From NCBI RefSeq assembly GCF_003967015.1, contig NZ_AP017560.1, positions 3,160,048-3,224,047 of the forward strand: a stretch of 64,000 nt of DNA. Direction: 5' to 3'. This document shows, piece by piece, positions 1 to 64,000 of the stretch. A program made the position numbers and the translations under genes. Each line of letters opens with the position of its first letter. Position 1 is the first letter of the stretch. A model generated the notes under the pieces. That model did not search any database. It was not told the DNA's origin and worked only from the letters and a program-made list of their open reading frames with translations. The DNA is from Pseudanabaena sp. ABRG5-3. Lineage in GTDB: Bacteria > Cyanobacteriota > Cyanobacteriia > Pseudanabaenales > Pseudanabaenaceae.

Positions 1-1
1 C

Positions 2-796
2 TATTTCGATCAACATTCCGATGATCTCCTCGAACATGGTAATCAGCGCGTCATCGACTACCTCAAAGATGTCTCAGAACTCGTCAAGACCTCTGATGGC
101 AGCATAATTACGGCTTCGCAAATGCTAGAGCGATTTCTCTTCCCCGGTAATCAGCAATATGCACCGATCAATAAACTCTCTGGTGGTGAAAAACGGCGCT
201 TATTCCTTCTAAAAGTATTGATGGCAGCTCCCAATGTCTTAATCCTTGACGAACCGACCAATGATCTTGATGTCCAAACTCTCGCAGTTTTAGAGGAATA
301 TCTCGAAGACTTTAACGGCTGCGTAATTGTGGTTTCCCACGATCGCTATTTTCTAGATCGGACAGTCGATATGGTGTTCTCCTTCGAGGCTGCTGGCGAA
401 GTACGCCTATACCCTGGCAATTATTCTGTTTACTTAGATTATAAAAAAGACGAAGCGGAGCAGGAAAGCAATAATAACATCAAAGATCAGGGCAATAAAG
501 TGTCAAGGGATCAAAAAATTACCAATCCAGAACCAACTGCTCCTGACATCTCCAAGCCCAAAACTGAAATCCGCAAGCCCACAAAAGTTTCCTACAAAGA
601 GAAACGTGAGTATGAAGAACTTGAGGTGAAAATTCCCCAAATGGAAGCTGAAAAAGCACAAATCGAGAAGAAACTTTATCATAATCCCCCCAATGGACAT
701 CTAGAACTCCAGAAGCTATCCGATCGCTTAGCAGAACTGACTGAGGCGATCGATAAATCCACTGAGCGTTGGCTAGAACTGGCTGAGCGAGTTTAG
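2..796 (+). CDS. ABC-F family ATPase, C-terminal part (partial)
   Basis: The reading frame is open from base 2, so the 5' part lies outside the window. What is left is the second ATP-binding cassette: the ABC signature LSGGEKRR, Walker B LILDEPTNDLD and the switch histidine in VSHDRYFLDR. A charged linker and a C-terminal coiled coil rich in E, K and L follow, as in Uup-like ABC-F proteins (ABC_tran_CTD). ABC-F proteins have two cassettes and no membrane domain, and act on ribosomes or DNA in the cytoplasm rather than in transport. The exact subfamily cannot be fixed without the N-terminal half. A strong hairpin terminator follows the stop. Confidence 0.9.
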   Translation, partial: YFDQHSDDLLEHGNQRVIDYLKDVSELVKTSDGSIITASQMLERFLFPGNQQYAPINKLSGGEKRRLFLLKVLMAAPNVLILDEPTNDLDVQTLAVLEEYLEDFNGCVIVVSHDRYFLDRTVDMVFSFEAAGEVRLYPGNYSVYLDYKKDEAEQESNNNIKDQGNKVSRDQKITNPEPTAPDISKPKTEIRKPTKVSYKEKREYEELEVKIPQMEAEKAQIEKKLYHNPPNGHLELQKLSDRLAELTEAIDKSTERWLELAERV

Positions 797-798
797 GT

Positions 799-850
799 AA
801 AAGCAAAGAAAGGTAGCGCAGGCATCAGTCCACTACCTTTCTTTGCTTTT
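799..850 (+). terminator. Hairpin terminator after the ABC-F gene
   Basis: An 18-bp perfect stem (799-816 with 833-850) with a 16-nt loop ends in a T-run. It starts just after the ABC-F stop codon. It also argues against a TTG start at 850 for the next gene, because that codon lies in the 3' arm. Confidence 0.85.
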
Positions 851-873
851 TGGTTGTTAGTCAAGAAAAAGTA

Positions 874-3333
874 ATGAAGATCAATCAACTATCTACCGTA
901 ACTGTATCTAATAACTCAAAGTGGAACCTAGCCAAATTTGGGATAGAACTTAACGATCCCCATTGGTGGGCACAGATACTCTGCATCGCTTGCACATATT
1001 TTGTTTCCTCTTGGGTACTATCCGTTACTATTCCTAGAATCTATGGACCTTCCCCCGTTTGGCCAGGGGCAGGATTTAATGTCGGGTTTCTGTTAGCTTG
1101 GGGGCGATCGCGTTGGCTTGGGGTCTTTTTAGGTGTACTAGTTTTCAACCTGCATCGCAACTGGTTAAAAGTGCTAATTCCCGCCCTAGGCTCAAGTACT
1201 GGTGCAACTATCGGTGCATTAATCATAGTCTCGCTAATTTTAAAATTTACAGGTACAAATCAACCCTTCTCAAAAGTCCGCCATGTAGTCATATTTGCTC
1301 TTTGCTCCATATTTAGCGGCACGATTTTCCAAACCATAACTGGAATTTGTTTCTATGTAATTAATAATCGATATGCCGTTGGCTATAACCTTCTTCAAGA
1401 TCTTTTCTTGCCATGGTGGATTGGTGATTCCGTTGGCATTTTATTGTTTGGCTCCCTAACTTTGACATGGCTGCGAACGCACCCAAAGATAAATCTCAGA
1501 TCTGTATTTAATTGGGAATTCATAACGGCTGTAAGCAGTCTAGTTTTTGTTGCCTATCTATCTTTTTACGAAAGCCAGCCCCTTGAATATCTACTATTAC
1601 CACCATTGCTATGGTCAGCTTTTCGATTTGGGGCAAAGCTAACTACATTTCTGATTGTGCTTGTGAGTATGGCGGCTTCGGTGTCAACAGCCTATAGGTT
1701 TGGAGTTTTCTATAAGGCTGTATCCCAAGGAGATTCTCTATTATTGCTGCAAATCTTTATGAGTGTGATTGCGATGACGACGATCATTACTCTCGCAATT
1801 GTGGAGGAAAATCACAAAGCAAATCTACGCTTACAAAGATCCAATGAGGACTTAGAGCAACGAGTTTTTGACCGCACTCGCGATTTACGCCAAAGCGAAG
1901 CCAAAGCATTGGATCTAGCCGCGAAAGCTGAAGCTGCGAATCTCGCGAAAAGTGCTTTTATTGCCAATATGAGCCATGAACTGCGATCGCCCCTAAATGC
2001 AGTTATTGGTTTTTCACAGTTAATGTTAAGAACTAGTAATTTACCAATAGAACAGTATGAGAATGCGAGTATTATTTATCGTAGTGGTGATTATTTACTA
2101 ACATTAATCAACAATATTCTGGATCTATCAAAAATTGAGGCAGGTAAAGCAACTCTTAATTCTCAAAATTTTGATTTATACCTTTTATTGGATGATATTG
2201 AAGATATGCTCCAGTTACGTGCAACTAATGCTGGATTGAAACTAAGTTTTGAACGAGATTATGATGTACCTCGATACATTTATACAGATGAAATTAAGCT
2301 TCGCCAAGTCTTAATTAATTTGATTGGTAATGCACTTAAATTCACTAAAGTAGGTGGGGTTTTTGTCTACATCACTAAGTTAAGTAGTAACTCAAGCAAA
2401 GATAGCATTTTAAATTTTAGTGTTCGTGATACTGGGGTAGGGATTGCGGAAGAAGAATTATCTGAGCTATTTTTTTCCTTCTCGCAGGCTCAAGCAGGTC
2501 GAGAAAAACAAGAAGGCACAGGTTTAGGTTTAGCAATCAGCCGCAAATTCGTGCAGCTAATGGGTGGTGATATTAATGTTGCTAGCAAAGTTGGGGAAGG
2601 TACAACTTTCCAATTTCAAATTCATGTCCAAATTGGCAAAGAACCAATCAATGGCGATACTCAGAAAAAACGTGCATTATCCCTTGCCCCTAATCAGCCT
2701 ACTTATAGAATTTTAGTAGTTGATGATAAACCAATTAACTGTCAACTATTGCTTAAACTACTAATTCCTATGGGTTTTGAGGTCAAAGAAGCTAGCAATG
2801 GGCAAGAGGCGATCGCAGTCTGGGATACATGGGAACCACACCTCATCTGGATGGATATGCGAATGCCTGTGATGGATGGCTATGAGGCAACTAAATATAT
2901 TAAATCCACAACCAAAGGTAATGCCACCGCCATAATCGCCCTTACAGCAAGTGTTTTAGAAGAAGAAAAAGCCGTTGTCCTTTCCACGGGATGTGATGAC
3001 TTTCTGCGTAAGCCATTTAATGAACAAAGTATTTTTGATACACTTGCCAAACATCTTGGAGTCAAATATATATACGAGAAAAGTCCTAATTATGCCTCTG
3101 ACATAGATATTTGCGTAGAAACTCCACTAACATCTGATAATTTAAAAGTTATGCCCAATAAATGGCTAAACCAACTATGTAACGCAGCTCTCGAAGCTGA
3201 CAAAAGCTCAGTAATGAAACTAATTGGAGAAATCCCAGAAAATGAAACTGTTTTAGTGAGATCTCTAAGCAAGCTTGCTCGTAATTTCCAATTTGAGAAA
3301 TTAATCGATTTAGTTGAACCACTATTATCCTAA
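874..3333 (+). CDS. MASE1 hybrid sensor histidine kinase with C-terminal receiver
   Basis: About 819 aa from the ATG at 874; a TTG at 850 would extend it but lies inside the upstream terminator. Residues about 30-290 form a multi-helix membrane sensor of the MASE1 type (WPGAGFNVGFLLAWGR motif). A coiled coil follows, then a HisKA domain with the phospho-acceptor His near residue 368 (NMSHELRSPLN), a HATPase_c domain (N box NLIGNALKF, G box GTGLGLAISRK) and a receiver domain with the phospho-acceptor Asp near residue 661 (WMDMRMPVMDGYEA). A tail of about 100 residues has no clear domain and might be a degenerate phosphotransfer module. The kinase should autophosphorylate and pass phosphate to its own receiver. 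The next gene, 12 nt downstream, is a receiver protein and a likely partner. The signal is unknown. Confidence 0.9.
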   Translation: MKINQLSTVTVSNNSKWNLAKFGIELNDPHWWAQILCIACTYFVSSWVLSVTIPRIYGPSPVWPGAGFNVGFLLAWGRSRWLGVFLGVLVFNLHRNWLKVLIPALGSSTGATIGALIIVSLILKFTGTNQPFSKVRHVVIFALCSIFSGTIFQTITGICFYVINNRYAVGYNLLQDLFLPWWIGDSVGILLFGSLTLTWLRTHPKINLRSVFNWEFITAVSSLVFVAYLSFYESQPLEYLLLPPLLWSAFRFGAKLTTFLIVLVSMAASVSTAYRFGVFYKAVSQGDSLLLLQIFMSVIAMTTIITLAIVEENHKANLRLQRSNEDLEQRVFDRTRDLRQSEAKALDLAAKAEAANLAKSAFIANMSHELRSPLNAVIGFSQLMLRTSNLPIEQYENASIIYRSGDYLLTLINNILDLSKIEAGKATLNSQNFDLYLLLDDIEDMLQLRATNAGLKLSFERDYDVPRYIYTDEIKLRQVLINLIGNALKFTKVGGVFVYITKLSSNSSKDSILNFSVRDTGVGIAEEELSELFFSFSQAQAGREKQEGTGLGLAISRKFVQLMGGDINVASKVGEGTTFQFQIHVQIGKEPINGDTQKKRALSLAPNQPTYRILVVDDKPINCQLLLKLLIPMGFEVKEASNGQEAIAVWDTWEPHLIWMDMRMPVMDGYEATKYIKSTTKGNATAIIALTASVLEEEKAVVLSTGCDDFLRKPFNEQSIFDTLAKHLGVKYIYEKSPNYASDIDICVETPLTSDNLKVMPNKWLNQLCNAALEADKSSVMKLIGEIPENETVLVRSLSKLARNFQFEKLIDLVEPLLS

Positions 3334-3345
3334 ACTTATTAATTC

Positions 3346-4161
3346 ATGAGCTACAATCCTTCACTTGAAATCACGGGCAATATTCTCTTAGTAGATGATC
3401 TTCCTGAAAACTTACAACTATTGAGTGATTTATTGACCACACTTGGTTACAGTATTCGCAGCGTTACGAGTGGACGCATGGCGCTAAAAACCGCCAAGGT
3501 AAAACGCCCAGACTTGATCCTTTTAGATATCAAAATGCCAGACATGGATGGATATCAAGTTTGTCAAGCCTTTAAAGCTGACGAAGATTTAAGAGATATA
3601 CCCATAATTTTTATTAGCGCTCTTGATGATGTCTTCGATAAAGTAAAAGCTTTTTGGTCAGGTGGAGTTGATTATATTGCCAAGCCTTTTCAGAGTGAAG
3701 AAGTGGTAGTAAGACTAGAAAACCAGTTAACAATTCAACGGCAAAAGCAAGCATTGCGCGATGAAATTTCTAGACGCAAAGAAACTGAAGAAATGTTATA
3801 TCAGTCTAGAGCATTACTCACAAGTGTCATCAATAGCGTAACCGATGGTATTGCCGCAGTTCAGGCTGTACGTGATCCCACCACAGGGGACATCATAGAT
3901 TTCCGTTGTCTTGTAGTAAATCATGTCATTGCAAAACTATTTGATCGCTGTCGCGAAGATTTAATTGGCAAATTAGTGCTAAGAAAGTTTCTCGAGCGAG
4001 TCAAGCCTGAGCTATTTCAACAATTAGTTGAGGTAGTAGAAACAGGTCGGACTTTGGATACAAAAATCTCTTATTCTTCAGAAAACAATAGTTTCTATCA
4101 ATTAATAGCTGTTAAGTTAGGTGATGGCTTTACGATCACTTTAAGAAATATTCTTAGTTAA
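3346..4161 (+). CDS. Response regulator: receiver plus PAS-like domain
   Basis: 271 aa. Residues about 12-130 are a receiver domain with the acidic pair in LLVDDLPEN, the phospho-acceptor Asp61 in LLDIKMPDMDGYQ and the conserved Lys in YIAKPF. A short coiled coil leads into a C-terminal PAS-like domain (from about residue 155, SRALLTSVINSVTDGIAAVQ). There is no DNA-binding or catalytic output domain, so it probably works by protein contacts or lost an output module. It follows the hybrid kinase by 12 nt on the same strand, which suggests an operon and a phosphorelay pair. Similar receiver-PAS proteins continue into kinase or GGDEF domains; here the frame stops normally. Confidence 0.85.
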   Translation: MSYNPSLEITGNILLVDDLPENLQLLSDLLTTLGYSIRSVTSGRMALKTAKVKRPDLILLDIKMPDMDGYQVCQAFKADEDLRDIPIIFISALDDVFDKVKAFWSGGVDYIAKPFQSEEVVVRLENQLTIQRQKQALRDEISRRKETEEMLYQSRALLTSVINSVTDGIAAVQAVRDPTTGDIIDFRCLVVNHVIAKLFDRCREDLIGKLVLRKFLERVKPELFQQLVEVVETGRTLDTKISYSSENNSFYQLIAVKLGDGFTITLRNILS

Positions 4162-4164
4162 TAT

Positions 4165-4301
4165 CTGATGTTACGTGGAAGTTTCTAAAGTAGGGGCGGT
4201 TTTTGCATATAGATCTTACTTTAAGCCCAGAATTATCAACTAAACCCGCCCCTACTTTGCACATGATTACCTTATGGAGTGATGGTTCCACGTAACATCA
4301 G
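4165..4301. repeat. MITE-like nested inverted-repeat element, about 137 bp
   Basis: Outer perfect inverted repeats of 16 bp (4165-4180 and 4286-4301, ending CTGATGTTACG) enclose a second inverted pair of 13 bp (4187-4199 and 4246-4258, AAAGTAGGGGCGG). The inner pair is placed asymmetrically. It has no coding capacity. The size and terminal repeats fit a non-autonomous miniature element, but no target-site duplication is clear and no second copy lies in the window. Confidence 0.6.
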
Positions 4302-4336
4302 TTAATATCAATTTACTATAGCAATCTTAAATAAAC

Positions 4337-4361
4337 TTGAGGGGCGCTTTGCGCCCCTCAA
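4337..4361 (-). terminator. Palindrome / likely terminator of the lycopene cyclase gene
   Basis: An 11-bp perfect stem with a 3-nt loop and a core of the GCGC-TTT-GCGC type sits 2 nt beyond the stop codon of the minus-strand gene. It is followed on that strand by a T-rich stretch. Confidence 0.65.
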
Positions 4362-4363
4362 AC

Positions 4364-6367
4364 TTACTTTGGTTTACCAACGGAATAGTTAATTGCATAG
4401 CTCCAACTGAGCAACCGCAGCCACATACGAGGATTAGTAGGTTCTATCCATGCTTGACAACTGCGTATTAGCTGAGGCATCCATCCGCCCAAAATCGCAT
4501 TAGCAAAGGAATTACGGGTAAAGGCTCCATAGCTAGATAGCCATTTCAGTAAGTCCTGTATCCCAGCCATTTCCAAAATCCAAAGCACTAATTTCGGATT
4601 TTTAAAGGCAGCAATGAGGGCAAGGCGGTTAAACATTAACCAATTGAGGCGATCTTTGATAAAGCGATCGCTAACGGGTTGCGGCTCTTCGGCAAGCAAT
4701 CCAAAGAAAGTATTTAACATCGAATTCACTCGCTCAGGAGGCAAATGCATTCCCGTCGGAACCATCATTCCCTTAGAAAAGAGCCATGTGACCGCAATAT
4801 TACTTTGATAGGCATTAATCTGGCTAAGATCATCGGCTTTTAATAAATCATGCTTGAGAGCCGTATCAAGCAAAATTGCGAGACGGGGCAAATTGCGAAC
4901 GAGGGAACCAAAGCCCGTAAAGACTAGGGGCGATTGCAGAGAGGCGGCATCACCGATCGCTAAAATCCGATCAAAGGAACATTTTTTAGAATCCTCATTG
5001 AGGCTGTAATGTCCCGTAATATAGCCAAAAGTCGCCTTCTTCCAAGTTAATTTCTCCATATCACAACGCCGATATTCAGGCAAAATCGTGAAGAAGTCCT
5101 CATACATTTCCAGTAGCGACCCCGGATTTTCAGGATGGACTTGGTGATAATGGAACAGATAAATCGTTAGTTCATCTTTTTCTGCGGGAAATAGTTCCCA
5201 AATCAATTGTCTACCCCGCGAAATATCACCATGACTAAACAGAACATCCCCATATTGGGAATCCCATACATGTTTATCAAAACCTTCTAACACTGCACCC
5301 ACGGTGGGACATACGCTATCAAAGGCTTGCCCTGCATTAATTTGCTGCGCGATCGCTGAAGCCGATCCCATCGCATCAATTACTAAGCGCGAATTCAAAA
5401 TTACCTCGGCATCCGTTTCTAAATTCTTAGCAAAGATCGTCGCACCATTTTCACCAATAACGACCTTTTGAAATTCAGTGCGATCACAAATTACAGCACC
5501 ATATTGCTGTAACTTCTTACTACAGATTTCCAATAAACGATTAGTATCGATCGCAATATTTAAAACCGTAGGTGTATGCAGAACCTTCGCCTTGAGATGG
5601 GCGGGATTATTGCTATCAAAAAACTTATTAAAGCCATCGACATATTCCGCCGTAATCATCGCTTCAAATTCTTCTTTCGAGAAGAGCCCAAAATCGATGA
5701 GATTCTGAAATTCCGCGCGAGAAATATTCCATTCCCGATTCATCCGCCCAAAGGGAATACGCTCTACTAAGCAAACGCGATAGCCTAATTTCGCCATCAT
5801 CGCCGCATGGATTGCACCCAATGCTCCGCCCAAATAAACGATGTCATAGATCAAGTCTGGTTTCACAGAATTAGCTTGCGAATCCTCAAAAATTACCTGT
5901 TTGGGAGTTTCAGGATTCTTAACACTTTCACGCCAACGCTTTTCCCACCAATAGACACGATTAAGGTCATATTCGCCATTGGGAATCCGTTGAAAGAATT
6001 TAACCGTAAGCGGATATTCTGCGGCTAGTGCCTCAAAAATAGACTGATTCGGGGCGATCGCAGGTGGTTGCTTAAACTCATAGGGAAAGGCAAGTCGCAC
6101 CGCTTTAGTAAAATGCTCAAGAAATTCCTTTTCGCCATCCATGACCTCATCCGACCAGCGAAATATTTTGAGGTAAGTCGTGCGTTGTAATGTCCAGATA
6201 AATACTGATAATTGCGCGATCGCACCTGAACGATTTTGGCGATCGAGGATAAAGCCATGCTTAGCAACGGATTTTTTCCCAAAGGGAGGTTGATACTCAT
6301 TCTGGAGCCATGTTTTCACGGCTGCAACCTGAGTCGTAGGGATCTCGATGTAAAGTAACTGCTGCAT
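4364..6367 (-). CDS. cruA: CruA-type lycopene cyclase (FAD/NAD(P)-binding oxidoreductase fold)
   Basis: 667 aa. An N-terminal region of about 170 residues precedes a Rossmann-like dinucleotide motif (IYDIVYLGGALGAIHAAMM, near residue 175) and the segment ERIPFGRMNREWNISRAEFQ, which I recognise as typical of the CruA/CruP family of lycopene cyclases in cyanobacteria and green sulfur bacteria. A second conserved segment is the DAMGSASAIAQQ region. CruA makes beta or gamma ionone rings on lycopene in carotenoid synthesis and is membrane associated; the C-terminal 150 residues are hydrophobic, in keeping with that. The paralogue CruP is the main alternative; the long N-terminal domain and total length favour CruA. 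A hairpin lies just past the stop. Confidence 0.7.
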   Translation of the reverse strand: MQQLLYIEIPTTQVAAVKTWLQNEYQPPFGKKSVAKHGFILDRQNRSGAIAQLSVFIWTLQRTTYLKIFRWSDEVMDGEKEFLEHFTKAVRLAFPYEFKQPPAIAPNQSIFEALAAEYPLTVKFFQRIPNGEYDLNRVYWWEKRWRESVKNPETPKQVIFEDSQANSVKPDLIYDIVYLGGALGAIHAAMMAKLGYRVCLVERIPFGRMNREWNISRAEFQNLIDFGLFSKEEFEAMITAEYVDGFNKFFDSNNPAHLKAKVLHTPTVLNIAIDTNRLLEICSKKLQQYGAVICDRTEFQKVVIGENGATIFAKNLETDAEVILNSRLVIDAMGSASAIAQQINAGQAFDSVCPTVGAVLEGFDKHVWDSQYGDVLFSHGDISRGRQLIWELFPAEKDELTIYLFHYHQVHPENPGSLLEMYEDFFTILPEYRRCDMEKLTWKKATFGYITGHYSLNEDSKKCSFDRILAIGDAASLQSPLVFTGFGSLVRNLPRLAILLDTALKHDLLKADDLSQINAYQSNIAVTWLFSKGMMVPTGMHLPPERVNSMLNTFFGLLAEEPQPVSDRFIKDRLNWLMFNRLALIAAFKNPKLVLWILEMAGIQDLLKWLSSYGAFTRNSFANAILGGWMPQLIRSCQAWIEPTNPRMWLRLLSWSYAINYSVGKPK

Positions 6368-6428
6368 GGCTAAATCAATATCTTCAGTATTCTCATTTTG
6401 GCATATAGGCGATCGCTAGGGGATGCGT

Positions 6429-6830
6429 TTAAGTTTCTGGGCGCAACAATCGAGTAAAACCTTCTTGCTCAAAGTGACGATCAGTTGTTAATGCTTCAGT
6501 AATTCCTCGTTGCTTCATCAAAACAAAGCTGACTGCATCGCATAAAGAGTAAGTTTTATCCAGTCTTAAAGTTAATAGCTCAACGGCTTCTCGATGTAGC
6601 TGTTCATTTATCCAAACTGTCTCTATATCTGGGTTATCCAATAAATCAACAATGAAAGCAAGCATGAAATCACGCGGAAGTCTTCTAGCATTAGCTAAGG
6701 CTACATATTCAGCAACGATATAGCTATGTGTCAGCCGAGTTAAGGATTTTTTGTATGCGTTACAAGCTTGTGTGTGAAGAGGTTCAGTTTTGTAATGGAG
6801 GCAAAGCAACCCTGACGTATCGAGAAGCAT
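6429..6830 (-). CDS. PIN-domain toxin, VapC-like
   Basis: 133 aa, the full length of a PIN domain. The four acidic positions expected for Mg2+-dependent RNase activity can be seen: Asp4 (MLLDTSGLL), Glu near 41 (YIVAEYVAL), Asp near 98 (YSLCDAVSF) and Asp near 117 (ALTTDRHF). VapC toxins cleave tRNA or rRNA and are held inactive by the cognate antitoxin. The start codon overlaps the stop of the upstream antitoxin gene by one base (TAATG), so the two are translationally coupled. No HIP1 site lies in the gene pair and the composition is AT-rich, in line with acquisition by transfer. Confidence 0.85.
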   Translation of the reverse strand: MLLDTSGLLCLHYKTEPLHTQACNAYKKSLTRLTHSYIVAEYVALANARRLPRDFMLAFIVDLLDNPDIETVWINEQLHREAVELLTLRLDKTYSLCDAVSFVLMKQRGITEALTTDRHFEQEGFTRLLRPET

Positions 6831-7117
6831 TATTCGTCCTCATGGTTACTGGCATATTCTTTTGCTAAGTCAGCATCAATACTTTCATTGTCTAAGTTCA
6901 TACCAATACCTAGATCGATTTCTCCAAAATGACGCTCAAATTTTGATATTCTGCTTTCTTTTTCTGCATCATTGGGTAAGAGTTTAAACATCTGGGCAAA
7001 GTTTTGTTCAAGAAGCTTTACAACTAAATTTTCTGGCGGAATGCCAATACTTTGTGCTTGCTGATGAAGAGCAGCAAAAAACTGGTCATTCAATTCTAAA
7101 GTCAAAGTTTGGGTCAT
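6830..7117 (-). CDS. Antitoxin of the VapBC-like pair
   Basis: 95 aa, placed directly upstream of the PIN toxin with a one-base overlap. The N-terminal half (residues 1-50, MTQTLTLELNDQFFAALHQQ) is a short strand followed by helices, as in small DNA-binding antitoxins. The C-terminal third is acidic (DLGIGMNLDNESIDADLAKE) and is likely the disordered toxin-neutralising tail. By analogy it should bind the toxin and repress its own promoter. The family within type II antitoxins cannot be named from sequence alone. Confidence 0.75.
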   Translation of the reverse strand: MTQTLTLELNDQFFAALHQQAQSIGIPPENLVVKLLEQNFAQMFKLLPNDAEKESRISKFERHFGEIDLGIGMNLDNESIDADLAKEYASNHEDE

Positions 7118-7242
7118 ACGGTTTGCCGCTTAGATAGAAGTTTAGTGTAATTATAGCCTCTAGAGTTCGAGCATACCTTTGTTATTGGCAGCTAATTTGT
7201 ATTGCATTTATTCAGATTTACATTCCGCTTACAATATCAAAT

Positions 7243-7917
7243 CTACAATCTCTCTAAACGTGTTATCCATTGATCGAAATGTAGACATTTTTCTCTAATT
7301 TTTACCAACCCAATTTTCTGGATTACTTGGGGAGCTAAAGTAGTTTTTAATTTGTCGTATCTAGGGATAATTTTTGCAAGTCGCTTAGAAGGGGCAGTAG
7401 TTACTCCTTGGTTAATCCATTCTGGAGATGGATAACTATTGCATTCTGTTGACAACTGATTGATTTCATTTTTGTATTCATCATATTCAGGAAAGCTTTT
7501 ATATATCTCCTCTAAGTTTGTAAAAATTAAAGATTCAAATTCATGTAACTGAATATATGGAATAAAACGATTATCATTAATACTACTTGCAAAAGCAGTT
7601 TCCAAAAGCTCAACTTTACGATAAGGATCTGATAACTTATTAGCTTGCTCAAATGATGGAAATTCATTAGGCAACGCATATAAATCGAACATAGTTGTAA
7701 ATCTTACATCTTGTTTACTTTGTTGCTTTAGCCATCGATTAATATCATTTTCAACTTTTGCATAATTTTCTAATCCACCTTTTTTACCTTTAGCTTTATT
7801 AGTTGTTATGCGGCAAGCAGATGTGGAAATTTGAAACTGTCCTAAATAATCAACCAAAGTGTTGTTTACAAATATTTCTTCTGTCTCCCCTTCAACAATA
7901 ATGTTTAAACGAATCAT
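7243..7917 (-). CDS. DUF4276 family protein, TOPRIM-like, partner of the AAA ATPase
   Basis: 224 aa. It begins IRLNIIVEGETEEIFVNNTL, the signature of DUF4276: a hydrophobic strand followed by an EGxTE motif like the first acidic site of TOPRIM nucleases. A second acidic patch (TMFDLYALP) and the conserved YIQLHEFESLIF segment follow. Such proteins are found next to RecF/OLD-like ATPases and are thought to be the nuclease half of a split defence unit. The gene overlaps the ATPase gene by 4 nt (ATGA), which points to coupled translation and a stoichiometric complex. The toxic or nuclease role is inference. It is AT-rich with no HIP1. Confidence 0.8.
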   Translation of the reverse strand: MIRLNIIVEGETEEIFVNNTLVDYLGQFQISTSACRITTNKAKGKKGGLENYAKVENDINRWLKQQSKQDVRFTTMFDLYALPNEFPSFEQANKLSDPYRKVELLETAFASSINDNRFIPYIQLHEFESLIFTNLEEIYKSFPEYDEYKNEINQLSTECNSYPSPEWINQGVTTAPSKRLAKIIPRYDKLKTTLAPQVIQKIGLVKIREKCLHFDQWITRLERL

Positions 7918-9044
7918 CGGCTAGGTCTCCCACCGATAACATTTTTATTCCATAACTCAGATAATGAATATTCTTCTAGCCAGTCTTCTAGATCTGTTTC
8001 AACTAACCTTTTAAAAGTAGATTCTCGCTCATTTCTTTCAACAACAATAATGTCTTCTGGTCCAAAACAATCCACTAATAATGGTGATTGAGTCGCTAAA
8101 ATTACTTGACAACGATTAGAAACACTATTAATTAAGCCTCCAATAATGCTAATAGCATAAGGATGTAAGCCTAACTCTGGTTCATCTAAAATTAAAACAT
8201 CAGGGAGGCTGTCAGGAGGTTGCAATAAAAGTGTTACTAGAGCCATTGCTCTTAACATTCCATCCGATGCTTGATCAGGGTTAAATACTAAGTCACTCCC
8301 TTTTTCTTTCCATTGTAAAAGTACTGTTTTACTCGTAGGATTTAGTACGAAATCTGCAAAAAATGGTGCAATTTGTGAAACTGTTTCTATAATTCTTTGG
8401 TAATAACGAGGTTCTTCTGATCTGATTCTTAAAAGAAATGATGCTAAATTACCAGCATCTTCTTTAAGACATTGATTGTCATCAGCATTCCACTTTATTT
8501 TGAATCTAGAAGTAGGTGAAGTGTTAAAATTTTGTATCAGGCTAGTGTTAAAATCTTGTATCAGCCTATAAATTTTTTTTGGTGTGAACATTGTAAATTC
8601 AAGCAGCTTTGACTCTCTATGACCTGATAGTAATGTCATCCAATCTGACCAAACATTAAGATGCATGGCATCAAAACTACGATATTTCTCTTCGGCAAAT
8701 ACAAATGTGTCCGATGCGGCATGAGAAAGTTTAAAAGCATAGTCAAATCTATCATTTTTAAAAGCATAGTCAAATTTATCTTTACTGACTTCAAATTCAA
8801 GTTTTGATTCAATTTGAGATGTAATTTCTGCTCCATCAAATAACAAAGAATTTGCACCTCCTGATTGTGCAACAAAAAGTTGCAATTCACCTTGAGATTG
8901 CATCATCCGATTCAATAACTTAAAAAAAGAAATAAAATTAGATTTACCTGAACCATTAGCGCCAATTAAAACGTTGATGGGAGATAAATCTAAATCTAGT
9001 TCTTTAATTGATTTAAAGCCTTTAATACTGATGTGTTTAAGCAT
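7914..9044 (-). CDS. AAA family ATPase, RecF/OLD-like (AAA_21)
   Basis: 376 aa. Walker A GANGSGKSNFISFF lies at residues 28-41 after the typical start MLKHISIKGFKSIKELDL. The signature region and Walker B are near the C-terminus (VLILDEPELGLHPYA), followed by ILATQSPLLVDCF, so this is an ABC-type head as in RecF, Rad50 and OLD nucleases. There is no fused TOPRIM domain; the next gene (DUF4276) fills that place. Two in-frame tandem duplications (8 and 9 codons) lie in the insert between the Walker motifs. HIP1 is absent from the gene, although one copy lies just upstream of its start. Likely role: sensor ATPase of a two-gene phage-defence pair, by analogy with OLD/Gabija/PARIS-like systems. 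Confidence 0.85.
   Translation of the reverse strand: MLKHISIKGFKSIKELDLDLSPINVLIGANGSGKSNFISFFKLLNRMMQSQGELQLFVAQSGGANSLLFDGAEITSQIESKLEFEVSKDKFDYAFKNDRFDYAFKLSHAASDTFVFAEEKYRSFDAMHLNVWSDWMTLLSGHRESKLLEFTMFTPKKIYRLIQDFNTSLIQNFNTSPTSRFKIKWNADDNQCLKEDAGNLASFLLRIRSEEPRYYQRIIETVSQIAPFFADFVLNPTSKTVLLQWKEKGSDLVFNPDQASDGMLRAMALVTLLLQPPDSLPDVLILDEPELGLHPYAISIIGGLINSVSNRCQVILATQSPLLVDCFGPEDIIVVERNERESTFKRLVETDLEDWLEEYSLSELWNKNVIGGRPSR
8521..8568. repeat. 24-bp tandem duplication inside the AAA ATPase gene
   Basis: Two adjacent 24-bp units (8521-8544 and 8545-8568) differ at two positions. They add eight codons in frame and encode the repeated LIQ/FNTS stretch of the ATPase. Confidence 0.9.
8730..8783. 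repeat. 27-bp tandem duplication inside the AAA ATPase gene
   Basis: Two adjacent 27-bp units (8730-8756 and 8757-8783) differ at only a few positions. They add nine codons in frame and encode the repeated FDYAFK segment. Confidence 0.9.
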
Positions 9045-9065
9045 GGCGATCGCACAATTTCACAC

Positions 9066-10385
9066 TTAGGGTTTGACAATCAAAATACCATAAGCATCAG
9101 GATTGAGATATTTGCGAACGGCGGCTTGGATGTCCTCTTTGGTGATGGATTTGATTAAATCGGGATAATTTAAGGCTGGCTCTAGCGAACCGACAATGCG
9201 ATCGTAATAGCCATAGATGCCTGCGCGTTCTTTCGGTGACTCATTGCCGAAGATAAAGCGATTGCTGACTTGAGTGCGAATCTTGGCAAGCTCCTCATCA
9301 GTGACAGGTACTTCATGTAGTTGGCGAATATGCTCGCGAATCGCTTCCTCCACGATCGCTACATCCTCAACATTTAACTTGGCAAATACTTGGAAATTGC
9401 CCTGCCAACGCATTGCCGAATTACTAACAGAAATGCGATCGACGATCCGCCGATTTTCGCGCAAGTCCTGCACCATCCGCGAAGTACGTCCACTTCCGAG
9501 AATATTCGCCAGAATACTCAGAGGATAGGTTTCTGATAGCTCAGTCAAGCCAGAAACGCGCCATGTCATGCTTAATCGGGCTTGCTTGAGGCTGGTATCG
9601 GTTACTTCGCGCCGCACAATTTCTGTAAAGGGCTTTTCGGGAGTGAAAGTCTTAGACTGAGGTTTATCAGCGATCGCATCTCCTTCAAAATATTTAGCGA
9701 TCACACCGATCATCTCGCTTACAGGCAAATTGCCGACCACTGCGATCGTCATATTTTGCGGCGCATACCATTTACGATGAAAAGCTTTCATCTGCTCGGA
9801 GGTAACTTTTTCGATTACATCAACGGGTCCCAACACCGCACGGCGATAGGGCAACTGCTCATAGACCAATTCGGAAATATGGCGATAAATACGGCGATCT
9901 GGATTGTCTTCACTACGGCGAATTTCCTCTAGCACCACATGGCGTTCACGCTGAAACTCCTCATCGGGAATGCTAGCCTTTAGAACTATATCCAGTTGTA
10001 AAGGCGCAAGTTTTGCGAAATCTTTAGGCGCAACATTGATATAAAAATGCGTGTAGTCCTGACTGGTTGCCGCATTGGTATTACCGCCGTGTGATTCGAT
10101 CGCCTGTTCAAATTCTCCCAAAGCAAGGCGATCGCTACCCTTGAAAACCATATGTTCAAGGAAATGCGCCATTCCGTTAATGTCATCGCTCTCTACGGCA
10201 GAGCCAACATCAACCCAAATACTCAGGTTGACTGCATCCACAGGAATCTGTTCGGCAATAATCTTAATCCCGTTGGGCAGAATATGTTGAGTGGGCGCAG
10301 ATAGCTGCGCTCTAGTAGCTAGATCATTGAGTGCATGATCGGTCACAGCTACATCTAACCGACGCGGAACGACGATCGCTGGCAT
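9066..10385 (-). CDS. M16 family zinc peptidase (processing-peptidase-like)
   Basis: 439 aa. The inverted zinc motif HxxEH is at His74-Glu77-His78 (AHFLEHMVFKGS), with the downstream glutamate in HVVLEEIRRSEDNP, so the active site is complete. The N-terminal M16 domain is followed by the C-terminal M16_C domain (residues about 190-370, typical AVVGNLPVSEM start). Bacterial M16B peptidases degrade short or signal-derived peptides; cyanobacteria usually carry two of them in tandem, one often catalytically dead. Only one is here. No signal peptide is seen, so it may be cytoplasmic or soluble. Confidence 0.9.
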   Translation of the reverse strand: MPAIVVPRRLDVAVTDHALNDLATRAQLSAPTQHILPNGIKIIAEQIPVDAVNLSIWVDVGSAVESDDINGMAHFLEHMVFKGSDRLALGEFEQAIESHGGNTNAATSQDYTHFYINVAPKDFAKLAPLQLDIVLKASIPDEEFQRERHVVLEEIRRSEDNPDRRIYRHISELVYEQLPYRRAVLGPVDVIEKVTSEQMKAFHRKWYAPQNMTIAVVGNLPVSEMIGVIAKYFEGDAIADKPQSKTFTPEKPFTEIVRREVTDTSLKQARLSMTWRVSGLTELSETYPLSILANILGSGRTSRMVQDLRENRRIVDRISVSNSAMRWQGNFQVFAKLNVEDVAIVEEAIREHIRQLHEVPVTDEELAKIRTQVSNRFIFGNESPKERAGIYGYYDRIVGSLEPALNYPDLIKSITKEDIQAAVRKYLNPDAYGILIVKP

Positions 10386-10462
10386 GGCAAAATTAGGGTT
10401 TTACTAAATTTTTTAAATAAAAAGCAGAATCGAGCGAAATTAAGTTTTTTATATCAGGGTTT

Positions 10463-10507
10463 TAGTATCAGGATGGGCGACACTAAGTGCCGTCCATCCT
10501 GATACTA
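10463..10507. repeat. Intergenic palindrome
   Basis: A 14-bp perfect outer stem (10463-10476 with 10494-10507) continues inward through a G-T pair to a small TAA loop. It lies in the 239-bp gap between the TPR gene and the M16 gene and is not adjacent to a stop codon. Confidence 0.75.
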
Positions 10508-10624
10508 ATTTAAAGTTATACCAATTTAGGGAGGTGTTGTTACAACCTCCTCAAATCAAGTTCTTGTTAGCTGAATTAAAAAAATACACATCGACAGAAT
10601 TTGCGAGGCAAAACCGTTCGATAT

Positions 10625-11653
10625 TTACAATCTTTCTAGTTCCTGCAATTTGTAATAAGCTTCTCGCAGGGGCAAGCTTGTATTATCTCCTAGCATAGCA
10701 GCAAAATCATAGGACTCTTGGTACGCAGCGCGTGCTTTTGGCAGATTTCCAAAAGATAGGTACAAATCACCTAGATATCGCTGCACGATCGAGGCGGTTT
10801 CGCGATCACCCATTACCAAAGCCAAGCTAGATCGGTTTTGCAATAGCTCTTCAATGCGATAGAAGTTAGGCACTTCGAGATAAGCAGCAATAATGCGATC
10901 GCTAGCTACCGACATCAGTTTGTAATTGCGATGTTGGCGAGCGATCGTCAGTGCCATGCCATAGTCGGTGATGGCAGCTTTGTAGTTGTCCAAAGCCATC
11001 AAACTATCGCCACTATTGACGTATGTATAGCCTTCTCCGATCGCTTCACGGATGGGATGCACTTTAATCGATGCGTAATATTGTTTGAGAGCTTCTAAAT
11101 GATTGCCATAGCGCTCTGCAATTAAACCTTTGTTATTTAAAGCGATCGCTGTATTCAGCCCTTGCTCGTTTTGGGTAGATAGCTCAAGGGTTGCCTTGTT
11201 TAGTTTTGAGGCAGATTCTAACTTGCCTTGAGCAATCTCAAAACTTACTAAGTTATTCGAGCTTTCGAGCTTTGCCCCATTATCTTGCAAAGTATTGGCA
11301 TAGCCGATGCGCTGACGACTGGTATCTTGAGCCGCATTGCTTGCCCCCAGTAATTCATAGGCATCACTCACTCGCGCCAGAGTATAGGAAATTGCGGCTT
11401 GGTCATTAACGCGCCGATAGTAACCGATCGCATAGAGCCAAGTTTTAATTGCTTCTCGGGGTTTGCCGTCCTTAAGTTGCGTATAGCCAACATCCAACAA
11501 GCGATCGGCTTCATCTCGTACCGCCCGATTTTCGGGATTGATCGTTACTTGTTGTGACTGCATTGGCATTGGCACTACGATCGCCCCAACAAAGGCTGCC
11601 AAAATCGTCGCCCCAATGTTAGCAACCGACATTTTCTGACGCTTTCTATACAT
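10625..11653 (-). CDS. Tetratricopeptide-repeat protein with N-terminal export signal
   Basis: 342 aa. Residues 1-34 have a basic start (MYRKRQK) and a hydrophobic stretch (GATILAAFVGAIVVP) that reads as a signal peptide or membrane anchor. The rest is made of helical TPR units, for example ADRLLDVGYTQLKDGKPREA, NNKGLIAERYGNHLEALKQY and YLGDLYLSFGNLPKARAAYQ. TPR proteins are scaffolds for complexes; the partner is unknown. An internal ATG 21 nt downstream is a possible alternative start. The gene is monocistronic. Confidence 0.8.
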   Translation of the reverse strand: MYRKRQKMSVANIGATILAAFVGAIVVPMPMQSQQVTINPENRAVRDEADRLLDVGYTQLKDGKPREAIKTWLYAIGYYRRVNDQAAISYTLARVSDAYELLGASNAAQDTSRQRIGYANTLQDNGAKLESSNNLVSFEIAQGKLESASKLNKATLELSTQNEQGLNTAIALNNKGLIAERYGNHLEALKQYYASIKVHPIREAIGEGYTYVNSGDSLMALDNYKAAITDYGMALTIARQHRNYKLMSVASDRIIAAYLEVPNFYRIEELLQNRSSLALVMGDRETASIVQRYLGDLYLSFGNLPKARAAYQESYDFAAMLGDNTSLPLREAYYKLQELERL

Positions 11654-11744
11654 ATCCCTACATCCTCACCAATAAGGTGGACATATTGTAGCGACATAAA
11701 AGCAGTTTTTTCTAGAAGTTTTCTGACTTTTTATGACATAACTC

Positions 11745-11781
11745 ACATGGATGAGTAGCGCTTCGCGCTACTCATCCATGT
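11745..11781. repeat. Intergenic palindrome
   Basis: A 17-bp perfect stem with a 3-nt TTC loop and a GCGC core. It lies between the divergent TPR and Uma2 genes, where no terminator is needed, so it is better read as a repeat element. Confidence 0.8.
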
Positions 11782-11826
11782 AATAAGGCTTTGGTATAAT
11801 TTAGGCTAAGCATTTTGAGGAAATCT

Positions 11827-12465
11827 ATGATTACACTCACACAGCCAAGATCTGATTCAGAAATATCCCAAGAAACGAATCTAGAACTAAATTTTGACCA
11901 GTTTTTGGCGCAATGTCCTGAAGATGGTCGCTATGAATTAGTGGACGGCAAAATGGTAAAAATCTTAGCAACCAGAATTCATTACGATGTTGCTTGGCTA
12001 ATTTTGAAAAGCTTTGACCGAGAGATTGACCGTTTAAATTTAAACTACGTGGTTAATGACGTGGCGGCAGTTTTAACCACAAATAAGAAAGGTAAAGAAC
12101 AGGGCAGACATCCAGATGTCAGCGTAATTAATCGCGATCTGTGGCGTAGCGATCGCCTTGATCATCGGGGTATTCGAGAACCAATTCAGCTTGCCGTTGA
12201 GGTGGTGTCAACGAATTGGGAAGATGACTATATTGACAAGCTTGATGAATACGAGCGTTTAGGCATCCCTGAATATTGGATTGTGGATTATTTAGCGATC
12301 GGTTCGCGCAACTATTTGGGAGAACCAAAACTTCCTTCTGTGCTGATATTTACCCTAGATGCTGAAAGGAAATATCAAATGACCAGATTTCAAAATAGCG
12401 ATCGCCTAATTTCCGCAACATTTCCAGAATTAAATCTCACCGTCGAGCAGATTATGGCGGCTTAA
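11827..12465 (+). CDS. Uma2 family (DUF820) endonuclease-like protein
   Basis: About 212 aa from the ATG at 11827, which has a GAGG ribosome site 6 nt upstream; the TTG at 11815 is less likely. The Uma2 fold is a PD-(D/E)xK restriction-endonuclease relative very common in cyanobacteria. Visible family marks are FLAQCPEDGRYELVDGKMVK at the start, the acidic HPDVSVI and the core LAVEVVSTN...DDYIDKLDEYERLGIPEYWIVD. The biological role of these genes is not settled. A second member of the family lies at 30575-31138. An AT-rich gap with a palindrome lies upstream. Confidence 0.85.
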   Translation: MITLTQPRSDSEISQETNLELNFDQFLAQCPEDGRYELVDGKMVKILATRIHYDVAWLILKSFDREIDRLNLNYVVNDVAAVLTTNKKGKEQGRHPDVSVINRDLWRSDRLDHRGIREPIQLAVEVVSTNWEDDYIDKLDEYERLGIPEYWIVDYLAIGSRNYLGEPKLPSVLIFTLDAERKYQMTRFQNSDRLISATFPELNLTVEQIMAA

Positions 12466-12499
12466 ATCTAATGAGTGGCGACGCTTCGAGCTGTCCCCA

Positions 12500-13699
12500 T
12501 TAAGTCACGCTCAAAACCAATCCCTTGAGATAAGCACCTTCAGGATGAAAAATACTTGTAGGATGATCGGGGGGATGATTAAGATGATCCAAAATGCGAA
12601 TAGTCCGACCCGACTCGATCGCCGCCGCCGTCACTGCTCCTGTGAAATTCTCCACATTCACCACCTGCGAACAGGAAAAAGTAAAGAGCAATCCACCACT
12701 TTTTAGCTTAGACATCGCCTGTAAATTTAAGCGCTTGTATGCCTGCATAGCTGAATGTCTCGCGGATAAACTTTTGGCAAAAGCGGGAGGGTCAAGCACG
12801 ATCGCCTCATAATCAGAGTCGCATTGCTTTAAAAAATCAAAGACATCACCTGTAAAGGATTTGTGAATAGCTTGGCGATCGCGATCAAAATTTGCAGCAA
12901 TATTGCGCTCAGTCCATTCCATCGCCTTCGCTGAACTATCAATCGAATGTACTTCCTTTGCGCCTGCCGCCACTGCATAAACCGAGAAACCACCCGAATA
13001 GCAGAAGGTATTTAAAACCTTTTTACTAGTCGCATACTTCCCAAACATTCGTCGATTTTCTCTTTGATCTAAGAAAAATCCTGTTTTCTGACCTTTTTCC
13101 CAATCGACAATAAAGCGATGTCCATATTCCAAAACTTCCGCACTATCAACAGATTTTTCGCCAATCAATAAACCATCCTGAGACTGGGTTTGTGATTTGC
13201 GCGAAAGCGTCGCCGAGCTTTTGTCATATACAGCAACTAAGCGATCGCCATAGATATCCTTCAAGATTTCCGCAATGTCCTGACGATAGCGATAGGTTCC
13301 TAACGAATGACACTGCAAAACCGCCGTATCACCATACACATCAATAATTAATCCTGCTAAGCCATCCCCTTCGGAATTAATCAACCGATAGCAATTAGTT
13401 TCAGGATTATCGATTAAGCCTAATTGTTGTCTTAAAAAAAAAGCTTGCTTCAGGCGATCGCGCAATAAACTCTGCATCGACTCCACAGGCTGAAACGATA
13501 GCACCTTAATCGCAATGCTACCCATGCCCCACAAGCCGATCGCTAAAAATCTGCCATCCTCGCTATAGGCTTCAACTAAATCGCCATCATGAACTTCTCC
13601 TTGCATTTTGGCGATCGCACCTGAAAAGATCCAAGGATGAAAACGCTGAACCGCATCGACTTTTTTACGATGAATAATCGCACGGGGCAACGATGGCAT
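12500..13699 (-). CDS. rlmI: 23S rRNA (cytosine-5-)-methyltransferase RlmI
   Basis: 399 aa, close to the usual length. The N-terminal PUA domain (residues 1-75, ending GLWGMGSIAIKVLSF) is followed by the linker motif GQKTGFFLDQRENRR and a Rossmann SAM-binding domain (NTFCYSGGFSVYAVAAGA). Catalytic motifs are LDPPAFAKS and FSCSQVVN with the nucleophilic cysteine. RlmI methylates C1962 of 23S rRNA in E. coli. It stands alone, convergent with the Uma2 gene. Confidence 0.9.
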   Translation of the reverse strand: MPSLPRAIIHRKKVDAVQRFHPWIFSGAIAKMQGEVHDGDLVEAYSEDGRFLAIGLWGMGSIAIKVLSFQPVESMQSLLRDRLKQAFFLRQQLGLIDNPETNCYRLINSEGDGLAGLIIDVYGDTAVLQCHSLGTYRYRQDIAEILKDIYGDRLVAVYDKSSATLSRKSQTQSQDGLLIGEKSVDSAEVLEYGHRFIVDWEKGQKTGFFLDQRENRRMFGKYATSKKVLNTFCYSGGFSVYAVAAGAKEVHSIDSSAKAMEWTERNIAANFDRDRQAIHKSFTGDVFDFLKQCDSDYEAIVLDPPAFAKSLSARHSAMQAYKRLNLQAMSKLKSGGLLFTFSCSQVVNVENFTGAVTAAAIESGRTIRILDHLNHPPDHPTSIFHPEGAYLKGLVLSVT

Positions 13700-13760
13700 A
13701 GCTAATTACTTTAATTTACACAGGTTTTTAACCATAGCATAAGTAGCTACACTCCAATAA

Positions 13761-13894
13761 CTGTGGCGCGTGCGCCACAGACAAATCAAAGCCCAAATAT
13801 CGTGAGGCGGAGCTTCCGCTCCGCCTCACGATATTTGGGCTTCATGTCCTCAAGAATGGCAACAGCTATAAAAGCAGTGCTAAGCGCTGCTTTT
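13761..13894. repeat. Cluster of three palindromes upstream of fur
   Basis: Three palindromes are seen: a 9-bp stem at 13761-13780 (CTGTGGCGC arms); a 23-bp perfect stem at 13791-13840 with GCCCAAATATCG outer arms and a TTCC loop; and an imperfect 11-bp stem at 13870-13894. A segment at 13846-13870 (TGTCCT ... CAGCTATA) matches segments at 19265-19292 and 32021-32048, so part of this region belongs to a dispersed element. Confidence 0.8.
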
Positions 13895-13935
13895 AATTAT
13901 GCTATTCTCAAGAAGCTATCGTTATTGATAATGCT

Positions 13936-14397
13936 ATGACTTCTGTGGAGACCACCTATTCACCTGAAGCCCTCAAGGCTGAACTTAATTCCAAAGGTTG
14001 TCGTATGACACCCCAGCGCGAAGTGATTTTAAGTACATTCCAGACCCTTCCTGAAGGTGAACACTTAAGCGCCGAGGATCTATATGAACGACTAAAAACA
14101 CAGGGTGAGAATATCAGCCTTTCGACTATATACCGTACCGTCAAAATGATGGCTCGCATGGGCATTTTGCGTGAACTAGAACTCACTGAGGACCATAAAC
14201 ATTATGAAATTAATCAGCCCAAGCCTCACCATCATCACCATTTAGTTTGTGTAAAAACCAATCGCGTGATTGAGTTTAAAAACGACCAGATTCTCACAAT
14301 TAGCAAAAAAGTTGCTGACAAATATGGCTTCTCTGTCCTAGATTGCCAACTAACAATTATTGGAGTCAGCCCAGAAGGGCAACGCTCGATTTTTTAA
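13936..14397 (+). CDS. Fur family transcriptional regulator, FurA-like, lacking CxxC motifs
   Basis: 153 aa. The winged-helix DNA-binding half (LKAELNSKGCRMTPQREVIL, then SLSTIYRTVKMMARMGILRE) and the His-rich metal site (HKHYEINQPKPHHHHHLVC) match cyanobacterial FurA, the iron-responsive repressor. FurA proteins I know carry two CxxC pairs in the C-terminal half; here the first pair is C105-V-K-T108 and the second is S145-P-E-G148, so three of four cysteines are gone. This would remove the structural zinc or redox site. FurA-like is the best name; a distinct paralogue is possible. An AT-rich TATTGATAAT stretch just upstream resembles half a Fur box, which would fit autoregulation. Confidence 0.85.
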   Translation: MTSVETTYSPEALKAELNSKGCRMTPQREVILSTFQTLPEGEHLSAEDLYERLKTQGENISLSTIYRTVKMMARMGILRELELTEDHKHYEINQPKPHHHHHLVCVKTNRVIEFKNDQILTISKKVADKYGFSVLDCQLTIIGVSPEGQRSIF

Positions 14398-14404
14398 ATG
14401 ATTT

Positions 14405-14866
14405 CTAGCTAGCGGCTGATTGATTTTCTTTTGCAAAATCCGCTTGGGCATAAACGCGGAATCTCTCTAGATCTTCTTGTAGGGTCGATTCTACGAGTTG
14501 TCCTAAAAACAAATTATCCATCAACTGTCCGATCGCAGGTATAGCATAAGCAATACTCAGCTTTACTATAGTTACATTATTCGGGCGACCGTAAAAGCGC
14601 ACTGCTCCACGATTAGGTAATCCCCCAATCGACTCCCATTGCATAATTTGGTTGGGAATTTGTTTAAGAATCCGAGATTTCCAGGTAAAAGTTAAACCGT
14701 TTGTGCCAAGCTTCCAAGCCGATATCTCAGGATCATCTGTTATGACTACGGAGTCGATCCACTTCATCCAACGGGGCATTGCGCTTAAGTCTGACCATAG
14801 CGACCACGCATATTCCACGGGAATAGTTACTTCAGTTTGGACGGTATGTTCTAGCCAGTCACTCAT
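14405..14866 (-). CDS. SRPBCC (cyclase/dehydrase-like) ligand-binding protein
   Basis: 153 aa. The opening VQTEVTIPVEYAWSLWSDL, then MPRWMKWIDSV and the closing long amphipathic helix (LVESTLQEDLERFRVYAQA) follow the START/SRPBCC helix-grip fold. Members of this group bind lipids, quinones or hydrophobic ligands; the closest cyanobacterial proteins are labelled cyclase/dehydrase, with unproven activity. The gene ends 7 nt from the fur stop in convergent orientation. Confidence 0.8.
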   Translation of the reverse strand: MSDWLEHTVQTEVTIPVEYAWSLWSDLSAMPRWMKWIDSVVITDDPEISAWKLGTNGLTFTWKSRILKQIPNQIMQWESIGGLPNRGAVRFYGRPNNVTIVKLSIAYAIPAIGQLMDNLFLGQLVESTLQEDLERFRVYAQADFAKENQSAAS

Positions 14867-14958
14867 TGGATAATAGTTAATTGTTAATAATTGTTATCTA
14901 TACCAATCATATCCCAGATTTCGTATAGGAAAGAAAGCCCCCAAAAGGTTGAATTTTA

Positions 14959-14993
14959 AAGAGGGGTACGGCGCAAAGCGCCGCACCCCTCTT
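14959..14993. repeat. Intergenic palindrome
   Basis: A 16-bp stem with one mismatch and an AAA loop, with a CGGCGC core of the type found in many other palindromes of the window. Confidence 0.75.
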
Positions 14994-15005
14994 CTGGGGT
15001 TTAAA

Positions 15006-15064
15006 ACCTGAGAAGAATATGAATGACAGCGCGAATCGCGCTGTCATTCATATTCTTCTCAGGT
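15006..15064. repeat. 28-bp perfect palindrome
   Basis: The left arm 15006-15033 pairs perfectly with 15037-15064 around a 3-nt AAT loop; the centre is a GCGCG/CGCGC core. It is one of the two longest perfect stems in the window and lies upstream of mreB, not at a gene end. Confidence 0.9.
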
Positions 15065-15190
15065 AAACGTGGTGATAACCATAAAAGTAATGTACCGCTT
15101 AGGGAATAGTCATAAGACTAGACTAAGTGACAACAATCGTAATAAAATGTTAAGACGACATAGCTAGTTTGACCACTGGAAGAGTTTACT

Positions 15191-16216
15191 GTGGGTTTAT
15201 TACGCCATTTTACAAAAGATATCGGCATTGACCTCGGTACTGCCAACACACTTATTTATGTGTCTGGTGAAGGTATCGTGTTGCAAGAGCCATCAGTTGT
15301 TGCGATCGATCAACGAGACAAAACTGCCTACGCAGTTGGAGATGAAGCAAACAAAATGATCGGGCGCACACCTGGTGACATTATTGCCGTGCGTCCTCTT
15401 AAAGACGGTGTAATTGCTGATTTTGACTCAGCCGAATTGATGTTGCGAGCCTTCATCCAAAAAGTCAAAAAAGGGGTTTTTAATCCTCGAATTGCGATCG
15501 GTATTCCTAGCGGTGTTACAGGCGTAGAATGGCGAGCCGTCATGGATGCTGCTCGTCGCGCTGGAGCTAGCGAAGTTTACCCAATTGACGAACCCATTGC
15601 CGCAGCGATCGGTGCAGGGCTACCTGTAACAGAAGCCACAGGTAACATGATCATCGATATTGGTGGTGGTACTACTGAAGTTGCCGTCATGAGTTTACAA
15701 GGGATTGTCTTGAGCGAATCTGTGCGTGTTGCAGGGGATGAACTCAGCGAAGCAATCATGAAGTACATGAAGACTGTGCATAACCTCGTTGTCGGGGAAC
15801 GTACTTCTGAAGAAATCAAAATCAAAATTGGTTCTGCTTATCCAATTAAAGAAGAAACTTCGATGGAAGTAAGAGGTTTACACCTATTGTCGGGCTTGCC
15901 TCGTACCGTCACCGTCAAGTCTTCGGAAATCCGTGAAAGCATGAGTGAGCCACTCTCAGTCATTATCGAAGCAGTGAAACGCACTCTCGAACGCACGCCT
16001 CCTGAACTTGCCGCCGATATTATCGATCGCGGCATCATGTTAGCTGGTGGTGGTGCATTGCTCAATGGCATTGACACCCTAATCAGTCATGAAACTGGAA
16101 TTGTGACGCATATTGCTCCAGCGCCACTTAACTGTGTGGTAATTGGCGCTGGTCGTGTACTCGAAGATTATAAGAATCTTGGTCGTGTATTAACCAGCCG
16201 TTTGAAAAGTTTATAG
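15191..16216 (+). CDS. mreB: Rod shape-determining protein MreB
   Basis: 341 aa, starting at GTG. Actin-fold motifs are clear: phosphate 1 GIDLGTANT, phosphate 2 MIIDIGGGTTEVAVMSLQG and the adenosine motif MLAGGGALLNGID. MreB forms membrane-bound filaments that guide lateral peptidoglycan synthesis with MreC, MreD, RodA and PBP2. It is the first gene of an mreBCD operon, 11 nt ahead of mreC. Several palindromes lie upstream of the start. Confidence 0.97.
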   Translation: MGLLRHFTKDIGIDLGTANTLIYVSGEGIVLQEPSVVAIDQRDKTAYAVGDEANKMIGRTPGDIIAVRPLKDGVIADFDSAELMLRAFIQKVKKGVFNPRIAIGIPSGVTGVEWRAVMDAARRAGASEVYPIDEPIAAAIGAGLPVTEATGNMIIDIGGGTTEVAVMSLQGIVLSESVRVAGDELSEAIMKYMKTVHNLVVGERTSEEIKIKIGSAYPIKEETSMEVRGLHLLSGLPRTVTVKSSEIRESMSEPLSVIIEAVKRTLERTPPELAADIIDRGIMLAGGGALLNGIDTLISHETGIVTHIAPAPLNCVVIGAGRVLEDYKNLGRVLTSRLKSL

Positions 16217-16227
16217 GTAACTTTTTC

Positions 16228-16974
16228 ATGGATTCAATTCGGAGTTGGTGGGAGCGCTATAGCTTTCAGACCGCCATTGTTGCTGCTGGTATAGGTTTAG
16301 CTTGGGTAATTCGCCAAACTCAAGGTGTGGCAATTATGGAAACCTATCAGTTTCTCAGCAAACCTTTCCAGTCAACAGTATCTAAGCAGGAGCTAATACA
16401 GGATGCTCAGGTACGTGAGTTGAAATACCGATTGACTGAACTAGAGTCACAAAACCAGCGTATGAAAGAACTGCTCAAAGTAAAAGCTAGTTCTACAGAT
16501 GTGGGGGTTTGGGCGACGGTAATTGGTCGTGGAGCTGATTCTTGGTGGAATCAAATCTTAATTGCCAAAGGTAGTAATGATGGCATTAAAGCAGGTGCTG
16601 TTGTCGTTGCCCCAGGTGGATTAGTGGGGCGAGTCACCCATGTTTCCCCAAATAGTAGTCAAATTTTGCTAGTTAGCGACCCCAACAGCCAAATTGGGGT
16701 AATTGTTAGCCGTAGTCGTTTTAGTGGAATGCTGAAGGGACAAAGCCAAAACACGGCTATCTTAGAATTTTTTGAGCGAGATCCCGATGTTAAGGTTGGA
16801 GATATTGTCCATACTTCGCAATTTAGTACGCTATTTCCTGAGAATGTGCCTGTAGGTCGTATTAAATCTATTAACCTCGATAAACAACCTTCCCCTGAAG
16901 CGATCGTTGAATTTTCTACTCCTCTTGGGCTTTTGGAATATGTAAAAGTTTATCCTTTTCAAGAAAAGCGCTAA
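16228..16974 (+). CDS. mreC: Rod shape-determining protein MreC
   Basis: 248 aa. There is a single N-terminal membrane segment (residues about 13-28), then a coiled coil (RELKYRLTELESQNQRMKEL) and the paired beta-barrel domain with the conserved GAVVVAPGGLVGRVTHVS and GIIV-type segments. MreC is a bitopic periplasmic scaffold that links MreB filaments to the elongation synthases. Its stop codon abuts the mreD start without a gap, so translation is coupled. Confidence 0.95.
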   Translation: MDSIRSWWERYSFQTAIVAAGIGLAWVIRQTQGVAIMETYQFLSKPFQSTVSKQELIQDAQVRELKYRLTELESQNQRMKELLKVKASSTDVGVWATVIGRGADSWWNQILIAKGSNDGIKAGAVVVAPGGLVGRVTHVSPNSSQILLVSDPNSQIGVIVSRSRFSGMLKGQSQNTAILEFFERDPDVKVGDIVHTSQFSTLFPENVPVGRIKSINLDKQPSPEAIVEFSTPLGLLEYVKVYPFQEKR

Positions 16975-17520
16975 ATGCTCGATCGCAATACGTCTTTATC
17001 TAAAAAGCTTTTAAACTGGGGAGTGACCCTTGGTTCACTATTGGCATGTATTTTAGCGATGTATACCCGATTCCCTGGAATGACTCTGATGGGAATTGCG
17101 CCTAACTGGTTATTGATCTGGTTAGTAGCTTGGAGTGTGAATCGCCCCGTGTTTCTATCGGTAATGGTTGGAATTGCCCTAGGTATGGTGCAGGATGGGA
17201 TGACCTTTGCGGATGTGCGCGTTGCACCGACCCATGTTTTAGGACTGGCGATCGCTGGCGGGATCACATCGCTCTTGCAAAAACAACGATATGTACAGGA
17301 AGATTTTATTTCGATCGCCTTAATTGTGTTTGGGATGGCAGTAATCGTGGAGACGATGCACGCAGTCCAGCTAACCATGATGGGTGCAAAAATAGATAAT
17401 GTGTGGATTTTGCAGCAAAGAATTGCCCTAAGTTCTGCAATTTTAAGTAGTTTATGGTCGCCAGTAATTTATTTTCCGCTTAGCCGTTGGTGGCGCTCAA
17501 TAGCCAGACCAAAAGATTAA
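16975..17520 (+). CDS. mreD: Rod shape-determining protein MreD
   Basis: 181 aa, very hydrophobic, with about five predicted membrane helices. It has the typical MreD stretch GIAPNWLLIWLVAWSVNRPVF followed by GIALGMVQDGMTF. MreD is the polytopic member of the elongasome. The identity rests on position (directly after mreC, stop and start adjacent) as well as on sequence. Confidence 0.92.
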   Translation: MLDRNTSLSKKLLNWGVTLGSLLACILAMYTRFPGMTLMGIAPNWLLIWLVAWSVNRPVFLSVMVGIALGMVQDGMTFADVRVAPTHVLGLAIAGGITSLLQKQRYVQEDFISIALIVFGMAVIVETMHAVQLTMMGAKIDNVWILQQRIALSSAILSSLWSPVIYFPLSRWWRSIARPKD

Positions 17521-17649
17521 AAATTGGTCTTTGCCCTGCCACATTTTTATAATAATGCGTTGATGGCGATTGTTATTTGTAAGACAAGCAGCTTAGCTTA
17601 TGTCCCTTGTCTACTTAGCATCAGGAGCTATTAGAACTATTAACTTAAA

Positions 17650-19113
17650 ATGGAATATCTATTTTTTGGTTTAGCGATCGCTTTAGTCATTGGCTTTGAG
17701 TTTGTGAATGGGTTTCATGACACGGCTAATGCTGTGGCTACTGTTATTTATACAAATACGCTAAAGCCAACCTATGCAGTTGTCCTATCGGGAATTTGTA
17801 ATTTGCTGGGAGTACTCACTTCAAGCGGGACAGTTGCCTTTGCAATTATTGCGCTGTTGCCTGTAGATCTAGTGGTGAATAGTTCAACATCACAGAGCTT
17901 GGTAATGGCGATCGCTTTACTGCTGTCAGCAATGATCTGGAATTTGGGAACTTGGTATTTGGGATTGCCTGTATCCAGCACCCATACTTTAATTGGCTCA
18001 ATTACTGGAATTGGGATTGCTAATTCTGTAACAAATTCTTTCTCTTCGACAAATAGCTATTGGTGGGATGGCATTAATTGGCTGAAGATGCAGGAAATAT
18101 TGATTTCGCTTGTAATTTCGCCATTGCTGGGATTTTGCGGTGCAGCAATTCTATTTCTACTTGCTAAATATTTAATCCGCCAAGAGGAACTTTATATAGC
18201 ACCAGAAGAGAATGTCCCTTCACCATGGATTCGCGCTGTGTTGATTTTGACCTGTTCGGGGGTGAGTTTTGCCCATGGTTCTAATGATGGGCAGAAAGGA
18301 ATGGGTTTAATGATGCTGATTTTGGTCGCAATTTTACCCAGCTTTTTTTCTTTAAATTTGCATACAAGTCCTCAAGCGATCGCCCAATTAGTCGCCTCAT
18401 CAAACTCTGCGATTCCCATTTTATCTTCGCAATTTATTGCCAATACTAATCAAGATCCATCTTTTACAAACAGTCGTGATGAACTTAGTCAGTTTCTCAA
18501 ACCACAGGGACAGGTAAATGAAAATATTTGGCGATCGCTAGTTGATGAGAGTCAAATCATTGCCGAGAAATTATCGGCTAATAGCAATTTGCTGGATATT
18601 GCTGCAAGCGATCGTCGTCAAGTTAGAGATGATATTTATCTGGTCGCCAGTGCTATTAGCAAATTAGAAAAACAACAACAATTGACTAATTTTGAGCATC
18701 CAGAAATAATCACTAACTATCGCAATCAATTGGATCATCTCACCAAATTTATTCCCTATTGGATCAAAATCACAATTGCTCTGGCTCTCGGTTTAGGAAC
18801 AATGATTGGCTGGAAGCGAGTAGTCGTTACCGTGGGCGAGAAAATTGGCAAAGAGCATCTAAATTATGCCCAAGGAGCATCGGCTGAGCTAATCACGATG
18901 ACGACAATTAGTGCTGCTGATTATTTCGGATTACCTGTAAGTACTACACATATTCTTTCCTCAGGCATTGCTGGCTCGATGGTTGCAAATCGTTCTGGTT
19001 TACAGTTCAACACTTTAAGGAATTTGTTGTTAGCTTGGTTGTTAACTTTGCCAAGCTGTATCTTGTTAGGATTTTTAACCTACACAATACTTTTACTTAT
19101 GATTAATACTTAG
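17650..19113 (+). CDS. Inorganic phosphate transporter, PiT family
   Basis: 487 aa. The PiT signature GFHDTANAVATVIYTNTLKP lies in the first helix pair and is mirrored in the second half by the internal repeat (SFAHGSNDGQKGMGLM and ISAADYFGLPVSTTHILSSG). About ten membrane helices flank a large soluble loop (residues about 240-365). PiT permeases take up metal-phosphate with protons or sodium at low affinity. No clear Pho box is seen upstream. The gene is alone, with a palindromic element behind it. Confidence 0.93.
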   Translation: MEYLFFGLAIALVIGFEFVNGFHDTANAVATVIYTNTLKPTYAVVLSGICNLLGVLTSSGTVAFAIIALLPVDLVVNSSTSQSLVMAIALLLSAMIWNLGTWYLGLPVSSTHTLIGSITGIGIANSVTNSFSSTNSYWWDGINWLKMQEILISLVISPLLGFCGAAILFLLAKYLIRQEELYIAPEENVPSPWIRAVLILTCSGVSFAHGSNDGQKGMGLMMLILVAILPSFFSLNLHTSPQAIAQLVASSNSAIPILSSQFIANTNQDPSFTNSRDELSQFLKPQGQVNENIWRSLVDESQIIAEKLSANSNLLDIAASDRRQVRDDIYLVASAISKLEKQQQLTNFEHPEIITNYRNQLDHLTKFIPYWIKITIALALGLGTMIGWKRVVVTVGEKIGKEHLNYAQGASAELITMTTISAADYFGLPVSTTHILSSGIAGSMVANRSGLQFNTLRNLLLAWLLTLPSCILLGFLTYTILLLMINT

Positions 19114-19191
19114 TGATTTAGTCCACCTTGCAAAGACACTCACCAAGAACTTATCCACAGGGAAGAAAGTAAGAGGTTCAACTTGTAGCAT

Positions 19192-19293
19192 GTATAGCTG
19201 ACATAAAACCCAAGAAGAGAATGGCGGCGCGAAGCGCCGCCATTCTCTTCTTGGGTTTTGATTTTGTCCTGATACAAGCGACAGCAGCTATAC
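19192..19293. repeat. Palindromic element with TATAGCTG ends
   Basis: A 26-bp perfect stem (19205-19230 with 19234-19259, AAAACCCAAG outer arms, GGCGC core, GAA loop) sits inside outer inverted repeats GTATAGCTG (19192-19200) and CAGCTATAC (19285-19293). The right flank (TTTTGATTTTGTCCT) recurs at 32013-32025. This layout is that of a miniature mobile or REP-like element. Confidence 0.8.
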
Positions 19294-19365
19294 CTCTCAC
19301 ATCGGATTGCTATACAATACCTACTAGCAGTTTTAATTTCTTAATAATTTGTTGTATTAAATCCT

Positions 19366-19584
19366 ATGGCACTAAAGAAAGGTACACTCGTTCGTGCAAT
19401 CCGCGAGAAGCTCGAAAATAGCGTTGAAGCTACGGCTAATGATACGCGCTGGTCTTCCTATCTCTTTGAGACATGGGGCGAAGTATTGGAGTTTCGTGGT
19501 GATTATGTCCAAGTCAAGTTTAGTAAAGTGCCAACCCCTGTAATTTGGCTCCATAAGGATCAGTTAGAAGAACAAGCAGCATAG
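19366..19584 (+). CDS. ndhO: NAD(P)H-quinone oxidoreductase subunit O
   Basis: 72 aa, the normal size for NdhO. The opening [20 protein letters not shown] and closing [20 protein letters not shown] fit the family, which has an SH3-like fold. NdhO is an oxygenic-phototroph-specific subunit on the cytoplasmic side of the NDH-1 complex at the thylakoid and is reported to restrain cyclic electron flow. It is transcribed alone, with its own terminator. Confidence 0.93.
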
Positions 19585-19591
19585 TTTATAG

Positions 19592-19618
19592 AAAGCTCAC
19601 CCTAAGGGTGAGCTTTTT
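19592..19618 (+). terminator. Rho-independent terminator of ndhO
   Basis: An 11-bp stem with a TAA loop followed by TTTTT, starting 8 nt after the ndhO stop. Confidence 0.9.
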
Positions 19619-19652
19619 GATTGCGAATGAAATCATAGAGATTAATAAATTC

Positions 19653-20357
19653 ATGACCATTGTTTTGACTAATGATGATGGTATTGATGCAGAGGGAATT
19701 TGGTCTTTGCAAAAAGCTACAGAATTAGTATTTGGAACTAAGGGAGCGATCGCTGCTCCGATACGTCAATATTCAGGCTGTGGTCATCAAGTCACTACCC
19801 ATGCTCCGATCTCGATTCAGCAAAGAACAGAACTGGGCGAAGATACCTATGCCATTGATGGATCGCCTGCGGACTGTGTGCGGGTGGCGATCGCGCATTT
19901 ATATAGTGATGTGAAATTGGTGCTATCGGGTATCAATCATGGTGGCAATATGGGCGTGGATGTCTATATGTCGGGGACAGTGGCGGCGGTACGCGAGGCA
20001 GCTTTTCATAATATTCCTGCGATCGCTATTTCCCATTATCGCGATCGGCGCAGAGAGTTTGACTGGACTTGGGCTGCCGAGACTTCCACTAGGGTAATTA
20101 AACAATTGTTAGAAATTCAGCTTCCACCGCAGTCCTATTGGAATGTGAATTTGCCCCATTTAGAGACGGCAGATCTTGATACTATTCCTGAAATTGTATT
20201 TTGCGAAAAGTCGAGTCAGCCATTGCCATTGGGGTTTAAAGTCGATGGCGATCGCGTGACTTATGCAGGTCGTTACAATCTTCGCGATCGCGCTCCCAAT
20301 ACCGATGTCGATGTCTGCTTCTCTGGCAAAATTGCTGTTACACAAATGGGTGTTTAG
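19653..20357 (+). CDS. surE: 5'/3'-nucleotidase SurE
   Basis: About 234 aa from the ATG at 19653; the longer frame from 19608 would begin inside the ndhO terminator. The start MTIVLTNDDGIDAEGI carries the catalytic Asp pair, and VLSGINHGGNMGVDVYMSGTV carries the metal-binding Asn. SurE is a metal-dependent phosphatase of nucleoside monophosphates linked to stress survival. Several HIP1 sites lie in the gene. Confidence 0.93.
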   Translation: MTIVLTNDDGIDAEGIWSLQKATELVFGTKGAIAAPIRQYSGCGHQVTTHAPISIQQRTELGEDTYAIDGSPADCVRVAIAHLYSDVKLVLSGINHGGNMGVDVYMSGTVAAVREAAFHNIPAIAISHYRDRRREFDWTWAAETSTRVIKQLLEIQLPPQSYWNVNLPHLETADLDTIPEIVFCEKSSQPLPLGFKVDGDRVTYAGRYNLRDRAPNTDVDVCFSGKIAVTQMGV

Positions 20358-20378
20358 CTAAGTTGCGATCATTAAATA

Positions 20379-20594
20379 TCACGCATGGTAATTTGCCTGT
20401 CTTACTGCTTCAACTTCATGATTAATATCTTCTAAACTAATTTCATCAGTTTGAACTGAATTCAAAAACTTCTTGAATCTCACAGAGAACGTATCTTTTT
20501 TTAGTAACTGTAATAATTCTAGTTTTTCTTCTAGATTACATTGATAGATTACTACTTTAAGTTGAGAAAAATCTATAGAAATTGATACATTCAT
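20379..20594 (-). CDS. Small protein resembling a type II antitoxin (orphan)
   Basis: 71 aa. The C-terminal pattern DEISLEDINHEVEAVRQANY is one I recognise from small cyanobacterial antitoxin-like proteins that usually precede a PIN toxin. The first half is a strand followed by a Leu/Lys-rich helix (EEKLELLQLLKKD). No toxin gene follows; downstream is the end of surE. It may act in trans, be the remnant of a pair, or be unrelated. It is divergent from the putative nuclease gene at 20778. Confidence 0.55.
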   Translation of the reverse strand: MNVSISIDFSQLKVVIYQCNLEEKLELLQLLKKDTFSVRFKKFLNSVQTDEISLEDINHEVEAVRQANYHA

Positions 20595-20777
20595 GTTTAA
20601 TACTCTATAAGAATTTACTAATAGTTTGCCATACGAACTCTGGCAAAAGTAAGTAGTAATCTAGCTATACCTATAAAATATTGCAAAGAATCACAAATAA
20701 AATATTTTTGTGACTATTTTCTGTATAATATCAGCATTCTGGAATCGTATTTATTGCAAGCTTAAAAATTATAAAAT

Positions 20778-21842
20778 ATGCCAAAATCTATATTTTCGCA
20801 ATATAAACAGGGGGAAAATCGTGTTACAGCTAGTATTCTTGCAGTTTTTGAAAAAATTTCTTTTAGACTCGTTGAGAAAATTCTACAAATTTTATTTGAA
20901 GATACCAACCAATCCGTTTTAACATTTAAGAATCAAGTAAAGCACAAAGATAGTGTTCCTGACGCTCGTATTCATGCATCCTTCACCTATTTACTAGAAA
21001 CTAAGGTTGTACCAATACTAAACAATAGCGCAGCACAAGAACAATTGAGAAATCACATCAAAGTTTTAGAAGGGGAATCAACCAAACATAAACGTCTTCT
21101 CGTTTTAACTCCTGATCGTGAATTCCCAGAAATTATTACAGAAGTTATTAAGCAGACTGGTTCCGATTTAATACGATGGTCTAGTTTTAATGCTCTCTAT
21201 GAAGCGATTCGAGAAGTCACTGCCAGTAATATTCTTTCAGAAGAACGTACATCTTGGCTAGAATCAGATCTGCCAATGGTGACTGAGCAAGAAAGATTTT
21301 TACTCCGTGAATTAGTTCAAATGCTGTTTGCTGAAAGATTAATTGGGACTGACTATGGTGACTCTGTTCTAGTTGTAGCTGCTAGAGGGGCAATCAAAGA
21401 ATATAGAGATTTTTCAGTATATCTATGTCAGCCTAACCGAACTTTTCGTTCAGTTCCTTATATCGCGTTTTATCATAGGGGAAAAATTGATCGACATATT
21501 GCAAAGATTCTAGAAAAGCCCATTGAGGAAGTTGTCCTCAACCAAGAAGGAATTGAGAGTGTCACAGATTTAACCTATGAAACAAAGCAAAAGCTTTTTA
21601 AGCTTATAGAGAAAATGGAAGAGAAATCAAGTCCTCGATTCAAAGATAATTTACCTTATAAGGTTTTCTTTCTATCTGAACCTAACGATCAGACAAAAAC
21701 GATCATCCTTGATCATGATATCAAAAATGATCTTGTGAATGAATCAGGACAATCTTTCCCTTTTACATATGGACAGAGATATGTTTCACTTGAGGCATTC
21801 AAGAGGAATCCTAAAACTACAACAAAATTGCTCAGAGGATAA
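20778..21842 (+). CDS. Hypothetical protein with PD...ExK nuclease signature
   Basis: 354 aa. It begins FSQYKQGENRVTASILAVFE, an N-terminal pattern seen in uncharacterised proteins with a restriction-endonuclease-like core. The pattern PDARI (residues 61-65) followed twelve residues after the Asp by E74-T-K76 in a hydrophobic strand (YLLETKVVPI) matches the PD-(D/E)xK metal site. The rest (about 270 residues) is mixed alpha/beta with no domain I recognise. The gene is AT-rich, has no HIP1 and stands alone beside an antitoxin-like gene, which suggests a mobile defence gene. Nuclease function is inference. Confidence 0.6.
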   Translation: MPKSIFSQYKQGENRVTASILAVFEKISFRLVEKILQILFEDTNQSVLTFKNQVKHKDSVPDARIHASFTYLLETKVVPILNNSAAQEQLRNHIKVLEGESTKHKRLLVLTPDREFPEIITEVIKQTGSDLIRWSSFNALYEAIREVTASNILSEERTSWLESDLPMVTEQERFLLRELVQMLFAERLIGTDYGDSVLVVAARGAIKEYRDFSVYLCQPNRTFRSVPYIAFYHRGKIDRHIAKILEKPIEEVVLNQEGIESVTDLTYETKQKLFKLIEKMEEKSSPRFKDNLPYKVFFLSEPNDQTKTIILDHDIKNDLVNESGQSFPFTYGQRYVSLEAFKRNPKTTTKLLRG

Positions 21843-21939
21843 TTAATTTCAGTCTCTTAGACCTTACGCAATTCTAACGAATTCACTAAATTTGGTGAGG
21901 ACTTTGCCTGCATCAAATCTCCATGCTGCATAGTTTCTA

Positions 21940-22368
21940 TTAACTGTAAACACTTGGATTGTAGAGAACTACATTTTCTTGCTCATTGGGATCATTGCGG
22001 GACACGATCGCATGGGCTGCTTCGGTATCACTGAGGTTATAGGGTTGATGTGGCACACCTGCGGGAATGAAGATAAAATCACCAGCCTCATTAATTACTG
22101 ATTGACTTAACCCCTTGCCATAGCGAGTTTCTACCCTTCCCTTGACCAAATAAATTGCAGTTTCATAGTCCCGATGAAAATGAGGCTCTGCTTTGCCTCC
22201 TGCGGGAATAATCACCAGATTCATTGAAATTCCCTTTGTGCCAGCAGTAGTGCCAGATATACCAACAAAATAAGGCAGCTTTTGCAGAGTGGCGGTTTCA
22301 CTGTCAGGACGAACTGTGATGATTTGGCTGGAATGGTCAGGTAATTGCTCAGAAACAGAATTAACCAT
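21940..22368 (-). CDS. Cupin domain protein
   Basis: 142 aa, a single beta-barrel. Cupin motif 1 is PHFHRDYETAIYLVKGRVETRYG with two histidines and a glutamate; motif 2 is GDFIFIPAGVPHQPYN with one histidine. This gives a complete 3-His/1-Glu-type metal site. Substrate is unknown; small cupins of this kind are sugar-binding, dioxygenase-like or regulatory. The gene lies between two gaps with no operon partner. Confidence 0.85.
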   Translation of the reverse strand: MVNSVSEQLPDHSSQIITVRPDSETATLQKLPYFVGISGTTAGTKGISMNLVIIPAGGKAEPHFHRDYETAIYLVKGRVETRYGKGLSQSVINEAGDFIFIPAGVPHQPYNLSDTEAAHAIVSRNDPNEQENVVLYNPSVYS

Positions 22369-22452
22369 AGCAATTTCAAGTAAGTTTAGTTTGATCGCAG
22401 CACTATAGTCATTACAAGTGCTAATTACATCATAATACCCAGAAAATATATA

Positions 22453-22483
22453 ATTGTGACCCCGCCTTTGGCGGGGTCACAAT
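22453..22483. repeat. Intergenic palindrome, CCCCGCC type
   Basis: A 14-bp perfect stem with a TTT loop. The arms (ATTGTGACCCCGCC) and the right flank CAATCCTCTAAT closely match the palindrome at 48593-48629. Confidence 0.85.
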
Positions 22484-22530
22484 CCTCTAATCGTTATATA
22501 GCAATAAATAGAGATAGCTAGAACAAATCA

Positions 22531-22583
22531 AAACCCAAAACAAAAGTAGCGGCGCGAAGCGCCGCTACTTTTGTTTTGGGTTT
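22531..22583. repeat. 25-bp perfect palindrome, AAACCC-armed
   Basis: The left arm 22531-22555 pairs with 22559-22583 around a GAA loop, with a GGCGC core. Outer arms AAACCCAAAAC are shared with the elements at 19205 and 54083. It ends 10 bp from the stop codon of the minus-strand WD40 gene, so it could also work as its terminator. Confidence 0.85.
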
Positions 22584-22593
22584 ATTGCTATAG

Positions 22594-25500
22594 TTATGCA
22601 ATCTCATGGGTTTCCAAATATTCCTGAATCCAATTGTTTCCTAATTGTAAAAGATGCTCTAAATTAAAATCCCATAATATGATGCGCCCATTGACACTAC
22701 CTGATGCAAGGGTATTACCATCGGGACTAAAGCAAACAGTTTTGACCGATGATTGATGTCCTTGCAAAGTCAATAGTTCCTTCCCATCTATACTCCATAT
22801 TTTGACTAAACCATCACTACCGCCTGACGCTAAGGTATTACCATCAGGACTAAAGCAAATGCTCCTTACTTCCGCACTATGTTCGTTGAGTGTTCTCAAT
22901 AACTTACCTTCCAAATTCCATAGCTTGACGCTGCCATCTTTACTACTACTAGCTACGGTTTTATTGTCAGGACTAAAACACACACTATAGACTTCTCCCG
23001 TATGACCAACAAAGGTATTTAATAGAGTGCCATCCCAATGCCAGATTTTTACGGTTTTATCTTGGCTGGCTGTGGCGATCATATTGCCATCACGACTAAA
23101 ACAGACCTGATAAACGGCATTAGCATGACCAACTAATGTATGAACCCATTCCCCACTTTTATTCCATAATTTGACTGTGCAATCACCACTTGCAGAGGCA
23201 AACAATTCTCCATCAAGACGATAGTCAATACTGTAAATAGCAGCCTCATGTTCGTTATAGATCGTTTTGAGTAATCTCCCTTGAGAATTCCAGATCTTAA
23301 TGGCGCGATCGCTACTAACTGACAAGAGAAACCGATTGTTTGGACTAAAACAAATACTATTTACGCTCTCTTTATAACCTTCTAAGGACGCAATTAATTT
23401 TGCAGAATTAGCAAACCAAATTTTAATGGTGCAATCACTACTAGATGCGGCAATAAATCGACCATCAGGACTAAAAGTAATGCAATTAATCTCATCTACA
23501 TGTCCAACTAACTGAGTATTTGTGTTGCCCTCCGTATACCAAAACTTAATGGTCGTATCTTGGCTGCCTGTAATCATCTTGCTACCCTTGGCATTAAAAA
23601 CAATGCTATGGATACCGCCTTTATGCCCATATAGAGTTTTAAGCAAATTCCCTTTTATGTCCCAAACCTTAATGGTGCGATCGCTGCTGATAGAAGCAAG
23701 AGATTGCCCCATAGGATGAAAACGTACTCCTAAAACTTTATCAGTATGCCCTTCTAGAACTGCAAGTAGATTTCCTTCCATATTCCAAAGCTTGACATCG
23801 CGACCACGACTTACAGAAGCAATGATCCTACCTGATGGAGAAATGGCAACATCTTCGATGAAACTATCATGGGCTTTAATGGTTCTGATTAGAGTTCCAT
23901 CAATATTCCAAATAATTAAGGTGCGATCAGCACTGCCTGTAATAACTCGTTCACCATCGGGACTAAAACATAGACAGGTGATCCATTTGTGATGTCCACT
24001 GCCAAAGGTATTGAAAGGTCTGCCATCATTCAGCCATAGCCTGACTTTTGCATCTTCGCCGCAGGATGCAAAAATGGAAGATGTGGGGCTAAATTTGACG
24101 GCTAAAACAGGAGCTTGATGATCTTTAATAACTTTAACTGGTCGCTCTAAATAGAATTTTTTGGAGCGGTCAAGTTTCCAAAGTCTGATTGTGCCATCAC
24201 GACTAGCGGAAACAAGATATTGACCATCGTTACTGAAACTAAGGCTCGTAATCCAATTAGTATGACCAACGAGAGTTTGTTGCAAATTTCCTTTAGTGTC
24301 CCAAATCTTGATCGTGCGATCGCTACTTCCCGAAGCAATCAAGCGATCACTATCTTGAATAGCGATACAGGTGACAATATCTAAATGGGCGGCAATATAG
24401 TTATACTCCTGAACATTGTAGACTGCTTGATGTAGTGCGGCAATTCCGTGCATTCGCAAGCTTACTTGTTGAGATATGGAAGTTTCTAATTCTTGTAATT
24501 TTTTGGCAGCTTCCAGTGACTCTAATAGAGACTCAAATTGCTGATTGAGAATAAATGTCGCTTTTGCTGAGGCACTTTTGAGAACGACTTCTGCTTCGGT
24601 TAAACTCGCTTGCAATCTTTGCTGCATTTCCACTAGTCGAATCTTGGCTTCTTTCTCTGCTACTAAGGTTTCCTCTAGTCTTAATTTCGCCTCAGACAGG
24701 ATTTGATTAGCTTCAGCTTGAGCAACGAGAGCTATTTCCACTTCACGTTTTTCGAGATCTTGACTAGCTGAAAAGAAATGATAGTCATGGTTGCTCAGAT
24801 TCTTATCAGAGGCCCATGCTAGTGCATCCTGTAGAGCTTGCCCCCGTAGCAATCGAGATTCATCCTTGTAATCCGAATCCACCCAAGCCTTGAACGATTC
24901 ACCATAGGGACGCAAATTGGCAAGAGCTTGATTTACCCAAGTTTGATTAAAGATAGCCGCATAAATGGGATTATAAACCCGTAATTTTCCACCTCGTTTG
25001 ACGACTAATCCTGTGATTCGTAATTCCGTTTGTTCGGGACTATCATCGGCAATGATGCCGCCCTCTAAATTCTTTTTTAAAGATGGTTCAGAATTTAAAA
25101 TCTGTTGATAGAGACCAAGCAATTTCCCTTGACGATTTTCGCTACTCCAGAGAATGCGATCGCGGATGGTTTTGAAGTGCTCAGGCTGATCATGGATTTC
25201 CCAGTTAGAGACTAATTGCGATCGCACTAAATTATTTACCCAGACGAGTTCATGCTGCACAGGAATCGACTCTGGGGAATTAATGATTAGTTGACAAATT
25301 TTCTGAGTGAGAAAGGGCTGACCGCCTGTATAGGCAATAATTGACTTCAGTAGCGCCACAGGATTTGGTGACTTCGATAGCAAGCCACGCATTAGGGGCT
25401 TAGTTTCCTTTAACTGAAAGCCTTTTAGCTCGATCGCTCGCCCAATATTAAAAGGAGTGCGCTGCTTATCCCGAATAAGATCCGCAGGTGTCGCTACCCC

Positions 25501-26061
25501 AAATAGAGCAAAGGTTAACCGATTATAGGCAATGCGATCGGCGCGGCGATTAAATGCTTCGCGAATTAGAGCGAAAAAATCATCAACGGGAAAATTTAAA
25601 CTGAGAATACTATCGATTTCGTCAACAAACAGAATAATTGGTGTAGAGATTTTTTTAAGTAGACCTTCATCAAGGAATTTACCAAAACGCTGCACGGGAG
25701 ATAGTAATCGGTTGCGCTCCCACCACTCCTCCAAATCAAAGCTATCGTACAAATCGAGGCTACTGACAATACTATCAATCAGACCTGCATACCATTGTTC
25801 AGGATTAATGTCTGATGTGCCGATCGCTGTAATATCGATCGCGGCACAGGTGTAGTTTTCTTTCTGCAAACGCTGCATCGTGCGGACACGCAAGCTAGAC
25901 TTACCCATCTGGCGGGAATTGAGGACATAACAAAATTCTCCTACCTTCAAGCTCTCATAGAGATCTTTGTCAGCCTGTCTTTCCACATAGGTAGGTGCAT
26001 CTATGGATAGACTCCCACCAACTTGATAGAGATAAGTTGTTTTCCTTTCTAGGCTCATCAT
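22594..26061 (-). CDS. AAA-like ATPase (PF14516 type) fused to 14 WD40 repeats
   Basis: 1155 aa. Residues about 15-380 are an AAA-like NTPase of the cyanobacteria-enriched AAA_35 type: P-loop [15 protein letters not shown], Walker [14 protein letters not shown] and the sensor-like [14 protein letters not shown]. Residues about 440-560 are a long coiled coil rich in Ala, Glu and Lys. From about residue 575 there are 14 WD40 repeats ending in (I/V)K(I/L)W, enough for two seven-bladed propellers. The architecture is that of STAND-type signalling NTPases, where the propeller senses a ligand and the NTPase switches state. It lies next to a kinase with the same NTPase type on the same strand. Target unknown. 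Confidence 0.88.
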
Positions 26062-26129
26062 TATTTATGATGTATAGCAGTTTGCGCCAGACATGCTCAA
26101 TTTTTTAACTTCCCAAATATTTTTATACT

Positions 26130-26221
26130 AATTCTAAAAATGGCTACGCCATTTTTAGAATTAAAAAACCTTGCTGGGGTTGGTTTTTAATTCCCAGAAG
26201 TGTAGTCACACTTCTGGGAAT
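26130..26221. repeat. Two adjacent intergenic palindromes
   Basis: A 15-bp perfect stem at 26130-26162 (ATTCTAAAAATGGC arms, TAC loop) and a 14-bp stem at 26190-26221 (AGTC loop). The first is closely related to the palindrome at 51261-51291. They separate the kinase gene from the WD40 gene. Confidence 0.85.
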
Positions 26222-26240
26222 CGGTATTAAATATACTTTT

Positions 26241-28160
26241 CTAAATACATTCTCGAAAATATTGATAATAGAGACTGCACATAGGCATGACCATATTTCC
26301 TTGAAATTTCACCAAACCAATGCTGCGGAGCTTAAATGCTAAATGACTCTCTAGGTGTAAAGGGCGATCGCTAGATACCAAATTTTTAAAAGCTTCCATC
26401 ATTTCTGGATCTTCTTTTAAATAGCTTAATTGACGACGCAGATGATCACTATAAATGCCTTCTTCAGTAGGAGCTAATTGAAGCAGTTTCTCTAAACTAA
26501 TCCGACCACGGGCAATTTGATAGAGAGCTTGTCTGACTAGATAGGGATGTCCACCTGTGAGTGATAGTAATTGCTCCACCTCAGAGGGCTGCCAGTTGAG
26601 TTGGTGGCGATTCACTAACTCAGCAATTTGACTGCCTGTTAGTTCAGGTAATTCAATCGGTAACCCGACATTAAATGGAGATTGATTAATATTTAAAGGT
26701 ATATAAACTTCTTTAGAATGCACAATTACTAATCTTAGTTTTTTCCAAATATCCTCATTTTTTGCCTTTTCATGCCAAGCTCGCAGCAATCCAAAAAAAT
26801 CAGAGGCAATTTTGGGATATTGGAAAATTAAATCAACTTCATCCAAACCCAATACTAAAGGCACATCGGTAACTGTCAGCAAATAGCGTTGAAAATACTT
26901 AGTGCATTTGTTTTTGCTACCTAAGACCCCTTGCCAATATTGCTCTAAATTATCTTCTAGATTCAGTTCAGACGCGATACTGGCACAGAACCACTGCAAA
27001 AAAGAGTCAAGTTCACTAAACACATCACTATCTGCTTCCTGAAAATATAGATGGGCAACTTGATTGCCTTTATATTTGGCATAGGCAAGAGTTCGTAAGA
27101 GTAAAGATGATTTTCCCATCTGGCGTGGAGCTTTAATCCGAATTAGGGAACCCGGTCTGAGAACTGTTTCACAACTATCTTTTTCGATGGGTGGGCGCTG
27201 AATATAAAAACGGGAGCCTAATTCTACTTGACCTTCGGGTTCTTCTAATTGCAGTTGTTGCTGCTGTGGTGGTGGCTGAGAGGAAACCGTAGTAATAGCA
27301 TTGGAATTGCTGAGTAATCGCTCTAAAATCTGTAAAGTTTCAGTTGCATCTATAAAGCGTTGGCGATAGTCATAGCGCACCATTTTGTCAATAATTGCGG
27401 CTAGACTGGGATGGATTTTAACTTTAGCTTTGGCAGCAGCTAAGGCACAACTATACTCATTAGTTTGAGCATCTTTGGGAAGTTCCTTAAATGTCAATCC
27501 CGTAAAAGCCTGTAAGCACATTAGCCCCAAGGCATAGATATCACTACAAAACCTTGGATGTCCTGCGAGTTGTTCATTAGGCATATAAACTAGGGAACCA
27601 ACCACAACACTGCGGGTTTGATTGTCGTCTTCCATCAGGTGCTCTAACGAATCTGCGCCTAAAGCCTTGACTGCACCAAAGTCAATTAGTACGATTTTGC
27701 GATCGCTTTGACGGCGAATTAAGTTAGTTGGTTTGATATCCCGATGAATTACTTGGCAGCTATGCACAAAAGCTAGCACTCTCAAAATATCTCGTAAACC
27801 AGAAATCAATTTTTGCTGTGACCATTGCTGTCCAGCAATAATTTCACGATCTAAAGTCTGACCTTCGATAAACTCTTGGACTAAATAAAATTCACCATTT
27901 TGCTCAAAGTGGGCAAATAATCGCGGAATCTGATCATGAACTCCCAAGTCATGTAAAGTCTTGGCTTCATTATCAAATAGTCGCTTCGCAACTCCTAATT
28001 CCTGTGGTTTCTGAAACTGTGGTTTGAATTGTTTGACAACACATTTGGGTTGATTAGGGAGTTGTAAATCTATAGCTAAAAATGTCTGCCCAAAACCGCC
28101 ACCACCAAGTGGTTTTACAATTTTATATCGCCCTGCAAGGATTGTTTCAGCACTGGTCAT
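26241..28160 (-). CDS. Ser/Thr protein kinase fused to AAA-like NTPase domain
   Basis: About 639 aa from the ATG at 28160; a TTG at 28208 would add 16 residues. The Hanks kinase domain (residues about 10-285) is complete: GGGGFGQTFLA, the Lys in CVVKQF, HRDIKPTNLI, IDFGAVK and a Pro/Gln-rich linker. The second half (about 310-635) is an AAA_35-type NTPase with the P-loop [24 protein letters not shown] and GGHPYLVRQALYQI. No membrane helix is seen. This fusion is found in filamentous cyanobacteria. The downstream WD40 gene carries the same NTPase family, so the two may hetero-oligomerise; that is inference. Confidence 0.9.
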   Translation of the reverse strand: MTSAETILAGRYKIVKPLGGGGFGQTFLAIDLQLPNQPKCVVKQFKPQFQKPQELGVAKRLFDNEAKTLHDLGVHDQIPRLFAHFEQNGEFYLVQEFIEGQTLDREIIAGQQWSQQKLISGLRDILRVLAFVHSCQVIHRDIKPTNLIRRQSDRKIVLIDFGAVKALGADSLEHLMEDDNQTRSVVVGSLVYMPNEQLAGHPRFCSDIYALGLMCLQAFTGLTFKELPKDAQTNEYSCALAAAKAKVKIHPSLAAIIDKMVRYDYRQRFIDATETLQILERLLSNSNAITTVSSQPPPQQQQLQLEEPEGQVELGSRFYIQRPPIEKDSCETVLRPGSLIRIKAPRQMGKSSLLLRTLAYAKYKGNQVAHLYFQEADSDVFSELDSFLQWFCASIASELNLEDNLEQYWQGVLGSKNKCTKYFQRYLLTVTDVPLVLGLDEVDLIFQYPKIASDFFGLLRAWHEKAKNEDIWKKLRLVIVHSKEVYIPLNINQSPFNVGLPIELPELTGSQIAELVNRHQLNWQPSEVEQLLSLTGGHPYLVRQALYQIARGRISLEKLLQLAPTEEGIYSDHLRRQLSYLKEDPEMMEAFKNLVSSDRPLHLESHLAFKLRSIGLVKFQGNMVMPMCSLYYQYFRECI

Positions 28161-28275
28161 GGTTGGTGTTGGAAGATGGACTGAAAATTCACTTAGTAGC
28201 TTTCTCAATGATACCGCGATCGCTAATTATTCAAATTTTCTCTAAAATGTAAAATTAGGGGTAAAGCAACCAAAT

Positions 28276-28308
28276 TTTTTGTGGCGTGGCTTTGCCGCGC
28301 CACAAAAA
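28276..28308. repeat. Palindrome of the GTGGCGCGGC family
   Basis: A 15-bp stem with one G-T pair and a TTT loop. The core and the right flank TCGGTTCCTTAG match the elements at 39568-39658 and 44355-44435. It lies 22 bp beyond the mdh stop. Confidence 0.8.
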
Positions 28309-28330
28309 TCGGTTCCTTAGAGATTAAGAT

Positions 28331-29287
28331 TTAGGGAAGTAACTTAATATTTTCTTGAATTGATTTAGCTGAAGCATGTAAAGCAGCAAGTTCATCTGAT
28401 GTTAGTTGCAGTTCAATCACCTTTTCAATTCCCCGTTTTCCTAACTGCACAGGTACACCCATAAATATATCTGTTAATCCATATTCACCCATGAGATGTG
28501 CCGCCACAGGGACAACACGCTGCCGATCGCAGATCATTGATTCAACCATCATATAAGCTGATGCTGATGGTGCAAAGTAGGCGCTAGTTTGCATTAATTT
28601 AACTATTTCTGCGCCACCATTACAGGTTCTATTTACAAGTTTAGCGATCGCTTCTTGAGATAATAATTCCGTAATTGGTACACCGTTCACTGTGGAGAAG
28701 CGTGGTAGTGGAAGCATCATATCGCCATGACCACCTAAAACGGTCGCTCTAATGTCAGCGCTGGAGATACCTAACTCCATACCGATAAAAGCTTGAAATC
28801 TTGCCGCATCCAAAATCCCCGCCATACCCATAACTCGATGGGTTGGTAATCCACTCACCTGCCATGCGTAATGAGTCATCACATCTAAAGGATTAGTAAC
28901 CACGATCAAGATTGCCTCAGGGGATTGGGTAATCGCTTGAGAGATGGCATCCTTCACAATGGACGCATTAATCCGTAATAGGTCATTGCGGCTCATGCCC
29001 TCTTTACGCGGTAAACCTGCGGTTAGGACAATAATGTCGGAATTTTGAGTATCACTATAGTTATTTGTGCCAATAATTTGGCGATCGTGATTGACGATCG
29101 CCTGAGTTTGCATTAGGTCAAGCGCTAATCCCTGCGGCTTGCCCAGCACAATGTCGTACAACACCACATCCGCTAATCCATTTTCGACGATGCGATGGGC
29201 TAGAGTTCCGCCCACATTTCCAGCACCGATGATCGTCACTTTAGGCGATCGATAGTCTTGAATATGTGTTGCCATGTATTTGTGCAT
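28331..29287 (-). CDS. mdh: Malate dehydrogenase (LDH-like)
   Basis: 318 aa. The NAD-binding loop VTIIGAGNVGGTLAHRI, the catalytic loop after LTAGLPRKEGMSRNDLL (Arg positions that bind substrate), the conserved VTNPLDVMTHYAW and the active-site His in TVLGGHGDMMLP are present. Arg in place of Gln in the substrate loop (LPRKEGMSR) supports malate rather than lactate. It converts malate and oxaloacetate with NAD(H). The ATG at 29287 abuts the rodA stop (TAAATG); a second ATG 12 nt later (29275) may be the real start. Confidence 0.93.
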   Translation of the reverse strand: MHKYMATHIQDYRSPKVTIIGAGNVGGTLAHRIVENGLADVVLYDIVLGKPQGLALDLMQTQAIVNHDRQIIGTNNYSDTQNSDIIVLTAGLPRKEGMSRNDLLRINASIVKDAISQAITQSPEAILIVVTNPLDVMTHYAWQVSGLPTHRVMGMAGILDAARFQAFIGMELGISSADIRATVLGGHGDMMLPLPRFSTVNGVPITELLSQEAIAKLVNRTCNGGAEIVKLMQTSAYFAPSASAYMMVESMICDRQRVVPVAAHLMGEYGLTDIFMGVPVQLGKRGIEKVIELQLTSDELAALHASAKSIQENIKLLP

Positions 29288-30544
29288 TTAAAATTTGATC
29301 GTGCGGCGATGGGCAGCTACAGACTCGACTAAACCGATCGCCATAAAATTCGCAATTAAGGCTGATCGCCCATAGCTGAGCCACGGCAAAGGAATACCTG
29401 TAACAGGGGCAACATTGATATTCATACCGATATTAACGAAGGTTTGAAATAGCACAAAGGAAAATACGCCAATTGCCAATAGCGAGCCGAAATTATCCCG
29501 CGCATTCACCGCAATTACGAGTAACCGCCAACAAATTCCTACAAACAACAATAGGACGCATAGGCAACCGATAAAGCCAAACTCCTCGCCGATCGCGGAA
29601 AAAATGAAATCGGTATGTTGTTCAGGAATAAAGTTTAACTGGGTCTGCGTACCCTTGAGCCACCCCTGTCCCCATAGCTTGCCCGCACCGATCGCAATGC
29701 GTGATTGAATGACGTGATAGCCTGCTCCAAGAGGATCTTGGTTAGGGTCAATAAAGAGCAAAAGTCGCCGTTTTTGATAGTCATGGAGAACATTCCAGAG
29801 CAGTATTCCCGCTTGACCTGCGACCAGATTTACAACTACTGCGATGACTGTGCTAACCACTCGAAACCAAGGTAAAGAGATCCATGCGGCAACGCCCATG
29901 AGAATTACCCAGACAATCCACGCAGGTAAATAGATCGAAAACAGAATCGCCGAAACAATGGGCGAAAAGATCAATGCTAGCCAGCCACCACTCGCCCCTG
30001 CCCAATAGAGCATTCCAATAGTGATCGCGGCAAATACCAGAGCCGTACCTAGGTTAGGTTGTAAAAAGATCAAGATCCAAGGTGGCAAAGTCACCCAAGC
30101 CACTTTAAAGGCATCAATGGGATTTTGGATCGGGCGATCATGCATTACGGCAGCGAGGGAGATAATGATCCCAACTTTGGCAAATTCCGATGGCTGAATG
30201 TTAAACCCACCAATGGTAATCCAGCGCTCTGCACCTAGAGCCGTTGTCCCGATCACTAGTACTAAAATCAAAGAAATATTGGTGATCGCATAGGTAACCC
30301 AATGCAAACGCAACAGACGATCATAATGAAACCGGGCGATCGCAAACATTGCAGTTAAGCCGACCACACCCGTTACCCAATGCTGCCACCATTCTGTGCG
30401 CCTTGCACTATAGTCAGAACTATAGATGGCAATACCACCTAAAACTGTCAATAAAATTGGGAATAACAGAAGTAACGGATCCGCATCACGCCACTCCCGT
30501 TTGATATTTTCCCAACTTGGTAGTTCTAAACCCTTTACGATCAT
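29288..30544 (-). CDS. rodA: Peptidoglycan polymerase RodA (SEDS family)
   Basis: 418 aa, about ten membrane helices. SEDS marks are GAERWITIGGFNIQPSEFAKV, FIFSAIGEEFGFIG and the C-terminal GIPLPWLSYGRSALIANF. RodA is the glycosyltransferase of the elongation complex and works with MreBCD, encoded at 15191-17520 but not in an operon with it here. Its stop codon is directly followed by the mdh start, so a cell-wall gene and a central-metabolism gene share a transcript. Confidence 0.94.
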   Translation of the reverse strand: MIVKGLELPSWENIKREWRDADPLLLLFPILLTVLGGIAIYSSDYSARRTEWWQHWVTGVVGLTAMFAIARFHYDRLLRLHWVTYAITNISLILVLVIGTTALGAERWITIGGFNIQPSEFAKVGIIISLAAVMHDRPIQNPIDAFKVAWVTLPPWILIFLQPNLGTALVFAAITIGMLYWAGASGGWLALIFSPIVSAILFSIYLPAWIVWVILMGVAAWISLPWFRVVSTVIAVVVNLVAGQAGILLWNVLHDYQKRRLLLFIDPNQDPLGAGYHVIQSRIAIGAGKLWGQGWLKGTQTQLNFIPEQHTDFIFSAIGEEFGFIGCLCVLLLFVGICWRLLVIAVNARDNFGSLLAIGVFSFVLFQTFVNIGMNINVAPVTGIPLPWLSYGRSALIANFMAIGLVESVAAHRRTIKF

Positions 30545-30574
30545 AAATTCAGCACTAAATAGCGAAGCTATGAT

Positions 30575-31138
30575 CTATTTTAGTAACCAACTAAACAAAT
30601 CTTTAACTTTGATCTGGATTTCACTGGCAAATAATGGCACAGGAATTATCGATTCTGGATCGTCAAACACCTCAATCTCCTGCTTGGGGCGGTATATAAA
30701 CACAGTTCTTTCTCTGGGATAAATTAGCCATCCCATTTGGGTTCCATATTTCAAGCAATGCAAAATATTTTTGGTCACTCTGGTTTGACTTTGGTCGGGC
30801 GATAAAATCTCAATTACCCAATCTGGAGCGATCGCAAATATATTTGCCACTTCACCATATTCGTCACTAGGAATTCGCGCCCATTCAAAAACGGCGATAT
30901 CTGATACAGTTGATCTCCCGCCAAAGGTACAACGCAGTTCAGGAAAAGCCCAAGCAATCTGTTTTGTTCTTAAGATGCCGTTAATTTTAGGTACAAGTTC
31001 ACCTTGCAAGATACTGTGTTTTCCCTGTGGCATTGGCTTCTGTAAGATCTGACCATCAATATATTCACAAGCGGGCTTAGTTTCTGGTTGTTGGAGAAAC
31101 TCAGCTAAGGTTATGGGATTGCTGACTGTTTGTGCCAT
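30575..31138 (-). CDS. Uma2 family (DUF820) endonuclease-like protein
   Basis: 187 aa. Family marks are LAEFLQQPETKPACEYIDGQ at the N-terminus, the acidic TVSDIAVFEW and the core DWVIEILSPDQSQTRVTKNILHCLKYG ending in GWLIYP. This is the common cyanobacterial PD-(D/E)xK-related family of unknown role. It is on the same strand as menG and rodA, 20-30 nt apart from each, so may be cotranscribed. Confidence 0.87.
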   Translation of the reverse strand: MAQTVSNPITLAEFLQQPETKPACEYIDGQILQKPMPQGKHSILQGELVPKINGILRTKQIAWAFPELRCTFGGRSTVSDIAVFEWARIPSDEYGEVANIFAIAPDWVIEILSPDQSQTRVTKNILHCLKYGTQMGWLIYPRERTVFIYRPKQEIEVFDDPESIIPVPLFASEIQIKVKDLFSWLLK

Positions 31139-31158
31139 CAGAGCGTAGACTCACAACT

Positions 31159-31866
31159 CTACTTTTGCAAAACTAATATTCCCATCATGCCATTGGCGAT
31201 CGCATAGTGGGTAGCAAGAGGAAAACCTGCGGCTTTGGCGAGTTTAACCTGCTCAGAACCAATCGGAAATCTCGCTAAACTCGGCGCAATATAGGCATAT
31301 TCGGCAGTCATCGAGAAACGATCAGCTAGTGGCACAACTACTCGATCCAGATAAAAGTCTTGAAAAGTTTGCATCAGGCGATCGCTAGGACGATGAAAGT
31401 CAAGAATTGCGGCTTTAGCTCCAGTTTTTAAGACTCGATGTAACTCCGATAGACATTGCGGGATATTGGTCACATTACGTAACCCATAGGCTAGGGTCGC
31501 TCCATCAAAGCTATTGTCGGCAAAGGGCAAATTCAATACATTCCCCTCTTGCCATGTCAGACTTTTTTGGATTTTTGGTAAATAATTACGCGCTTTGTCC
31601 GCCGCGATCGCTAAAAGTTCTTTAGAAAAATCCACACCGATCACTTGCCCCGTCGGTGCGACTTTTTGCGCGAGCAGAGCGGTCATATCTCCAGATCCAC
31701 AACAGAGATCGAGCCATGTTTCTCCTCGCTTTGGCTCACACCAGCGCAATGCCATTTTTTTCCAGATGCGATGTTGACCTAAACTAAGGAGATCATTGAA
31801 GCGATCATAAACTGGCGCAATGCGATCGAAAATCTGTTGGACATCAGTTTCCGAAGGTTGAGACAT
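31159..31866 (-). CDS. menG: Demethylphylloquinone / menaquinone methyltransferase
   Basis: About 235 aa from the ATG at 31866 (MSQPSETDVQQIFDRIAPVY); the frame is open a further 55 codons upstream but that part is not family-like and crosses palindromes. SAM-binding motif I is WLDLCCGSGDMTALLA, followed by GVDFSKELL and the UbiE/MenG signature LAYGLRNVTNIPQCLSE. In cyanobacteria this enzyme adds the last methyl group to phylloquinone, the photosystem I electron carrier. UbiE-type plastoquinone methylation is less likely. Confidence 0.92.
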   Translation of the reverse strand: MSQPSETDVQQIFDRIAPVYDRFNDLLSLGQHRIWKKMALRWCEPKRGETWLDLCCGSGDMTALLAQKVAPTGQVIGVDFSKELLAIAADKARNYLPKIQKSLTWQEGNVLNLPFADNSFDGATLAYGLRNVTNIPQCLSELHRVLKTGAKAAILDFHRPSDRLMQTFQDFYLDRVVVPLADRFSMTAEYAYIAPSLARFPIGSEQVKLAKAAGFPLATHYAIANGMMGILVLQK

Positions 31867-31936
31867 GGTTTTACCTAAAACTTTTACCGAAGAGTTACAG
31901 AGATCATCATAATGCGAGGGTGTCTTCCTCATTAAA

Positions 31937-32048
31937 GATAAAGGGCAGCGCGTTGCGCTGCTCTTTATCGCTGTTATAGAGAGTTGTGGTGCTTTTTGCA
32001 CCGCAACTCTCTTTTGATTTTGTCCTAACATGAATGGCGACAGCTATA
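31937..32048. repeat. Two palindromes and dispersed-element flank upstream of menG
   Basis: A 15-bp stem at 31937-31969 (one G-T pair, GCGC core) and a 15-bp stem at 31978-32012 (one G-T pair) are followed by TTTTGATTTTGTCCT and CAGCTATA (to 32048). The latter part repeats the right end of the 19192-19293 element and of 13846-13870. Confidence 0.8.
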
Positions 32049-32106
32049 TCTTGTAGAGATATCAGCACAATCGCTGAGTGAATTAATAGGCGAGAGCTTT
32101 ATCCTC

Positions 32107-32814
32107 ATGCGACAATATTTATCAACAGGTTCATTGTCGGCAGCAAAATTTTGCCTAACTATGCAAAAACTTTGGTTTAAAAGCAAGCGATCGCAACCAT
32201 TGCTACCCGAAGAAGATATCAATCCATCTTCTCCAGCAAAAGAAGACTCCATACAGGAACCCACTGCTCCTGTGATTAGCGATTCAGAAACAGTAGCCAG
32301 AGATACTGGTAATTTTCAAGTTACTAAAACAGGGATTTTAAAATATCTTTCCCAAATATCCCCCCAAGCTTCAGAATGGCAGATTTCGCCTGTATGGTTG
32401 CTAATGGCAATAGGTTTAGGTGGGATTGCGATCGTCACTATCTTCGGTTTGCAGTATCTCACTGCCCCTGAGTCAACTCCAGACAGTAACCTCACCTGTA
32501 AATCGAAAATTAATGGCGATTGGCAAACGCCCATTGGCAAAGTCACTTTGAAAGAAGAGCAAGGGGATCTAGTGTCAGGGAAATATGAATACACAAACTT
32601 TGATCGCGGCAAAATTTCTGGCGAGTTGAAAGGCAAGCTGAGTAACAATGTTGTTAATTTTGATTGGCAAGAGACTCCCAAGCAGCAACCACAACAACAG
32701 GGTAAGGGGATTCTGATTTTTGGTGAAGGCTGTAAAGAATTTTATGGTAGCTACGGAACTGGGGACAGCACGAGTAATTTTGGTAATTGGCAAGGCTCAC
32801 GTTTGCCCAAATAG
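32107..32814 (+). CDS. Hypothetical single-pass membrane protein
   Basis: 235 aa; an ATG at 32161 is an alternative start. Residues about 1-95 are polar and low complexity. One membrane helix (PVWLLMAIGLGGIAIVTIFG) is followed by a C-terminal domain of about 100 residues with repeated strands (SKINGDWQTPIGKVTLKEEQ, GKYEYTNFDRGKISGELKGK, GCKEFYGSYGTGD). The latter looks like a small beta-barrel found in other bacterial secreted proteins of unknown function. I cannot assign a role. A short hairpin follows the stop. Confidence 0.7.
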   Translation: MRQYLSTGSLSAAKFCLTMQKLWFKSKRSQPLLPEEDINPSSPAKEDSIQEPTAPVISDSETVARDTGNFQVTKTGILKYLSQISPQASEWQISPVWLLMAIGLGGIAIVTIFGLQYLTAPESTPDSNLTCKSKINGDWQTPIGKVTLKEEQGDLVSGKYEYTNFDRGKISGELKGKLSNNVVNFDWQETPKQQPQQQGKGILIFGEGCKEFYGSYGTGDSTSNFGNWQGSRLPK

Positions 32815-32834
32815 TAGACAGATGATAACTAACA

Positions 32835-32858
32835 ACCTCGATTGGTCAGTTTCGAGGT
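32835..32858 (+). terminator. Weak hairpin terminator
   Basis: A 7-bp stem (ACCTCGA / TCGAGGT) with a 10-nt loop, then CTAGTTTT, 20 nt after the stop of the upstream gene. Confidence 0.55.
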
Positions 32859-33267
32859 CTAGTTTTGAGATTTTGAGGCTAGCCAAAATCTAAGTCGTAA
32901 GGCAAAATTAAGTTTCAATATTGATCAAATTGATCACCGAATTTAAAGGCAAGCAATTCTCGTTACTTTGTTGAGCAGTTAAAAGTAAAACTAAACTAAA
33001 CAGTTAGCCAATATTTTCATCAAACCGATACTATAGATGTAATACAAGATTTAACACAGTCCTAGTCATTTACTATTTGAATAGCTTCTGGTTCAGTCTC
33101 AAAGATTTCAACAGTTCTAAATCAAAAATCGGTTTCTTTCATTAAAAAATCACTAGAAAACTATTAAAAATATATTGTTTGACCCATTCAATCTTACAAA
33201 ACTTCAAGAATAGATTCCCTCCTAGAAATTCATAAAAAGACACTGTTGGCAAATAGGGACGCAAACT
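32859..33267. other. AT-rich gene-free gap upstream of the HD-GYP gene
   Basis: About 410 bp without an ORF and without palindromes of the common type. Two adjacent TTGATCA motifs (32921-32928 and 32930-32937) resemble the TGATCAA cluster at 35898-35936. The gap probably holds the long leader and promoter of the HD-GYP gene; no convincing -35/-10 pair was found. Confidence 0.5.
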
Positions 33268-34932
33268 ATGGACATTGGCGACACCAAATCAGAATCATTT
33301 GCATTAATTGAAAAATTAAACGAAATTGGTATTGCTCTGTCGGCGGAAAAAAATACGCCCAAGCTATTAGAGATGATTTTGAGGGGAGCAAAAACAATTT
33401 TAAATGCCGATGCGGGGACGCTTTATCTTGCTACTGAGGATAAACGGTTTCTTCAATTTGAAATCATGATGAATGACTCATTGGGGACAATTTTAGTTTC
33501 TAAGCCAGATGAGCCGATCCCCTTCCCTCCCTTACCGCTTTATGATGACAAGGGAAAAGCGAATGAAACAATGGTGGCAGCCCGTGCGGCTGTATATAAA
33601 CAAACCATTAATATTCCTGATGCCTACACATCAAAGACCTTTGACTTTTCGGGGACTAGAGCTTTTGATACGAGAACAGGCTATCGATCACAGTCGTTTT
33701 TGACGCTACCAATGCTCAATCATGAAAATGAACTGATTGGAGTATTGCAGTTAATTAATGCCAAAGATGCCCATACCAATCAAATCATTGAGTTCTCACA
33801 AATCTCCCAGCGCATTGCCGAATCCTTGGCATCGCAAGCGGCGATCGCTTTGACCAATAACAAACTGATCGGACAGTTTCGTGAGCTATTTGAGTCATTT
33901 ATTAATCTCATGTCTGAGGCGATCGACAAAAAATCACCCTACAATGGCGCTCACTGTCGCCGAGTGCCGACCTTAACGATGATGATTGCCGATGCGGCTT
34001 GCAAGGCGGAGTATGGCATTTTCAAAGATTTTAAATTGGATGAAGATCAGCGCTATGAACTCAAGATTGCAGGACTGCTCCACGATTGCGGGAAGGTAAC
34101 TACGCCTGTTCATGTAATCGACAAAGCAACAAAACTAGAAACCATTTTCGATCGCATTCATTTGGTAAATACGCGCTTTGAAGTACTGAAACGGGATGCG
34201 GAGATTAGTTTTCTCAATCAAAAAATTGCGGCGATCGAATCTGGCAATCTCAGCGTTATCCCAGATCTTGAAGATGCCTTACAACAAAAACTTGCCCAAT
34301 ATTCCAGTGATCAGAATTTCCTGCGTATCTGTAATATCGGTGGTGAGTTCATGAGTGCTGAGCATAAGGAACGTCTCCAGCAGATCGCTAAATATCGCTG
34401 GATCGATCCTCAAGGCGTGGAAAACAATTTCCTAACTGATAATGAAGTCTACAACCTGAATATTTCTAGAGGTACGCTGACGGCGGAAGAGCGCAAAATT
34501 ATTAATGATCACATCGTCGTGACCATCGAAATGCTTGAGCAATTGCCCTATCCACGCAATCTCCGTCGTGTACCAGAATATGCGGGAGGACATCACGAAC
34601 GCATGGATGGTAAAGGCTATCCCAAGGGCTTAACTCGCGAACAAATGTCTCTACCTGCCAGAATGATGGGAATTGCCGATATTTTTGAAGCCCTGAGTGC
34701 CAAAGATCGTCCCTACAAGAAAGGTAAAACTTTGACAGAATGCCTGCATATCCTCGGTAAGATGAAGATAGATAACCATATTGATCCTGATCTATTTGAT
34801 CTATTTGTTAGCGAAAAAGTTTATTTACGCTATGCCAATGAATATCTCGATCCCGATCAGATTGATGAAGTCGATGAAAATAATATCCCCGGATATACCC
34901 CACCTTTTGCTTATTTTTTCAGCACTAGCTAA
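33268..34932 (+). CDS. GAF + HD-GYP domain protein (putative c-di-GMP phosphodiesterase)
   Basis: 554 aa. Residues about 10-200 are a GAF domain (LRGAKTILNADAGTLYLAT, LTLPMLNHENELIGVLQLIN). The HD-GYP domain has the HD pair in GLLHDCGKVTTP and the second half GGHHERMDGKGYPKGL with an intact GYP motif. Between these two parts lies an insert of about 110 residues, rich in charged helices, that ordinary HD-GYP domains lack. With the intact metal ligands it should hydrolyse c-di-GMP, but the insert might change the substrate. A diguanylate cyclase is at 51297. Confidence 0.88.
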   Translation: MDIGDTKSESFALIEKLNEIGIALSAEKNTPKLLEMILRGAKTILNADAGTLYLATEDKRFLQFEIMMNDSLGTILVSKPDEPIPFPPLPLYDDKGKANETMVAARAAVYKQTINIPDAYTSKTFDFSGTRAFDTRTGYRSQSFLTLPMLNHENELIGVLQLINAKDAHTNQIIEFSQISQRIAESLASQAAIALTNNKLIGQFRELFESFINLMSEAIDKKSPYNGAHCRRVPTLTMMIADAACKAEYGIFKDFKLDEDQRYELKIAGLLHDCGKVTTPVHVIDKATKLETIFDRIHLVNTRFEVLKRDAEISFLNQKIAAIESGNLSVIPDLEDALQQKLAQYSSDQNFLRICNIGGEFMSAEHKERLQQIAKYRWIDPQGVENNFLTDNEVYNLNISRGTLTAEERKIINDHIVVTIEMLEQLPYPRNLRRVPEYAGGHHERMDGKGYPKGLTREQMSLPARMMGIADIFEALSAKDRPYKKGKTLTECLHILGKMKIDNHIDPDLFDLFVSEKVYLRYANEYLDPDQIDEVDENNIPGYTPPFAYFFSTS

Positions 34933-34947
34933 CAGACTCACAGGGCT

Positions 34948-35048
34948 GTTGTAAAATACCATCTCCATAAACCTTGCTAAGATGGGCTTGCTAAGATGGG
35001 CTTGCTAAAGTGTATAGGAGTATTGCAAAGTACCATCTGCATACCAAG
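34948..35048. repeat. Short direct repeats in an intergenic gap
   Basis: A 14-bp unit CTTGCTAAGATGGG is repeated in tandem at 34973-34986 and 34987-35000, with a partial third copy. It is flanked by two copies of an imperfect 20-bp motif (ATACCATCTCCATA near 34955 and GTACCATCTGCATA near 35029). Confidence 0.8.
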
Positions 35049-35110
35049 ATCTCGAAGATAGGCTTGATCTTGAAATTTATCACAACTAAAAATTGATTTT
35101 GTACTTACTT

Positions 35111-35881
35111 ATGTTTGCTCAGTTTCGCTCTCAATATCCACAGGGGCGCATCCAGACTGAGATGCTACCTAAAATTGATGGTCTCCATGCCTTTAGAGCG
35201 ATCGTCGCTCAGGGTGATGCGATCATGGGAACAGCCACGGCTGTCGATAGCGATCTGGAAATAGCGGAAGATCGCGCAGTCAAACGCGCCTTGACGATCG
35301 CAGGTATTTCTTTTGATAACGGCTTTGACAATAACTATGGGGGATATGCAGGGCGATCGCCTATTTTGACACAGGTTTCCCGTGAGCCATCAACCGTCAA
35401 TTCACTGCCATCGGCTAACTTAAATAACTTGGGTGAGCTAGGAGCTGGGCATCATACTACACATACCATTCAGTCAGAGCCTGCACTCGATTATGCCAGT
35501 GAATACAGCGCCAATAACAGTGCCAATACCTATGCTCCTGTCGAAAATTTGCACTATCCGCCTGTTGATCAGCAAAGTAAGTCCAGCGAGGAATTAGGGA
35601 TAATGTCACATCATTCTGAGACCCAGTTTGCCCCGATCAAAGCATCCGCACCCACGATCGCACCTGAACCGATCGATCTGTCCGATGCGATTTCTAAGAT
35701 CGATGTGGAGATGGATCGTCTAAGCTGGACAAAGACACAGGGACGTGATTACTTAGTACGAACTTTTGATAAGAAATCCCGCCAACAGTTAACCAATGAG
35801 GAGTTATTACAGTTTCTCAGTCATTTAAAATCCTTGCCAACACCCCATAAACAATCGGCAAGTAATGACGATTTCTTCTAA
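35111..35881 (+). CDS. Hypothetical cyanobacterial protein
   Basis: About 256 aa from the ATG at 35111 (a TTG at 35093 would add six residues). There are two ordered ends joined by a polar, Ser/Asn-rich linker of about 120 residues. The N-terminal block (RIQTEMLPKIDGLHAFRAIV, then ATAVDSDLEIAEDRAVKRAL) resembles a small alpha/beta domain. The C-terminal block is DVEMDRLSWTKTQGRDYLVR followed by SRQQLTNEELLQFLSHLKSL, a helical tail I associate with cyanobacterial proteins of unknown function. The bipartite form with a flexible linker would suit an adaptor. It is upstream of ycf46 but separated by 107 bp. Confidence 0.65.
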   Translation: MFAQFRSQYPQGRIQTEMLPKIDGLHAFRAIVAQGDAIMGTATAVDSDLEIAEDRAVKRALTIAGISFDNGFDNNYGGYAGRSPILTQVSREPSTVNSLPSANLNNLGELGAGHHTTHTIQSEPALDYASEYSANNSANTYAPVENLHYPPVDQQSKSSEELGIMSHHSETQFAPIKASAPTIAPEPIDLSDAISKIDVEMDRLSWTKTQGRDYLVRTFDKKSRQQLTNEELLQFLSHLKSLPTPHKQSASNDDFF

Positions 35882-35897
35882 ACTTAATTGATTTAAT

Positions 35898-35936
35898 CGA
35901 TCAATTTTGATCAACTCCACTGATCAAAGTGATCAA
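35898..35936. promoter_or_regulatory. Cluster of four (T/C)GATCAA sites upstream of ycf46
   Basis: CGATCAA, TTGATCAA, TGATCAAA and TGATCAAA lie within 39 bp, about 55 bp before the ycf46 ATG. Such clustering could be an operator or simply AT-rich drift. A related pair is at 32921-32937. No known regulator can be named. Confidence 0.35.
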
Positions 35937-35988
35937 AAAGATGCTTTAAGTGTATTTTTGATAGATCCCAGACATTCCGCCCGCAATA

Positions 35989-37683
35989 ATGAAATCTCCT
36001 AATTTTCAAGAAGAACTGAGTTTACTCATCCGTGCCAAATGTCCGATTATTTATGTCGTGACATGGGAAGAAGAGCGTGCGGAAAAGGCGATCGCCCAAG
36101 TTGCCCAAGAATGTAGTCCAGTCCGTCAAATGCTTTACTACGATTTGGTACGGGGGTTTGAGCATAATCAGGAAGGCAAAAATAATCTATTGCAAGCCTT
36201 GCAAATTGTCGAAAATAGCGATCGCCAAACGGCAAGTATTTATGTATTTCGCGATCTCCATCGACGCTTAGCCTCACCTCGTCTTGATGAGATTTTTGTG
36301 CGGCAACTGCGAAATCTCTATCGGAGTTTTCGCAATTCACGCAAGACTTTGATCTTACTCAGTCCTCTGCTAGAAATGCCTTCTGAGCTGGAAGAGCAAG
36401 TTGCCGTACTCTATTTCCCATTACCCGAAACTTCAGAAATTCGGAATATTATCGAACAGATGATCCCCGCAGAGCAGTTGCGCTTGGCAGGTAATAGCCT
36501 CGAACAACTAGTGAAGGCATGTATGGGGATGACTCGCGATCGCATCTGTCACACCCTTTCTAAATCAATTGTCCAGAAACATTATCTCAATGAATCGGAT
36601 ATTGAACGTGTCTTGATCGAAAAGCAAAAACGGATTCGCCAAACTGAGTTCTTAGAATTTTTTACCCCCAATGAAACCCTAGATAGTATTGGCGGCTTAG
36701 ATAATTTCAAGCTCTGGCTAATGCAACGTCAGTTAGCCTTTTCCGACGAAGCAAGAGCCTATGGCTTACCAAACCCAAGGGGCGTTCTATTATTGGGAAT
36801 TCAAGGTACGGGCAAAAGTCTTTGCGCGAAGGCGATCGCCAATCTCTGGCGCTTACCTCTTTTACGATTGGATGTGGGACGCTTATTTGGCAGCTTAGTC
36901 GGACAGTCTGAAAGCCGTACCCGTCAGACAATTCAACTAGCCGAAGCCCTTGCCCCTTGCATTCTCTGGATTGATGAGATCGATAAAGCTTTTGGGGGAA
37001 TTTCCAGTAGCATGGGGGATTCGGGAACTAGTCAGCGCGTACTAGGCACACTTTTAACATGGATGCAGGAAAAGTCTAGTCCTGTATTTGTTGTCGCCAC
37101 TGCCAATAATATCCATGCCTTGCCACCAGAATTACTGCGAAAAGGAAGATTCGATGAATTGTTCTTTATCAATTTGCCTACGAACGAAGAACGCAAAGAA
37201 ATTTTTCTACTCCATTTGAATCGATTTCGCCCGAATGAATTGCGAAACTTTGATGTTGATAAGATGGCAGCAATTTCCAAGGAATTTAGTGGAGCGGAAA
37301 TAGAACAGGCGATCGTAGAAGGGATGTATCGAGCCTTCCATGAACAACGGGATGTGAGCACAGAAGATATTATCGGCGCAATTAAAGAAACCTATCCCTT
37401 GGCTAGTACTGCCAGAGAACAGATTAGTTTCATGCAAGCTTGGGCAACTCAAGGCAGAGCAAGAAGTGCTTCGCGAGGGGAATCAAATGGTCAACCAAAT
37501 CCGAAACCAAGTAGTAATTCCCATCAGGCCAAGGATCTTAGTGTGCTGAAACAAGCAACTAAAGTAGCGATCGAGAAGTCAATTGATTTATCCATTAGCA
37601 AGACCGTTGACATTGCCAATGGTAAGCATCGCCCTCTACCATTGCCGCCCTTACCGCAAATCAAATCTAGCTCAGACTCATGA
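35989..37683 (+). CDS. ycf46: AAA family ATPase, Ycf46-like
   Basis: 564 aa. The N-terminal domain (residues 1-225) begins LSLLIRAKCPIIYVVTWEEE, typical of Ycf46. The AAA+ module has Walker A GIQGTGKSLCAKAIA, Walker B CILWIDEIDKAFGG, and the second region of homology with the arginine finger LPPELLRKGRFDELF. Residues after about 490 are a basic, low-complexity tail. Ycf46 is encoded in red-algal plastids and cyanobacteria and has been linked to regulation of photosynthesis and CO2 use. The next gene overlaps its stop by 4 nt (ATGA), which indicates an operon with DUF3038 and DUF4335 genes. Confidence 0.88.
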   Translation: MKSPNFQEELSLLIRAKCPIIYVVTWEEERAEKAIAQVAQECSPVRQMLYYDLVRGFEHNQEGKNNLLQALQIVENSDRQTASIYVFRDLHRRLASPRLDEIFVRQLRNLYRSFRNSRKTLILLSPLLEMPSELEEQVAVLYFPLPETSEIRNIIEQMIPAEQLRLAGNSLEQLVKACMGMTRDRICHTLSKSIVQKHYLNESDIERVLIEKQKRIRQTEFLEFFTPNETLDSIGGLDNFKLWLMQRQLAFSDEARAYGLPNPRGVLLLGIQGTGKSLCAKAIANLWRLPLLRLDVGRLFGSLVGQSESRTRQTIQLAEALAPCILWIDEIDKAFGGISSSMGDSGTSQRVLGTLLTWMQEKSSPVFVVATANNIHALPPELLRKGRFDELFFINLPTNEERKEIFLLHLNRFRPNELRNFDVDKMAAISKEFSGAEIEQAIVEGMYRAFHEQRDVSTEDIIGAIKETYPLASTAREQISFMQAWATQGRARSASRGESNGQPNPKPSSNSHQAKDLSVLKQATKVAIEKSIDLSISKTVDIANGKHRPLPLPPLPQIKSSSDS

Positions 37684-38234
37684 CTCCCAACTCTGCTACT
37701 TCCTTTGACAATAATCCTGATTTGCCGCAGTTGCAGGCAATCAAGGCGCATTTGGATTTAGTATTGTTGGCCTTAGAGTCATTAACGGGGCTTGGTTCCG
37801 ATGAAATGCTAGCGGTTGCCGAGAAATTAGGTTTAGAGGAAATTTTGAGCGATCGCATTACGCTCTGGCGGTTGCGACAGGCGAGTCCATTGCGAAAAGG
37901 TAAGGGACGCAAAAAACTCGATGTTGATGAAGCGAGAGCCATGACTCTAATTAGTTGCACCCTCGCTGCCCAGCAACAATTCGCCATCCGCAATGCGGTT
38001 GCTCAGTTAGAGAAATGTACTGCTCTTAAACGGCTCCCCTATCGTGAACCCATCCTCGGCGACTATCTCGATCGCTTTAATACACTCTACCAAGAACGCA
38101 TGGCAGAGGAGGAGCAAGCAAAACCTGACGCAATCCAAAAATTAGCGTTAAAATTATTAATAGATCTGCTTTTTTACAGTTCCCAAATTGGCTCTCGTCG
38201 CCTTTGGGTTGCCTTATTTGAACGAAGTCAATGA
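37680..38234 (+). CDS. DUF3038 protein
   Basis: 184 aa, all helical, with the family pattern LPQLQAIKAHLDLVLLALES then ARAMTLISCTLAAQQQFAIR. DUF3038 is confined to cyanobacteria and has no known function. It overlaps ycf46 by 4 nt, and the DUF4335 gene follows 41 nt downstream; the last two are often neighbours, so the three products may act together. Confidence 0.85.
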   Translation: MTPNSATSFDNNPDLPQLQAIKAHLDLVLLALESLTGLGSDEMLAVAEKLGLEEILSDRITLWRLRQASPLRKGKGRKKLDVDEARAMTLISCTLAAQQQFAIRNAVAQLEKCTALKRLPYREPILGDYLDRFNTLYQERMAEEEQAKPDAIQKLALKLLIDLLFYSSQIGSRRLWVALFERSQ

Positions 38235-38236
38235 GA

Positions 38237-38265
38237 TTTTAAATTTTGCTTCGCAAAATTTAAAA
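38237..38265. repeat. Palindrome between the DUF3038 and DUF4335 genes
   Basis: A 13-bp perfect stem (TTTTAAATTTTGC arms) with a TTC loop starts 2 nt after the DUF3038 stop. It fills most of the 41-bp gap inside a presumed operon. Confidence 0.85.
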
Positions 38266-38275
38266 AATAAAAAAT

Positions 38276-39568
38276 ATGCGCTATTCGTCATCAGAATCAA
38301 ATACCTTCAGCCGTCGCTATGAATTACCAACCTGCTCATTAGAGGTCTGGACAGAGCGATCGCCTTTATCTGACTGGCAATCACAAATTGTGGCGCAAAA
38401 TATGCGATTTCAGTTGCAATTAGCTAATAGCCGCAAAGTAATCAAGGGCAATCAACAACAAATCACCAATTTGATCGAAGCGGTGACTAGTTATTGTGAT
38501 CGCTGGCTGGCTCAGGATGATTTTGAAACCCTTGATCATGCTATTGAAGTTCCGAAATTATCCAAACTGCATCTCTCAACTTTGCAATTATTTGATCTTT
38601 ACGAAAGTCTGGAACTCTGTGCCAATGAGTTTGTGATTTTGCCGAATGTAGTGCTAGAAGTACGCCGCCTCAATCTCAACTGGCTCAAGGTTATTGCAGG
38701 GGCGATCGCGATCGTTGGGGTCAGTATTGGTGCAATCCGTTTAATTTATCCTCCCCTTGGCGAACAACCCACCTTTCAAGTTGCTTCATCTCCTAACGCC
38801 TCATCTCCTGAACAGGCTGCTGCACCTCCTGCTGCTAGCTCAAATAACAAATTAGACAAATCAGCCAACAAAACAGAAAATGATTTGAAAAGTGATTTGA
38901 AAGTTGCAACTTCACCACAAACGATCAATCCATCCACTCCTAATGCAGCGATCGCTCCTACTGCTCCAAATATCTCTCAACCCAAAGATACAGCTTCTGA
39001 ATCAAAAATTCGTGAGAGAACTGATAGGGTCGCGATCAATCCCCCCACTGGTAATGTGGATAGTTATCGTCAAGTCCCTCCCACAAGTTCTCCTTCTATT
39101 GCTGATGGTGTAACCACAGGTAGAATGTCCCCACAATTAAGACGTTCAGAACAACCTAACAAAGATATTTCTTCATCCTCAATTAGTGCAGAATCTGCTA
39201 AGCCTGCACCTTCTGCCCCTTCTCAAAAGATATCGATTCCATCTGCTGTTTCCCGTGCTGCCAATGCGGATATTGGCTCAACCACTAGTATCAGAGTTTT
39301 ACAGCTTCAATCAGAACTCCCCAGTGACATAACTACAAATCTAGTGCGCTATTTGCAAGAGCAACGAACTAATCTATTAGAGACAGGAACACTCATTCTC
39401 GATCTTGAGATCTCAGGTGATCGCATCAGTAATATATCAACGGATATTAAAAACTCGACATTAAAAGATGATCGGGCGATCGCCGAACTAGAAAATATCC
39501 TTCGCCAATGGCGATCGCCTAGTTCTATGACAGGAAAGGTCAACTTAATTCTGCAAATACAGCCTTAA
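38276..39568 (+). CDS. DUF4335 protein, membrane-anchored
   Basis: 430 aa. Residues 1-130 match DUF4335 (NTFSRRYELPTCSLEVWTER, FQLQLANSRKVIKGNQQQIT). One membrane helix follows (WLKVIAGAIAIVGVSIGAI), then about 180 residues rich in Pro, Ser, Ala and Thr and a C-terminal 90-residue domain (SIRVLQLQSELPSDITTNLV ... LENILRQWRSP). The extracytoplasmic tail has the form of a TonB-like or energy-transducing linker, but that is a loose likeness. It belongs to the ycf46 gene run. Confidence 0.82.
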   Translation: MRYSSSESNTFSRRYELPTCSLEVWTERSPLSDWQSQIVAQNMRFQLQLANSRKVIKGNQQQITNLIEAVTSYCDRWLAQDDFETLDHAIEVPKLSKLHLSTLQLFDLYESLELCANEFVILPNVVLEVRRLNLNWLKVIAGAIAIVGVSIGAIRLIYPPLGEQPTFQVASSPNASSPEQAAAPPAASSNNKLDKSANKTENDLKSDLKVATSPQTINPSTPNAAIAPTAPNISQPKDTASESKIRERTDRVAINPPTGNVDSYRQVPPTSSPSIADGVTTGRMSPQLRRSEQPNKDISSSSISAESAKPAPSAPSQKISIPSAVSRAANADIGSTTSIRVLQLQSELPSDITTNLVRYLQEQRTNLLETGTLILDLEISGDRISNISTDIKNSTLKDDRAIAELENILRQWRSPSSMTGKVNLILQIQP

Positions 39569-39658
39569 GGGACATGCAGGAAAATAAGGAACCAAATTTT
39601 TGTGGTGCGGCTTCGCCGCACCACAAAAATTTGGTTCCTTATTAAATCTCAGAACCCT
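39568..39658. repeat. 91-bp palindromic element with 29-bp stem, copy 1
   Basis: The perfect stem 39583-39611 / 39615-39643 (loop TTC) is the longest in the window. The flanks AGGGACATGCAGGA on one side and CAGAACCCT on the other recur in the element at 44355-44435. It begins at the last base of the DUF4335 stop codon, so it lies where a terminator would. Confidence 0.92.
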
Positions 39659-39710
39659 AAGCGATGTAATAGCGATGCAAATTTTTTGTAGCATAAAGTG
39701 TAGTCCTTTT

Positions 39711-40682
39711 CTATGACATTGTTTCTGTAAGTAGCGATCGCAAGGATTGGCGAAATTCCAAAGAGAGATAATGCGCTTGCAAAGGCTGCCAACTTTGCCA
39801 AAAAATACTACTCTCCTCCTGCATGGCTTGGTCAATGCTGGGCAGTACCCTACTTACATCCGCTTTCAATGTCTTCTCTAGAAAATGACGGAGGACTACA
39901 TGATCTTGGAGTGTCCCCAAAATCTCTTGGATCTGCTTAAACTCTGCAACTCGTTCACGATAGGAGTCTGCATAGAAATCAGCAAAAAACTCTGTCTGAT
40001 ACCGCACTCCTTTGATTTGCTTGCGGAGGTCATGCAAAAAATGACTGAACTTCCTCAATTGTTGATGCAGTTCGTCAGAATTCTCAATCGGGATTAAAGA
40101 GACTTTACCTGTCTGCATTCTTGTGCCAACCAGCCATCCTGAATGGAGAAAAAGCTTACAAATTAAAGGCAATAGTAAATCTGGCAAGACTTCTAAGACT
40201 GGCAAGTTACCCATTGTTGTATAGGTGGGTTGCGTTAGCCAATCTTGAATAGATTGCTTGAGATTTTGGTAGCGATCGCCTTTTAAGGTTTTCTTTAATT
40301 TCAGAAAGCTCTGACCTCGTTTTTGATGTAAATGATTAATTACTTGCTCAAACTTAGCTTGCTCTGACTTCTGCAATAGAGGCTGATAGCGCGTGATCAG
40401 ATCCTGCTTTAGGACATCTAGATCCCTTGTCTCTCCTAAAACCCTAGCAATTTTCCCAATCGATGAATTATTCACTCCCTTGGGTAGGGTGATCGCATTA
40501 TCAAACACTTGAATGGAAGTTCTCAAGCGGCGCATTCCAACTCGCATCTGATGCAAAGGTTCTATATCTTGATCTTTAAAAGCAGCTTCTTCTAGATCAA
40601 CAAAGCGTTGGAAGTTTTGCTGAATAATGAAATAAGCATAATTACTAATTAATAGCGATCGATCAAACTGAGTCTCTTTCAT
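39711..40682 (-). CDS. CHAD domain protein
   Basis: 323 aa, one CHAD domain. Conserved basic/His clusters are HQMRVGMRRLRTSIQVFDN, LGETRDLDVLKQDLI and LRKQIKGVRYQTEFFADFY. CHAD domains are helical and bind polyphosphate through these positive residues; some sit on polyphosphate granules. There is no fused CYTH phosphatase domain. The gene stands alone. Confidence 0.9.
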   Translation of the reverse strand: MKETQFDRSLLISNYAYFIIQQNFQRFVDLEEAAFKDQDIEPLHQMRVGMRRLRTSIQVFDNAITLPKGVNNSSIGKIARVLGETRDLDVLKQDLITRYQPLLQKSEQAKFEQVINHLHQKRGQSFLKLKKTLKGDRYQNLKQSIQDWLTQPTYTTMGNLPVLEVLPDLLLPLICKLFLHSGWLVGTRMQTGKVSLIPIENSDELHQQLRKFSHFLHDLRKQIKGVRYQTEFFADFYADSYRERVAEFKQIQEILGTLQDHVVLRHFLEKTLKADVSRVLPSIDQAMQEESSIFWQSWQPLQAHYLSLEFRQSLRSLLTETMS

Positions 40683-40744
40683 ACAATTTGACCTTTTCTA
40701 ATGAATTTTATTAAAAAATTAAAATTACTAAACTAAACAATCAA

Positions 40745-40784
40745 AATGATGATGTAACAGAACAAAGTGCATTACATCATCATT
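40745..40784. terminator. Bidirectional hairpin terminator
   Basis: A 13-bp perfect stem (AATGATGATGTAA arms) with a 14-nt loop is followed by a T-run on each strand. It lies 20 nt past the stop of the small minus-strand gene at 40805, so termination of that gene is the likely role. Confidence 0.7.
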
Positions 40785-40804
40785 TTTTTTAGAACTACCC
40801 AAAA

Positions 40805-41011
40805 TTAGTTTAAGCAATTACACCAATTCAATTCTGCTGCTAAAAAAATCGCGTTAACGTAAACTTTTTGACTATCTTTATCAACTCCAGACACAATCCA
40901 GTTAAGAGGTCTTCCATGCTGTTTCAACTCATCTTGAATCGCTTGATAGAGCGTTGAAACTGTATAGTGATTCTGCATGTCAATTTCCAGCTTAAGCAAT
41001 TGCGTATCCAT
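40805..41011 (-). CDS. Small hypothetical protein
   Basis: 68 aa from the ATG at 41011, which has GGAG nine bases upstream; the frame is open to a TTG at 41026. The sequence is a short alpha/beta protein (TQLLKLEIDMQNHYTVSTLY, LNWIVSGVDKDSQKVYVNAI) with two cysteines near the C-terminus (WCNCLN). I do not recognise the family. It has its own terminator and a 650-bp gene-poor gap upstream. Confidence 0.6.
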   Translation of the reverse strand: MDTQLLKLEIDMQNHYTVSTLYQAIQDELKQHGRPLNWIVSGVDKDSQKVYVNAIFLAAELNWCNCLN

Positions 41012-41329
41012 AACTAACATCTCCAACTAACGATGGAATTAGTGAATCTATAGAATGAAGTCTCAACTGACTACGAATATAATGCTCATAATTTCAGCAT
41101 TTTAGGAATTAATGAGTCTATATTTAGATATTACTTAAAGTTATAATTTTTCAACTATAACCTAATTCTGTAAAGCAACTAGTGTGATTAAGAATACAGA
41201 TATTAGGTAAACATTGAATGGAACTAAAATATATAATAGCGCTTATAAAAGGCTTTTACTAAATAGGTTTCTTTATTTAACAAATCAATATACAGAGATA
41301 AGATCTTTTGCTTTTTATAAAACCCAAAT

Positions 41330-41480
41330 AAACAAAGGCGGCGCAAAGCGCCGCCTTTGTTTAACACCAGTTCGGGTTAAGATGGCAAATTTTAAAAGCC
41401 CAAAAGTAAAAGCCTTGCTACGCAAGGCTTTTACTTTTGGGCTTTGAGAGAGGGTTTGCGTAGCAAACCCTCTCTCAAAG
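41330..41480. repeat. Three consecutive palindromes, two overlapping
   Basis: Stems are 15 bp at 41330-41362 (GGCGGCGC core, AAA loop, AAACCCAA just to the left), 24 bp at 41395-41445 (TAC loop) and 18 bp at 41442-41480 (GTA loop). The last two share the bases CTTT, so only one can form at a time. CTACGCAAG and TGCGTAGCA centres differ from the other families. Confidence 0.9.
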
Positions 41481-41616
41481 CCAGTTTCAAATTATCTCGA
41501 ACTCGCGTTTGTTTATTTTCAGTGCAGGATATACATGAGTAGAAGCTTATTTCAATTCTTTAAGTTAAGACATTCATGACTTCTATCCCCTATAGCAAAT
41601 CTGAAATTATTTCTAA

Positions 41617-41651
41617 AAAAAGAGAGGAGTAAATTTCACTCCTCTCTTTTT
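41617..41651 (-). terminator. Terminator of the FHA gene
   Basis: A 14-bp perfect stem with a 7-nt loop and a T-run on the minus strand, 27 nt past the stop of the FHA gene. Confidence 0.85.
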
Positions 41652-41678
41652 AAGACAGCCCATTGTCACAGTTAAAAG

Positions 41679-42485
41679 TCAAGAATTTAGTTGAAAGATA
41701 AAACTCACCTTATCTCCTTTCCCTAGAGAAATGCGATCGCCTGCTCTGAGCTTATGACGGTTGCCCGCAGGTAGAGGTAAATTGTTGATATAAGTGCCAT
41801 TCGAGCTACCTGTATCTTCAAAATAAAAAGCGCCACCTTCAGCACGAATATCAGCATGGATGCGCGAAACAATATCTGAATCAGGAAATCCAGATACATC
41901 AATATCAGGCGGAATTACTGTATTAGGCTTGCCGATATGGACAACGGGGAGATGAGCGGGAATTTCGATACTGAGATTGGTTTGGACATGAAGCAAAGAT
42001 GCCGAAAATTGTTGCAACTGGGTTTTGGCACTAATCGATGCAGATGCAGTAACATTGATTGGATTACTCACAGGTGCAGTAGGTTGTTCACCAACAAACA
42101 GTTCTTCCTCATTCACATTAGGAATAGTTTGCACCTCTGCGCTTAAGTTCACAGCCGAGTTTGCCGTAGCATTTCCTTCAGTCGGCTCATTAGGTACAGA
42201 ATTAGACATAGCGCTTGAAATGGGTAGTATGGGGAAAACTTCAGTAGACAGATCGGGCGATGGACTAATTACACCACTTTCTTCATGAGCTTCTTGGTAT
42301 GGACTGCCAACAGTTGCCGCACTCAGATTAAAACCACAATGACCACAAAATTTGGCATCGGATAACACCGTTGCATGGCAACTAGGACATTGAATACTTT
42401 TAACAATTGGTAATGGTGTAAAGCAAGCTTCACAGTTGACAGCTCCTTCAGGATTAGAATGAGCGCAATTAGGACAGGTAATCAT
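41679..42485 (-). CDS. Zinc-ribbon and FHA domain protein
   Basis: 268 aa. Two zinc ribbons lie at the N-terminus (CPNCAHSNPEGAVNCEAC and CPSCHATVLSDAKFCGHCG). A polar linker of about 120 residues leads to a C-terminal FHA domain (IVSRIHADIRAEGG, DTGSSNGTYINNLPL). FHA domains bind phosphothreonine, so this is a likely reader for a Ser/Thr kinase such as the one at 26241. It lies 61 bp downstream of the vWA gene on the same strand. Confidence 0.9.
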   Translation of the reverse strand: MITCPNCAHSNPEGAVNCEACFTPLPIVKSIQCPSCHATVLSDAKFCGHCGFNLSAATVGSPYQEAHEESGVISPSPDLSTEVFPILPISSAMSNSVPNEPTEGNATANSAVNLSAEVQTIPNVNEEELFVGEQPTAPVSNPINVTASASISAKTQLQQFSASLLHVQTNLSIEIPAHLPVVHIGKPNTVIPPDIDVSGFPDSDIVSRIHADIRAEGGAFYFEDTGSSNGTYINNLPLPAGNRHKLRAGDRISLGKGDKVSFIFQLNS

Positions 42486-42546
42486 AAGAGCAACTTAAGA
42501 TAGAAAACATAGACATTTCGAGATTAAAGTGACGTAATTCTTAAAT

Positions 42547-43821
42547 TTAAGGATCCGTCGGTGGTTGCAGGACAGTTTTAGAAGCGATGCGGGTTTTCTT
42601 GCGCTCCGATTCACTGAGAAATGTGCCTTCTTGTAGGCGGGTAGCGTTATTTTGCAAGATCGTCGAAGCATTATGATCACCCATTTGCAAAGCCGTTTTT
42701 GCCGCAGACTGTAACATTGTTGCTGCGCCAGCCCGATCGCCTTCTTGCAGTTTTTGCTCTGCAAGTTGGGTTTGCCGATATTTTGCTAAAGCTAATACAT
42801 GATTTTGGACTTGGGGATCAACCTGTGGCGTAAAGTCTTTGACTAGCTCGGCGGCGATCGCCACTGATGGTGATAGTGAATTAATTTGAGCAAGTGAGGG
42901 AATGTCATAACGGACTTGAGCAGTCAAGAGCGGAATTTCGGATTGATCAGGAAAACTGGCAATATAACTCGCAGGACTGATGTAGAGATTAAACAGTACT
43001 ACTCGCTCCACATCGGTCATCAGATCACCAAGTCTGACAATAATGGCATCTCCTTCAGTTTGATAGGGTAATTCGATTGTATCAGGGGCAACTTGAGCGA
43101 TCGGTTTTAATTCTGCAAGCCTAACATGGGGGGCAAGCTGCAAGATTAAGTGGGCATTGGTTAGCCCGATCGCTTGGACACGCTTCAATAACTTTTGAAA
43201 TTCTGCCCCCGCCGCCTCAGGTGATGGAATATATGCCATAGCACCACCACCAGCATCAGCAATACGTTCTAGTACATCTTGGTTCCAACTATCTCCAAAG
43301 CCAAGGCTATGTAAGGTCATGTTGTATTCAGTAGCTAAGCGCGAAAACTGAAAACAACGTTCATTATCACCATGCTCATTTTCTCCATCAGTTAGCACAA
43401 AAATCTGGCTAATAGTGCCATCTTTTCCCTTGCTAGTTTCCTGCAAGCCCAGTTTAATACCATCGTCAATACAGGTTCCCCCTGATGCTTTGAGGGATTG
43501 AATTTTCTCTTTAATCGATTCGATGCGCTCGACGGGTTGATTCTCGACAACCACCTTAGCTTTGTGGTCAAAACCTACGACACTAATCCGATCTTGGGGA
43601 TACATCTGATCAACTAGGTCGCGAGCTGCTCGTTTTACCGTGTCCAATGGCTGCCCCCCCATGGAGCCACTATGATCTAAAACAAGGCATAAATTTAGCG
43701 GTGCATTATTGATATCAACGCCGCTAATAGCTGACACCGCGATCGCTAATTGGCGCTGACTGTTGCCTTGATTGCTATCGAGATGGCGATCACTTAACTT
43801 ACAGGTCAGATTTACGCTCAT
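42547..43821 (-). CDS. von Willebrand factor A domain protein
   Basis: 424 aa. The vWA domain (residues about 40-215) has a complete metal-adhesion site: LDHSGSMGG, the Thr in ASGGTCIDDG and Asp in VLTDGENEHG. A beta-rich region follows (about 215-310), then helical, Gln/Ala-rich repeats to the end. Such proteins act in protein-protein assembly, often with FHA and kinase genes. The start codon directly follows the stop of the receiver gene (TAAATG), so the two are coupled. Confidence 0.9.
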   Translation of the reverse strand: MSVNLTCKLSDRHLDSNQGNSQRQLAIAVSAISGVDINNAPLNLCLVLDHSGSMGGQPLDTVKRAARDLVDQMYPQDRISVVGFDHKAKVVVENQPVERIESIKEKIQSLKASGGTCIDDGIKLGLQETSKGKDGTISQIFVLTDGENEHGDNERCFQFSRLATEYNMTLHSLGFGDSWNQDVLERIADAGGGAMAYIPSPEAAGAEFQKLLKRVQAIGLTNAHLILQLAPHVRLAELKPIAQVAPDTIELPYQTEGDAIIVRLGDLMTDVERVVLFNLYISPASYIASFPDQSEIPLLTAQVRYDIPSLAQINSLSPSVAIAAELVKDFTPQVDPQVQNHVLALAKYRQTQLAEQKLQEGDRAGAATMLQSAAKTALQMGDHNASTILQNNATRLQEGTFLSESERKKTRIASKTVLQPPTDP

Positions 43822-44205
43822 TTAAGCTTCTATTCCTAGAATTTCACAGGATTTTTCCAATATTTCATCAGGATCAAAGGGCTTAGTCATATAAATATCT
43901 GCCCCGACATCCTTACCGCGATCGCGATCAAATTCTTGTCCCTTGGCAGTCAACATGATGATATAGACATCACTTAAACTAGGATCACCTTTAACTGTTT
44001 GGCAAACTTCATAGCCATTCATTTTAGGCATCATCACATCCAAGAAGACTAAATTCGGCTTTTCACGCTGAATCGTTTCTAGTGCTTCTAACCCATTAGT
44101 TGCAGTTAATAGCTCTACATCATAGTCCTCTAACTCTTCTAAGGTCTGCTCTAATAGCAAACGGATATGAGGCTCATCATCAACGATTAATAGCTTTTTA
44201 GACAT
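43822..44205 (-). CDS. Single-domain response regulator (CheY/PatA-like receiver)
   Basis: 127 aa, one receiver domain: acidic pair Asp9-Asp10 (LIVDDEPHI), phospho-acceptor Asp56 (LVFLDVMMPKMNGYE), Thr in IIMLTAKGQ and Lys in YMTKPFDPDE. It has no output domain. The gene is coupled to the vWA gene downstream, which may be the output partner. The cognate kinase is unknown. Confidence 0.92.
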   Translation of the reverse strand: MSKKLLIVDDEPHIRLLLEQTLEELEDYDVELLTATNGLEALETIQREKPNLVFLDVMMPKMNGYEVCQTVKGDPSLSDVYIIMLTAKGQEFDRDRGKDVGADIYMTKPFDPDEILEKSCEILGIEA

Positions 44206-44273
44206 TTTAAAAGACTTTGAGGTTTCTCAAAACTAATGTATCACCTACAGAGCTTTGCGCCAAAATAATCTAC

Positions 44274-44306
44274 TAGTAAAGGTGGCACTTCGTACCACCT
44301 TTACTA
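44274..44306. repeat. Intergenic palindrome
   Basis: A 12-bp perfect outer stem (TAGTAAAGGTGG arms), one mismatch, then two pairs around a TTC loop. It lies between the receiver gene and the cyclase gene. Confidence 0.8.
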
Positions 44307-44354
44307 ATAACCCCATCTGCTTGCAGATGAAGTAATTTTATTTGTGGTGAGGTA

Positions 44355-44435
44355 AGGGTTCTGCGATTTAATTTTTTGTGGCGCGGCTTTGCCGCGCCAC
44401 AAAAAATCGGTTCCTTATTTTCCTGCATGTCCCTA
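44355..44435. repeat. 81-bp palindromic element, copy 2 (reverse orientation)
   Basis: A 17-bp perfect stem (44371-44387 / 44391-44407, TTT loop) with flanks matching the element at 39568-39658 in reverse: AGGGTTCT at one end and CCTGCATGTCCCT at the other. Compared with that copy it lacks the outer TTGGTTCCTTA arm on one side. It starts 1 nt past the stop codon of the cyclase gene, in the same orientation relative to the gene as copy 1. Confidence 0.9.
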
Positions 44436-44436
44436 A

Positions 44437-45909
44437 TCAGTAGATCACTTCAAAGATTTCCACTAGATTCTTTTTACCTTTTACAGGTAAAGTTCCAAAC
44501 TCTCTAAATTGAAAGTTAGCTTGGGTTGCCTCATACACGCTTCGCGTCACTAGAATTTGTCCTCCCTGCGCCAATCCCTGCAAGCGTGAAGCAATATTCA
44601 TCTCATCACCGATCGCCGTATAATCCATATGTTGAGGCGAACCAATGTTACCAACAATTACATCCCCAGAGCTAATACCAATCCCTGTAATGAAGTTCTC
44701 ACGAATCCAAGTAATTGGTATTTCTCTCATACGTTTCTGCATATTAATTGCCGCCGCGATCGCCCAATATTCACGATCTGCGATCGCTGAAGGTGCGCCA
44801 AACATCGCCACAATCATGTCACCTACAAATTTATTCACCGTTCCTTGATGATTAAAAATTACATCCACCATTTGGGTGAAATACTCATTAAGATAAGCAA
44901 CTAAATCTTCTGGTTCTAACTCTTCGCACTTAGTTGTGAAATTACGAATATCAGAAAACAACATCGCAATTCTACGCTTGCTAGTAGTTAGAGAGACCTG
45001 ATCAGCTTGATTAATCACAGCTTGTGCGACCTGTGGTGATAAATATCGTTCTAAATTGTTTTTGATTCTCTCTTCCCGTAATTTATTTTCATGGAGAAGA
45101 GCATTCTCGATCGCTCCAGAGGCTTGAGTGACTAACGCCGTAAATAACTTAAGATCTTGAGATGTATAGTTAATAGGCTCAGAATTACTAATGTTCACAA
45201 CTCCTATAGTGCGATCCTTCGTCAGAATTGGTACGCAAATGATCGCGTAGGATTCAGTCTCATTGATGACATAGCGAGGATCTTGAGTAGCATCATTGAC
45301 TAATTCTGGTTTGCCAGTAGCAAAGACATATCCTGCAATTCCGTCATTCGCATCCATTGGACTATATTTAATCCCCTCGGCTGTCCCTTTGGCGGAGACT
45401 ATTTCAAGGGCATTATTGTGTGGATTATGCAGCATCACCGATGCGCTAGTACTTTTAATCAGCCGACTAGCTTCTTCAATTACCAGAGTCCCGATCGCTT
45501 GTACATCTAGACAGTCAGACATCTTACTGGAGATCGTATAGAGCAAACTAATCTCACGATATTTATCTAAAGCATCGGCAGCAAGGGTTTTACGTTCAAA
45601 TTCGCGCTTGACTACATAGTTTAAAAAGTTCGCAACCTGTTCAACCTGTTCAGTTCCAATTACCCATCCCAATACTTCTTCCTCTAGTAAAACAGGAACT
45701 TTTAGGGTTTGGTCTGCGTTACCGTCATCACTGACAGAACTAGAGAGTTCATGGTCTTTTTCATTAGCTTTATCTATGCCAAGGTCTGAAACTAAAACTT
45801 TCCCTTTGTGATCTTGAATCGTTATGGGAGAAGTTGTTGTAATTAATCCTCTCAATAAGGACAATACTTCTCCTTTTAGAAGTATCTTGTTGAGACTAAC
45901 GGATGGCAT
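44437..45909 (-). CDS. GAF domain class III adenylate/guanylate cyclase
   Basis: 490 aa. Residues about 1-105 are a small sensor-like region, 110-275 a GAF domain (SASVMLHNPHNNALEIVSAK, ICVPILTKDRTIGVVNI), and 300-490 the catalytic domain. Both metal Asp residues (MLFSDIRNFTTKCEEL and NKFVGDMIVAMFG) and the transition-state Asn/Arg (NIASRLQGLA) are present, and the Lys in VNKFVGD favours ATP. It should make cAMP on a small-ligand signal; cAMP controls motility in other cyanobacteria. It is followed directly by a palindromic element. Confidence 0.92.
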   Translation of the reverse strand: MPSVSLNKILLKGEVLSLLRGLITTTSPITIQDHKGKVLVSDLGIDKANEKDHELSSSVSDDGNADQTLKVPVLLEEEVLGWVIGTEQVEQVANFLNYVVKREFERKTLAADALDKYREISLLYTISSKMSDCLDVQAIGTLVIEEASRLIKSTSASVMLHNPHNNALEIVSAKGTAEGIKYSPMDANDGIAGYVFATGKPELVNDATQDPRYVINETESYAIICVPILTKDRTIGVVNISNSEPINYTSQDLKLFTALVTQASGAIENALLHENKLREERIKNNLERYLSPQVAQAVINQADQVSLTTSKRRIAMLFSDIRNFTTKCEELEPEDLVAYLNEYFTQMVDVIFNHQGTVNKFVGDMIVAMFGAPSAIADREYWAIAAAINMQKRMREIPITWIRENFITGIGISSGDVIVGNIGSPQHMDYTAIGDEMNIASRLQGLAQGGQILVTRSVYEATQANFQFREFGTLPVKGKKNLVEIFEVIY

Positions 45910-46254
45910 AGGTTAAGAATTGTATAGTTGTAACATTGAGATGGGTATAGCTTCGCACTGCCTATTCTAATCATAATAACTAACAAAATAGAAGCAATCG
46001 CCATAATGCTTAGAAAGCTATTCAGCCCTTGGTTATGAACCTTAGATGTTCACGATTCATTGAGAAATATAAAACCCTAAAAGCTGTGGCGCACGCGCAG
46101 CGTGCGCCACAGCTTTTAGTTCTGTTTTTTTAATAGCGATCGCTTAGGATAAATAGCTGAATTTTCGTTGGGGAAACGTTTATTGAGCTTACCTTTGCTA
46201 GACTGAGTTTAACTCTTGAGACATACTACAAATAAGGAATCGGGTAAGTTTAAT
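45910..46254. other. Divergent gap between the cyclase and vWA genes
   Basis: A 345-bp gap that must contain the promoters of both divergent genes. It holds the 19-bp palindrome at 46077-46119 and one HIP1-like site near 46137. No small gene is seen. Confidence 0.6.
46077..46119. repeat. Intergenic palindrome, GTGGCGCACG type
   Basis: A 19-bp perfect stem with a 5-nt loop. The left flank AAAACCCTAA and the CTGTGGCGCACG part of the arm are shared with the palindrome at 54083-54135. Confidence 0.88.
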
Positions 46255-47145
46255 ATGCCTTACTCAGCAGAGATCAGTCGTCGCCAACCTAGTTGTTTTC
46301 TCTTCTTAATCGATCAATCAGGATCGATGGCAGACGCATTTTCTAGCGAAAGTGCAAGCAAGGGGACAGCGAAAGGAGCAAATGAAAGCTTGCACAAAAC
46401 GAGTGAATCTATTCAAAAGGCGCAGGCAGTTGCCGATGCGGTCAATCGTTTGCTTGACTCCCTTGGACAGCGATGTGTTAAAGGTAACGAGATTTACGAT
46501 TATTTTGATGTGGGCGTAATCGGATACAACAGCGAAGTTGCCTCAGCACTCAATGGGGTAGCTGGTGATCAAGTGATTGCTCCGATTGGGAAAATCTACG
46601 AAAATCCGACCGAACTAGAAAAACGTGCTCAAAAATTACCCGATGGCATGGGTGGTTTGGTCGAAGTGTATAACGACTTCCCAATTTGGTTTAAACCAGT
46701 GGCAAGCGGTGGTACAGCAATGTGTAGCGTGTTTGCGATGGCGCGTATCCTTTTAGAAGATTGGATTGAGAAACATCCCAATAGCTACCCACCAACGATT
46801 ATCAATATTACCGATGGTGAATCTACCGATGGCAATCCTACGGAAGAAGCGATGAATCTCAAAAAGTTGAGTACTTCCGACGGCTCTGTTTTACTTTATA
46901 ACATCCACCTTTCCGCAGAATATACTCAGCCCGTATCATTCCCTAATACGGTAGAAGTATTGAGCGATCCCTATGCGCGTTTAATGTTTGAGCTATCAAG
47001 CCCTTTACCCTATGCTGCTCAAAAAGCAGCTGAAAAAGAGGGTTATAAGATAGCTCCTGATGCCAGAGCTTTTATGTTTAATGCCGATCCTGTCAAACTA
47101 ATTCAGTTTCTAGACATCGGGACTCGCACTGAAAATCTCAGATAA
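46255..47145 (+). CDS. von Willebrand factor A domain protein
   Basis: About 296 aa from the ATG at 46255; a TTG at 46216 would extend it by 13. The vWA domain spans most of the protein with LFLIDQSGSMADAF, the Thr in ASGGTAMCS and Asp in INITDGESTDG, so the metal site is complete. It has an insert rich in Ser, Lys and Ala just after the first motif. Similar single-domain vWA proteins lie beside kinase or tellurium-resistance-type genes. It is a paralogue in function, not a close copy, of the vWA gene at 42547. Confidence 0.87.
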   Translation: MPYSAEISRRQPSCFLFLIDQSGSMADAFSSESASKGTAKGANESLHKTSESIQKAQAVADAVNRLLDSLGQRCVKGNEIYDYFDVGVIGYNSEVASALNGVAGDQVIAPIGKIYENPTELEKRAQKLPDGMGGLVEVYNDFPIWFKPVASGGTAMCSVFAMARILLEDWIEKHPNSYPPTIINITDGESTDGNPTEEAMNLKKLSTSDGSVLLYNIHLSAEYTQPVSFPNTVEVLSDPYARLMFELSSPLPYAAQKAAEKEGYKIAPDARAFMFNADPVKLIQFLDIGTRTENLR

Positions 47146-47190
47146 AAGATAAATAAAGTGGCGCAATGCGCCACTTTATTTATCTTTTAT
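47142..47190. terminator. Bidirectional terminator that includes both stop codons
   Basis: A 23-bp perfect stem (47142-47164 / 47168-47190, AAT loop, GTGGCGC core). The stop codon of the vWA gene (47143-47145) and that of the minus-strand RlpA gene (47187-47189) both lie inside the arms, so one palindrome ends both convergent genes. Confidence 0.9.
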
Positions 47191-48023
47191 TTCAATGGGG
47201 CAAGCACTGTTGCTGTAATCGGTACAACACCAACTTCATCACTATTAAGTGCGATCGCAGCAGCATGGGATAAGTCAAGATTACGCTCACCCACATAGGG
47301 GCCACGATCATTAATTCTTACTACCACTGACCGCCCATTTTGTTGGTTAGTAACTTTGAGATATGTATCAAAGGGGAGGCTAGGATGGGCAGCCGTAAAA
47401 TCCTGTTGTTCAAACTGTTCACCTGACGCGGTCTGTCTGCCTTGAAAATAGGGACCGTACCAAGAAGCGATGCCATCAACTTTTTCATTAGTAACTGCCA
47501 ATTGATGCATTTGCTTTTGTGCTTCCACTAGCGTCATTGGCTCTGCCCCAACCGCAACCCTGAGATTATTAATCCATTGGGTTAAGTTTAGAGAAGGATT
47601 CACAACGTCTGATTTAGGGATGCGAAATAAGACCGTATCTTTATATTTGCCAATATATTCTCCGTCTACTACCAAAGGCTCAATCTGGTTGGGATCAAAG
47701 TCTGGTGAGTTGAGAATTATAGCAAGTTTAGTTGTAGCGATCGCCGCACTAGGTAAGTCTTTAACCCAAAATATAGATTGCTGATTTATGCTAATCATCC
47801 ATTTACTAGCGGACTTTGCTTGAAACTCAATGACATATTTAGGTTGGGTTTCGTTGGATATTTTACGAATCAAGTTGGAATTTATCGATGAGTTATCTGG
47901 ATAGATTTCATTGAGATCATAATTGATTTTATTATCAAAAATTTCAGTCGCAAATATTGATGGTGAGACACTAGAAACTAGCGAAATCAAAGAAATCGCC
48001 AATAGTGTAGATGTTCTGGACAT
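47187..48023 (-). CDS. RlpA family septal-ring / lytic transglycosylase-like protein
   Basis: About 278 aa from the ATG at 48023. A signal peptide is clear (TSTLLAISLISLVSSVSPSI, cut near Ala-Thr). The C-terminal double-psi beta-barrel has the RlpA pattern ASWYGPYFQGRQTASGEQF, TAAHPSLPFDTYLKVTN and RSVVVRINDRGPYVGERNLD with the catalytic-type Asp. RlpA cleaves denuded glycan strands in some bacteria. The middle domain (residues about 30-170) is specific to cyanobacterial forms. There is no SPOR domain. Confidence 0.88.
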   Translation of the reverse strand: MSRTSTLLAISLISLVSSVSPSIFATEIFDNKINYDLNEIYPDNSSINSNLIRKISNETQPKYVIEFQAKSASKWMISINQQSIFWVKDLPSAAIATTKLAIILNSPDFDPNQIEPLVVDGEYIGKYKDTVLFRIPKSDVVNPSLNLTQWINNLRVAVGAEPMTLVEAQKQMHQLAVTNEKVDGIASWYGPYFQGRQTASGEQFEQQDFTAAHPSLPFDTYLKVTNQQNGRSVVVRINDRGPYVGERNLDLSHAAAIALNSDEVGVVPITATVLAPLK

Positions 48024-48500
48024 GTATTTATATATTATGAAACAAAGATGTTCGTTAAGTAACAAATGAGATATAGCTGATGAGAAAACATTTGTTTTAA
48101 AGCCCAAAAATAGGATGATTTAAAATAAAAATTTAGGATTAAATCAAGCTATTTTTATTTGGCAGGAATTATAGATAAGGCTAAAAAACACTTAAGTATA
48201 ATTGCTGTTGTTTTAAACTACGATATTAGTGGGGATCATAAATCATCCTTTAGAAAGATATAAAATTAACCCTGTCCAATTCGGTCTCAAACTTCAGTTA
48301 AAACTTGTTAAACATACCTTTCGTTATCATATTCAAACACCTTTTAATTATTGATATATATTGCTTAAAAGCTATATATATTCAATGCTTGAGCTAATTG
48401 AGTCTTACTGATTTGTAATTACTCGATTAATCGCTAATTTAAACGGAGTTCACAATATTAAATTAATCTTAATTTTTGGGGTTTTTAAAAGATTTTATGC

Positions 48501-48555
48501 ATGGTTATAGGAATTTCCAAAATGGCAATGTCATTTTGGAAATTCCTATAACCAT
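48501..48555. repeat. 24-bp palindrome
   Basis: A perfect 24-bp stem (48501-48524 / 48532-48555) with a 7-nt loop; the inner part CCAAAATG / CATTTTGG resembles the palindromes at 26130 and 51261. Confidence 0.88.
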
Positions 48556-48592
48556 TGATTGATATAGAGCTTTTCAAGCAAGCGAGGTACAG

Positions 48593-48629
48593 AGGATTGT
48601 GTCCCCGCCAAAGGCGGGGACACAATCCT
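48593..48629. repeat. 17-bp palindrome, CCCCGCC type
   Basis: A perfect 17-bp stem with an AAA loop. The arms and the right flank CAATCCTGTAAT match the palindrome at 22453-22483. Confidence 0.88.
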
Positions 48630-48889
48630 GTAATTCACTAGATTGGTATACGCTATATGAGTGATCTTCAGGGGGCGATCGCGAAAATACTGGTCAAGTC
48701 GAGAAAAGCCCACTGATATGACAGATGCTCCCCATCTAGAGAGGGTTTTACAGCAAGTCCAGCAATTTTGCGGATGTTGAGTCAATTAGCTAGTTGCTAC
48801 GATTATTTAATGTCTCGGATAATTCCTCTATAGCGTGGATTGCTAACTAAAAACTGGCGATGCCCGCTATTTTTATTTTGTTGGGCATA

Positions 48890-48942
48890 ATTAAAAGCCT
48901 ATGGCACACACATGTGCAGAGTGTGTGCCATAGGCTTTTAAT
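48890..48942. repeat. 22-bp palindrome abutting the DnaJ gene stop
   Basis: A perfect 22-bp stem (48890-48911 / 48921-48942) with a 9-nt loop. It touches the stop codon of the minus-strand gene and probably terminates it. Confidence 0.88.
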
Positions 48943-49797
48943 TTAGCTATAGATAACCCCATTGGGCATAATCGCTCCCTTGAGATTAACATTGGTCAGC
49001 TTAACCATTATTTTTTCGCCAAATCCAACCTTTGCCCCACTCAAATCTGCCCCACTCAAATCTGCCCCACTCAAATCTGCCCCAATTAAGTTAGCTCCAC
49101 GTAGATCCGCATTTTGTAAATTCGCTTGAAATAGATTTGCCCTAAATAGATTTGCCCCCTGCAAATTTGCGCCCTGAAAATTGACACGGTGCAGGAAGGC
49201 ATCGGTCAAATCAGCATTACTAAGATTGGCATAGCTCAGATTTCGACCTTCAAGATATTTCTCGCGTAAATTTGCTCCACGGAAATCAGCTCCAGTTAAA
49301 TCACTTTTATGTTGACGTTTTTGGGAATCTGAGGAGGAGGAGTGAGTGGATTGAGATGACTGTTGTTTGCTGGTTTGCTGACTTGACTGGTGAGACTGAT
49401 AGGCTTGATAGGTATGAGATTGCGATCGCGATTGATAGGAGTAATGACGTTCCGAAGTGCGCTCTGATGTATGGTCTGATGCTTTTTGCTGAGCGTAACC
49501 TTGATAGGCACTTTGGTATTTACTGTGATATTTCGTTTGGTGTTGATGAGTTTGTTTATTTTGATGCGAATATCTTTGTGAGCCTGATTCTTTCTGCTCA
49601 GCAGCTTTTCGCAAGCTATCCCTTGCATGGTTAATTTCTTTGAGCTTTTCCTGTGCTTGTAGTTGCAGTTGCACATTCTCTCTGGGGATGCGATCAGGAT
49701 GCCATTGCATAGCCAGCGCTTTATAAGCCTTGTTGACATCTTCTAAGGTCGCGTTAGATGTCAAACCGAAGAGTTGGTAGCATTGATCGATTTCCAT
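48943..49797 (-). CDS. DnaJ-domain protein fused to pentapeptide repeats
   Basis: About 284 aa from the ATG at 49797. A J domain lies at residues 1-65 with the HPD motif in AMQWHPDRIPRE. Next comes a linker of about 90 residues made almost only of Gln, Ser, His, Tyr and Lys, then about 110 residues of pentapeptide repeats (A(D/N)LxG: ADFRGANLREKYLEGRNLSY, ADLSGADLSGADLSG). The repeats form a right-handed helix that mimics DNA or acts as a scaffold. The J domain should recruit Hsp70. Four ADLSG units are near-identical at base level, which points to recent slippage. Confidence 0.9.
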   Translation of the reverse strand: MEIDQCYQLFGLTSNATLEDVNKAYKALAMQWHPDRIPRENVQLQLQAQEKLKEINHARDSLRKAAEQKESGSQRYSHQNKQTHQHQTKYHSKYQSAYQGYAQQKASDHTSERTSERHYSYQSRSQSHTYQAYQSHQSSQQTSKQQSSQSTHSSSSDSQKRQHKSDLTGADFRGANLREKYLEGRNLSYANLSNADLTDAFLHRVNFQGANLQGANLFRANLFQANLQNADLRGANLIGADLSGADLSGADLSGAKVGFGEKIMVKLTNVNLKGAIMPNGVIYS

Positions 49798-49934
49798 AGT
49801 TTGTCGATTCCACAGCGACAGAGATTTTGATTTTACGCTGGCGATCGATCCCAAGTGTATCAAAACAGGCAAGTCATAAATGACTCGGCAAATTTAATTC
49901 GTTAGGTATAGATACAACTTGGGTAGTTCTTAGT

Positions 49935-51008
49935 TTAGGCGAAATAGTCCAAAATCGCTTGATTAATAGTTTCTTCTCCATGCATATCTAGCTGTTTTGC
50001 CTCTACTAAATCTGGGGGGAGAAAATCTGCATTAAGAAATGACCAATCACCTTCATAAAACTCTTGGGGCGAAATAATCAAATGTTCTGAGTAGTTCTTG
50101 ACCCCAGCTATTAGGGTCTCAGCCTCTAAAAATCCTTCACGGGTCAGGCAAACAACGGGAACCCCAACGCGCAGAGCTTCCGCTAATGTGCCATACCCCG
50201 GTTTTGTGACGACGCGCTCGCAGACCACCATCAGATCCACAGGACGCAGGCGATCGCAATTGGCTTTGGTCAAATTAGGTAAGTCAGGAGCGCCTCGATC
50301 AAAGGTAATAAATTGCCATTCGGGAAACTTAGCGAGATTTTGATAGGGAATCGATTGCAAACTCAGCCCCCCAAAGGTAAGCAGAGCCGTGGGGCGATCG
50401 CCATCTAAATTAAATTTCTCACGTAAATATTCAGGGGGATGGTTAGGCTTTGCGCCAGTTAGTCCCACATTTTGAATATTGGGGAAACTAGTCATGGGTT
50501 CCGCAAATGGTAAGCGAAATAGGCGATCGCAATGGCTGTAGGTTTCCGATAGGCGATCGGCAAGTTCGGCATACTTACCACCCCAATCGCGATAGATAAA
50601 GTCCCAACCAAAGTTGCCTGCCATCCAGCAAGGAATCTGCGCTGCTTTAGCAATTTCCGTAAGCATGGGAGGAATATCCCCAAAAATTAAATCAACTTTG
50701 TTCTCTTGCAAAAACTTCACTTCTTCGGTGATTAAGTCTGCCTGTTGCTCATAAATTTTTTGCCATGCCGCAAAGGTTGCTTCTTGATCAGTAACTAAAC
50801 TATCGATCTGGATTACGCCCACATCAAACACCCGTTGATGATAAATAAAATCACCTGCGATATATTCCTCCAATAACCAACGCGGAGCCGTCGTCGCAAT
50901 GATTAACTTAATATCAGGCGATCGCTGTTGCAGATCAGCAAGGACAGCCGCAGTGCGCGTCGCATGACCAAAGCCATGATTGGTAATTGCAGTATATAAA
51001 GTGGGCAT
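49935..51008 (-). CDS. Glycosyltransferase-like protein (GT-B, MurG-like)
   Basis: About 357 aa from the ATG at 51008. The GT-B pattern appears at the N-terminus (YTAITNHGFGHATRTAAVLA, with the Gly-rich loop) and in the C-terminal half (RVVTKPGYGTLAEALRVGVP), which binds the nucleotide sugar. Proteins of this type in cyanobacteria are annotated as MurG-like or galactose/arabinose-related glycosyltransferases; donor and acceptor are unknown. The gene is not near cell-wall genes except RlpA. Confidence 0.8.
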   Translation of the reverse strand: MPTLYTAITNHGFGHATRTAAVLADLQQRSPDIKLIIATTAPRWLLEEYIAGDFIYHQRVFDVGVIQIDSLVTDQEATFAAWQKIYEQQADLITEEVKFLQENKVDLIFGDIPPMLTEIAKAAQIPCWMAGNFGWDFIYRDWGGKYAELADRLSETYSHCDRLFRLPFAEPMTSFPNIQNVGLTGAKPNHPPEYLREKFNLDGDRPTALLTFGGLSLQSIPYQNLAKFPEWQFITFDRGAPDLPNLTKANCDRLRPVDLMVVCERVVTKPGYGTLAEALRVGVPVVCLTREGFLEAETLIAGVKNYSEHLIISPQEFYEGDWSFLNADFLPPDLVEAKQLDMHGEETINQAILDYFA

Positions 51009-51157
51009 GAATTTAGTTGAGCTGATTATTTTTAATGATTGAAATGTAATGATGTGTCCTAAGCACAGCACATTATCCTTTACAGTTACTTATACCAATT
51101 CACTGAAGTGGGCTAACACTTCAGTAAATTACAGCAGTTTTTGATCAAAAGAACCAC

Positions 51158-51206
51158 AAGAAAATTTTTAAAAGCGTTGCTTTGCAACGCTTTTAAAAAT
51201 TTTCTT
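51158..51206. repeat. 23-bp palindrome, copy 1 of the ACAGCACTTTG family
   Basis: A perfect 23-bp stem with a TTT loop; the left flank AACCAC and right flank GGTTCTGG are partly paired. Its flank in reverse (ACAGCACTTTGCGCT, near 51218-51233) also precedes the palindrome at 52630. Confidence 0.88.
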
Positions 51207-51260
51207 GGTTCTGGTTTGAGCGCAAAGTGCTGTAAAAAACAAACCCAGTAAGGTTTTGAG

Positions 51261-51291
51261 ATTCCAAAAATGGCGTTGCCATTTTTGGAAT
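51261..51291. repeat. Palindrome of the AAAAATGGC type
   Basis: A perfect 14-bp stem (ATTCCAAAAATGGC arms, GTT loop) followed by TAGTATTAA, 6 bp from the stop codon of the diguanylate cyclase gene. It is close in sequence to the 26130-26162 palindrome. Confidence 0.85.
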
Positions 51292-51296
51292 TAGTA

Positions 51297-52391
51297 TTAA
51301 ACTGCGATCTCAAAGCGGTTGCGCCCATTCTGTTTAGCTTGATAGAGAGACGCATCCGCACGTTTAAACAATGAGTCAGATGTATCATCTGGTCTTGATG
51401 TCGCAATACCAATACTAAACGTCACATGACCAACTTTTTCGTAAACCCATTCAGAATTTCGTTCGTATAGACGTTCAGCTAGATGACAGGCTGTTTGCAA
51501 TTCTGTTTGCGGTAATATCACGATAAATTCTTCTCCTCCCCAACGCCCTAAAATATCCGTAGTACGAAGATTCTGACGTAGAAAATCAGCAAGATCGATC
51601 AACACGCGATCACCAATATCATGACCGAATGAGTCATTAACTTTCTTAAAATGATCAATATCTAATACAAATATTGTTAGATGAAAATTTTCTGTTTTTG
51701 CTAATTCCAGTAAATGCTCGAGGGACTGAGTAGCAAATCTTCTATTTGTAATACCTGTGAGGTAGTCGGTTGTTGCAGCAACAGACATGTTTTCAGCTTG
51801 AGTCTTTATTTGCACAAGTTGCTCTTTTAAAAGAGCTATTCCTAAAAGCATTAAGATATAAATTGGATGAGCAAAACAGACCACCATTGCTGTTAGATAT
51901 ATTTTGGTTGATGCTAAATCAGGAACATACTGAATGAATCTATACGCAATAATGGGGATGACTAAGGATGCATAAAACAAACCTGAAACGATAATAGCAT
52001 TGCGAATTTCCAGCATAATGAATGCTGATATATAGACCATCGGCAGCCATTGTAATAACGTAGCGACGCTATATAGATCGGCAATAAACAGAGGCAGACC
52101 AAAAAGCATTGCTTGAAAATTAACAAAGCAGTAGCTAGCAAAGGTAGCAAAGGTAATATACTCAACTTTTCTTAGGCTTTTGGGCTTTAGATGCAACCAG
52201 AATGCACTGATACCAAATACGGCAATCATGCTTGGGTAAGCAATACGATCTATCGGATTTATATGTGATTCCAATGCTTCTATCCACCATGTTCCTACGA
52301 TCGCAAAAACTGCAAAGGTTAAAAACACCTTCATTAAAACAGCCTTGAGATCGTAAAGCGATCGCAGATATTTGGGGGTGATTCGATTCAT
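51297..52391 (-). CDS. Membrane-bound diguanylate cyclase (GGDEF)
   Basis: About 364 aa from the ATG at 52391. Residues 1-200 hold six to seven membrane helices of a MASE-like sensor. The GGDEF domain (about 205-360) has the active-site motif GRWGGEEFIVILP and, five residues before it, the inhibitory site RTTD, so it should be active and product-inhibited. It makes c-di-GMP; the HD-GYP protein at 33268 could break it down. Confidence 0.92.
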   Translation of the reverse strand: MNRITPKYLRSLYDLKAVLMKVFLTFAVFAIVGTWWIEALESHINPIDRIAYPSMIAVFGISAFWLHLKPKSLRKVEYITFATFASYCFVNFQAMLFGLPLFIADLYSVATLLQWLPMVYISAFIMLEIRNAIIVSGLFYASLVIPIIAYRFIQYVPDLASTKIYLTAMVVCFAHPIYILMLLGIALLKEQLVQIKTQAENMSVAATTDYLTGITNRRFATQSLEHLLELAKTENFHLTIFVLDIDHFKKVNDSFGHDIGDRVLIDLADFLRQNLRTTDILGRWGGEEFIVILPQTELQTACHLAERLYERNSEWVYEKVGHVTFSIGIATSRPDDTSDSLFKRADASLYQAKQNGRNRFEIAV

Positions 52392-52788
52392 GGAAATCAC
52401 AAAAAGTATCAGTTTAAGAAGCTGCTTAAAATTCTCAAATATATCAAGATGAGATACTTTAATTAAAATAAAAAAATATATTGTGTTGAAGATGCTGCTT
52501 TTCTAAACTTTCAACAAAAATATAGTGATTAATCCCAGTTTCTTATTCTTAACTGCGGCGAGAATTTCATAATATTTTTTAAGCACTATAACTTACGCAT
52601 TTACAGCACTTTGTGCTTTCTCAAAATCTAAGAAATTTTTTGAAAGTGCTGCAAAGCAACACTTTCAAAAAATTTCTTGCACTACATAAATCTGAAAAAG
52701 AGGCTGTAACGTGACTTAGATACAGCCATTTACGCCGTGCTTTGCAAGGTGCAAATGACGGAAAATGGTAAGAAGTACTTGATGCTTC
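52392..52788. other. Gene-free gap between EamA and GGDEF genes
   Basis: A 397-bp AT-rich gap. It holds the palindrome at 52630-52678 and the EamA terminator at its right end. No small gene is seen. Confidence 0.65.
52630..52678. repeat. Palindrome, copy 2 of the ACAGCACTTTG family
   Basis: A perfect 19-bp outer stem with an imperfect GCAAAGC centre. The 30 bp to the left (ACAGCACTTTGTGCT near 52602) correspond to the right flank of the 51158 copy in reverse. Confidence 0.85.
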
Positions 52789-52800
52789 TTACCATTTTCC
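52760..52800 (-). terminator. Terminator overlapping the EamA stop codon
   Basis: A perfect 16-bp stem (52760-52775 / 52785-52800) with a 9-nt loop. The last codons of the EamA gene (GGA AAA TGG TAA) form the 5' arm. Confidence 0.85.
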
Positions 52801-53889
52801 GCGTTCATCAAACTGACGTTCATTGATTAGGGATTCATTTACAGGTTGCTGCAAAATTGGCAAAGCTGAACTAACTGCCACTTGCTCAGCCGCAGTCAAA
52901 ATTTTAGATTCCGTAATTGTTTCAGATTTGGAATTTGCTTCACTGCTATCTGATTCTGAGCCACGTACACTGACGAGATAAATACTCGTTAGCGTCAAAA
53001 TCACCCCAATCCATTGCACTAAAGTCAAGTTTTCACCGAGAAAGAGACTGCTAAACATCAGCGCAAATACTGGTGTCGAGAAGGTTAAGGCACTCAGGGT
53101 GGTCAAACTACCCGATGAGGCAAAAAAGAAAAATAATCCATAGGCGATCGCACTACCCATAATCGCCATATATGCCATCCCTAACCATCCCCAAGCACTC
53201 ACATCCTGCCATTGATTTTGCTCGATTTGATTGGAAATGAATAATAAAGGTAAGCCTCCAATAATCATGTGCCAACCCGTCGCCATCACAGGATCAGCAT
53301 GGCGAACTACGGGACGGATTAAAATTGTACCGATCGCCATTGACAAGGATGCACCGAGCATAAACCACTCACCGAGGGTAAACACTCCTGCCTCTAAGAT
53401 TGTGGCAAAGTCGCCAGCTAGCAATGCTGTCATAAGCTCCGACGGCAACCCAATTAAGCCAATACCAATTACTCCCACCAATAAACCAAGGGTTGCGCCA
53501 ATACCAATTTTCTCTTTATATAAAACCGCCGCTAGTACTGCAACCGCTAGAGGCTGCGAGTCAATTAATAATGAACCAAGTCCCGCATTGGTACGTACCA
53601 AACCCTGCGCTAAAAATCCCTGAAACATAGTCCCATCAACCAAGGCAAACAAGCTAATCCATAACCACGCTTGCCAACCTTTAGGCTGATTTCTGCCAAA
53701 ATAAGCCCCACCCAAAATCAGTAACCCCCCCGCAGGAAGTAATCTTACTGCTGCCATAAACATGGGACTAGTTTGAGGCAACAAAGCCTTCATCACGACC
53801 ATCGCCGTTCCCCAAAGAAAAAATGGTGCAATTACGAGGGGAGACTGACGATTTAGCTCATTGGTACTAGCTGGCGTGGATGACTGCAT
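52789..53889 (-). CDS. EamA family (DMT) transporter
   Basis: 366 aa. Ten predicted membrane helices in two EamA repeats: residues about 15-150 (PFFLWGTAMVVMKALLPQTS) and 165-310 (GEWFMLGASLSMAIGTILIR, ending FLGENLTLVQWIGVILTLTS). The C-terminal 55 residues are polar and Ser/Glu-rich, longer than usual. Members export metabolites such as amino acids or take up small solutes; the substrate cannot be read from sequence. Confidence 0.87.
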   Translation of the reverse strand: MQSSTPASTNELNRQSPLVIAPFFLWGTAMVVMKALLPQTSPMFMAAVRLLPAGGLLILGGAYFGRNQPKGWQAWLWISLFALVDGTMFQGFLAQGLVRTNAGLGSLLIDSQPLAVAVLAAVLYKEKIGIGATLGLLVGVIGIGLIGLPSELMTALLAGDFATILEAGVFTLGEWFMLGASLSMAIGTILIRPVVRHADPVMATGWHMIIGGLPLLFISNQIEQNQWQDVSAWGWLGMAYMAIMGSAIAYGLFFFFASSGSLTTLSALTFSTPVFALMFSSLFLGENLTLVQWIGVILTLTSIYLVSVRGSESDSSEANSKSETITESKILTAAEQVAVSSALPILQQPVNESLINERQFDERGKW

Positions 53890-54082
53890 ATTTATTTAAG
53901 AGTTATAAACTGATTTTCGAGAATAGTGAATGGAATGCAAAGTTTGATTGCGAAGATGCTAAGAAGTATTCACAATACTATCTCGATCAAAACCCAAAAT
54001 TTTGAATCATAGCCAACAAAGCGAAGACAATCTACCGAAAGGAACGCAAATTACTTCCAAATTAGACATATACATTACTTCT

Positions 54083-54135
54083 AAACCCAAAAACCTGTGG
54101 CGCACGCTGCGCGTGCGCCACAGGTTTTTGGGTTT
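54083..54135. repeat. 25-bp palindrome, AAACCC-armed
   Basis: A perfect 25-bp stem (54083-54107 / 54111-54135) with a TGC loop. Outer arms AAACCCAAAA match those at 19205 and 22531; the inner part CTGTGGCGCACG matches 46077-46119. Confidence 0.92.
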
Positions 54136-54563
54136 TATATTTAATTGCACCCAGCTACTTAAAGGATTTGTGAAAGAATGACCTTTCAGAATCATCTTCC
54201 ACAAACTTAGCAAAACTACTACACCTCAGGTGGGGCAAGTTTCCACAATTTAGAAATTTGTCATGAAAATTTGAACTTTTGTGAAGTGCTTACCCTGTCT
54301 GGGTTACGCTAAGCTATGACAAACCTTAACCTCTGAAACCTTCTACCTGAAAGGGTTTGAGCGATTTGATCAAGAATTGTGGCAATAAGTAATCAAAAAA
54401 AACTGCTCAAATCCCTATAAATTAACCGTTGTGTATATACACAAGTGGCAAGTTACTATTAGAATGATCAAACAGAAGTCATAGTCAGTGCGGCTTTCAC
54501 TAAAAGCGATCGCACAAACATTTCTTTGACATTAAACTCATACTCACAAATCTTCTATATATT

Positions 54564-54570
54564 AAGGGGA
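54564..54570 (+). promoter_or_regulatory. Strong ribosome binding site of the HU gene
   Basis: AAGGGGA lies 5 nt before the ATG at 54576. It is one of few strong Shine-Dalgarno sites in the window and fits a highly made protein. Confidence 0.75.
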
Positions 54571-54575
54571 AACCT

Positions 54576-54875
54576 ATGAACAAAGGTGAACTAGTTGATG
54601 CTATTGCTAAAAAGGCAGCAGAGAAAGGCGTAACAGTCAACAAAAAGACTGCCGACGAAGTTCTCTCAGCAACGCTTGAAGTAATCATCGATACTGTAGC
54701 TAGCGGAGACAAAGTAACTTTGGTTGGCTTCGGTTCGTTTGAAGCTCGCGATCGCAAAGCCCGTGAAGGTCGCAACCCTAAGACAGGCGAAAAGATGGAA
54801 ATCCCCGCTACCAAAGTCCCAGCATTCTCTGCTGGCAAGTCTTTCAAAGAGCAAGTCAGCCCTCCTTCTGACTAA
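54576..54875 (+). CDS. HU family DNA-binding protein
   Basis: 99 aa. The dimerisation half (MNKGELVDAIAKKAAEKGVT) and the DNA-binding arm with FGSFEARDRKAREGRNPKTG and the Pro-containing tip are complete. HU bends DNA and compacts the nucleoid. It has a strong ribosome site and a good terminator. The gene lies upstream of the rpo operon but is not cotranscribed. Confidence 0.95.
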   Translation: MNKGELVDAIAKKAAEKGVTVNKKTADEVLSATLEVIIDTVASGDKVTLVGFGSFEARDRKAREGRNPKTGEKMEIPATKVPAFSAGKSFKEQVSPPSD

Positions 54876-54899
54876 AATCTTTTAGACTATTTTTAGACT

Positions 54900-54933
54900 A
54901 AAAGAGGAAGCGCATAGCACTTCCTCTTTTTTT
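54900..54933 (+). terminator. Rho-independent terminator of the HU gene
   Basis: An 11-bp stem (AAAAGAGGAAG arms) with a 9-nt loop followed by a T-run of seven, 25 nt past the stop. Confidence 0.88.
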
Positions 54934-54966
54934 GTTTTAACTCTTGCAGCAGAGCGTCAAAATAGC

Positions 54967-54996
54967 TTGACAATCAGATCGCAAACACGTTAGGAT
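54967..54996 (+). promoter_or_regulatory. Candidate sigma-70 type promoter of the rpoB operon
   Basis: TTGACA (54967-54972) and TAGGAT (54991-54996) are 18 bp apart, about 70 bp before the rpoB ATG and after the HU terminator. Confidence 0.5.
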
Positions 54997-55063
54997 AATG
55001 TGCTTATGTCTTGATTCAAAACTAGACATATACTCCGCCCACTAAAACTGCAGTCATTAGTGC

Positions 55064-58000
55064 ATGAATAAGCCTACTCTTGTTACTCCTGCCTTCGTTC
55101 TACCAGATCTTGTAGAAATCCAGCGGGAGAGTTTTCGATGGTTCCTAGAAGAAGGACTTATTGAAGAGCTTGAGAGTTTCTCACCGATTACAGATTATAC
55201 GGGCAAAATGGAACTCCATTTCATTGCCAAAGATTATAAACTCAAGCGTCCAAAATATAGTGTTGATGAGTCCAAACGTCGGGATGCCACCTATGCCGTA
55301 CAGATGTACGTTCCCACGAGGCTTATTAATAAAGAAACAGGAGAAATAAAAGAGCAAGAAGTTTTTATTGGCGATCTGCCCCTGATGACAGATCGTGGAA
55401 CCTTTATTATCAACGGCGCTGAGCGAGTCATCGTCAATCAGATCGTCCGTAGTCCTGGGGTTTATTACAAACAAGAAATTGACAAAAACGGTCGTCGCAC
55501 CTACAACGCCAGCCTCATTCCTAACCGAGGCGCATGGCTGAAGTTTGAAACTGACAAAAATGATCTTGTCTGGGTGCGTATCGATAAAACTCGTAAACTT
55601 TCCGCGCAGGTATTGCTCAAGGCGATCGGCTTAAGCGATGCCGAAATTCTTGACGCACTTACTCACCGTGAGTATTTCCAAAAGACCATTGATAAAGAAG
55701 GTCAGTTTGACGAAGACGAAGCCCTCAAAGAGCTTTATCGTAAACTGCGTCCCGGCGAACCGCCAACAGAATCAGGTGGTCGCGAACTATTGCGATCGCG
55801 CTTTTTTGATCCTAAGCGCTATGACCTCGGCAAAGTTGGACGTTACAAGCTCAATAAGAAGTTGCGCCTCAATACCCCTGACACCGTGCGGGTATTAACC
55901 GAGAAGGATATTCTCACTGCAATCAACTACTTGATCAACCTCAAGTTTGACATCGGCGAAATTGATGACATTGACCACTTAGGCAACCGTCGCGTGCGTT
56001 CCGTTGGTGAATTGCTGCAAAACCAAGTCCGTGTGGGCTTAAACCGCCTCGAAAGAATCATTCGTGAACGGATGACGGTCTCTGATGTCGATGCCCTCAC
56101 CCCTGCATCCTTGGTTAACCCTAAGCCCCTAGTTGCGGCAATCAAGGAATTCTTTGGTTCTAGCCAACTGTCGCAGTTCATGGATCAAACCAATCCTCTG
56201 GCTGAGTTGACCCACAAACGCCGTCTTAGCGCCCTTGGGCCTGGTGGTCTTACCCGCGAACGCGCAGGCTTTGCGGTACGTGATATTCACCCGAGCCACT
56301 ATGGTCGTATCTGCCCCATTGAAACTCCTGAAGGTCCTAACGCAGGGCTGATCGGCTCCTTGGCAACCCACGCCCGTGTGAACCAGTACGGATTTATCGA
56401 GACTCCTTACTATGCAGTCGAGAACGGCAAGGTACTGAAAAACCAAGAGCCGATTTACATGACAGCAGACGAGGAAGATGAATTCCGCGTAGCTCCTGGT
56501 GACGTGGCTACCAATGAAGAAGGTTACATTTTTAACGAAATTGTGCCAATTCGCTATCGTCAGGAATGGGGTACTGCTTCTCCTGAAGAAATCGACTATG
56601 TAGCGGTTTCTCCCGTACAGATCATCTCGGTGGCAACATCGCTGATTCCTTTCCTTGAGCATGATGATGCGAACCGTGCGCTGATGGGATCGAACATGCA
56701 ACGTCAAGCAGTTCCTCTCTTGCGTCCTGAGCGTCCTCTTGTTGGTACTGGTCTGGAGGCACAGGCAGCCCGTGACTCAGGGATGGTGATCGTCTCACGA
56801 GTTACAGGTGAAGTCTCCTATGTTTCCGCCGATGAAATTCGCGTCAGAGCCGATGATACGGGTATCGAAAGCATCTACCGTCTGCAAAAGTATCAGCGAT
56901 CGAACCAAGATACTTGCTTAAATCAACGTCCTCTAGTTTGGGTTGGTGATAGTGTTGTCGCTGGGCAAGTGCTAGCCGATGGTTCCGCAACGGAAGGTGG
57001 CGAAATCGCCCTTGGTCAGAATATTCTCGTGGCTTATATGCCTTGGGAAGGCTACAACTACGAAGACGCAATCCTAATTAATGAGCGTCTAGTAATTGAT
57101 GACGTTTACACCTCAATTCACGTTGAGAAATACGAAATTGAAGCTCGTCAAACCAAGCTAGGACCTGAAGAAATCACTCGCGAAATTCCTAACGTCGGTG
57201 AAGATTCTCTCCGTAACCTTGATGAACAGGGCATTATCCGCATTGGTGCTTGGGTAAGTTCTGGTGAAATTCTTGTCGGTAAAGTGACCCCAAAGGGTGA
57301 ATCCGATCAACCACCTGAAGAAAAGCTATTAAGAGCGATCTTTGGTGAAAAGGCTCGTGATGTTAGAGATAACTCCTTGCGTGTACCTAACGGTGAAAAG
57401 GGACGGGTCGTTGATGTCCGCGTATTTACTCGCGAACAAGGCGATGAGCTGCCCCCTGGCGCAAACATGGTTGTCCGTGTTTATGTTGCTCAAAAACGCA
57501 AAATTCAAGTCGGCGACAAGATGGCAGGTCGTCACGGGAACAAGGGTATTATTTCGCGGATTTTACCGAAGGAAGATATGCCTTTCTTGCCCGATGGTAC
57601 TCCCCTCGACATCGTGTTGAATCCTCTAGGTGTGCCTTCACGGATGAACGTCGGACAGGTATTTGAATGCTTGCTCGGCTGGGCTGCCGAAAACTTGAAT
57701 GCTCGTTTCAAGATCGTACCTTTCGATGAAATGTACGGCGAAGAAGCATCCCGCGAGTTGGTACATGGTCAGCTAGAACATGCCCGTAACCATACTGGTA
57801 AGGACTGGATATTTAATGATGGATTCCCCGGTAAGTTGACCGTCTATGACGGACGTACTGGCGAACCATTCGATCAGCCAGTGACCGTTGGTAAGGCATA
57901 TATGCTGAAACTAGTTCACCTTGTCGATGACAAGATCCATGCGCGTTCTACTGGTCCTTACTCTCTGGTTACACAGCAGCCTCTTGGCGGTAAAGCCCAG

Positions 58001-58366
58001 CAGGGTGGTCAGCGCTTCGGAGAAATGGAAGTATGGGCATTGGAAGCCTTCGGGGCTGCCTATATTCTCCAAGAATTGCTCACCGTCAAGTCTGACGACA
58101 TGACGGGACGTAACGAAGCTCTGAATGCGATCGTTAAGGGTCATGCAATCCCTCGTCCTGGTACGCCTGAATCCTTCAAGGTATTGGTACGCGAACTTCA
58201 GTCTCTCTGTTTAGATGTGTCAGTTCACAAGCTGTCGGAAGATGGCAGTAACCAAGATACCGAAGTTGATTTGATGGTGGATGTTGGCTCTCGCCGCACC
58301 CCTAGTCGCCCAACCTACGAGTCAATCTATCGAGGTGACATTAACTTTGACGAAGATGATGACTAA
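55064..58366 (+). CDS. rpoB: DNA-directed RNA polymerase subunit beta
   Basis: 1100 aa, the usual cyanobacterial length. Diagnostic blocks include the rifampicin-pocket region ([40 protein letters not shown]), the [10 protein letters not shown] segment and the C-terminal [15 protein letters not shown] and [20 protein letters not shown]. It forms with beta-prime the catalytic cleft of RNA polymerase. First gene of the rpoB-rpoC1-rpoC2 run. Confidence 0.99.
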
Positions 58367-58370
58367 ATTC

Positions 58371-58403
58371 TAGAGAGAGCGACGCAAAGCGACGCTCTCT
58401 CTA
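58371..58403. repeat. Palindrome between rpoB and rpoC1
   Basis: An 11-bp outer stem (TAGAGAGAGCG arms) with one mismatch, then a 3-bp inner stem around AAA. It begins 4 nt after the rpoB stop, within an operon where full termination would be harmful. Confidence 0.85.
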
Positions 58404-58480
58404 GGCAAATCATGAATAATGTTTTGCATTTTTCTTTACATAAGCATTAAGCACGCAATCAATTAAGGACGTTGTAACGT

Positions 58481-60517
58481 ATGGCGAAAGTGGAACAGCG
58501 ATTTGACTATGTCAAGATTGGCTTGGCATCACCCGATCGCATTCGTAAATGGGGCGAACGAGTTCTACCAAATGGCAGTTTGGTTGGTGAAGTCACAAAA
58601 CCTGAAACAATTAACTACCGCACACTCAAGCCAGAAATGGATGGCTTATTCTGTGAGCGGATTTTTGGTCCTGCTAAGGACTGGGAATGTCATTGTGGCA
58701 AATATAAGCGTGTGCGCCATCGTGGTATTGTTTGCGAACGTTGCGGTGTAGAAGTTACGGAGTCGCGAGTACGCCGTCACCGCATGGGCTTCATTAAGCT
58801 AGCCGCTTCGGTTACCCATGTATGGTATCTCAAGGGTATCCCTAGCTATATGGCAACCCTACTCGATATGCCTTTACGTGATGTCGAGCAAATCGTTTAC
58901 TTTAACGCCTACGTTGTCCTCAATCCTGGGATTGAAACTGAGGTGGATGGTGTTGTTGTATCCGTCAATAGTCGTGAGATTCGCATTCGTGGCATTGATG
59001 GCGTAGAACGCGCCCACCTACTACATCCTAAGCATGTGCCAACGGTTCATGAGAATCAAGTAGTTGAGGCTGGGGAGGCGATCGCCAGTGCCTATAACCT
59101 CTCTTATAAGCAATTGCTTTCTGAGGATCAGTGGATCGATCTTGAAGATCAAATCTATGCTGAAGATCCTGTTTTAGATGGTATTGAAGTTGGTATTGGC
59201 GCTGAAGCAATTAAGCAATTATTGCAAAATATCAATCTTGAAAAAGAGGCGGAGCGTCTCCGTACTGATATTGAAAACTCCAAGGGGCAAAAACGTGCCA
59301 AATTAATCAAGCGTTTGCGCGTAGTTGATAACTTTGTAGCGACTGGTTCTAAGCCCGACTGGATGGTATTGGATGTAATTCCTGTGATTCCGCCAGACTT
59401 GCGTCCGATGGTGCAGCTTGATGGTGGACGTTTCGCTACCAGCGACTTGAATGATCTTTACCGTCGCGTGATCAACCGTAACAACCGTTTAGCACGCTTA
59501 CAGGAAATTCTTGCTCCTGAAATCATCGTCCGTAACGAAAAGCGGATGTTGCAAGAAGCAGTAGATGCTTTGATCGATAACGGTCGTCGCGGTCGTACCG
59601 TAGTTGGCGCAAATAATCGTCCCCTCAAGTCTCTCTCGGACATTATCGAAGGTAAGCAAGGTCGTTTCCGTCAAAACTTGCTCGGTAAACGGGTTGATTA
59701 CTCTGGTCGTTCCGTCATCGTGGTGGGTCCAAATCTCAAGATTCACCAATGTGGTCTGCCTAAGGAAATGGCGATCGAGCTATTCCAGCCCTTTGTGATT
59801 CACCGATTGATCAAAACAGGCTTGGTAAACAATATTAAAGCTGCGAAGAAACTGATTCAGCGTAATGATCCAGCCGTTTGGGATGTACTCGAAGATGTGA
59901 TCCGCGAACACCCCGTCATGCTGAACCGCGCTCCGACGCTTCACCGTTTGGGTATTCAAGCCTTTGAACCATTGCTAGTTAGTGGTCGTGCGATCCAATT
60001 GCATCCCCTCGTTTGTCCTGCATTTAACGCCGACTTTGACGGTGACCAAATGGCGGTTCACGTACCTTTATCTATTGAAGCCCAGGCTGAAGCCCGTTTA
60101 CTGATGCTGGCTTCTAACAACATCCTTTCGCCTGCCACAGGTCGTCCAATTGTTACACCTAGCCAAGATATGGTTTTAGGCTGTTACTATCTCACTACCG
60201 AAAATCCCTATACCCAGAGGGGTGAAGGACGTTACTTCGCCAATTTCAATGATGTGGTAATGGCATACGAACAGAAGGAAATCGATATTCATTCCAGTGT
60301 ATGGGTACGCTTTGAAGGCATTATCGAAGGTCAGGGTGAAGAGAAAGACAGCGAAGAACCTAAGGTTACGATTTTAGAGGATGGTACTAAGGTTAAGGAA
60401 TTTCCATTCCGCCGTATTCGTGAAGATGCTGAAGGTGGATTAATTTCGCAGTATGTCAAAACTACCCCTGGGCGTGTGATTTTCAATCAGGCAATTTACG
60501 CATCGCTGGCTAGTTAA
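58481..60517 (+). CDS. rpoC1: DNA-directed RNA polymerase subunit gamma (beta-prime N-terminal part)
   Basis: 678 aa, longer than the roughly 620-630 aa of the family as I know it. The zinc site ([20 protein letters not shown]) and the catalytic triad [12 protein letters not shown] are intact. The extra length is mainly residues about 151-205, between [10 protein letters not shown] and [13 protein letters not shown], where related proteins have only a few residues. The insert is rich in Val and Ile with [18 protein letters not shown] and [16 protein letters not shown], as in a small beta-barrel. In cyanobacteria the split gene is a lineage mark. Confidence 0.98.
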
Positions 60518-60520
60518 ATG

Positions 60521-60555
60521 TTATGAAAAATAGTATAAAACACTATTTTTCATAA
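60521..60555. repeat. Palindrome between rpoC1 and rpoC2
   Basis: A perfect 14-bp, AT-rich stem (TTATGAAAAATAGT arms) with a 7-nt loop starting 3 nt after the rpoC1 stop. Confidence 0.85.
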
Positions 60556-60602
60556 TCATAAAAATTTGAACTAATTACAAGATTATTTAATAGCTTAATA
60601 CC

Positions 60603-63600
60603 ATGGCAGATTTCACGATTAGCAACACGGATTCGCCTGAAGAAAAGAAGCCTCAACGCTTTATCAACCGTACTATCGATAAAGGACAGTTGAAAAAGCT
60701 CATTGCTTGGGCTTTTACTCACTACGGAACCACTAGCGCTGCTAATGTTGCTGACCAACTTAAAGCGTTAGGCTTTCGCTACGCAACTCAGGCTGGGGTG
60801 TCGATCAGTATTGATGACTTACAAGTACCTGCCAGTAAAAAGGCTTTACTTGCGGCGGCTGAGCAAGAGATTGAAGAAACTGCTAACCGTTACATCCGAG
60901 GCGAAATCACGGAAGTAGAACGTTTCCAAAAGGTAATTGATACATGGAACGTGACTAACGAGAACCTCAAGGATGAGGTGGTGAAAAACTTTAAGAGTAA
61001 TAACCCTCTTAACTCCGTATACATGATGGCGTTCTCTGGAGCGCGGGGTAATATCTCGCAGGTACGTCAGCTTGTTGGGATGCGGGGCTTGATGGCAGAT
61101 CCTCAAGGGGAAATCATCGACTTACCAATTAAAACCAACTTCCGTGAAGGTTTGACAGTTACCGAGTACATCATTTCCTCCTACGGTGCGCGGAAAGGGC
61201 TGGTAGATACGGCGCTACGGACGGCGGACTCTGGATACCTCACCCGTCGTCTGGTAGACGTATCGCAGGATGTGATCGTTCGGGAAAATGATTGCGGTAC
61301 TACTCGCGGCATTAAGCTCAAGGCAATGCGTGATGGAGAAAAGACCCTCATTAAGCTGTCCGATCGCCTATTTGGTCGTGTCGCTGCTGAAGATATTGTC
61401 GATCCTAATACTGGCGAAGTGATCGTCATGCGGAACCAGGAGATTTCCGAAGATCTTTCTTTGGCGGTTCAAAAGGCAGGTGTTGAAGAGGTCTGTGTAC
61501 GCTCAGCCTTTACCTGTGAATCGACGCGATCAGTTTGCCAAATGTGCTACGGCTGGAGCTTGGCTCATGCCGAATTAGTAGATATCGGTGAAGCTGTGGG
61601 AATTATTGCCGCGCAGTCCATCGGTGAACCTGGTACACAGCTAACCATGCGTACCTTCCACACTGGTGGTGTATTTACAGGGGAAGTTGCGGAACAACAA
61701 CGCGCTCCCTACGATGGTGTAGTCAAATACAGTAAAAAGCTGAAAGTCCGCCCCATGCGTACTCGTCACGGTGAAGATGCGTTTATCGTCGAATCAAACG
61801 GTGACTTCACGCTCGAAAGTGCTGAGGGTAAGCGCGTTTATGCTGTTACCCAAGGTTCAACTTTGCTAGTACGTGATGGACAGAAAGTTACTCAAGCTCA
61901 ATTAATGGCTGAGGTTTCGGCAACAGGCAAGACTTCTCGTAAGACTACAGAAAAGGCAACTAAAGCCCTGAATACTGGTTTAGCTGGTGAAGTTCTCTTC
62001 TCAGATCTCGCAATCGAAGAGAAGAAAGACCGTCAAGGTAACACTAGTTATGTAGCTCGTGGTGAAAAAGGTCGGGTTTGGGTCTTGGCTGGTGAAGTTT
62101 ATAATCTGCCCCCTGGTGCTGAACCAACTGTCAAGAATGAACAGCAAGTCGTTGAAGGTGATGTTTTAGCCGAAACTCGTTTGATTACTGAGCATGGTGG
62201 TGTTGTGCGTCTGAGCGAAGAAGACAGCCGCCATAACCGTGAGGTGGAAATTATTACCGCTTCGGTAGTACTTGATCAGGCGATTGTAAAGGAAGAGAGC
62301 TATCAAGGTCGTGAGCATTATATTCTCGAAACCCAAGGTGGTCAAAGCTTCTCCCTCAAGGCTTCCCCCGGAACTAAGCTGACCAATAATCAGGTGGTTG
62401 CAGAACTAATTGATGATACTTACCACACCAAGAGTGGCGGTATTATCAAATTTGCGGGTGTGGAAGTTGCCAAGCGCAGCAAAGGTAAACAGGGCTATGA
62501 AGTTGTCAAGGGTGGCACATTGCTCTGGGTTCCTGAAGAAACCCATGAGGTCAACAAAGATGCTTCGTTGTTGATGGTCGAAGAAAACCAATTCATCGAG
62601 GCTGGTACTGAAGTTGTTAAAGATATCTTCAGCCAAACCGCAGGCGTTGTTGAAGTCTTCCAAAAGAACGATATTTTGCGCGAAATCGTGATTAAACCAG
62701 GGGATTTACACTTGGTTGACGATCCTCAAACGGCGATGCAAAAGAATGGTTCTTTGGCTTACCCTGGCACAGAAATTATGCCCGGATTGACCTCTCCTGA
62801 ATTGCGCTATGTCGAATATTTGGATTCGACTGAAGGTCCTGCATTACTCTTGCGTCCTGTGGAAGAGTATCAAGTGCCTGATGTACCTACGGTTCCTAGT
62901 CAAGAATCAGTCAACCAAGAAGGTCGTTCCATCGGTTTGCGGGCTGTGCAACGGATTCCCTACAAGGATGGCGATCGCGTGAAGGCGATCGATAGCGTTG
63001 AGCTACTCAAAACCCAATTGTTGCTAGAAGTTGATACCGACGCGCCCCAATTGGCAGCCGATATCGAGTTTATCCCTAACGACAAAGACCCTGGTAGCTT
63101 GCGTTTGCAACTGGTAATTCTCGAATCTTTAGTAATTCGTCAAGATACCTCTGGCGATCCTGCCCATAGTAATTCGCGGACTCGTCTGCTCGTAAATGAT
63201 GGCGATCGCATTGAACCCGGTGCAGTTGTGGCTCGTACTGAAATCCTTTGCAAACGTGCAGGACAGATTCGCGGTATTCGTCAAGGATCGGAAGTAGTCC
63301 GTCGCTTACTCGTAGTGACTGAAGCTGATTGCATCACCACTGAATGTCCTAGCCCCAGCGTCCAACCTGGCGATTTACTCAGAGCAGGTGATGAAATTGG
63401 CGCAGGTGTCATTACCGAAGAATCAGGTCAAGTCCTCAAAGTTGAAGATGGCAAGGTCGTCTTCCGTATCGGTCGTCCTTACCTCGTCTCCCCCGGTGCA
63501 TTGCTACAAATCCATGATGCTGACCTCGTCCAACGGGGTGACAACATCGCGCTACTGGTATTTGAGCGGGCAAAAACAGGGGACATTATCCAAGGTCTAC

Positions 63601-64000
63601 CTCGGATTGAAGAACTGCTCGAAGCCCGTAAGCCTAAGGAAATGTGCGTACTTGCCCGTACCTCAGGTACTGCCCAAGTTACCTACGATTCTGATGATAA
63701 TCCTGAAGTCAAGATCCTTGGTGATGATGGCACATTGGATGATGACTATTCCTTCAATGCTGGTCAGAGTGTGATTATCTCCGATGGTCAAAAGGTACTA
63801 GCAGGCGAAGCGATTACCGATGGTCCCGCGAATCCCCATGACATTCTCGACATTTACTTCCATGCCTATAAGGAATCCCTTGGCGTGCGCCAAGCAGCGC
63901 TCCTTGGTTTACAGAAGGTACAAGAGTTCTTGATGAACGAAGTCCAATCGGTATACCAATCTCAGGGTGTAGACATTTCCGATAAGCACATTGAAGTTAT
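60603..64000 (+). CDS. rpoC2: DNA-directed RNA polymerase subunit beta-prime (C-terminal part), partial
   Basis: The frame from the ATG at 60603 is open to the end of the window (1132 codons; the 3' end is missing). The N-terminus [20 protein letters not shown] is typical, followed by the bridge-helix/trigger-loop region ([20 protein letters not shown], then [20 protein letters not shown]). Zinc cysteines lie around [20 protein letters not shown]. The long beta-rich stretch from about residue 370 onward is the large SI3 insertion of cyanobacterial polymerases. It follows rpoC1 after 85 bp. Confidence 0.98.

Follow-up and report, generated by a model that had tools for sequence, protein, structure and literature searches.

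Palindromes of Pseudanabaena as MITE cores and putative terminators, with arms probably kept complementary by template switching

Compensatory base-pair changes are routinely read as proof of functional RNA structure. The small dispersed repeats of Nostoc, the subject of work by Elhai in 2008, are said to be 21-27 nt long, with predicted hairpins and compensatory change, and work by van Noort in 2003 reportedly concerned template switching or quasipalindrome correction. The elements described here resemble the Nostoc repeats, by description only, as short dispersed cyanobacterial repeats with hairpins and compensatory change, and differ from them, again by description only, in being about 90-150 bp long with terminal inverted repeats (TIRs). 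Among systems documented in the literature, at least in excerpts of the papers concerned, the closest are template switching between the arms of inverted repeats, or quasipalindrome correction (PMC8604942, PMC8794818), the prokaryotic MITEs (PMC10969869, where Nezha of cyanobacteria appears as a cited title), and the intrinsic terminators of cyanobacteria, which end only 22% of the transcription units of Synechococcus elongatus (PMC13289151). Excerpts of PMC8604942, citing Lavi 2018, further describe proteobacterial short inverted repeats that are more conserved than their surroundings.

The window, that is, the entire 64-kb stretch of DNA analysed, contains 37 inverted repeats with a stem score of at least 10 and a loop of at most 10, 35 of which overlap positions 10463-60555, compared with 1, 0 and 2 in three first-order (dinucleotide) simulated sequences. 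A sequence-only reading of this DNA had claimed more than 30 palindromes with stems of 11-29 bp, mostly perfect and mostly with 3-nt loops, and the census bears it out: the stems span 11-29 bp, 28 of the 37 are perfect, and 21 have 3-nt loops. The proposed comparison with randomised sequence gives the same picture for 460 kb of the genome, where 171 repeats reach a score of at least 14, 158 of them perfect, against none in one simulated sequence. The intergenic placement also holds, given one adjustment: the centres of the 36 listed repeats all lie between hand-curated ORFs once the start of a UbiE-like ORF (31159-32031), whose N-terminal extension holds the repeats at 31937-31969 and 31978-32012, is moved inward, and a few repeats reach 3-12 bp into ORF ends. 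Shared centres exist, but "many" was an overstatement, with GCGC-NNN-GCGC in 7/37 and TGGC-NNN-GCCA in 2/37 by a count made by eye. The hairpins at 11745, 13789 and 15006, said to be far from any stop codon, are all in divergent gaps (Table 1).

Table 1. Hairpins and hairpin-bearing elements of the window. All features are unstranded (strand given as "."); the sister is G002.
Position	Strand	Stem (bp)	Place or family	Sister
799..850	.	22, 2 mismatches	gap flanked by two ORFs	symmetric 4-bp indel, both arms
4337..4361	.	11, perfect	3-nt loop; 3 bp off minus-strand ORF stop; terminator-like	missing from gap
10462..10508	.	23, 2 mismatches	no similar copy within 1.16 Mb compared	both mismatches paired; innermost pair T-G
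11745..11781	.	17, perfect	divergent gap	different perfect stem (entire stem replaced)
13789..13842	.	25	family A MITE, TATAGC...AGGAC-type ends (by eye)	MITE absent; smaller hairpin in gap
14959..14993	.	16, 1 mismatch	upstream of mreB	identical, 35/35
15006..15064	.	29, perfect	upstream of mreB	identical, 59/59
19205..19259	.	26	family A MITE	shorter copy
19592..19616	.	12	overlaps SurE-like ORF start	
22453..22483	.	14	member of repeat network; loop TTT	loop GAG
22531..22583	.	25	family A (A3-type) MITE; loop GAA	loop inverted to TTC
26129..26163	.	16	one of two hairpins of family D element (ATACCAATT-type ends)	
26190..26221	.	14	second hairpin of family D element at 26129	
28276..28308	.	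15	type H; arm sequence common to 39583 and 44371 (by eye)	
31937..31969	.	15, 1 mismatch		perfect; compensated C-G to T-A pair
31978..32012	.	15, 1 mismatch		outer arms longer
38237..38265	.	13	3 bp off stop, terminator-like position; loop TTC	loop GAG
39583..39643	.	29, perfect	type H; convergent gap; 84-92% matches in other genomes of genus	stem identical; loop alone differs
41329..41363	.	16	family A-type element, apparently interrupted by adjoining family C element	
41362..41509	.	24 (at 41395-41445)	family C MITE, ~148 bp; two hairpins, 41395-41445 and GAGAGAGGGTTTGC	missing at this position; other C-type hairpin further along gap
41617..41651	.	14	no similar copy in 1.16 Mb compared	
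44274..44306	.	12	9-nt loop	family B MITE inserted at hairpin edge
44371..44407	.	17	type H	two compensated pair changes
46077..46119	.	20	family B core (GTGGCGCACGC)	family A hairpin in gap
47142..47190	.	24, perfect	across both stop codons of convergent ORFs	18-bp perfect stem; compensated pair; unequal arm indels (8 and 1 bp)
48501..48555	.	24	7-nt loop GCAATGT	loop exactly inverted to ACATTGC; one compensated pair, one one-arm change
48593..48629	.	17	type G	30-bp central hairpin missing
48889..48943	.	23	9-nt loop; B-like	extra two-hairpin element inserted at base
51097..51130	.	14	first hairpin of family D element interrupted by family E	absent
51157..51207	.	24, perfect	nested family E MITE	absent
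51261..51291	.	14	second hairpin of the family D element at 51097	absent
52630..52678	.	23	family E-like core	family C element in gap instead
52759..52801	.	17	repeated family; 12 bp overlap with EamA ORF end	
54083..54135	.	25, perfect	family B MITE	absent
54900..54930	.	11	9-nt loop; divergent gap before rpoB	differs in loop bases only
58370..58404	.	16	4 bp past rpoB stop	other sequence
60521..60555	.	14	4 bp past rpoC1-like stop; no similar copy in 1.16 Mb compared	

These hairpins are a mixture of two populations, MITE cores and a terminator-like set at gene ends. The first comprises several families of short, non-coding elements with TIRs and many dispersed copies, in which the ends (TATAGC, AAGTAG, AACGTCAG, ATACCAATT and others, by eye) are common to the members and the cores differ. 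Sequence similarity, cores included, joins 229 of the 418 inverted repeats in 1.16 Mb, and flank communities join 148. The elements are like the prokaryotic MITEs in the excerpted review (PMC10969869) in their length, lack of a long ORF, TIRs, flanking direct repeats, empty sites in the sister, and one candidate partner IS; unlike those, they have as their interior a long and mostly perfect palindrome whose sequence differs from copy to copy with the pairing retained, and this build recurs in several end families unrelated to one another. Empty sites for TIR-bearing insertions were found both in G002 and in G000, and, in a by-eye reading of a few cases rather than a tally across copies, family C is flanked by direct repeats of 8-9 bp (for example, TTATCTTTA) and families A and B by TA-type repeats. 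The comparison of filled and empty sites in relatives thus came out on the side of mobility, with 38 of the 259 anchored hairpins missing in the sister, through either gain or loss, and most (180) kept in place; the view that these are not just terminators stands. At E<=1e-12, family C occurs in 12 of 194 genomes, every one within the genus. Within the sequence stretches examined, none of the families yielded a partner element whose ends face each other. A DDE_3 (IS630-type) element, L171, carries inward-facing, family A-like TATAGC...TAGGACA ends, with 6 mismatches in 28 columns and 5 in 29, and judging from this resemblance, family A may be moved by an IS630-type transposase.

The second population, the hairpins outside the MITE families, includes many single-copy ones, lies at a median of 6 bp from a stop codon, and reaches 43.3 per 10 kb in convergent gaps against 5.9 in divergent gaps (68 repeats over 127 convergent gaps). 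GC-rich hairpins followed by a T-tract just past the stop are characteristic of this set. Among the single-class hairpins that read outward from the end of a gene, 56-67% have T-rich 3' ends, compared with 26% of random intergenic 16-mers; the non-gene strand and the repeated class show T-tracts about as often. From position and composition, these hairpins appear to be putative transcription terminators. They share with the cyanobacterial intrinsic terminators, as excerpted in PMC13289151, the GC-rich hairpin right past the stop and the T-rich end, and differ in having symmetric stems that are often perfect and at least 14 bp long.

Compensatory change in the hairpin arms, which the sequence-only reading deduced from differing copies with intact stems, is directly seen between orthologous hairpins: both arms changed from one Watson-Crick pair to another in 61/1884 stem pairs detected in g0, against 24/10017 flank control pairs, and in 66/1862 detected in g2, against 13/9856 (p-values in this analysis are approximate, because control pairs overlap one another). 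The pair analysis covers gapless orthologous hairpins with at least 70% identity (106 of the 259 anchored; of 392 hairpins in all, 133 were unanchored) and therefore favours mild change, and its informative part is one species pair, since the others contributed 3 usable hairpins, where 2 of 49 pairs are double changes. Loops change in a peculiar way as well. Among 64 three-base loops in the g0 set, 15 are exactly inverted (12 AAA/TTT, 2 GAA/TTC, 1 GTA/TAC), 19 otherwise changed and 30 the same, and the g2 set contains 14 exact inversions in 48. The both-arm changes, 31 transitions and 30 transversions, do not look wobble-mediated, and one-arm mismatches on the transcript strand in tandem gaps consist of 19 G-U, 16 A-C and 14 others; the transition share is lower among the doubles than in the flanks, not significantly so (p=0.095).

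In the comparable hairpins, stems diverge at the rate of their flanks (6.2% against 6.3% per site; in g2, 6.6% against 6.1%), unlike the proteobacterial short inverted repeats in the excerpts of PMC8604942. A neutral model in which one arm is copied onto the other predicts one-arm mismatches in 6.1% of pairs, and 5.5% are seen (5.1% predicted and 5.6% seen for g2), with a fitted correction rate of about 53 times the substitution rate (bootstrap 32-95) and, for g2, 69 times (40-161). Given flank-like divergence and a ratio of one-arm to both-arm changes that fits neutral copying, structural selection, proposed earlier as what preserves the hairpins, is not required for the intact stems in this set. 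Part of that proposal survives for the terminators: convergent gaps have fewer one-arm mismatches (17/449 pairs) than divergent gaps (26/288; p=0.004), so that some selection for intact terminator stems likely acts on top of copying.

The reading that we favour, at a probability of about 0.74, is that the hairpins are MITE cores and a terminator-like set and that template switching maintains the complementarity of the arms in either set. During replication, one arm would serve as the template for the other, such that a new mutation in a single arm would be lost or would end up in both, with occasional inversion of the spacer; MITEs and terminators would be affected alike, at about 50 times the substitution rate. 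Repeated copying of this kind would yield matching changes in both arms with no need of structural selection. Template switching as the agent is suggested by joint arm change far above the independent expectation, combined with exact spacer inversion, mostly AAA/TTT. Homogenised arms, compensated pairs and exactly inverted spacers, the GAA/TTC type among them, are common to this genome and to the excerpts of PMC8604942 and PMC8794818; in contrast to that literature, so far as excerpted, the present data involve about a hundred comparable intergenic hairpins, a single bacterial species pair, and a rate of about 50-fold. The mechanism is already known, and its extent in this genome looks undescribed.

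Selection on RNA structure, whereby terminators or 3' end stabilisers would suffer from one-arm mutations until second mutations compensate them, accords with the gene-end position, the T-rich ends and the scarcity of one-arm mismatches in convergent gaps, and yet seems an unlikely general explanation: the stems of the comparable set keep pace with their flanks in divergence, transversions make up half of the double changes and the G-U excess is unclear (19 against 16), both-arm changes occur in coding and divergent contexts too (10/447 pairs), T-tracts are not specific to the gene strand, and exact spacer inversion is not predicted. Gene conversion or recombination among dispersed paralogous copies, swapping whole cores, would also produce concerted change in two arms, and would suit both the common ends with differing cores and the sites, such as 11745-11781, where the sister has a wholly different perfect stem. 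However, 51 of the 61 both-arm changes are isolated single pairs, and such changes are found in 22/800 pairs of 43 single-copy hairpins, "single-copy" meaning no similar copy in the 1.16 Mb compared, with copies possible in the other 4.5 Mb, against 24/570 pairs in repeated hairpins; we regard this route as quite improbable.

We are equally sceptical of a dedicated, genus-specific enzyme that, over and above ordinary template switching, would copy or invert hairpins, for instance, by cutting cruciforms and re-ligating them. Its attraction is the density of inverted repeats at one homologous locus, 60 in 218 kb for the 20 nearest loci (50 in 181 kb for the 16 named Pseudanabaena) against 11 in 407 kb, about 10-fold lower, for 40 other cyanobacterial loci; but the latter mostly have a higher G+C content, with 2 in 42 kb for the 4 below 46%, and the changes agree with known template-switch footprints. 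Nor is the unknown hairpin-copying enzyme of the sequence-only reading needed, because the ends of one family resemble those of an IS630-type element. That reading's term "REP/MITE-like" fares well in its MITE half, given the TIRs and the filled and empty sites, and poorly in its REP half. Mobilisation of single-stranded hairpins by a Y1 HUH (RAYT) transposase, as in REP/REPIN systems, would fit the high number of small extragenic palindromes, but the search for such a TnpA_REP gene gave no PF01797 match in the genome itself, compared with matches in 5 of 14 control genomes; by eye, the family ends bear no REP-type tag (GTAG or CGTC, for example) at one side, and the TIRs, about 20 bp long and flanked by direct repeats that are TA-like or 8-9 bp in length, are as in DDE transposition. 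This leaves REP-type mobility extremely improbable.

Both-arm change at more than 10 times the control rate, along with stem divergence equal to that of the flanks, is the pattern predicted by arm copying at the DNA level. A wider view, which we put forward tentatively and consider possible though doubtful, is that in Pseudanabaena unusually strong arm-to-arm copying makes any palindrome, mobile or not, self-repairing, so that stems drift neutrally and still remain perfect. If so, covariation, which usually serves as the gold standard of functional RNA structure, would appear across the genus even where no selection acts, and long palindromes, being unable to decay, would build up. Confirmation would imply that covariation-based RNA annotation in such genomes requires a DNA-level null model, would offer a simple explanation for the long persistence of perfect palindromes, and would make it possible to measure the correction rate, about 50 times that of substitution, in a cyanobacterium that can be cultured. 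Absence of the nuclease that usually acts on hairpins was considered as an explanation and rejected, since SbcD and SbcC-like proteins are present in the genome, with two matches over the cut-off for the former and two long matches below it for the latter.

The dense network of palindromes that the sequence-only reading had described is real: the window holds 37 inverted repeats with loops of <=10 in 64 kb (36 by a slightly stricter finder), compared to 1, 0 and 2 in three simulated controls sharing its dinucleotide make-up. Stems are perfect in 28 of the 37, and 21 have a 3-nt loop. The excess over simulated background holds for the wider genome, too, with 171 repeats at an inverted-repeat stem score >=14 in 460 kb (158 perfect; longest stem, 50 bp) against none in one simulation, and with 18, 34 and 38 repeats in three other 100-kb blocks. 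High palindrome density is common to other genomes of the genus. Among homologous loci chosen by DUF3038-protein identity, the 20 nearest (85-96%; 16 named Pseudanabaena, two uncultured cyanobacteria, a Phormidium and an Oscillatoriales genome) carry 60 repeats in 218 kb, 50 of them in the 181 kb of named Pseudanabaena, and 40 further cyanobacterial loci (53-63%) carry 11 in 407 kb; G+C is higher in most of these 40, and the four loci below 46% G+C have 2 repeats in 42 kb. The DUF3038 identities make Pseudanabaena the most likely host. In one other genome, G188, 400 kb contain 130 repeats scoring >=14.

The repeats fall into two populations. When 418 repeats (score >=14, 1.16 Mb) were compared all against all, 229 joined one network and 157 were singletons, and comparison of flanks from the outside in revealed recurrent ends that define families A (TATAGC...AGGAC), B (AAGTAG.TGGGC..AATTAAA), C (AACGTCAGTTCGGGTTAA / CGCGAGTTCGGGATAAT), D (ATACCAATT), E (TTACAGC), F, G and others; the 14 flank communities shown take in 148 of the 418. 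Across 860 kb, with gene contexts taken from greedy longest-ORF calls rather than curated annotation, in-family repeats favour gene ends only mildly: 20 are convergent, 58 tandem and 24 divergent (13.5, 55.2 and 33.4 expected by bases), with 8 in ORFs, a density of 12.7 per 10 kb in convergent versus 6.2 in divergent gaps, and a median distance of 65 bp from the stop codon. The not-in-family hairpins of the same 860 kb, a class set by flank communities and defined differently from the 'single' class (BLAST component <5, to which context analyses added uncompared repeats of score 12-13), lie at a median of 6 bp from the stop codon, with 68 convergent (43.3 per 10 kb), 23 divergent (5.9 per 10 kb), 109 tandem and 13 in ORFs, and look like putative bidirectional terminators. 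T-rich 3' ends, at 46-72% versus 26% of random intergenic 16-mers, are frequent in either class and on either strand, so that T-tracts fail to separate the two classes.

The proposed MITE-like mobility is supported by the sister genome, G002, which is collinear with the window in pieces 91-97% identical to it: hairpins coincide with many of the alignment breaks, and filled and empty sites occur in both directions. The nesting of a family E element within one of family D (51097-51295) reflects either two successive insertions since the split or loss of the composite. From the window's own genome, G000, to G002 (860 kb), anchoring succeeded for 259 of 392 repeats, of which 180 are conserved, 41 have diverged and 38 are absent; in reverse, it succeeded for 272 of 421 (180, 43 and 49, respectively), the absent counts merging insertion and loss. 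With a cut-off of E<=1e-12, 12 of 194 genomes of the class, own included, contain family C; all 12 belong to this genus, and 4 further genomes of the genus lack the family at this cut-off.

Hairpins and elements of the window compared with the sister genome
Position	Family	Comparison of G000 (own) with G002 (sister)
799-850		4-bp indel in each arm
11745-11781		whole stem replaced
41362-41509	C	absent there in G002; another C-type hairpin further along the same G002 gap
44371-44407		two compensated pairs
opposite 44275 and 48895		insertions in G002; empty in G000
47142-47190		perfect in both; stems 24 and 18 bp; indel not symmetric
48501-48555		one compensated pair; 7-nt spacer exactly inverted
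51097-51295	E in D	201-bp composite absent from G002
54083-54135	B	filled in G000, empty in G002

A mover of the REP type, also suggested from the sequence, did not materialize: the Y1 HUH family was searched for in the genome and not found. No partner elements with facing ends within 3.5 kb turned up in the G000 and G002 stretches examined. Among 24 transposase loci inspected (12 of 18 DDE_3 and 12 of 45 DDE_Tnp_1 matches), inward-facing A-type ends were seen only at one, L171, where a DDE_3 (IS630-type) element (L171:1026-1980), whose two ORFs lie in different frames, has the ends TATAGC...TAGGACA; these ends, with 6 and 5 mismatches, are similar but not identical to those of family A, and the element is a candidate partner of the family A MITEs. 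A missing SbcCD hairpin nuclease was rejected as the source of the palindrome load, given that SbcD (two matches above the cut-off) and SbcC-like matches are present, the latter two being long and below a model cut-off that only 1 of 14 controls passes.

The two arms indeed change together, as the sequence-only reading had implied. In 106 G000 hairpins aligned gapless to G002, a sample filtered towards mild divergence, 1720 stem pairs are unchanged, 61 are altered in both arms and still Watson-Crick, and 14 are paired in neither genome; 103 are paired in one genome only (in G002, 85 lost pairing through a one-arm change and 3 because both bases changed; 15 go the other way). Control pairs from the flanks, where 491 of 7810 sites differ, yield both-arm complementary changes in only 24 of 10017 cases. 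From the G002 side (103 hairpins), the corresponding values are 66/1862 and 13/9856. Isolated pairs account for 51 of the 61 double changes. Both-arm changes also occur at 22/800 pairs of hairpins without a similar copy (strictly, a BLAST component of 1; 1.16 Mb compared) and at 10/447 pairs in coding or divergent contexts. Of 64 three-base loops, 15 show exact inversion (12 of these AAA/TTT), 30 are the same and 19 are otherwise changed; from the G002 side, 14 of 48 are inverted.

Selection on RNA structure should make stems evolve more slowly than flanks, with changes passing through G-U pairs. Stems, however, diverge at 6.2% versus 6.3% for flanks (G002 side, 6.6% versus 6.1%), one-arm mismatches on the transcript strand of tandem gaps comprise 19 G-U, 16 A-C and 14 other, and the double changes include 31 transitions and 30 transversions (306 and 185 in flanks; p=0.095). 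Neutral copying between arms (compare PMC8794818) would either erase a one-arm mutation or copy it to the opposite arm with equal chance. Under such a model, 6.1% of pairs should carry one-arm mismatches, and 5.5% were seen (G002 side, 5.1% predicted and 5.6% seen); relative to the substitution rate, correction is fitted as 53-fold (32-95) from the G000 side and 69-fold (40-161) from the G002 side, all these mechanism figures deriving from a single informative species pair. A second pair, G181/G188, is 87-91% identical where compared; a small replicate from same-locus loci provided only 3 usable hairpins. Arm copying seems not to be the whole story: mismatches are rarer in convergent gaps (17/449 pairs) than in divergent ones (26/288; p=0.004), and therefore selection probably acts on the putative terminators too.

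MITEs, terminators and template switching are all known kinds. What looks new is the large load of hairpin-cored MITE families in the genus, on whose MITEs or hairpins no paper appeared among the open-access matches listed, and the quantitative case for hairpin covariation arising largely at the DNA level.

The window (G000:C1:3160048-3224047 of a 5.66 Mb genome) encompasses mreB, mreC and mreD, DUF3038/DUF4335 genes, and rpoB with, after it, a separate rpoC1-like gene of 678 aa, with no tRNA and no Rfam family at gathering score. Upstream of mreB, two hairpins (14959-15064; stems of 16 and 29 bp) match the sister at every position (35/35 and 59/59), unlike the aligned block around them, which differs by ~4%; the pair is possibly regulatory. 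The first residues of a UbiE-like ORF (31159-32031) overlap two hairpins that are also in the sister, and its domain match begins at residue 60, so its true start probably lies further in. A 1.58-kb stretch (20358-21938) is missing from G002, which has 25 bases there; the 354-aa ORF that it contains (20778-21842) matches nothing in Pfam (E<=1e-5) or in NCBIfam (E<=0.01). In the gap that separates rpoB from the rpoC1-like gene (58374-58455), G002 carries several short TTAGCTATTAGC-like repeats in place of the hairpin.
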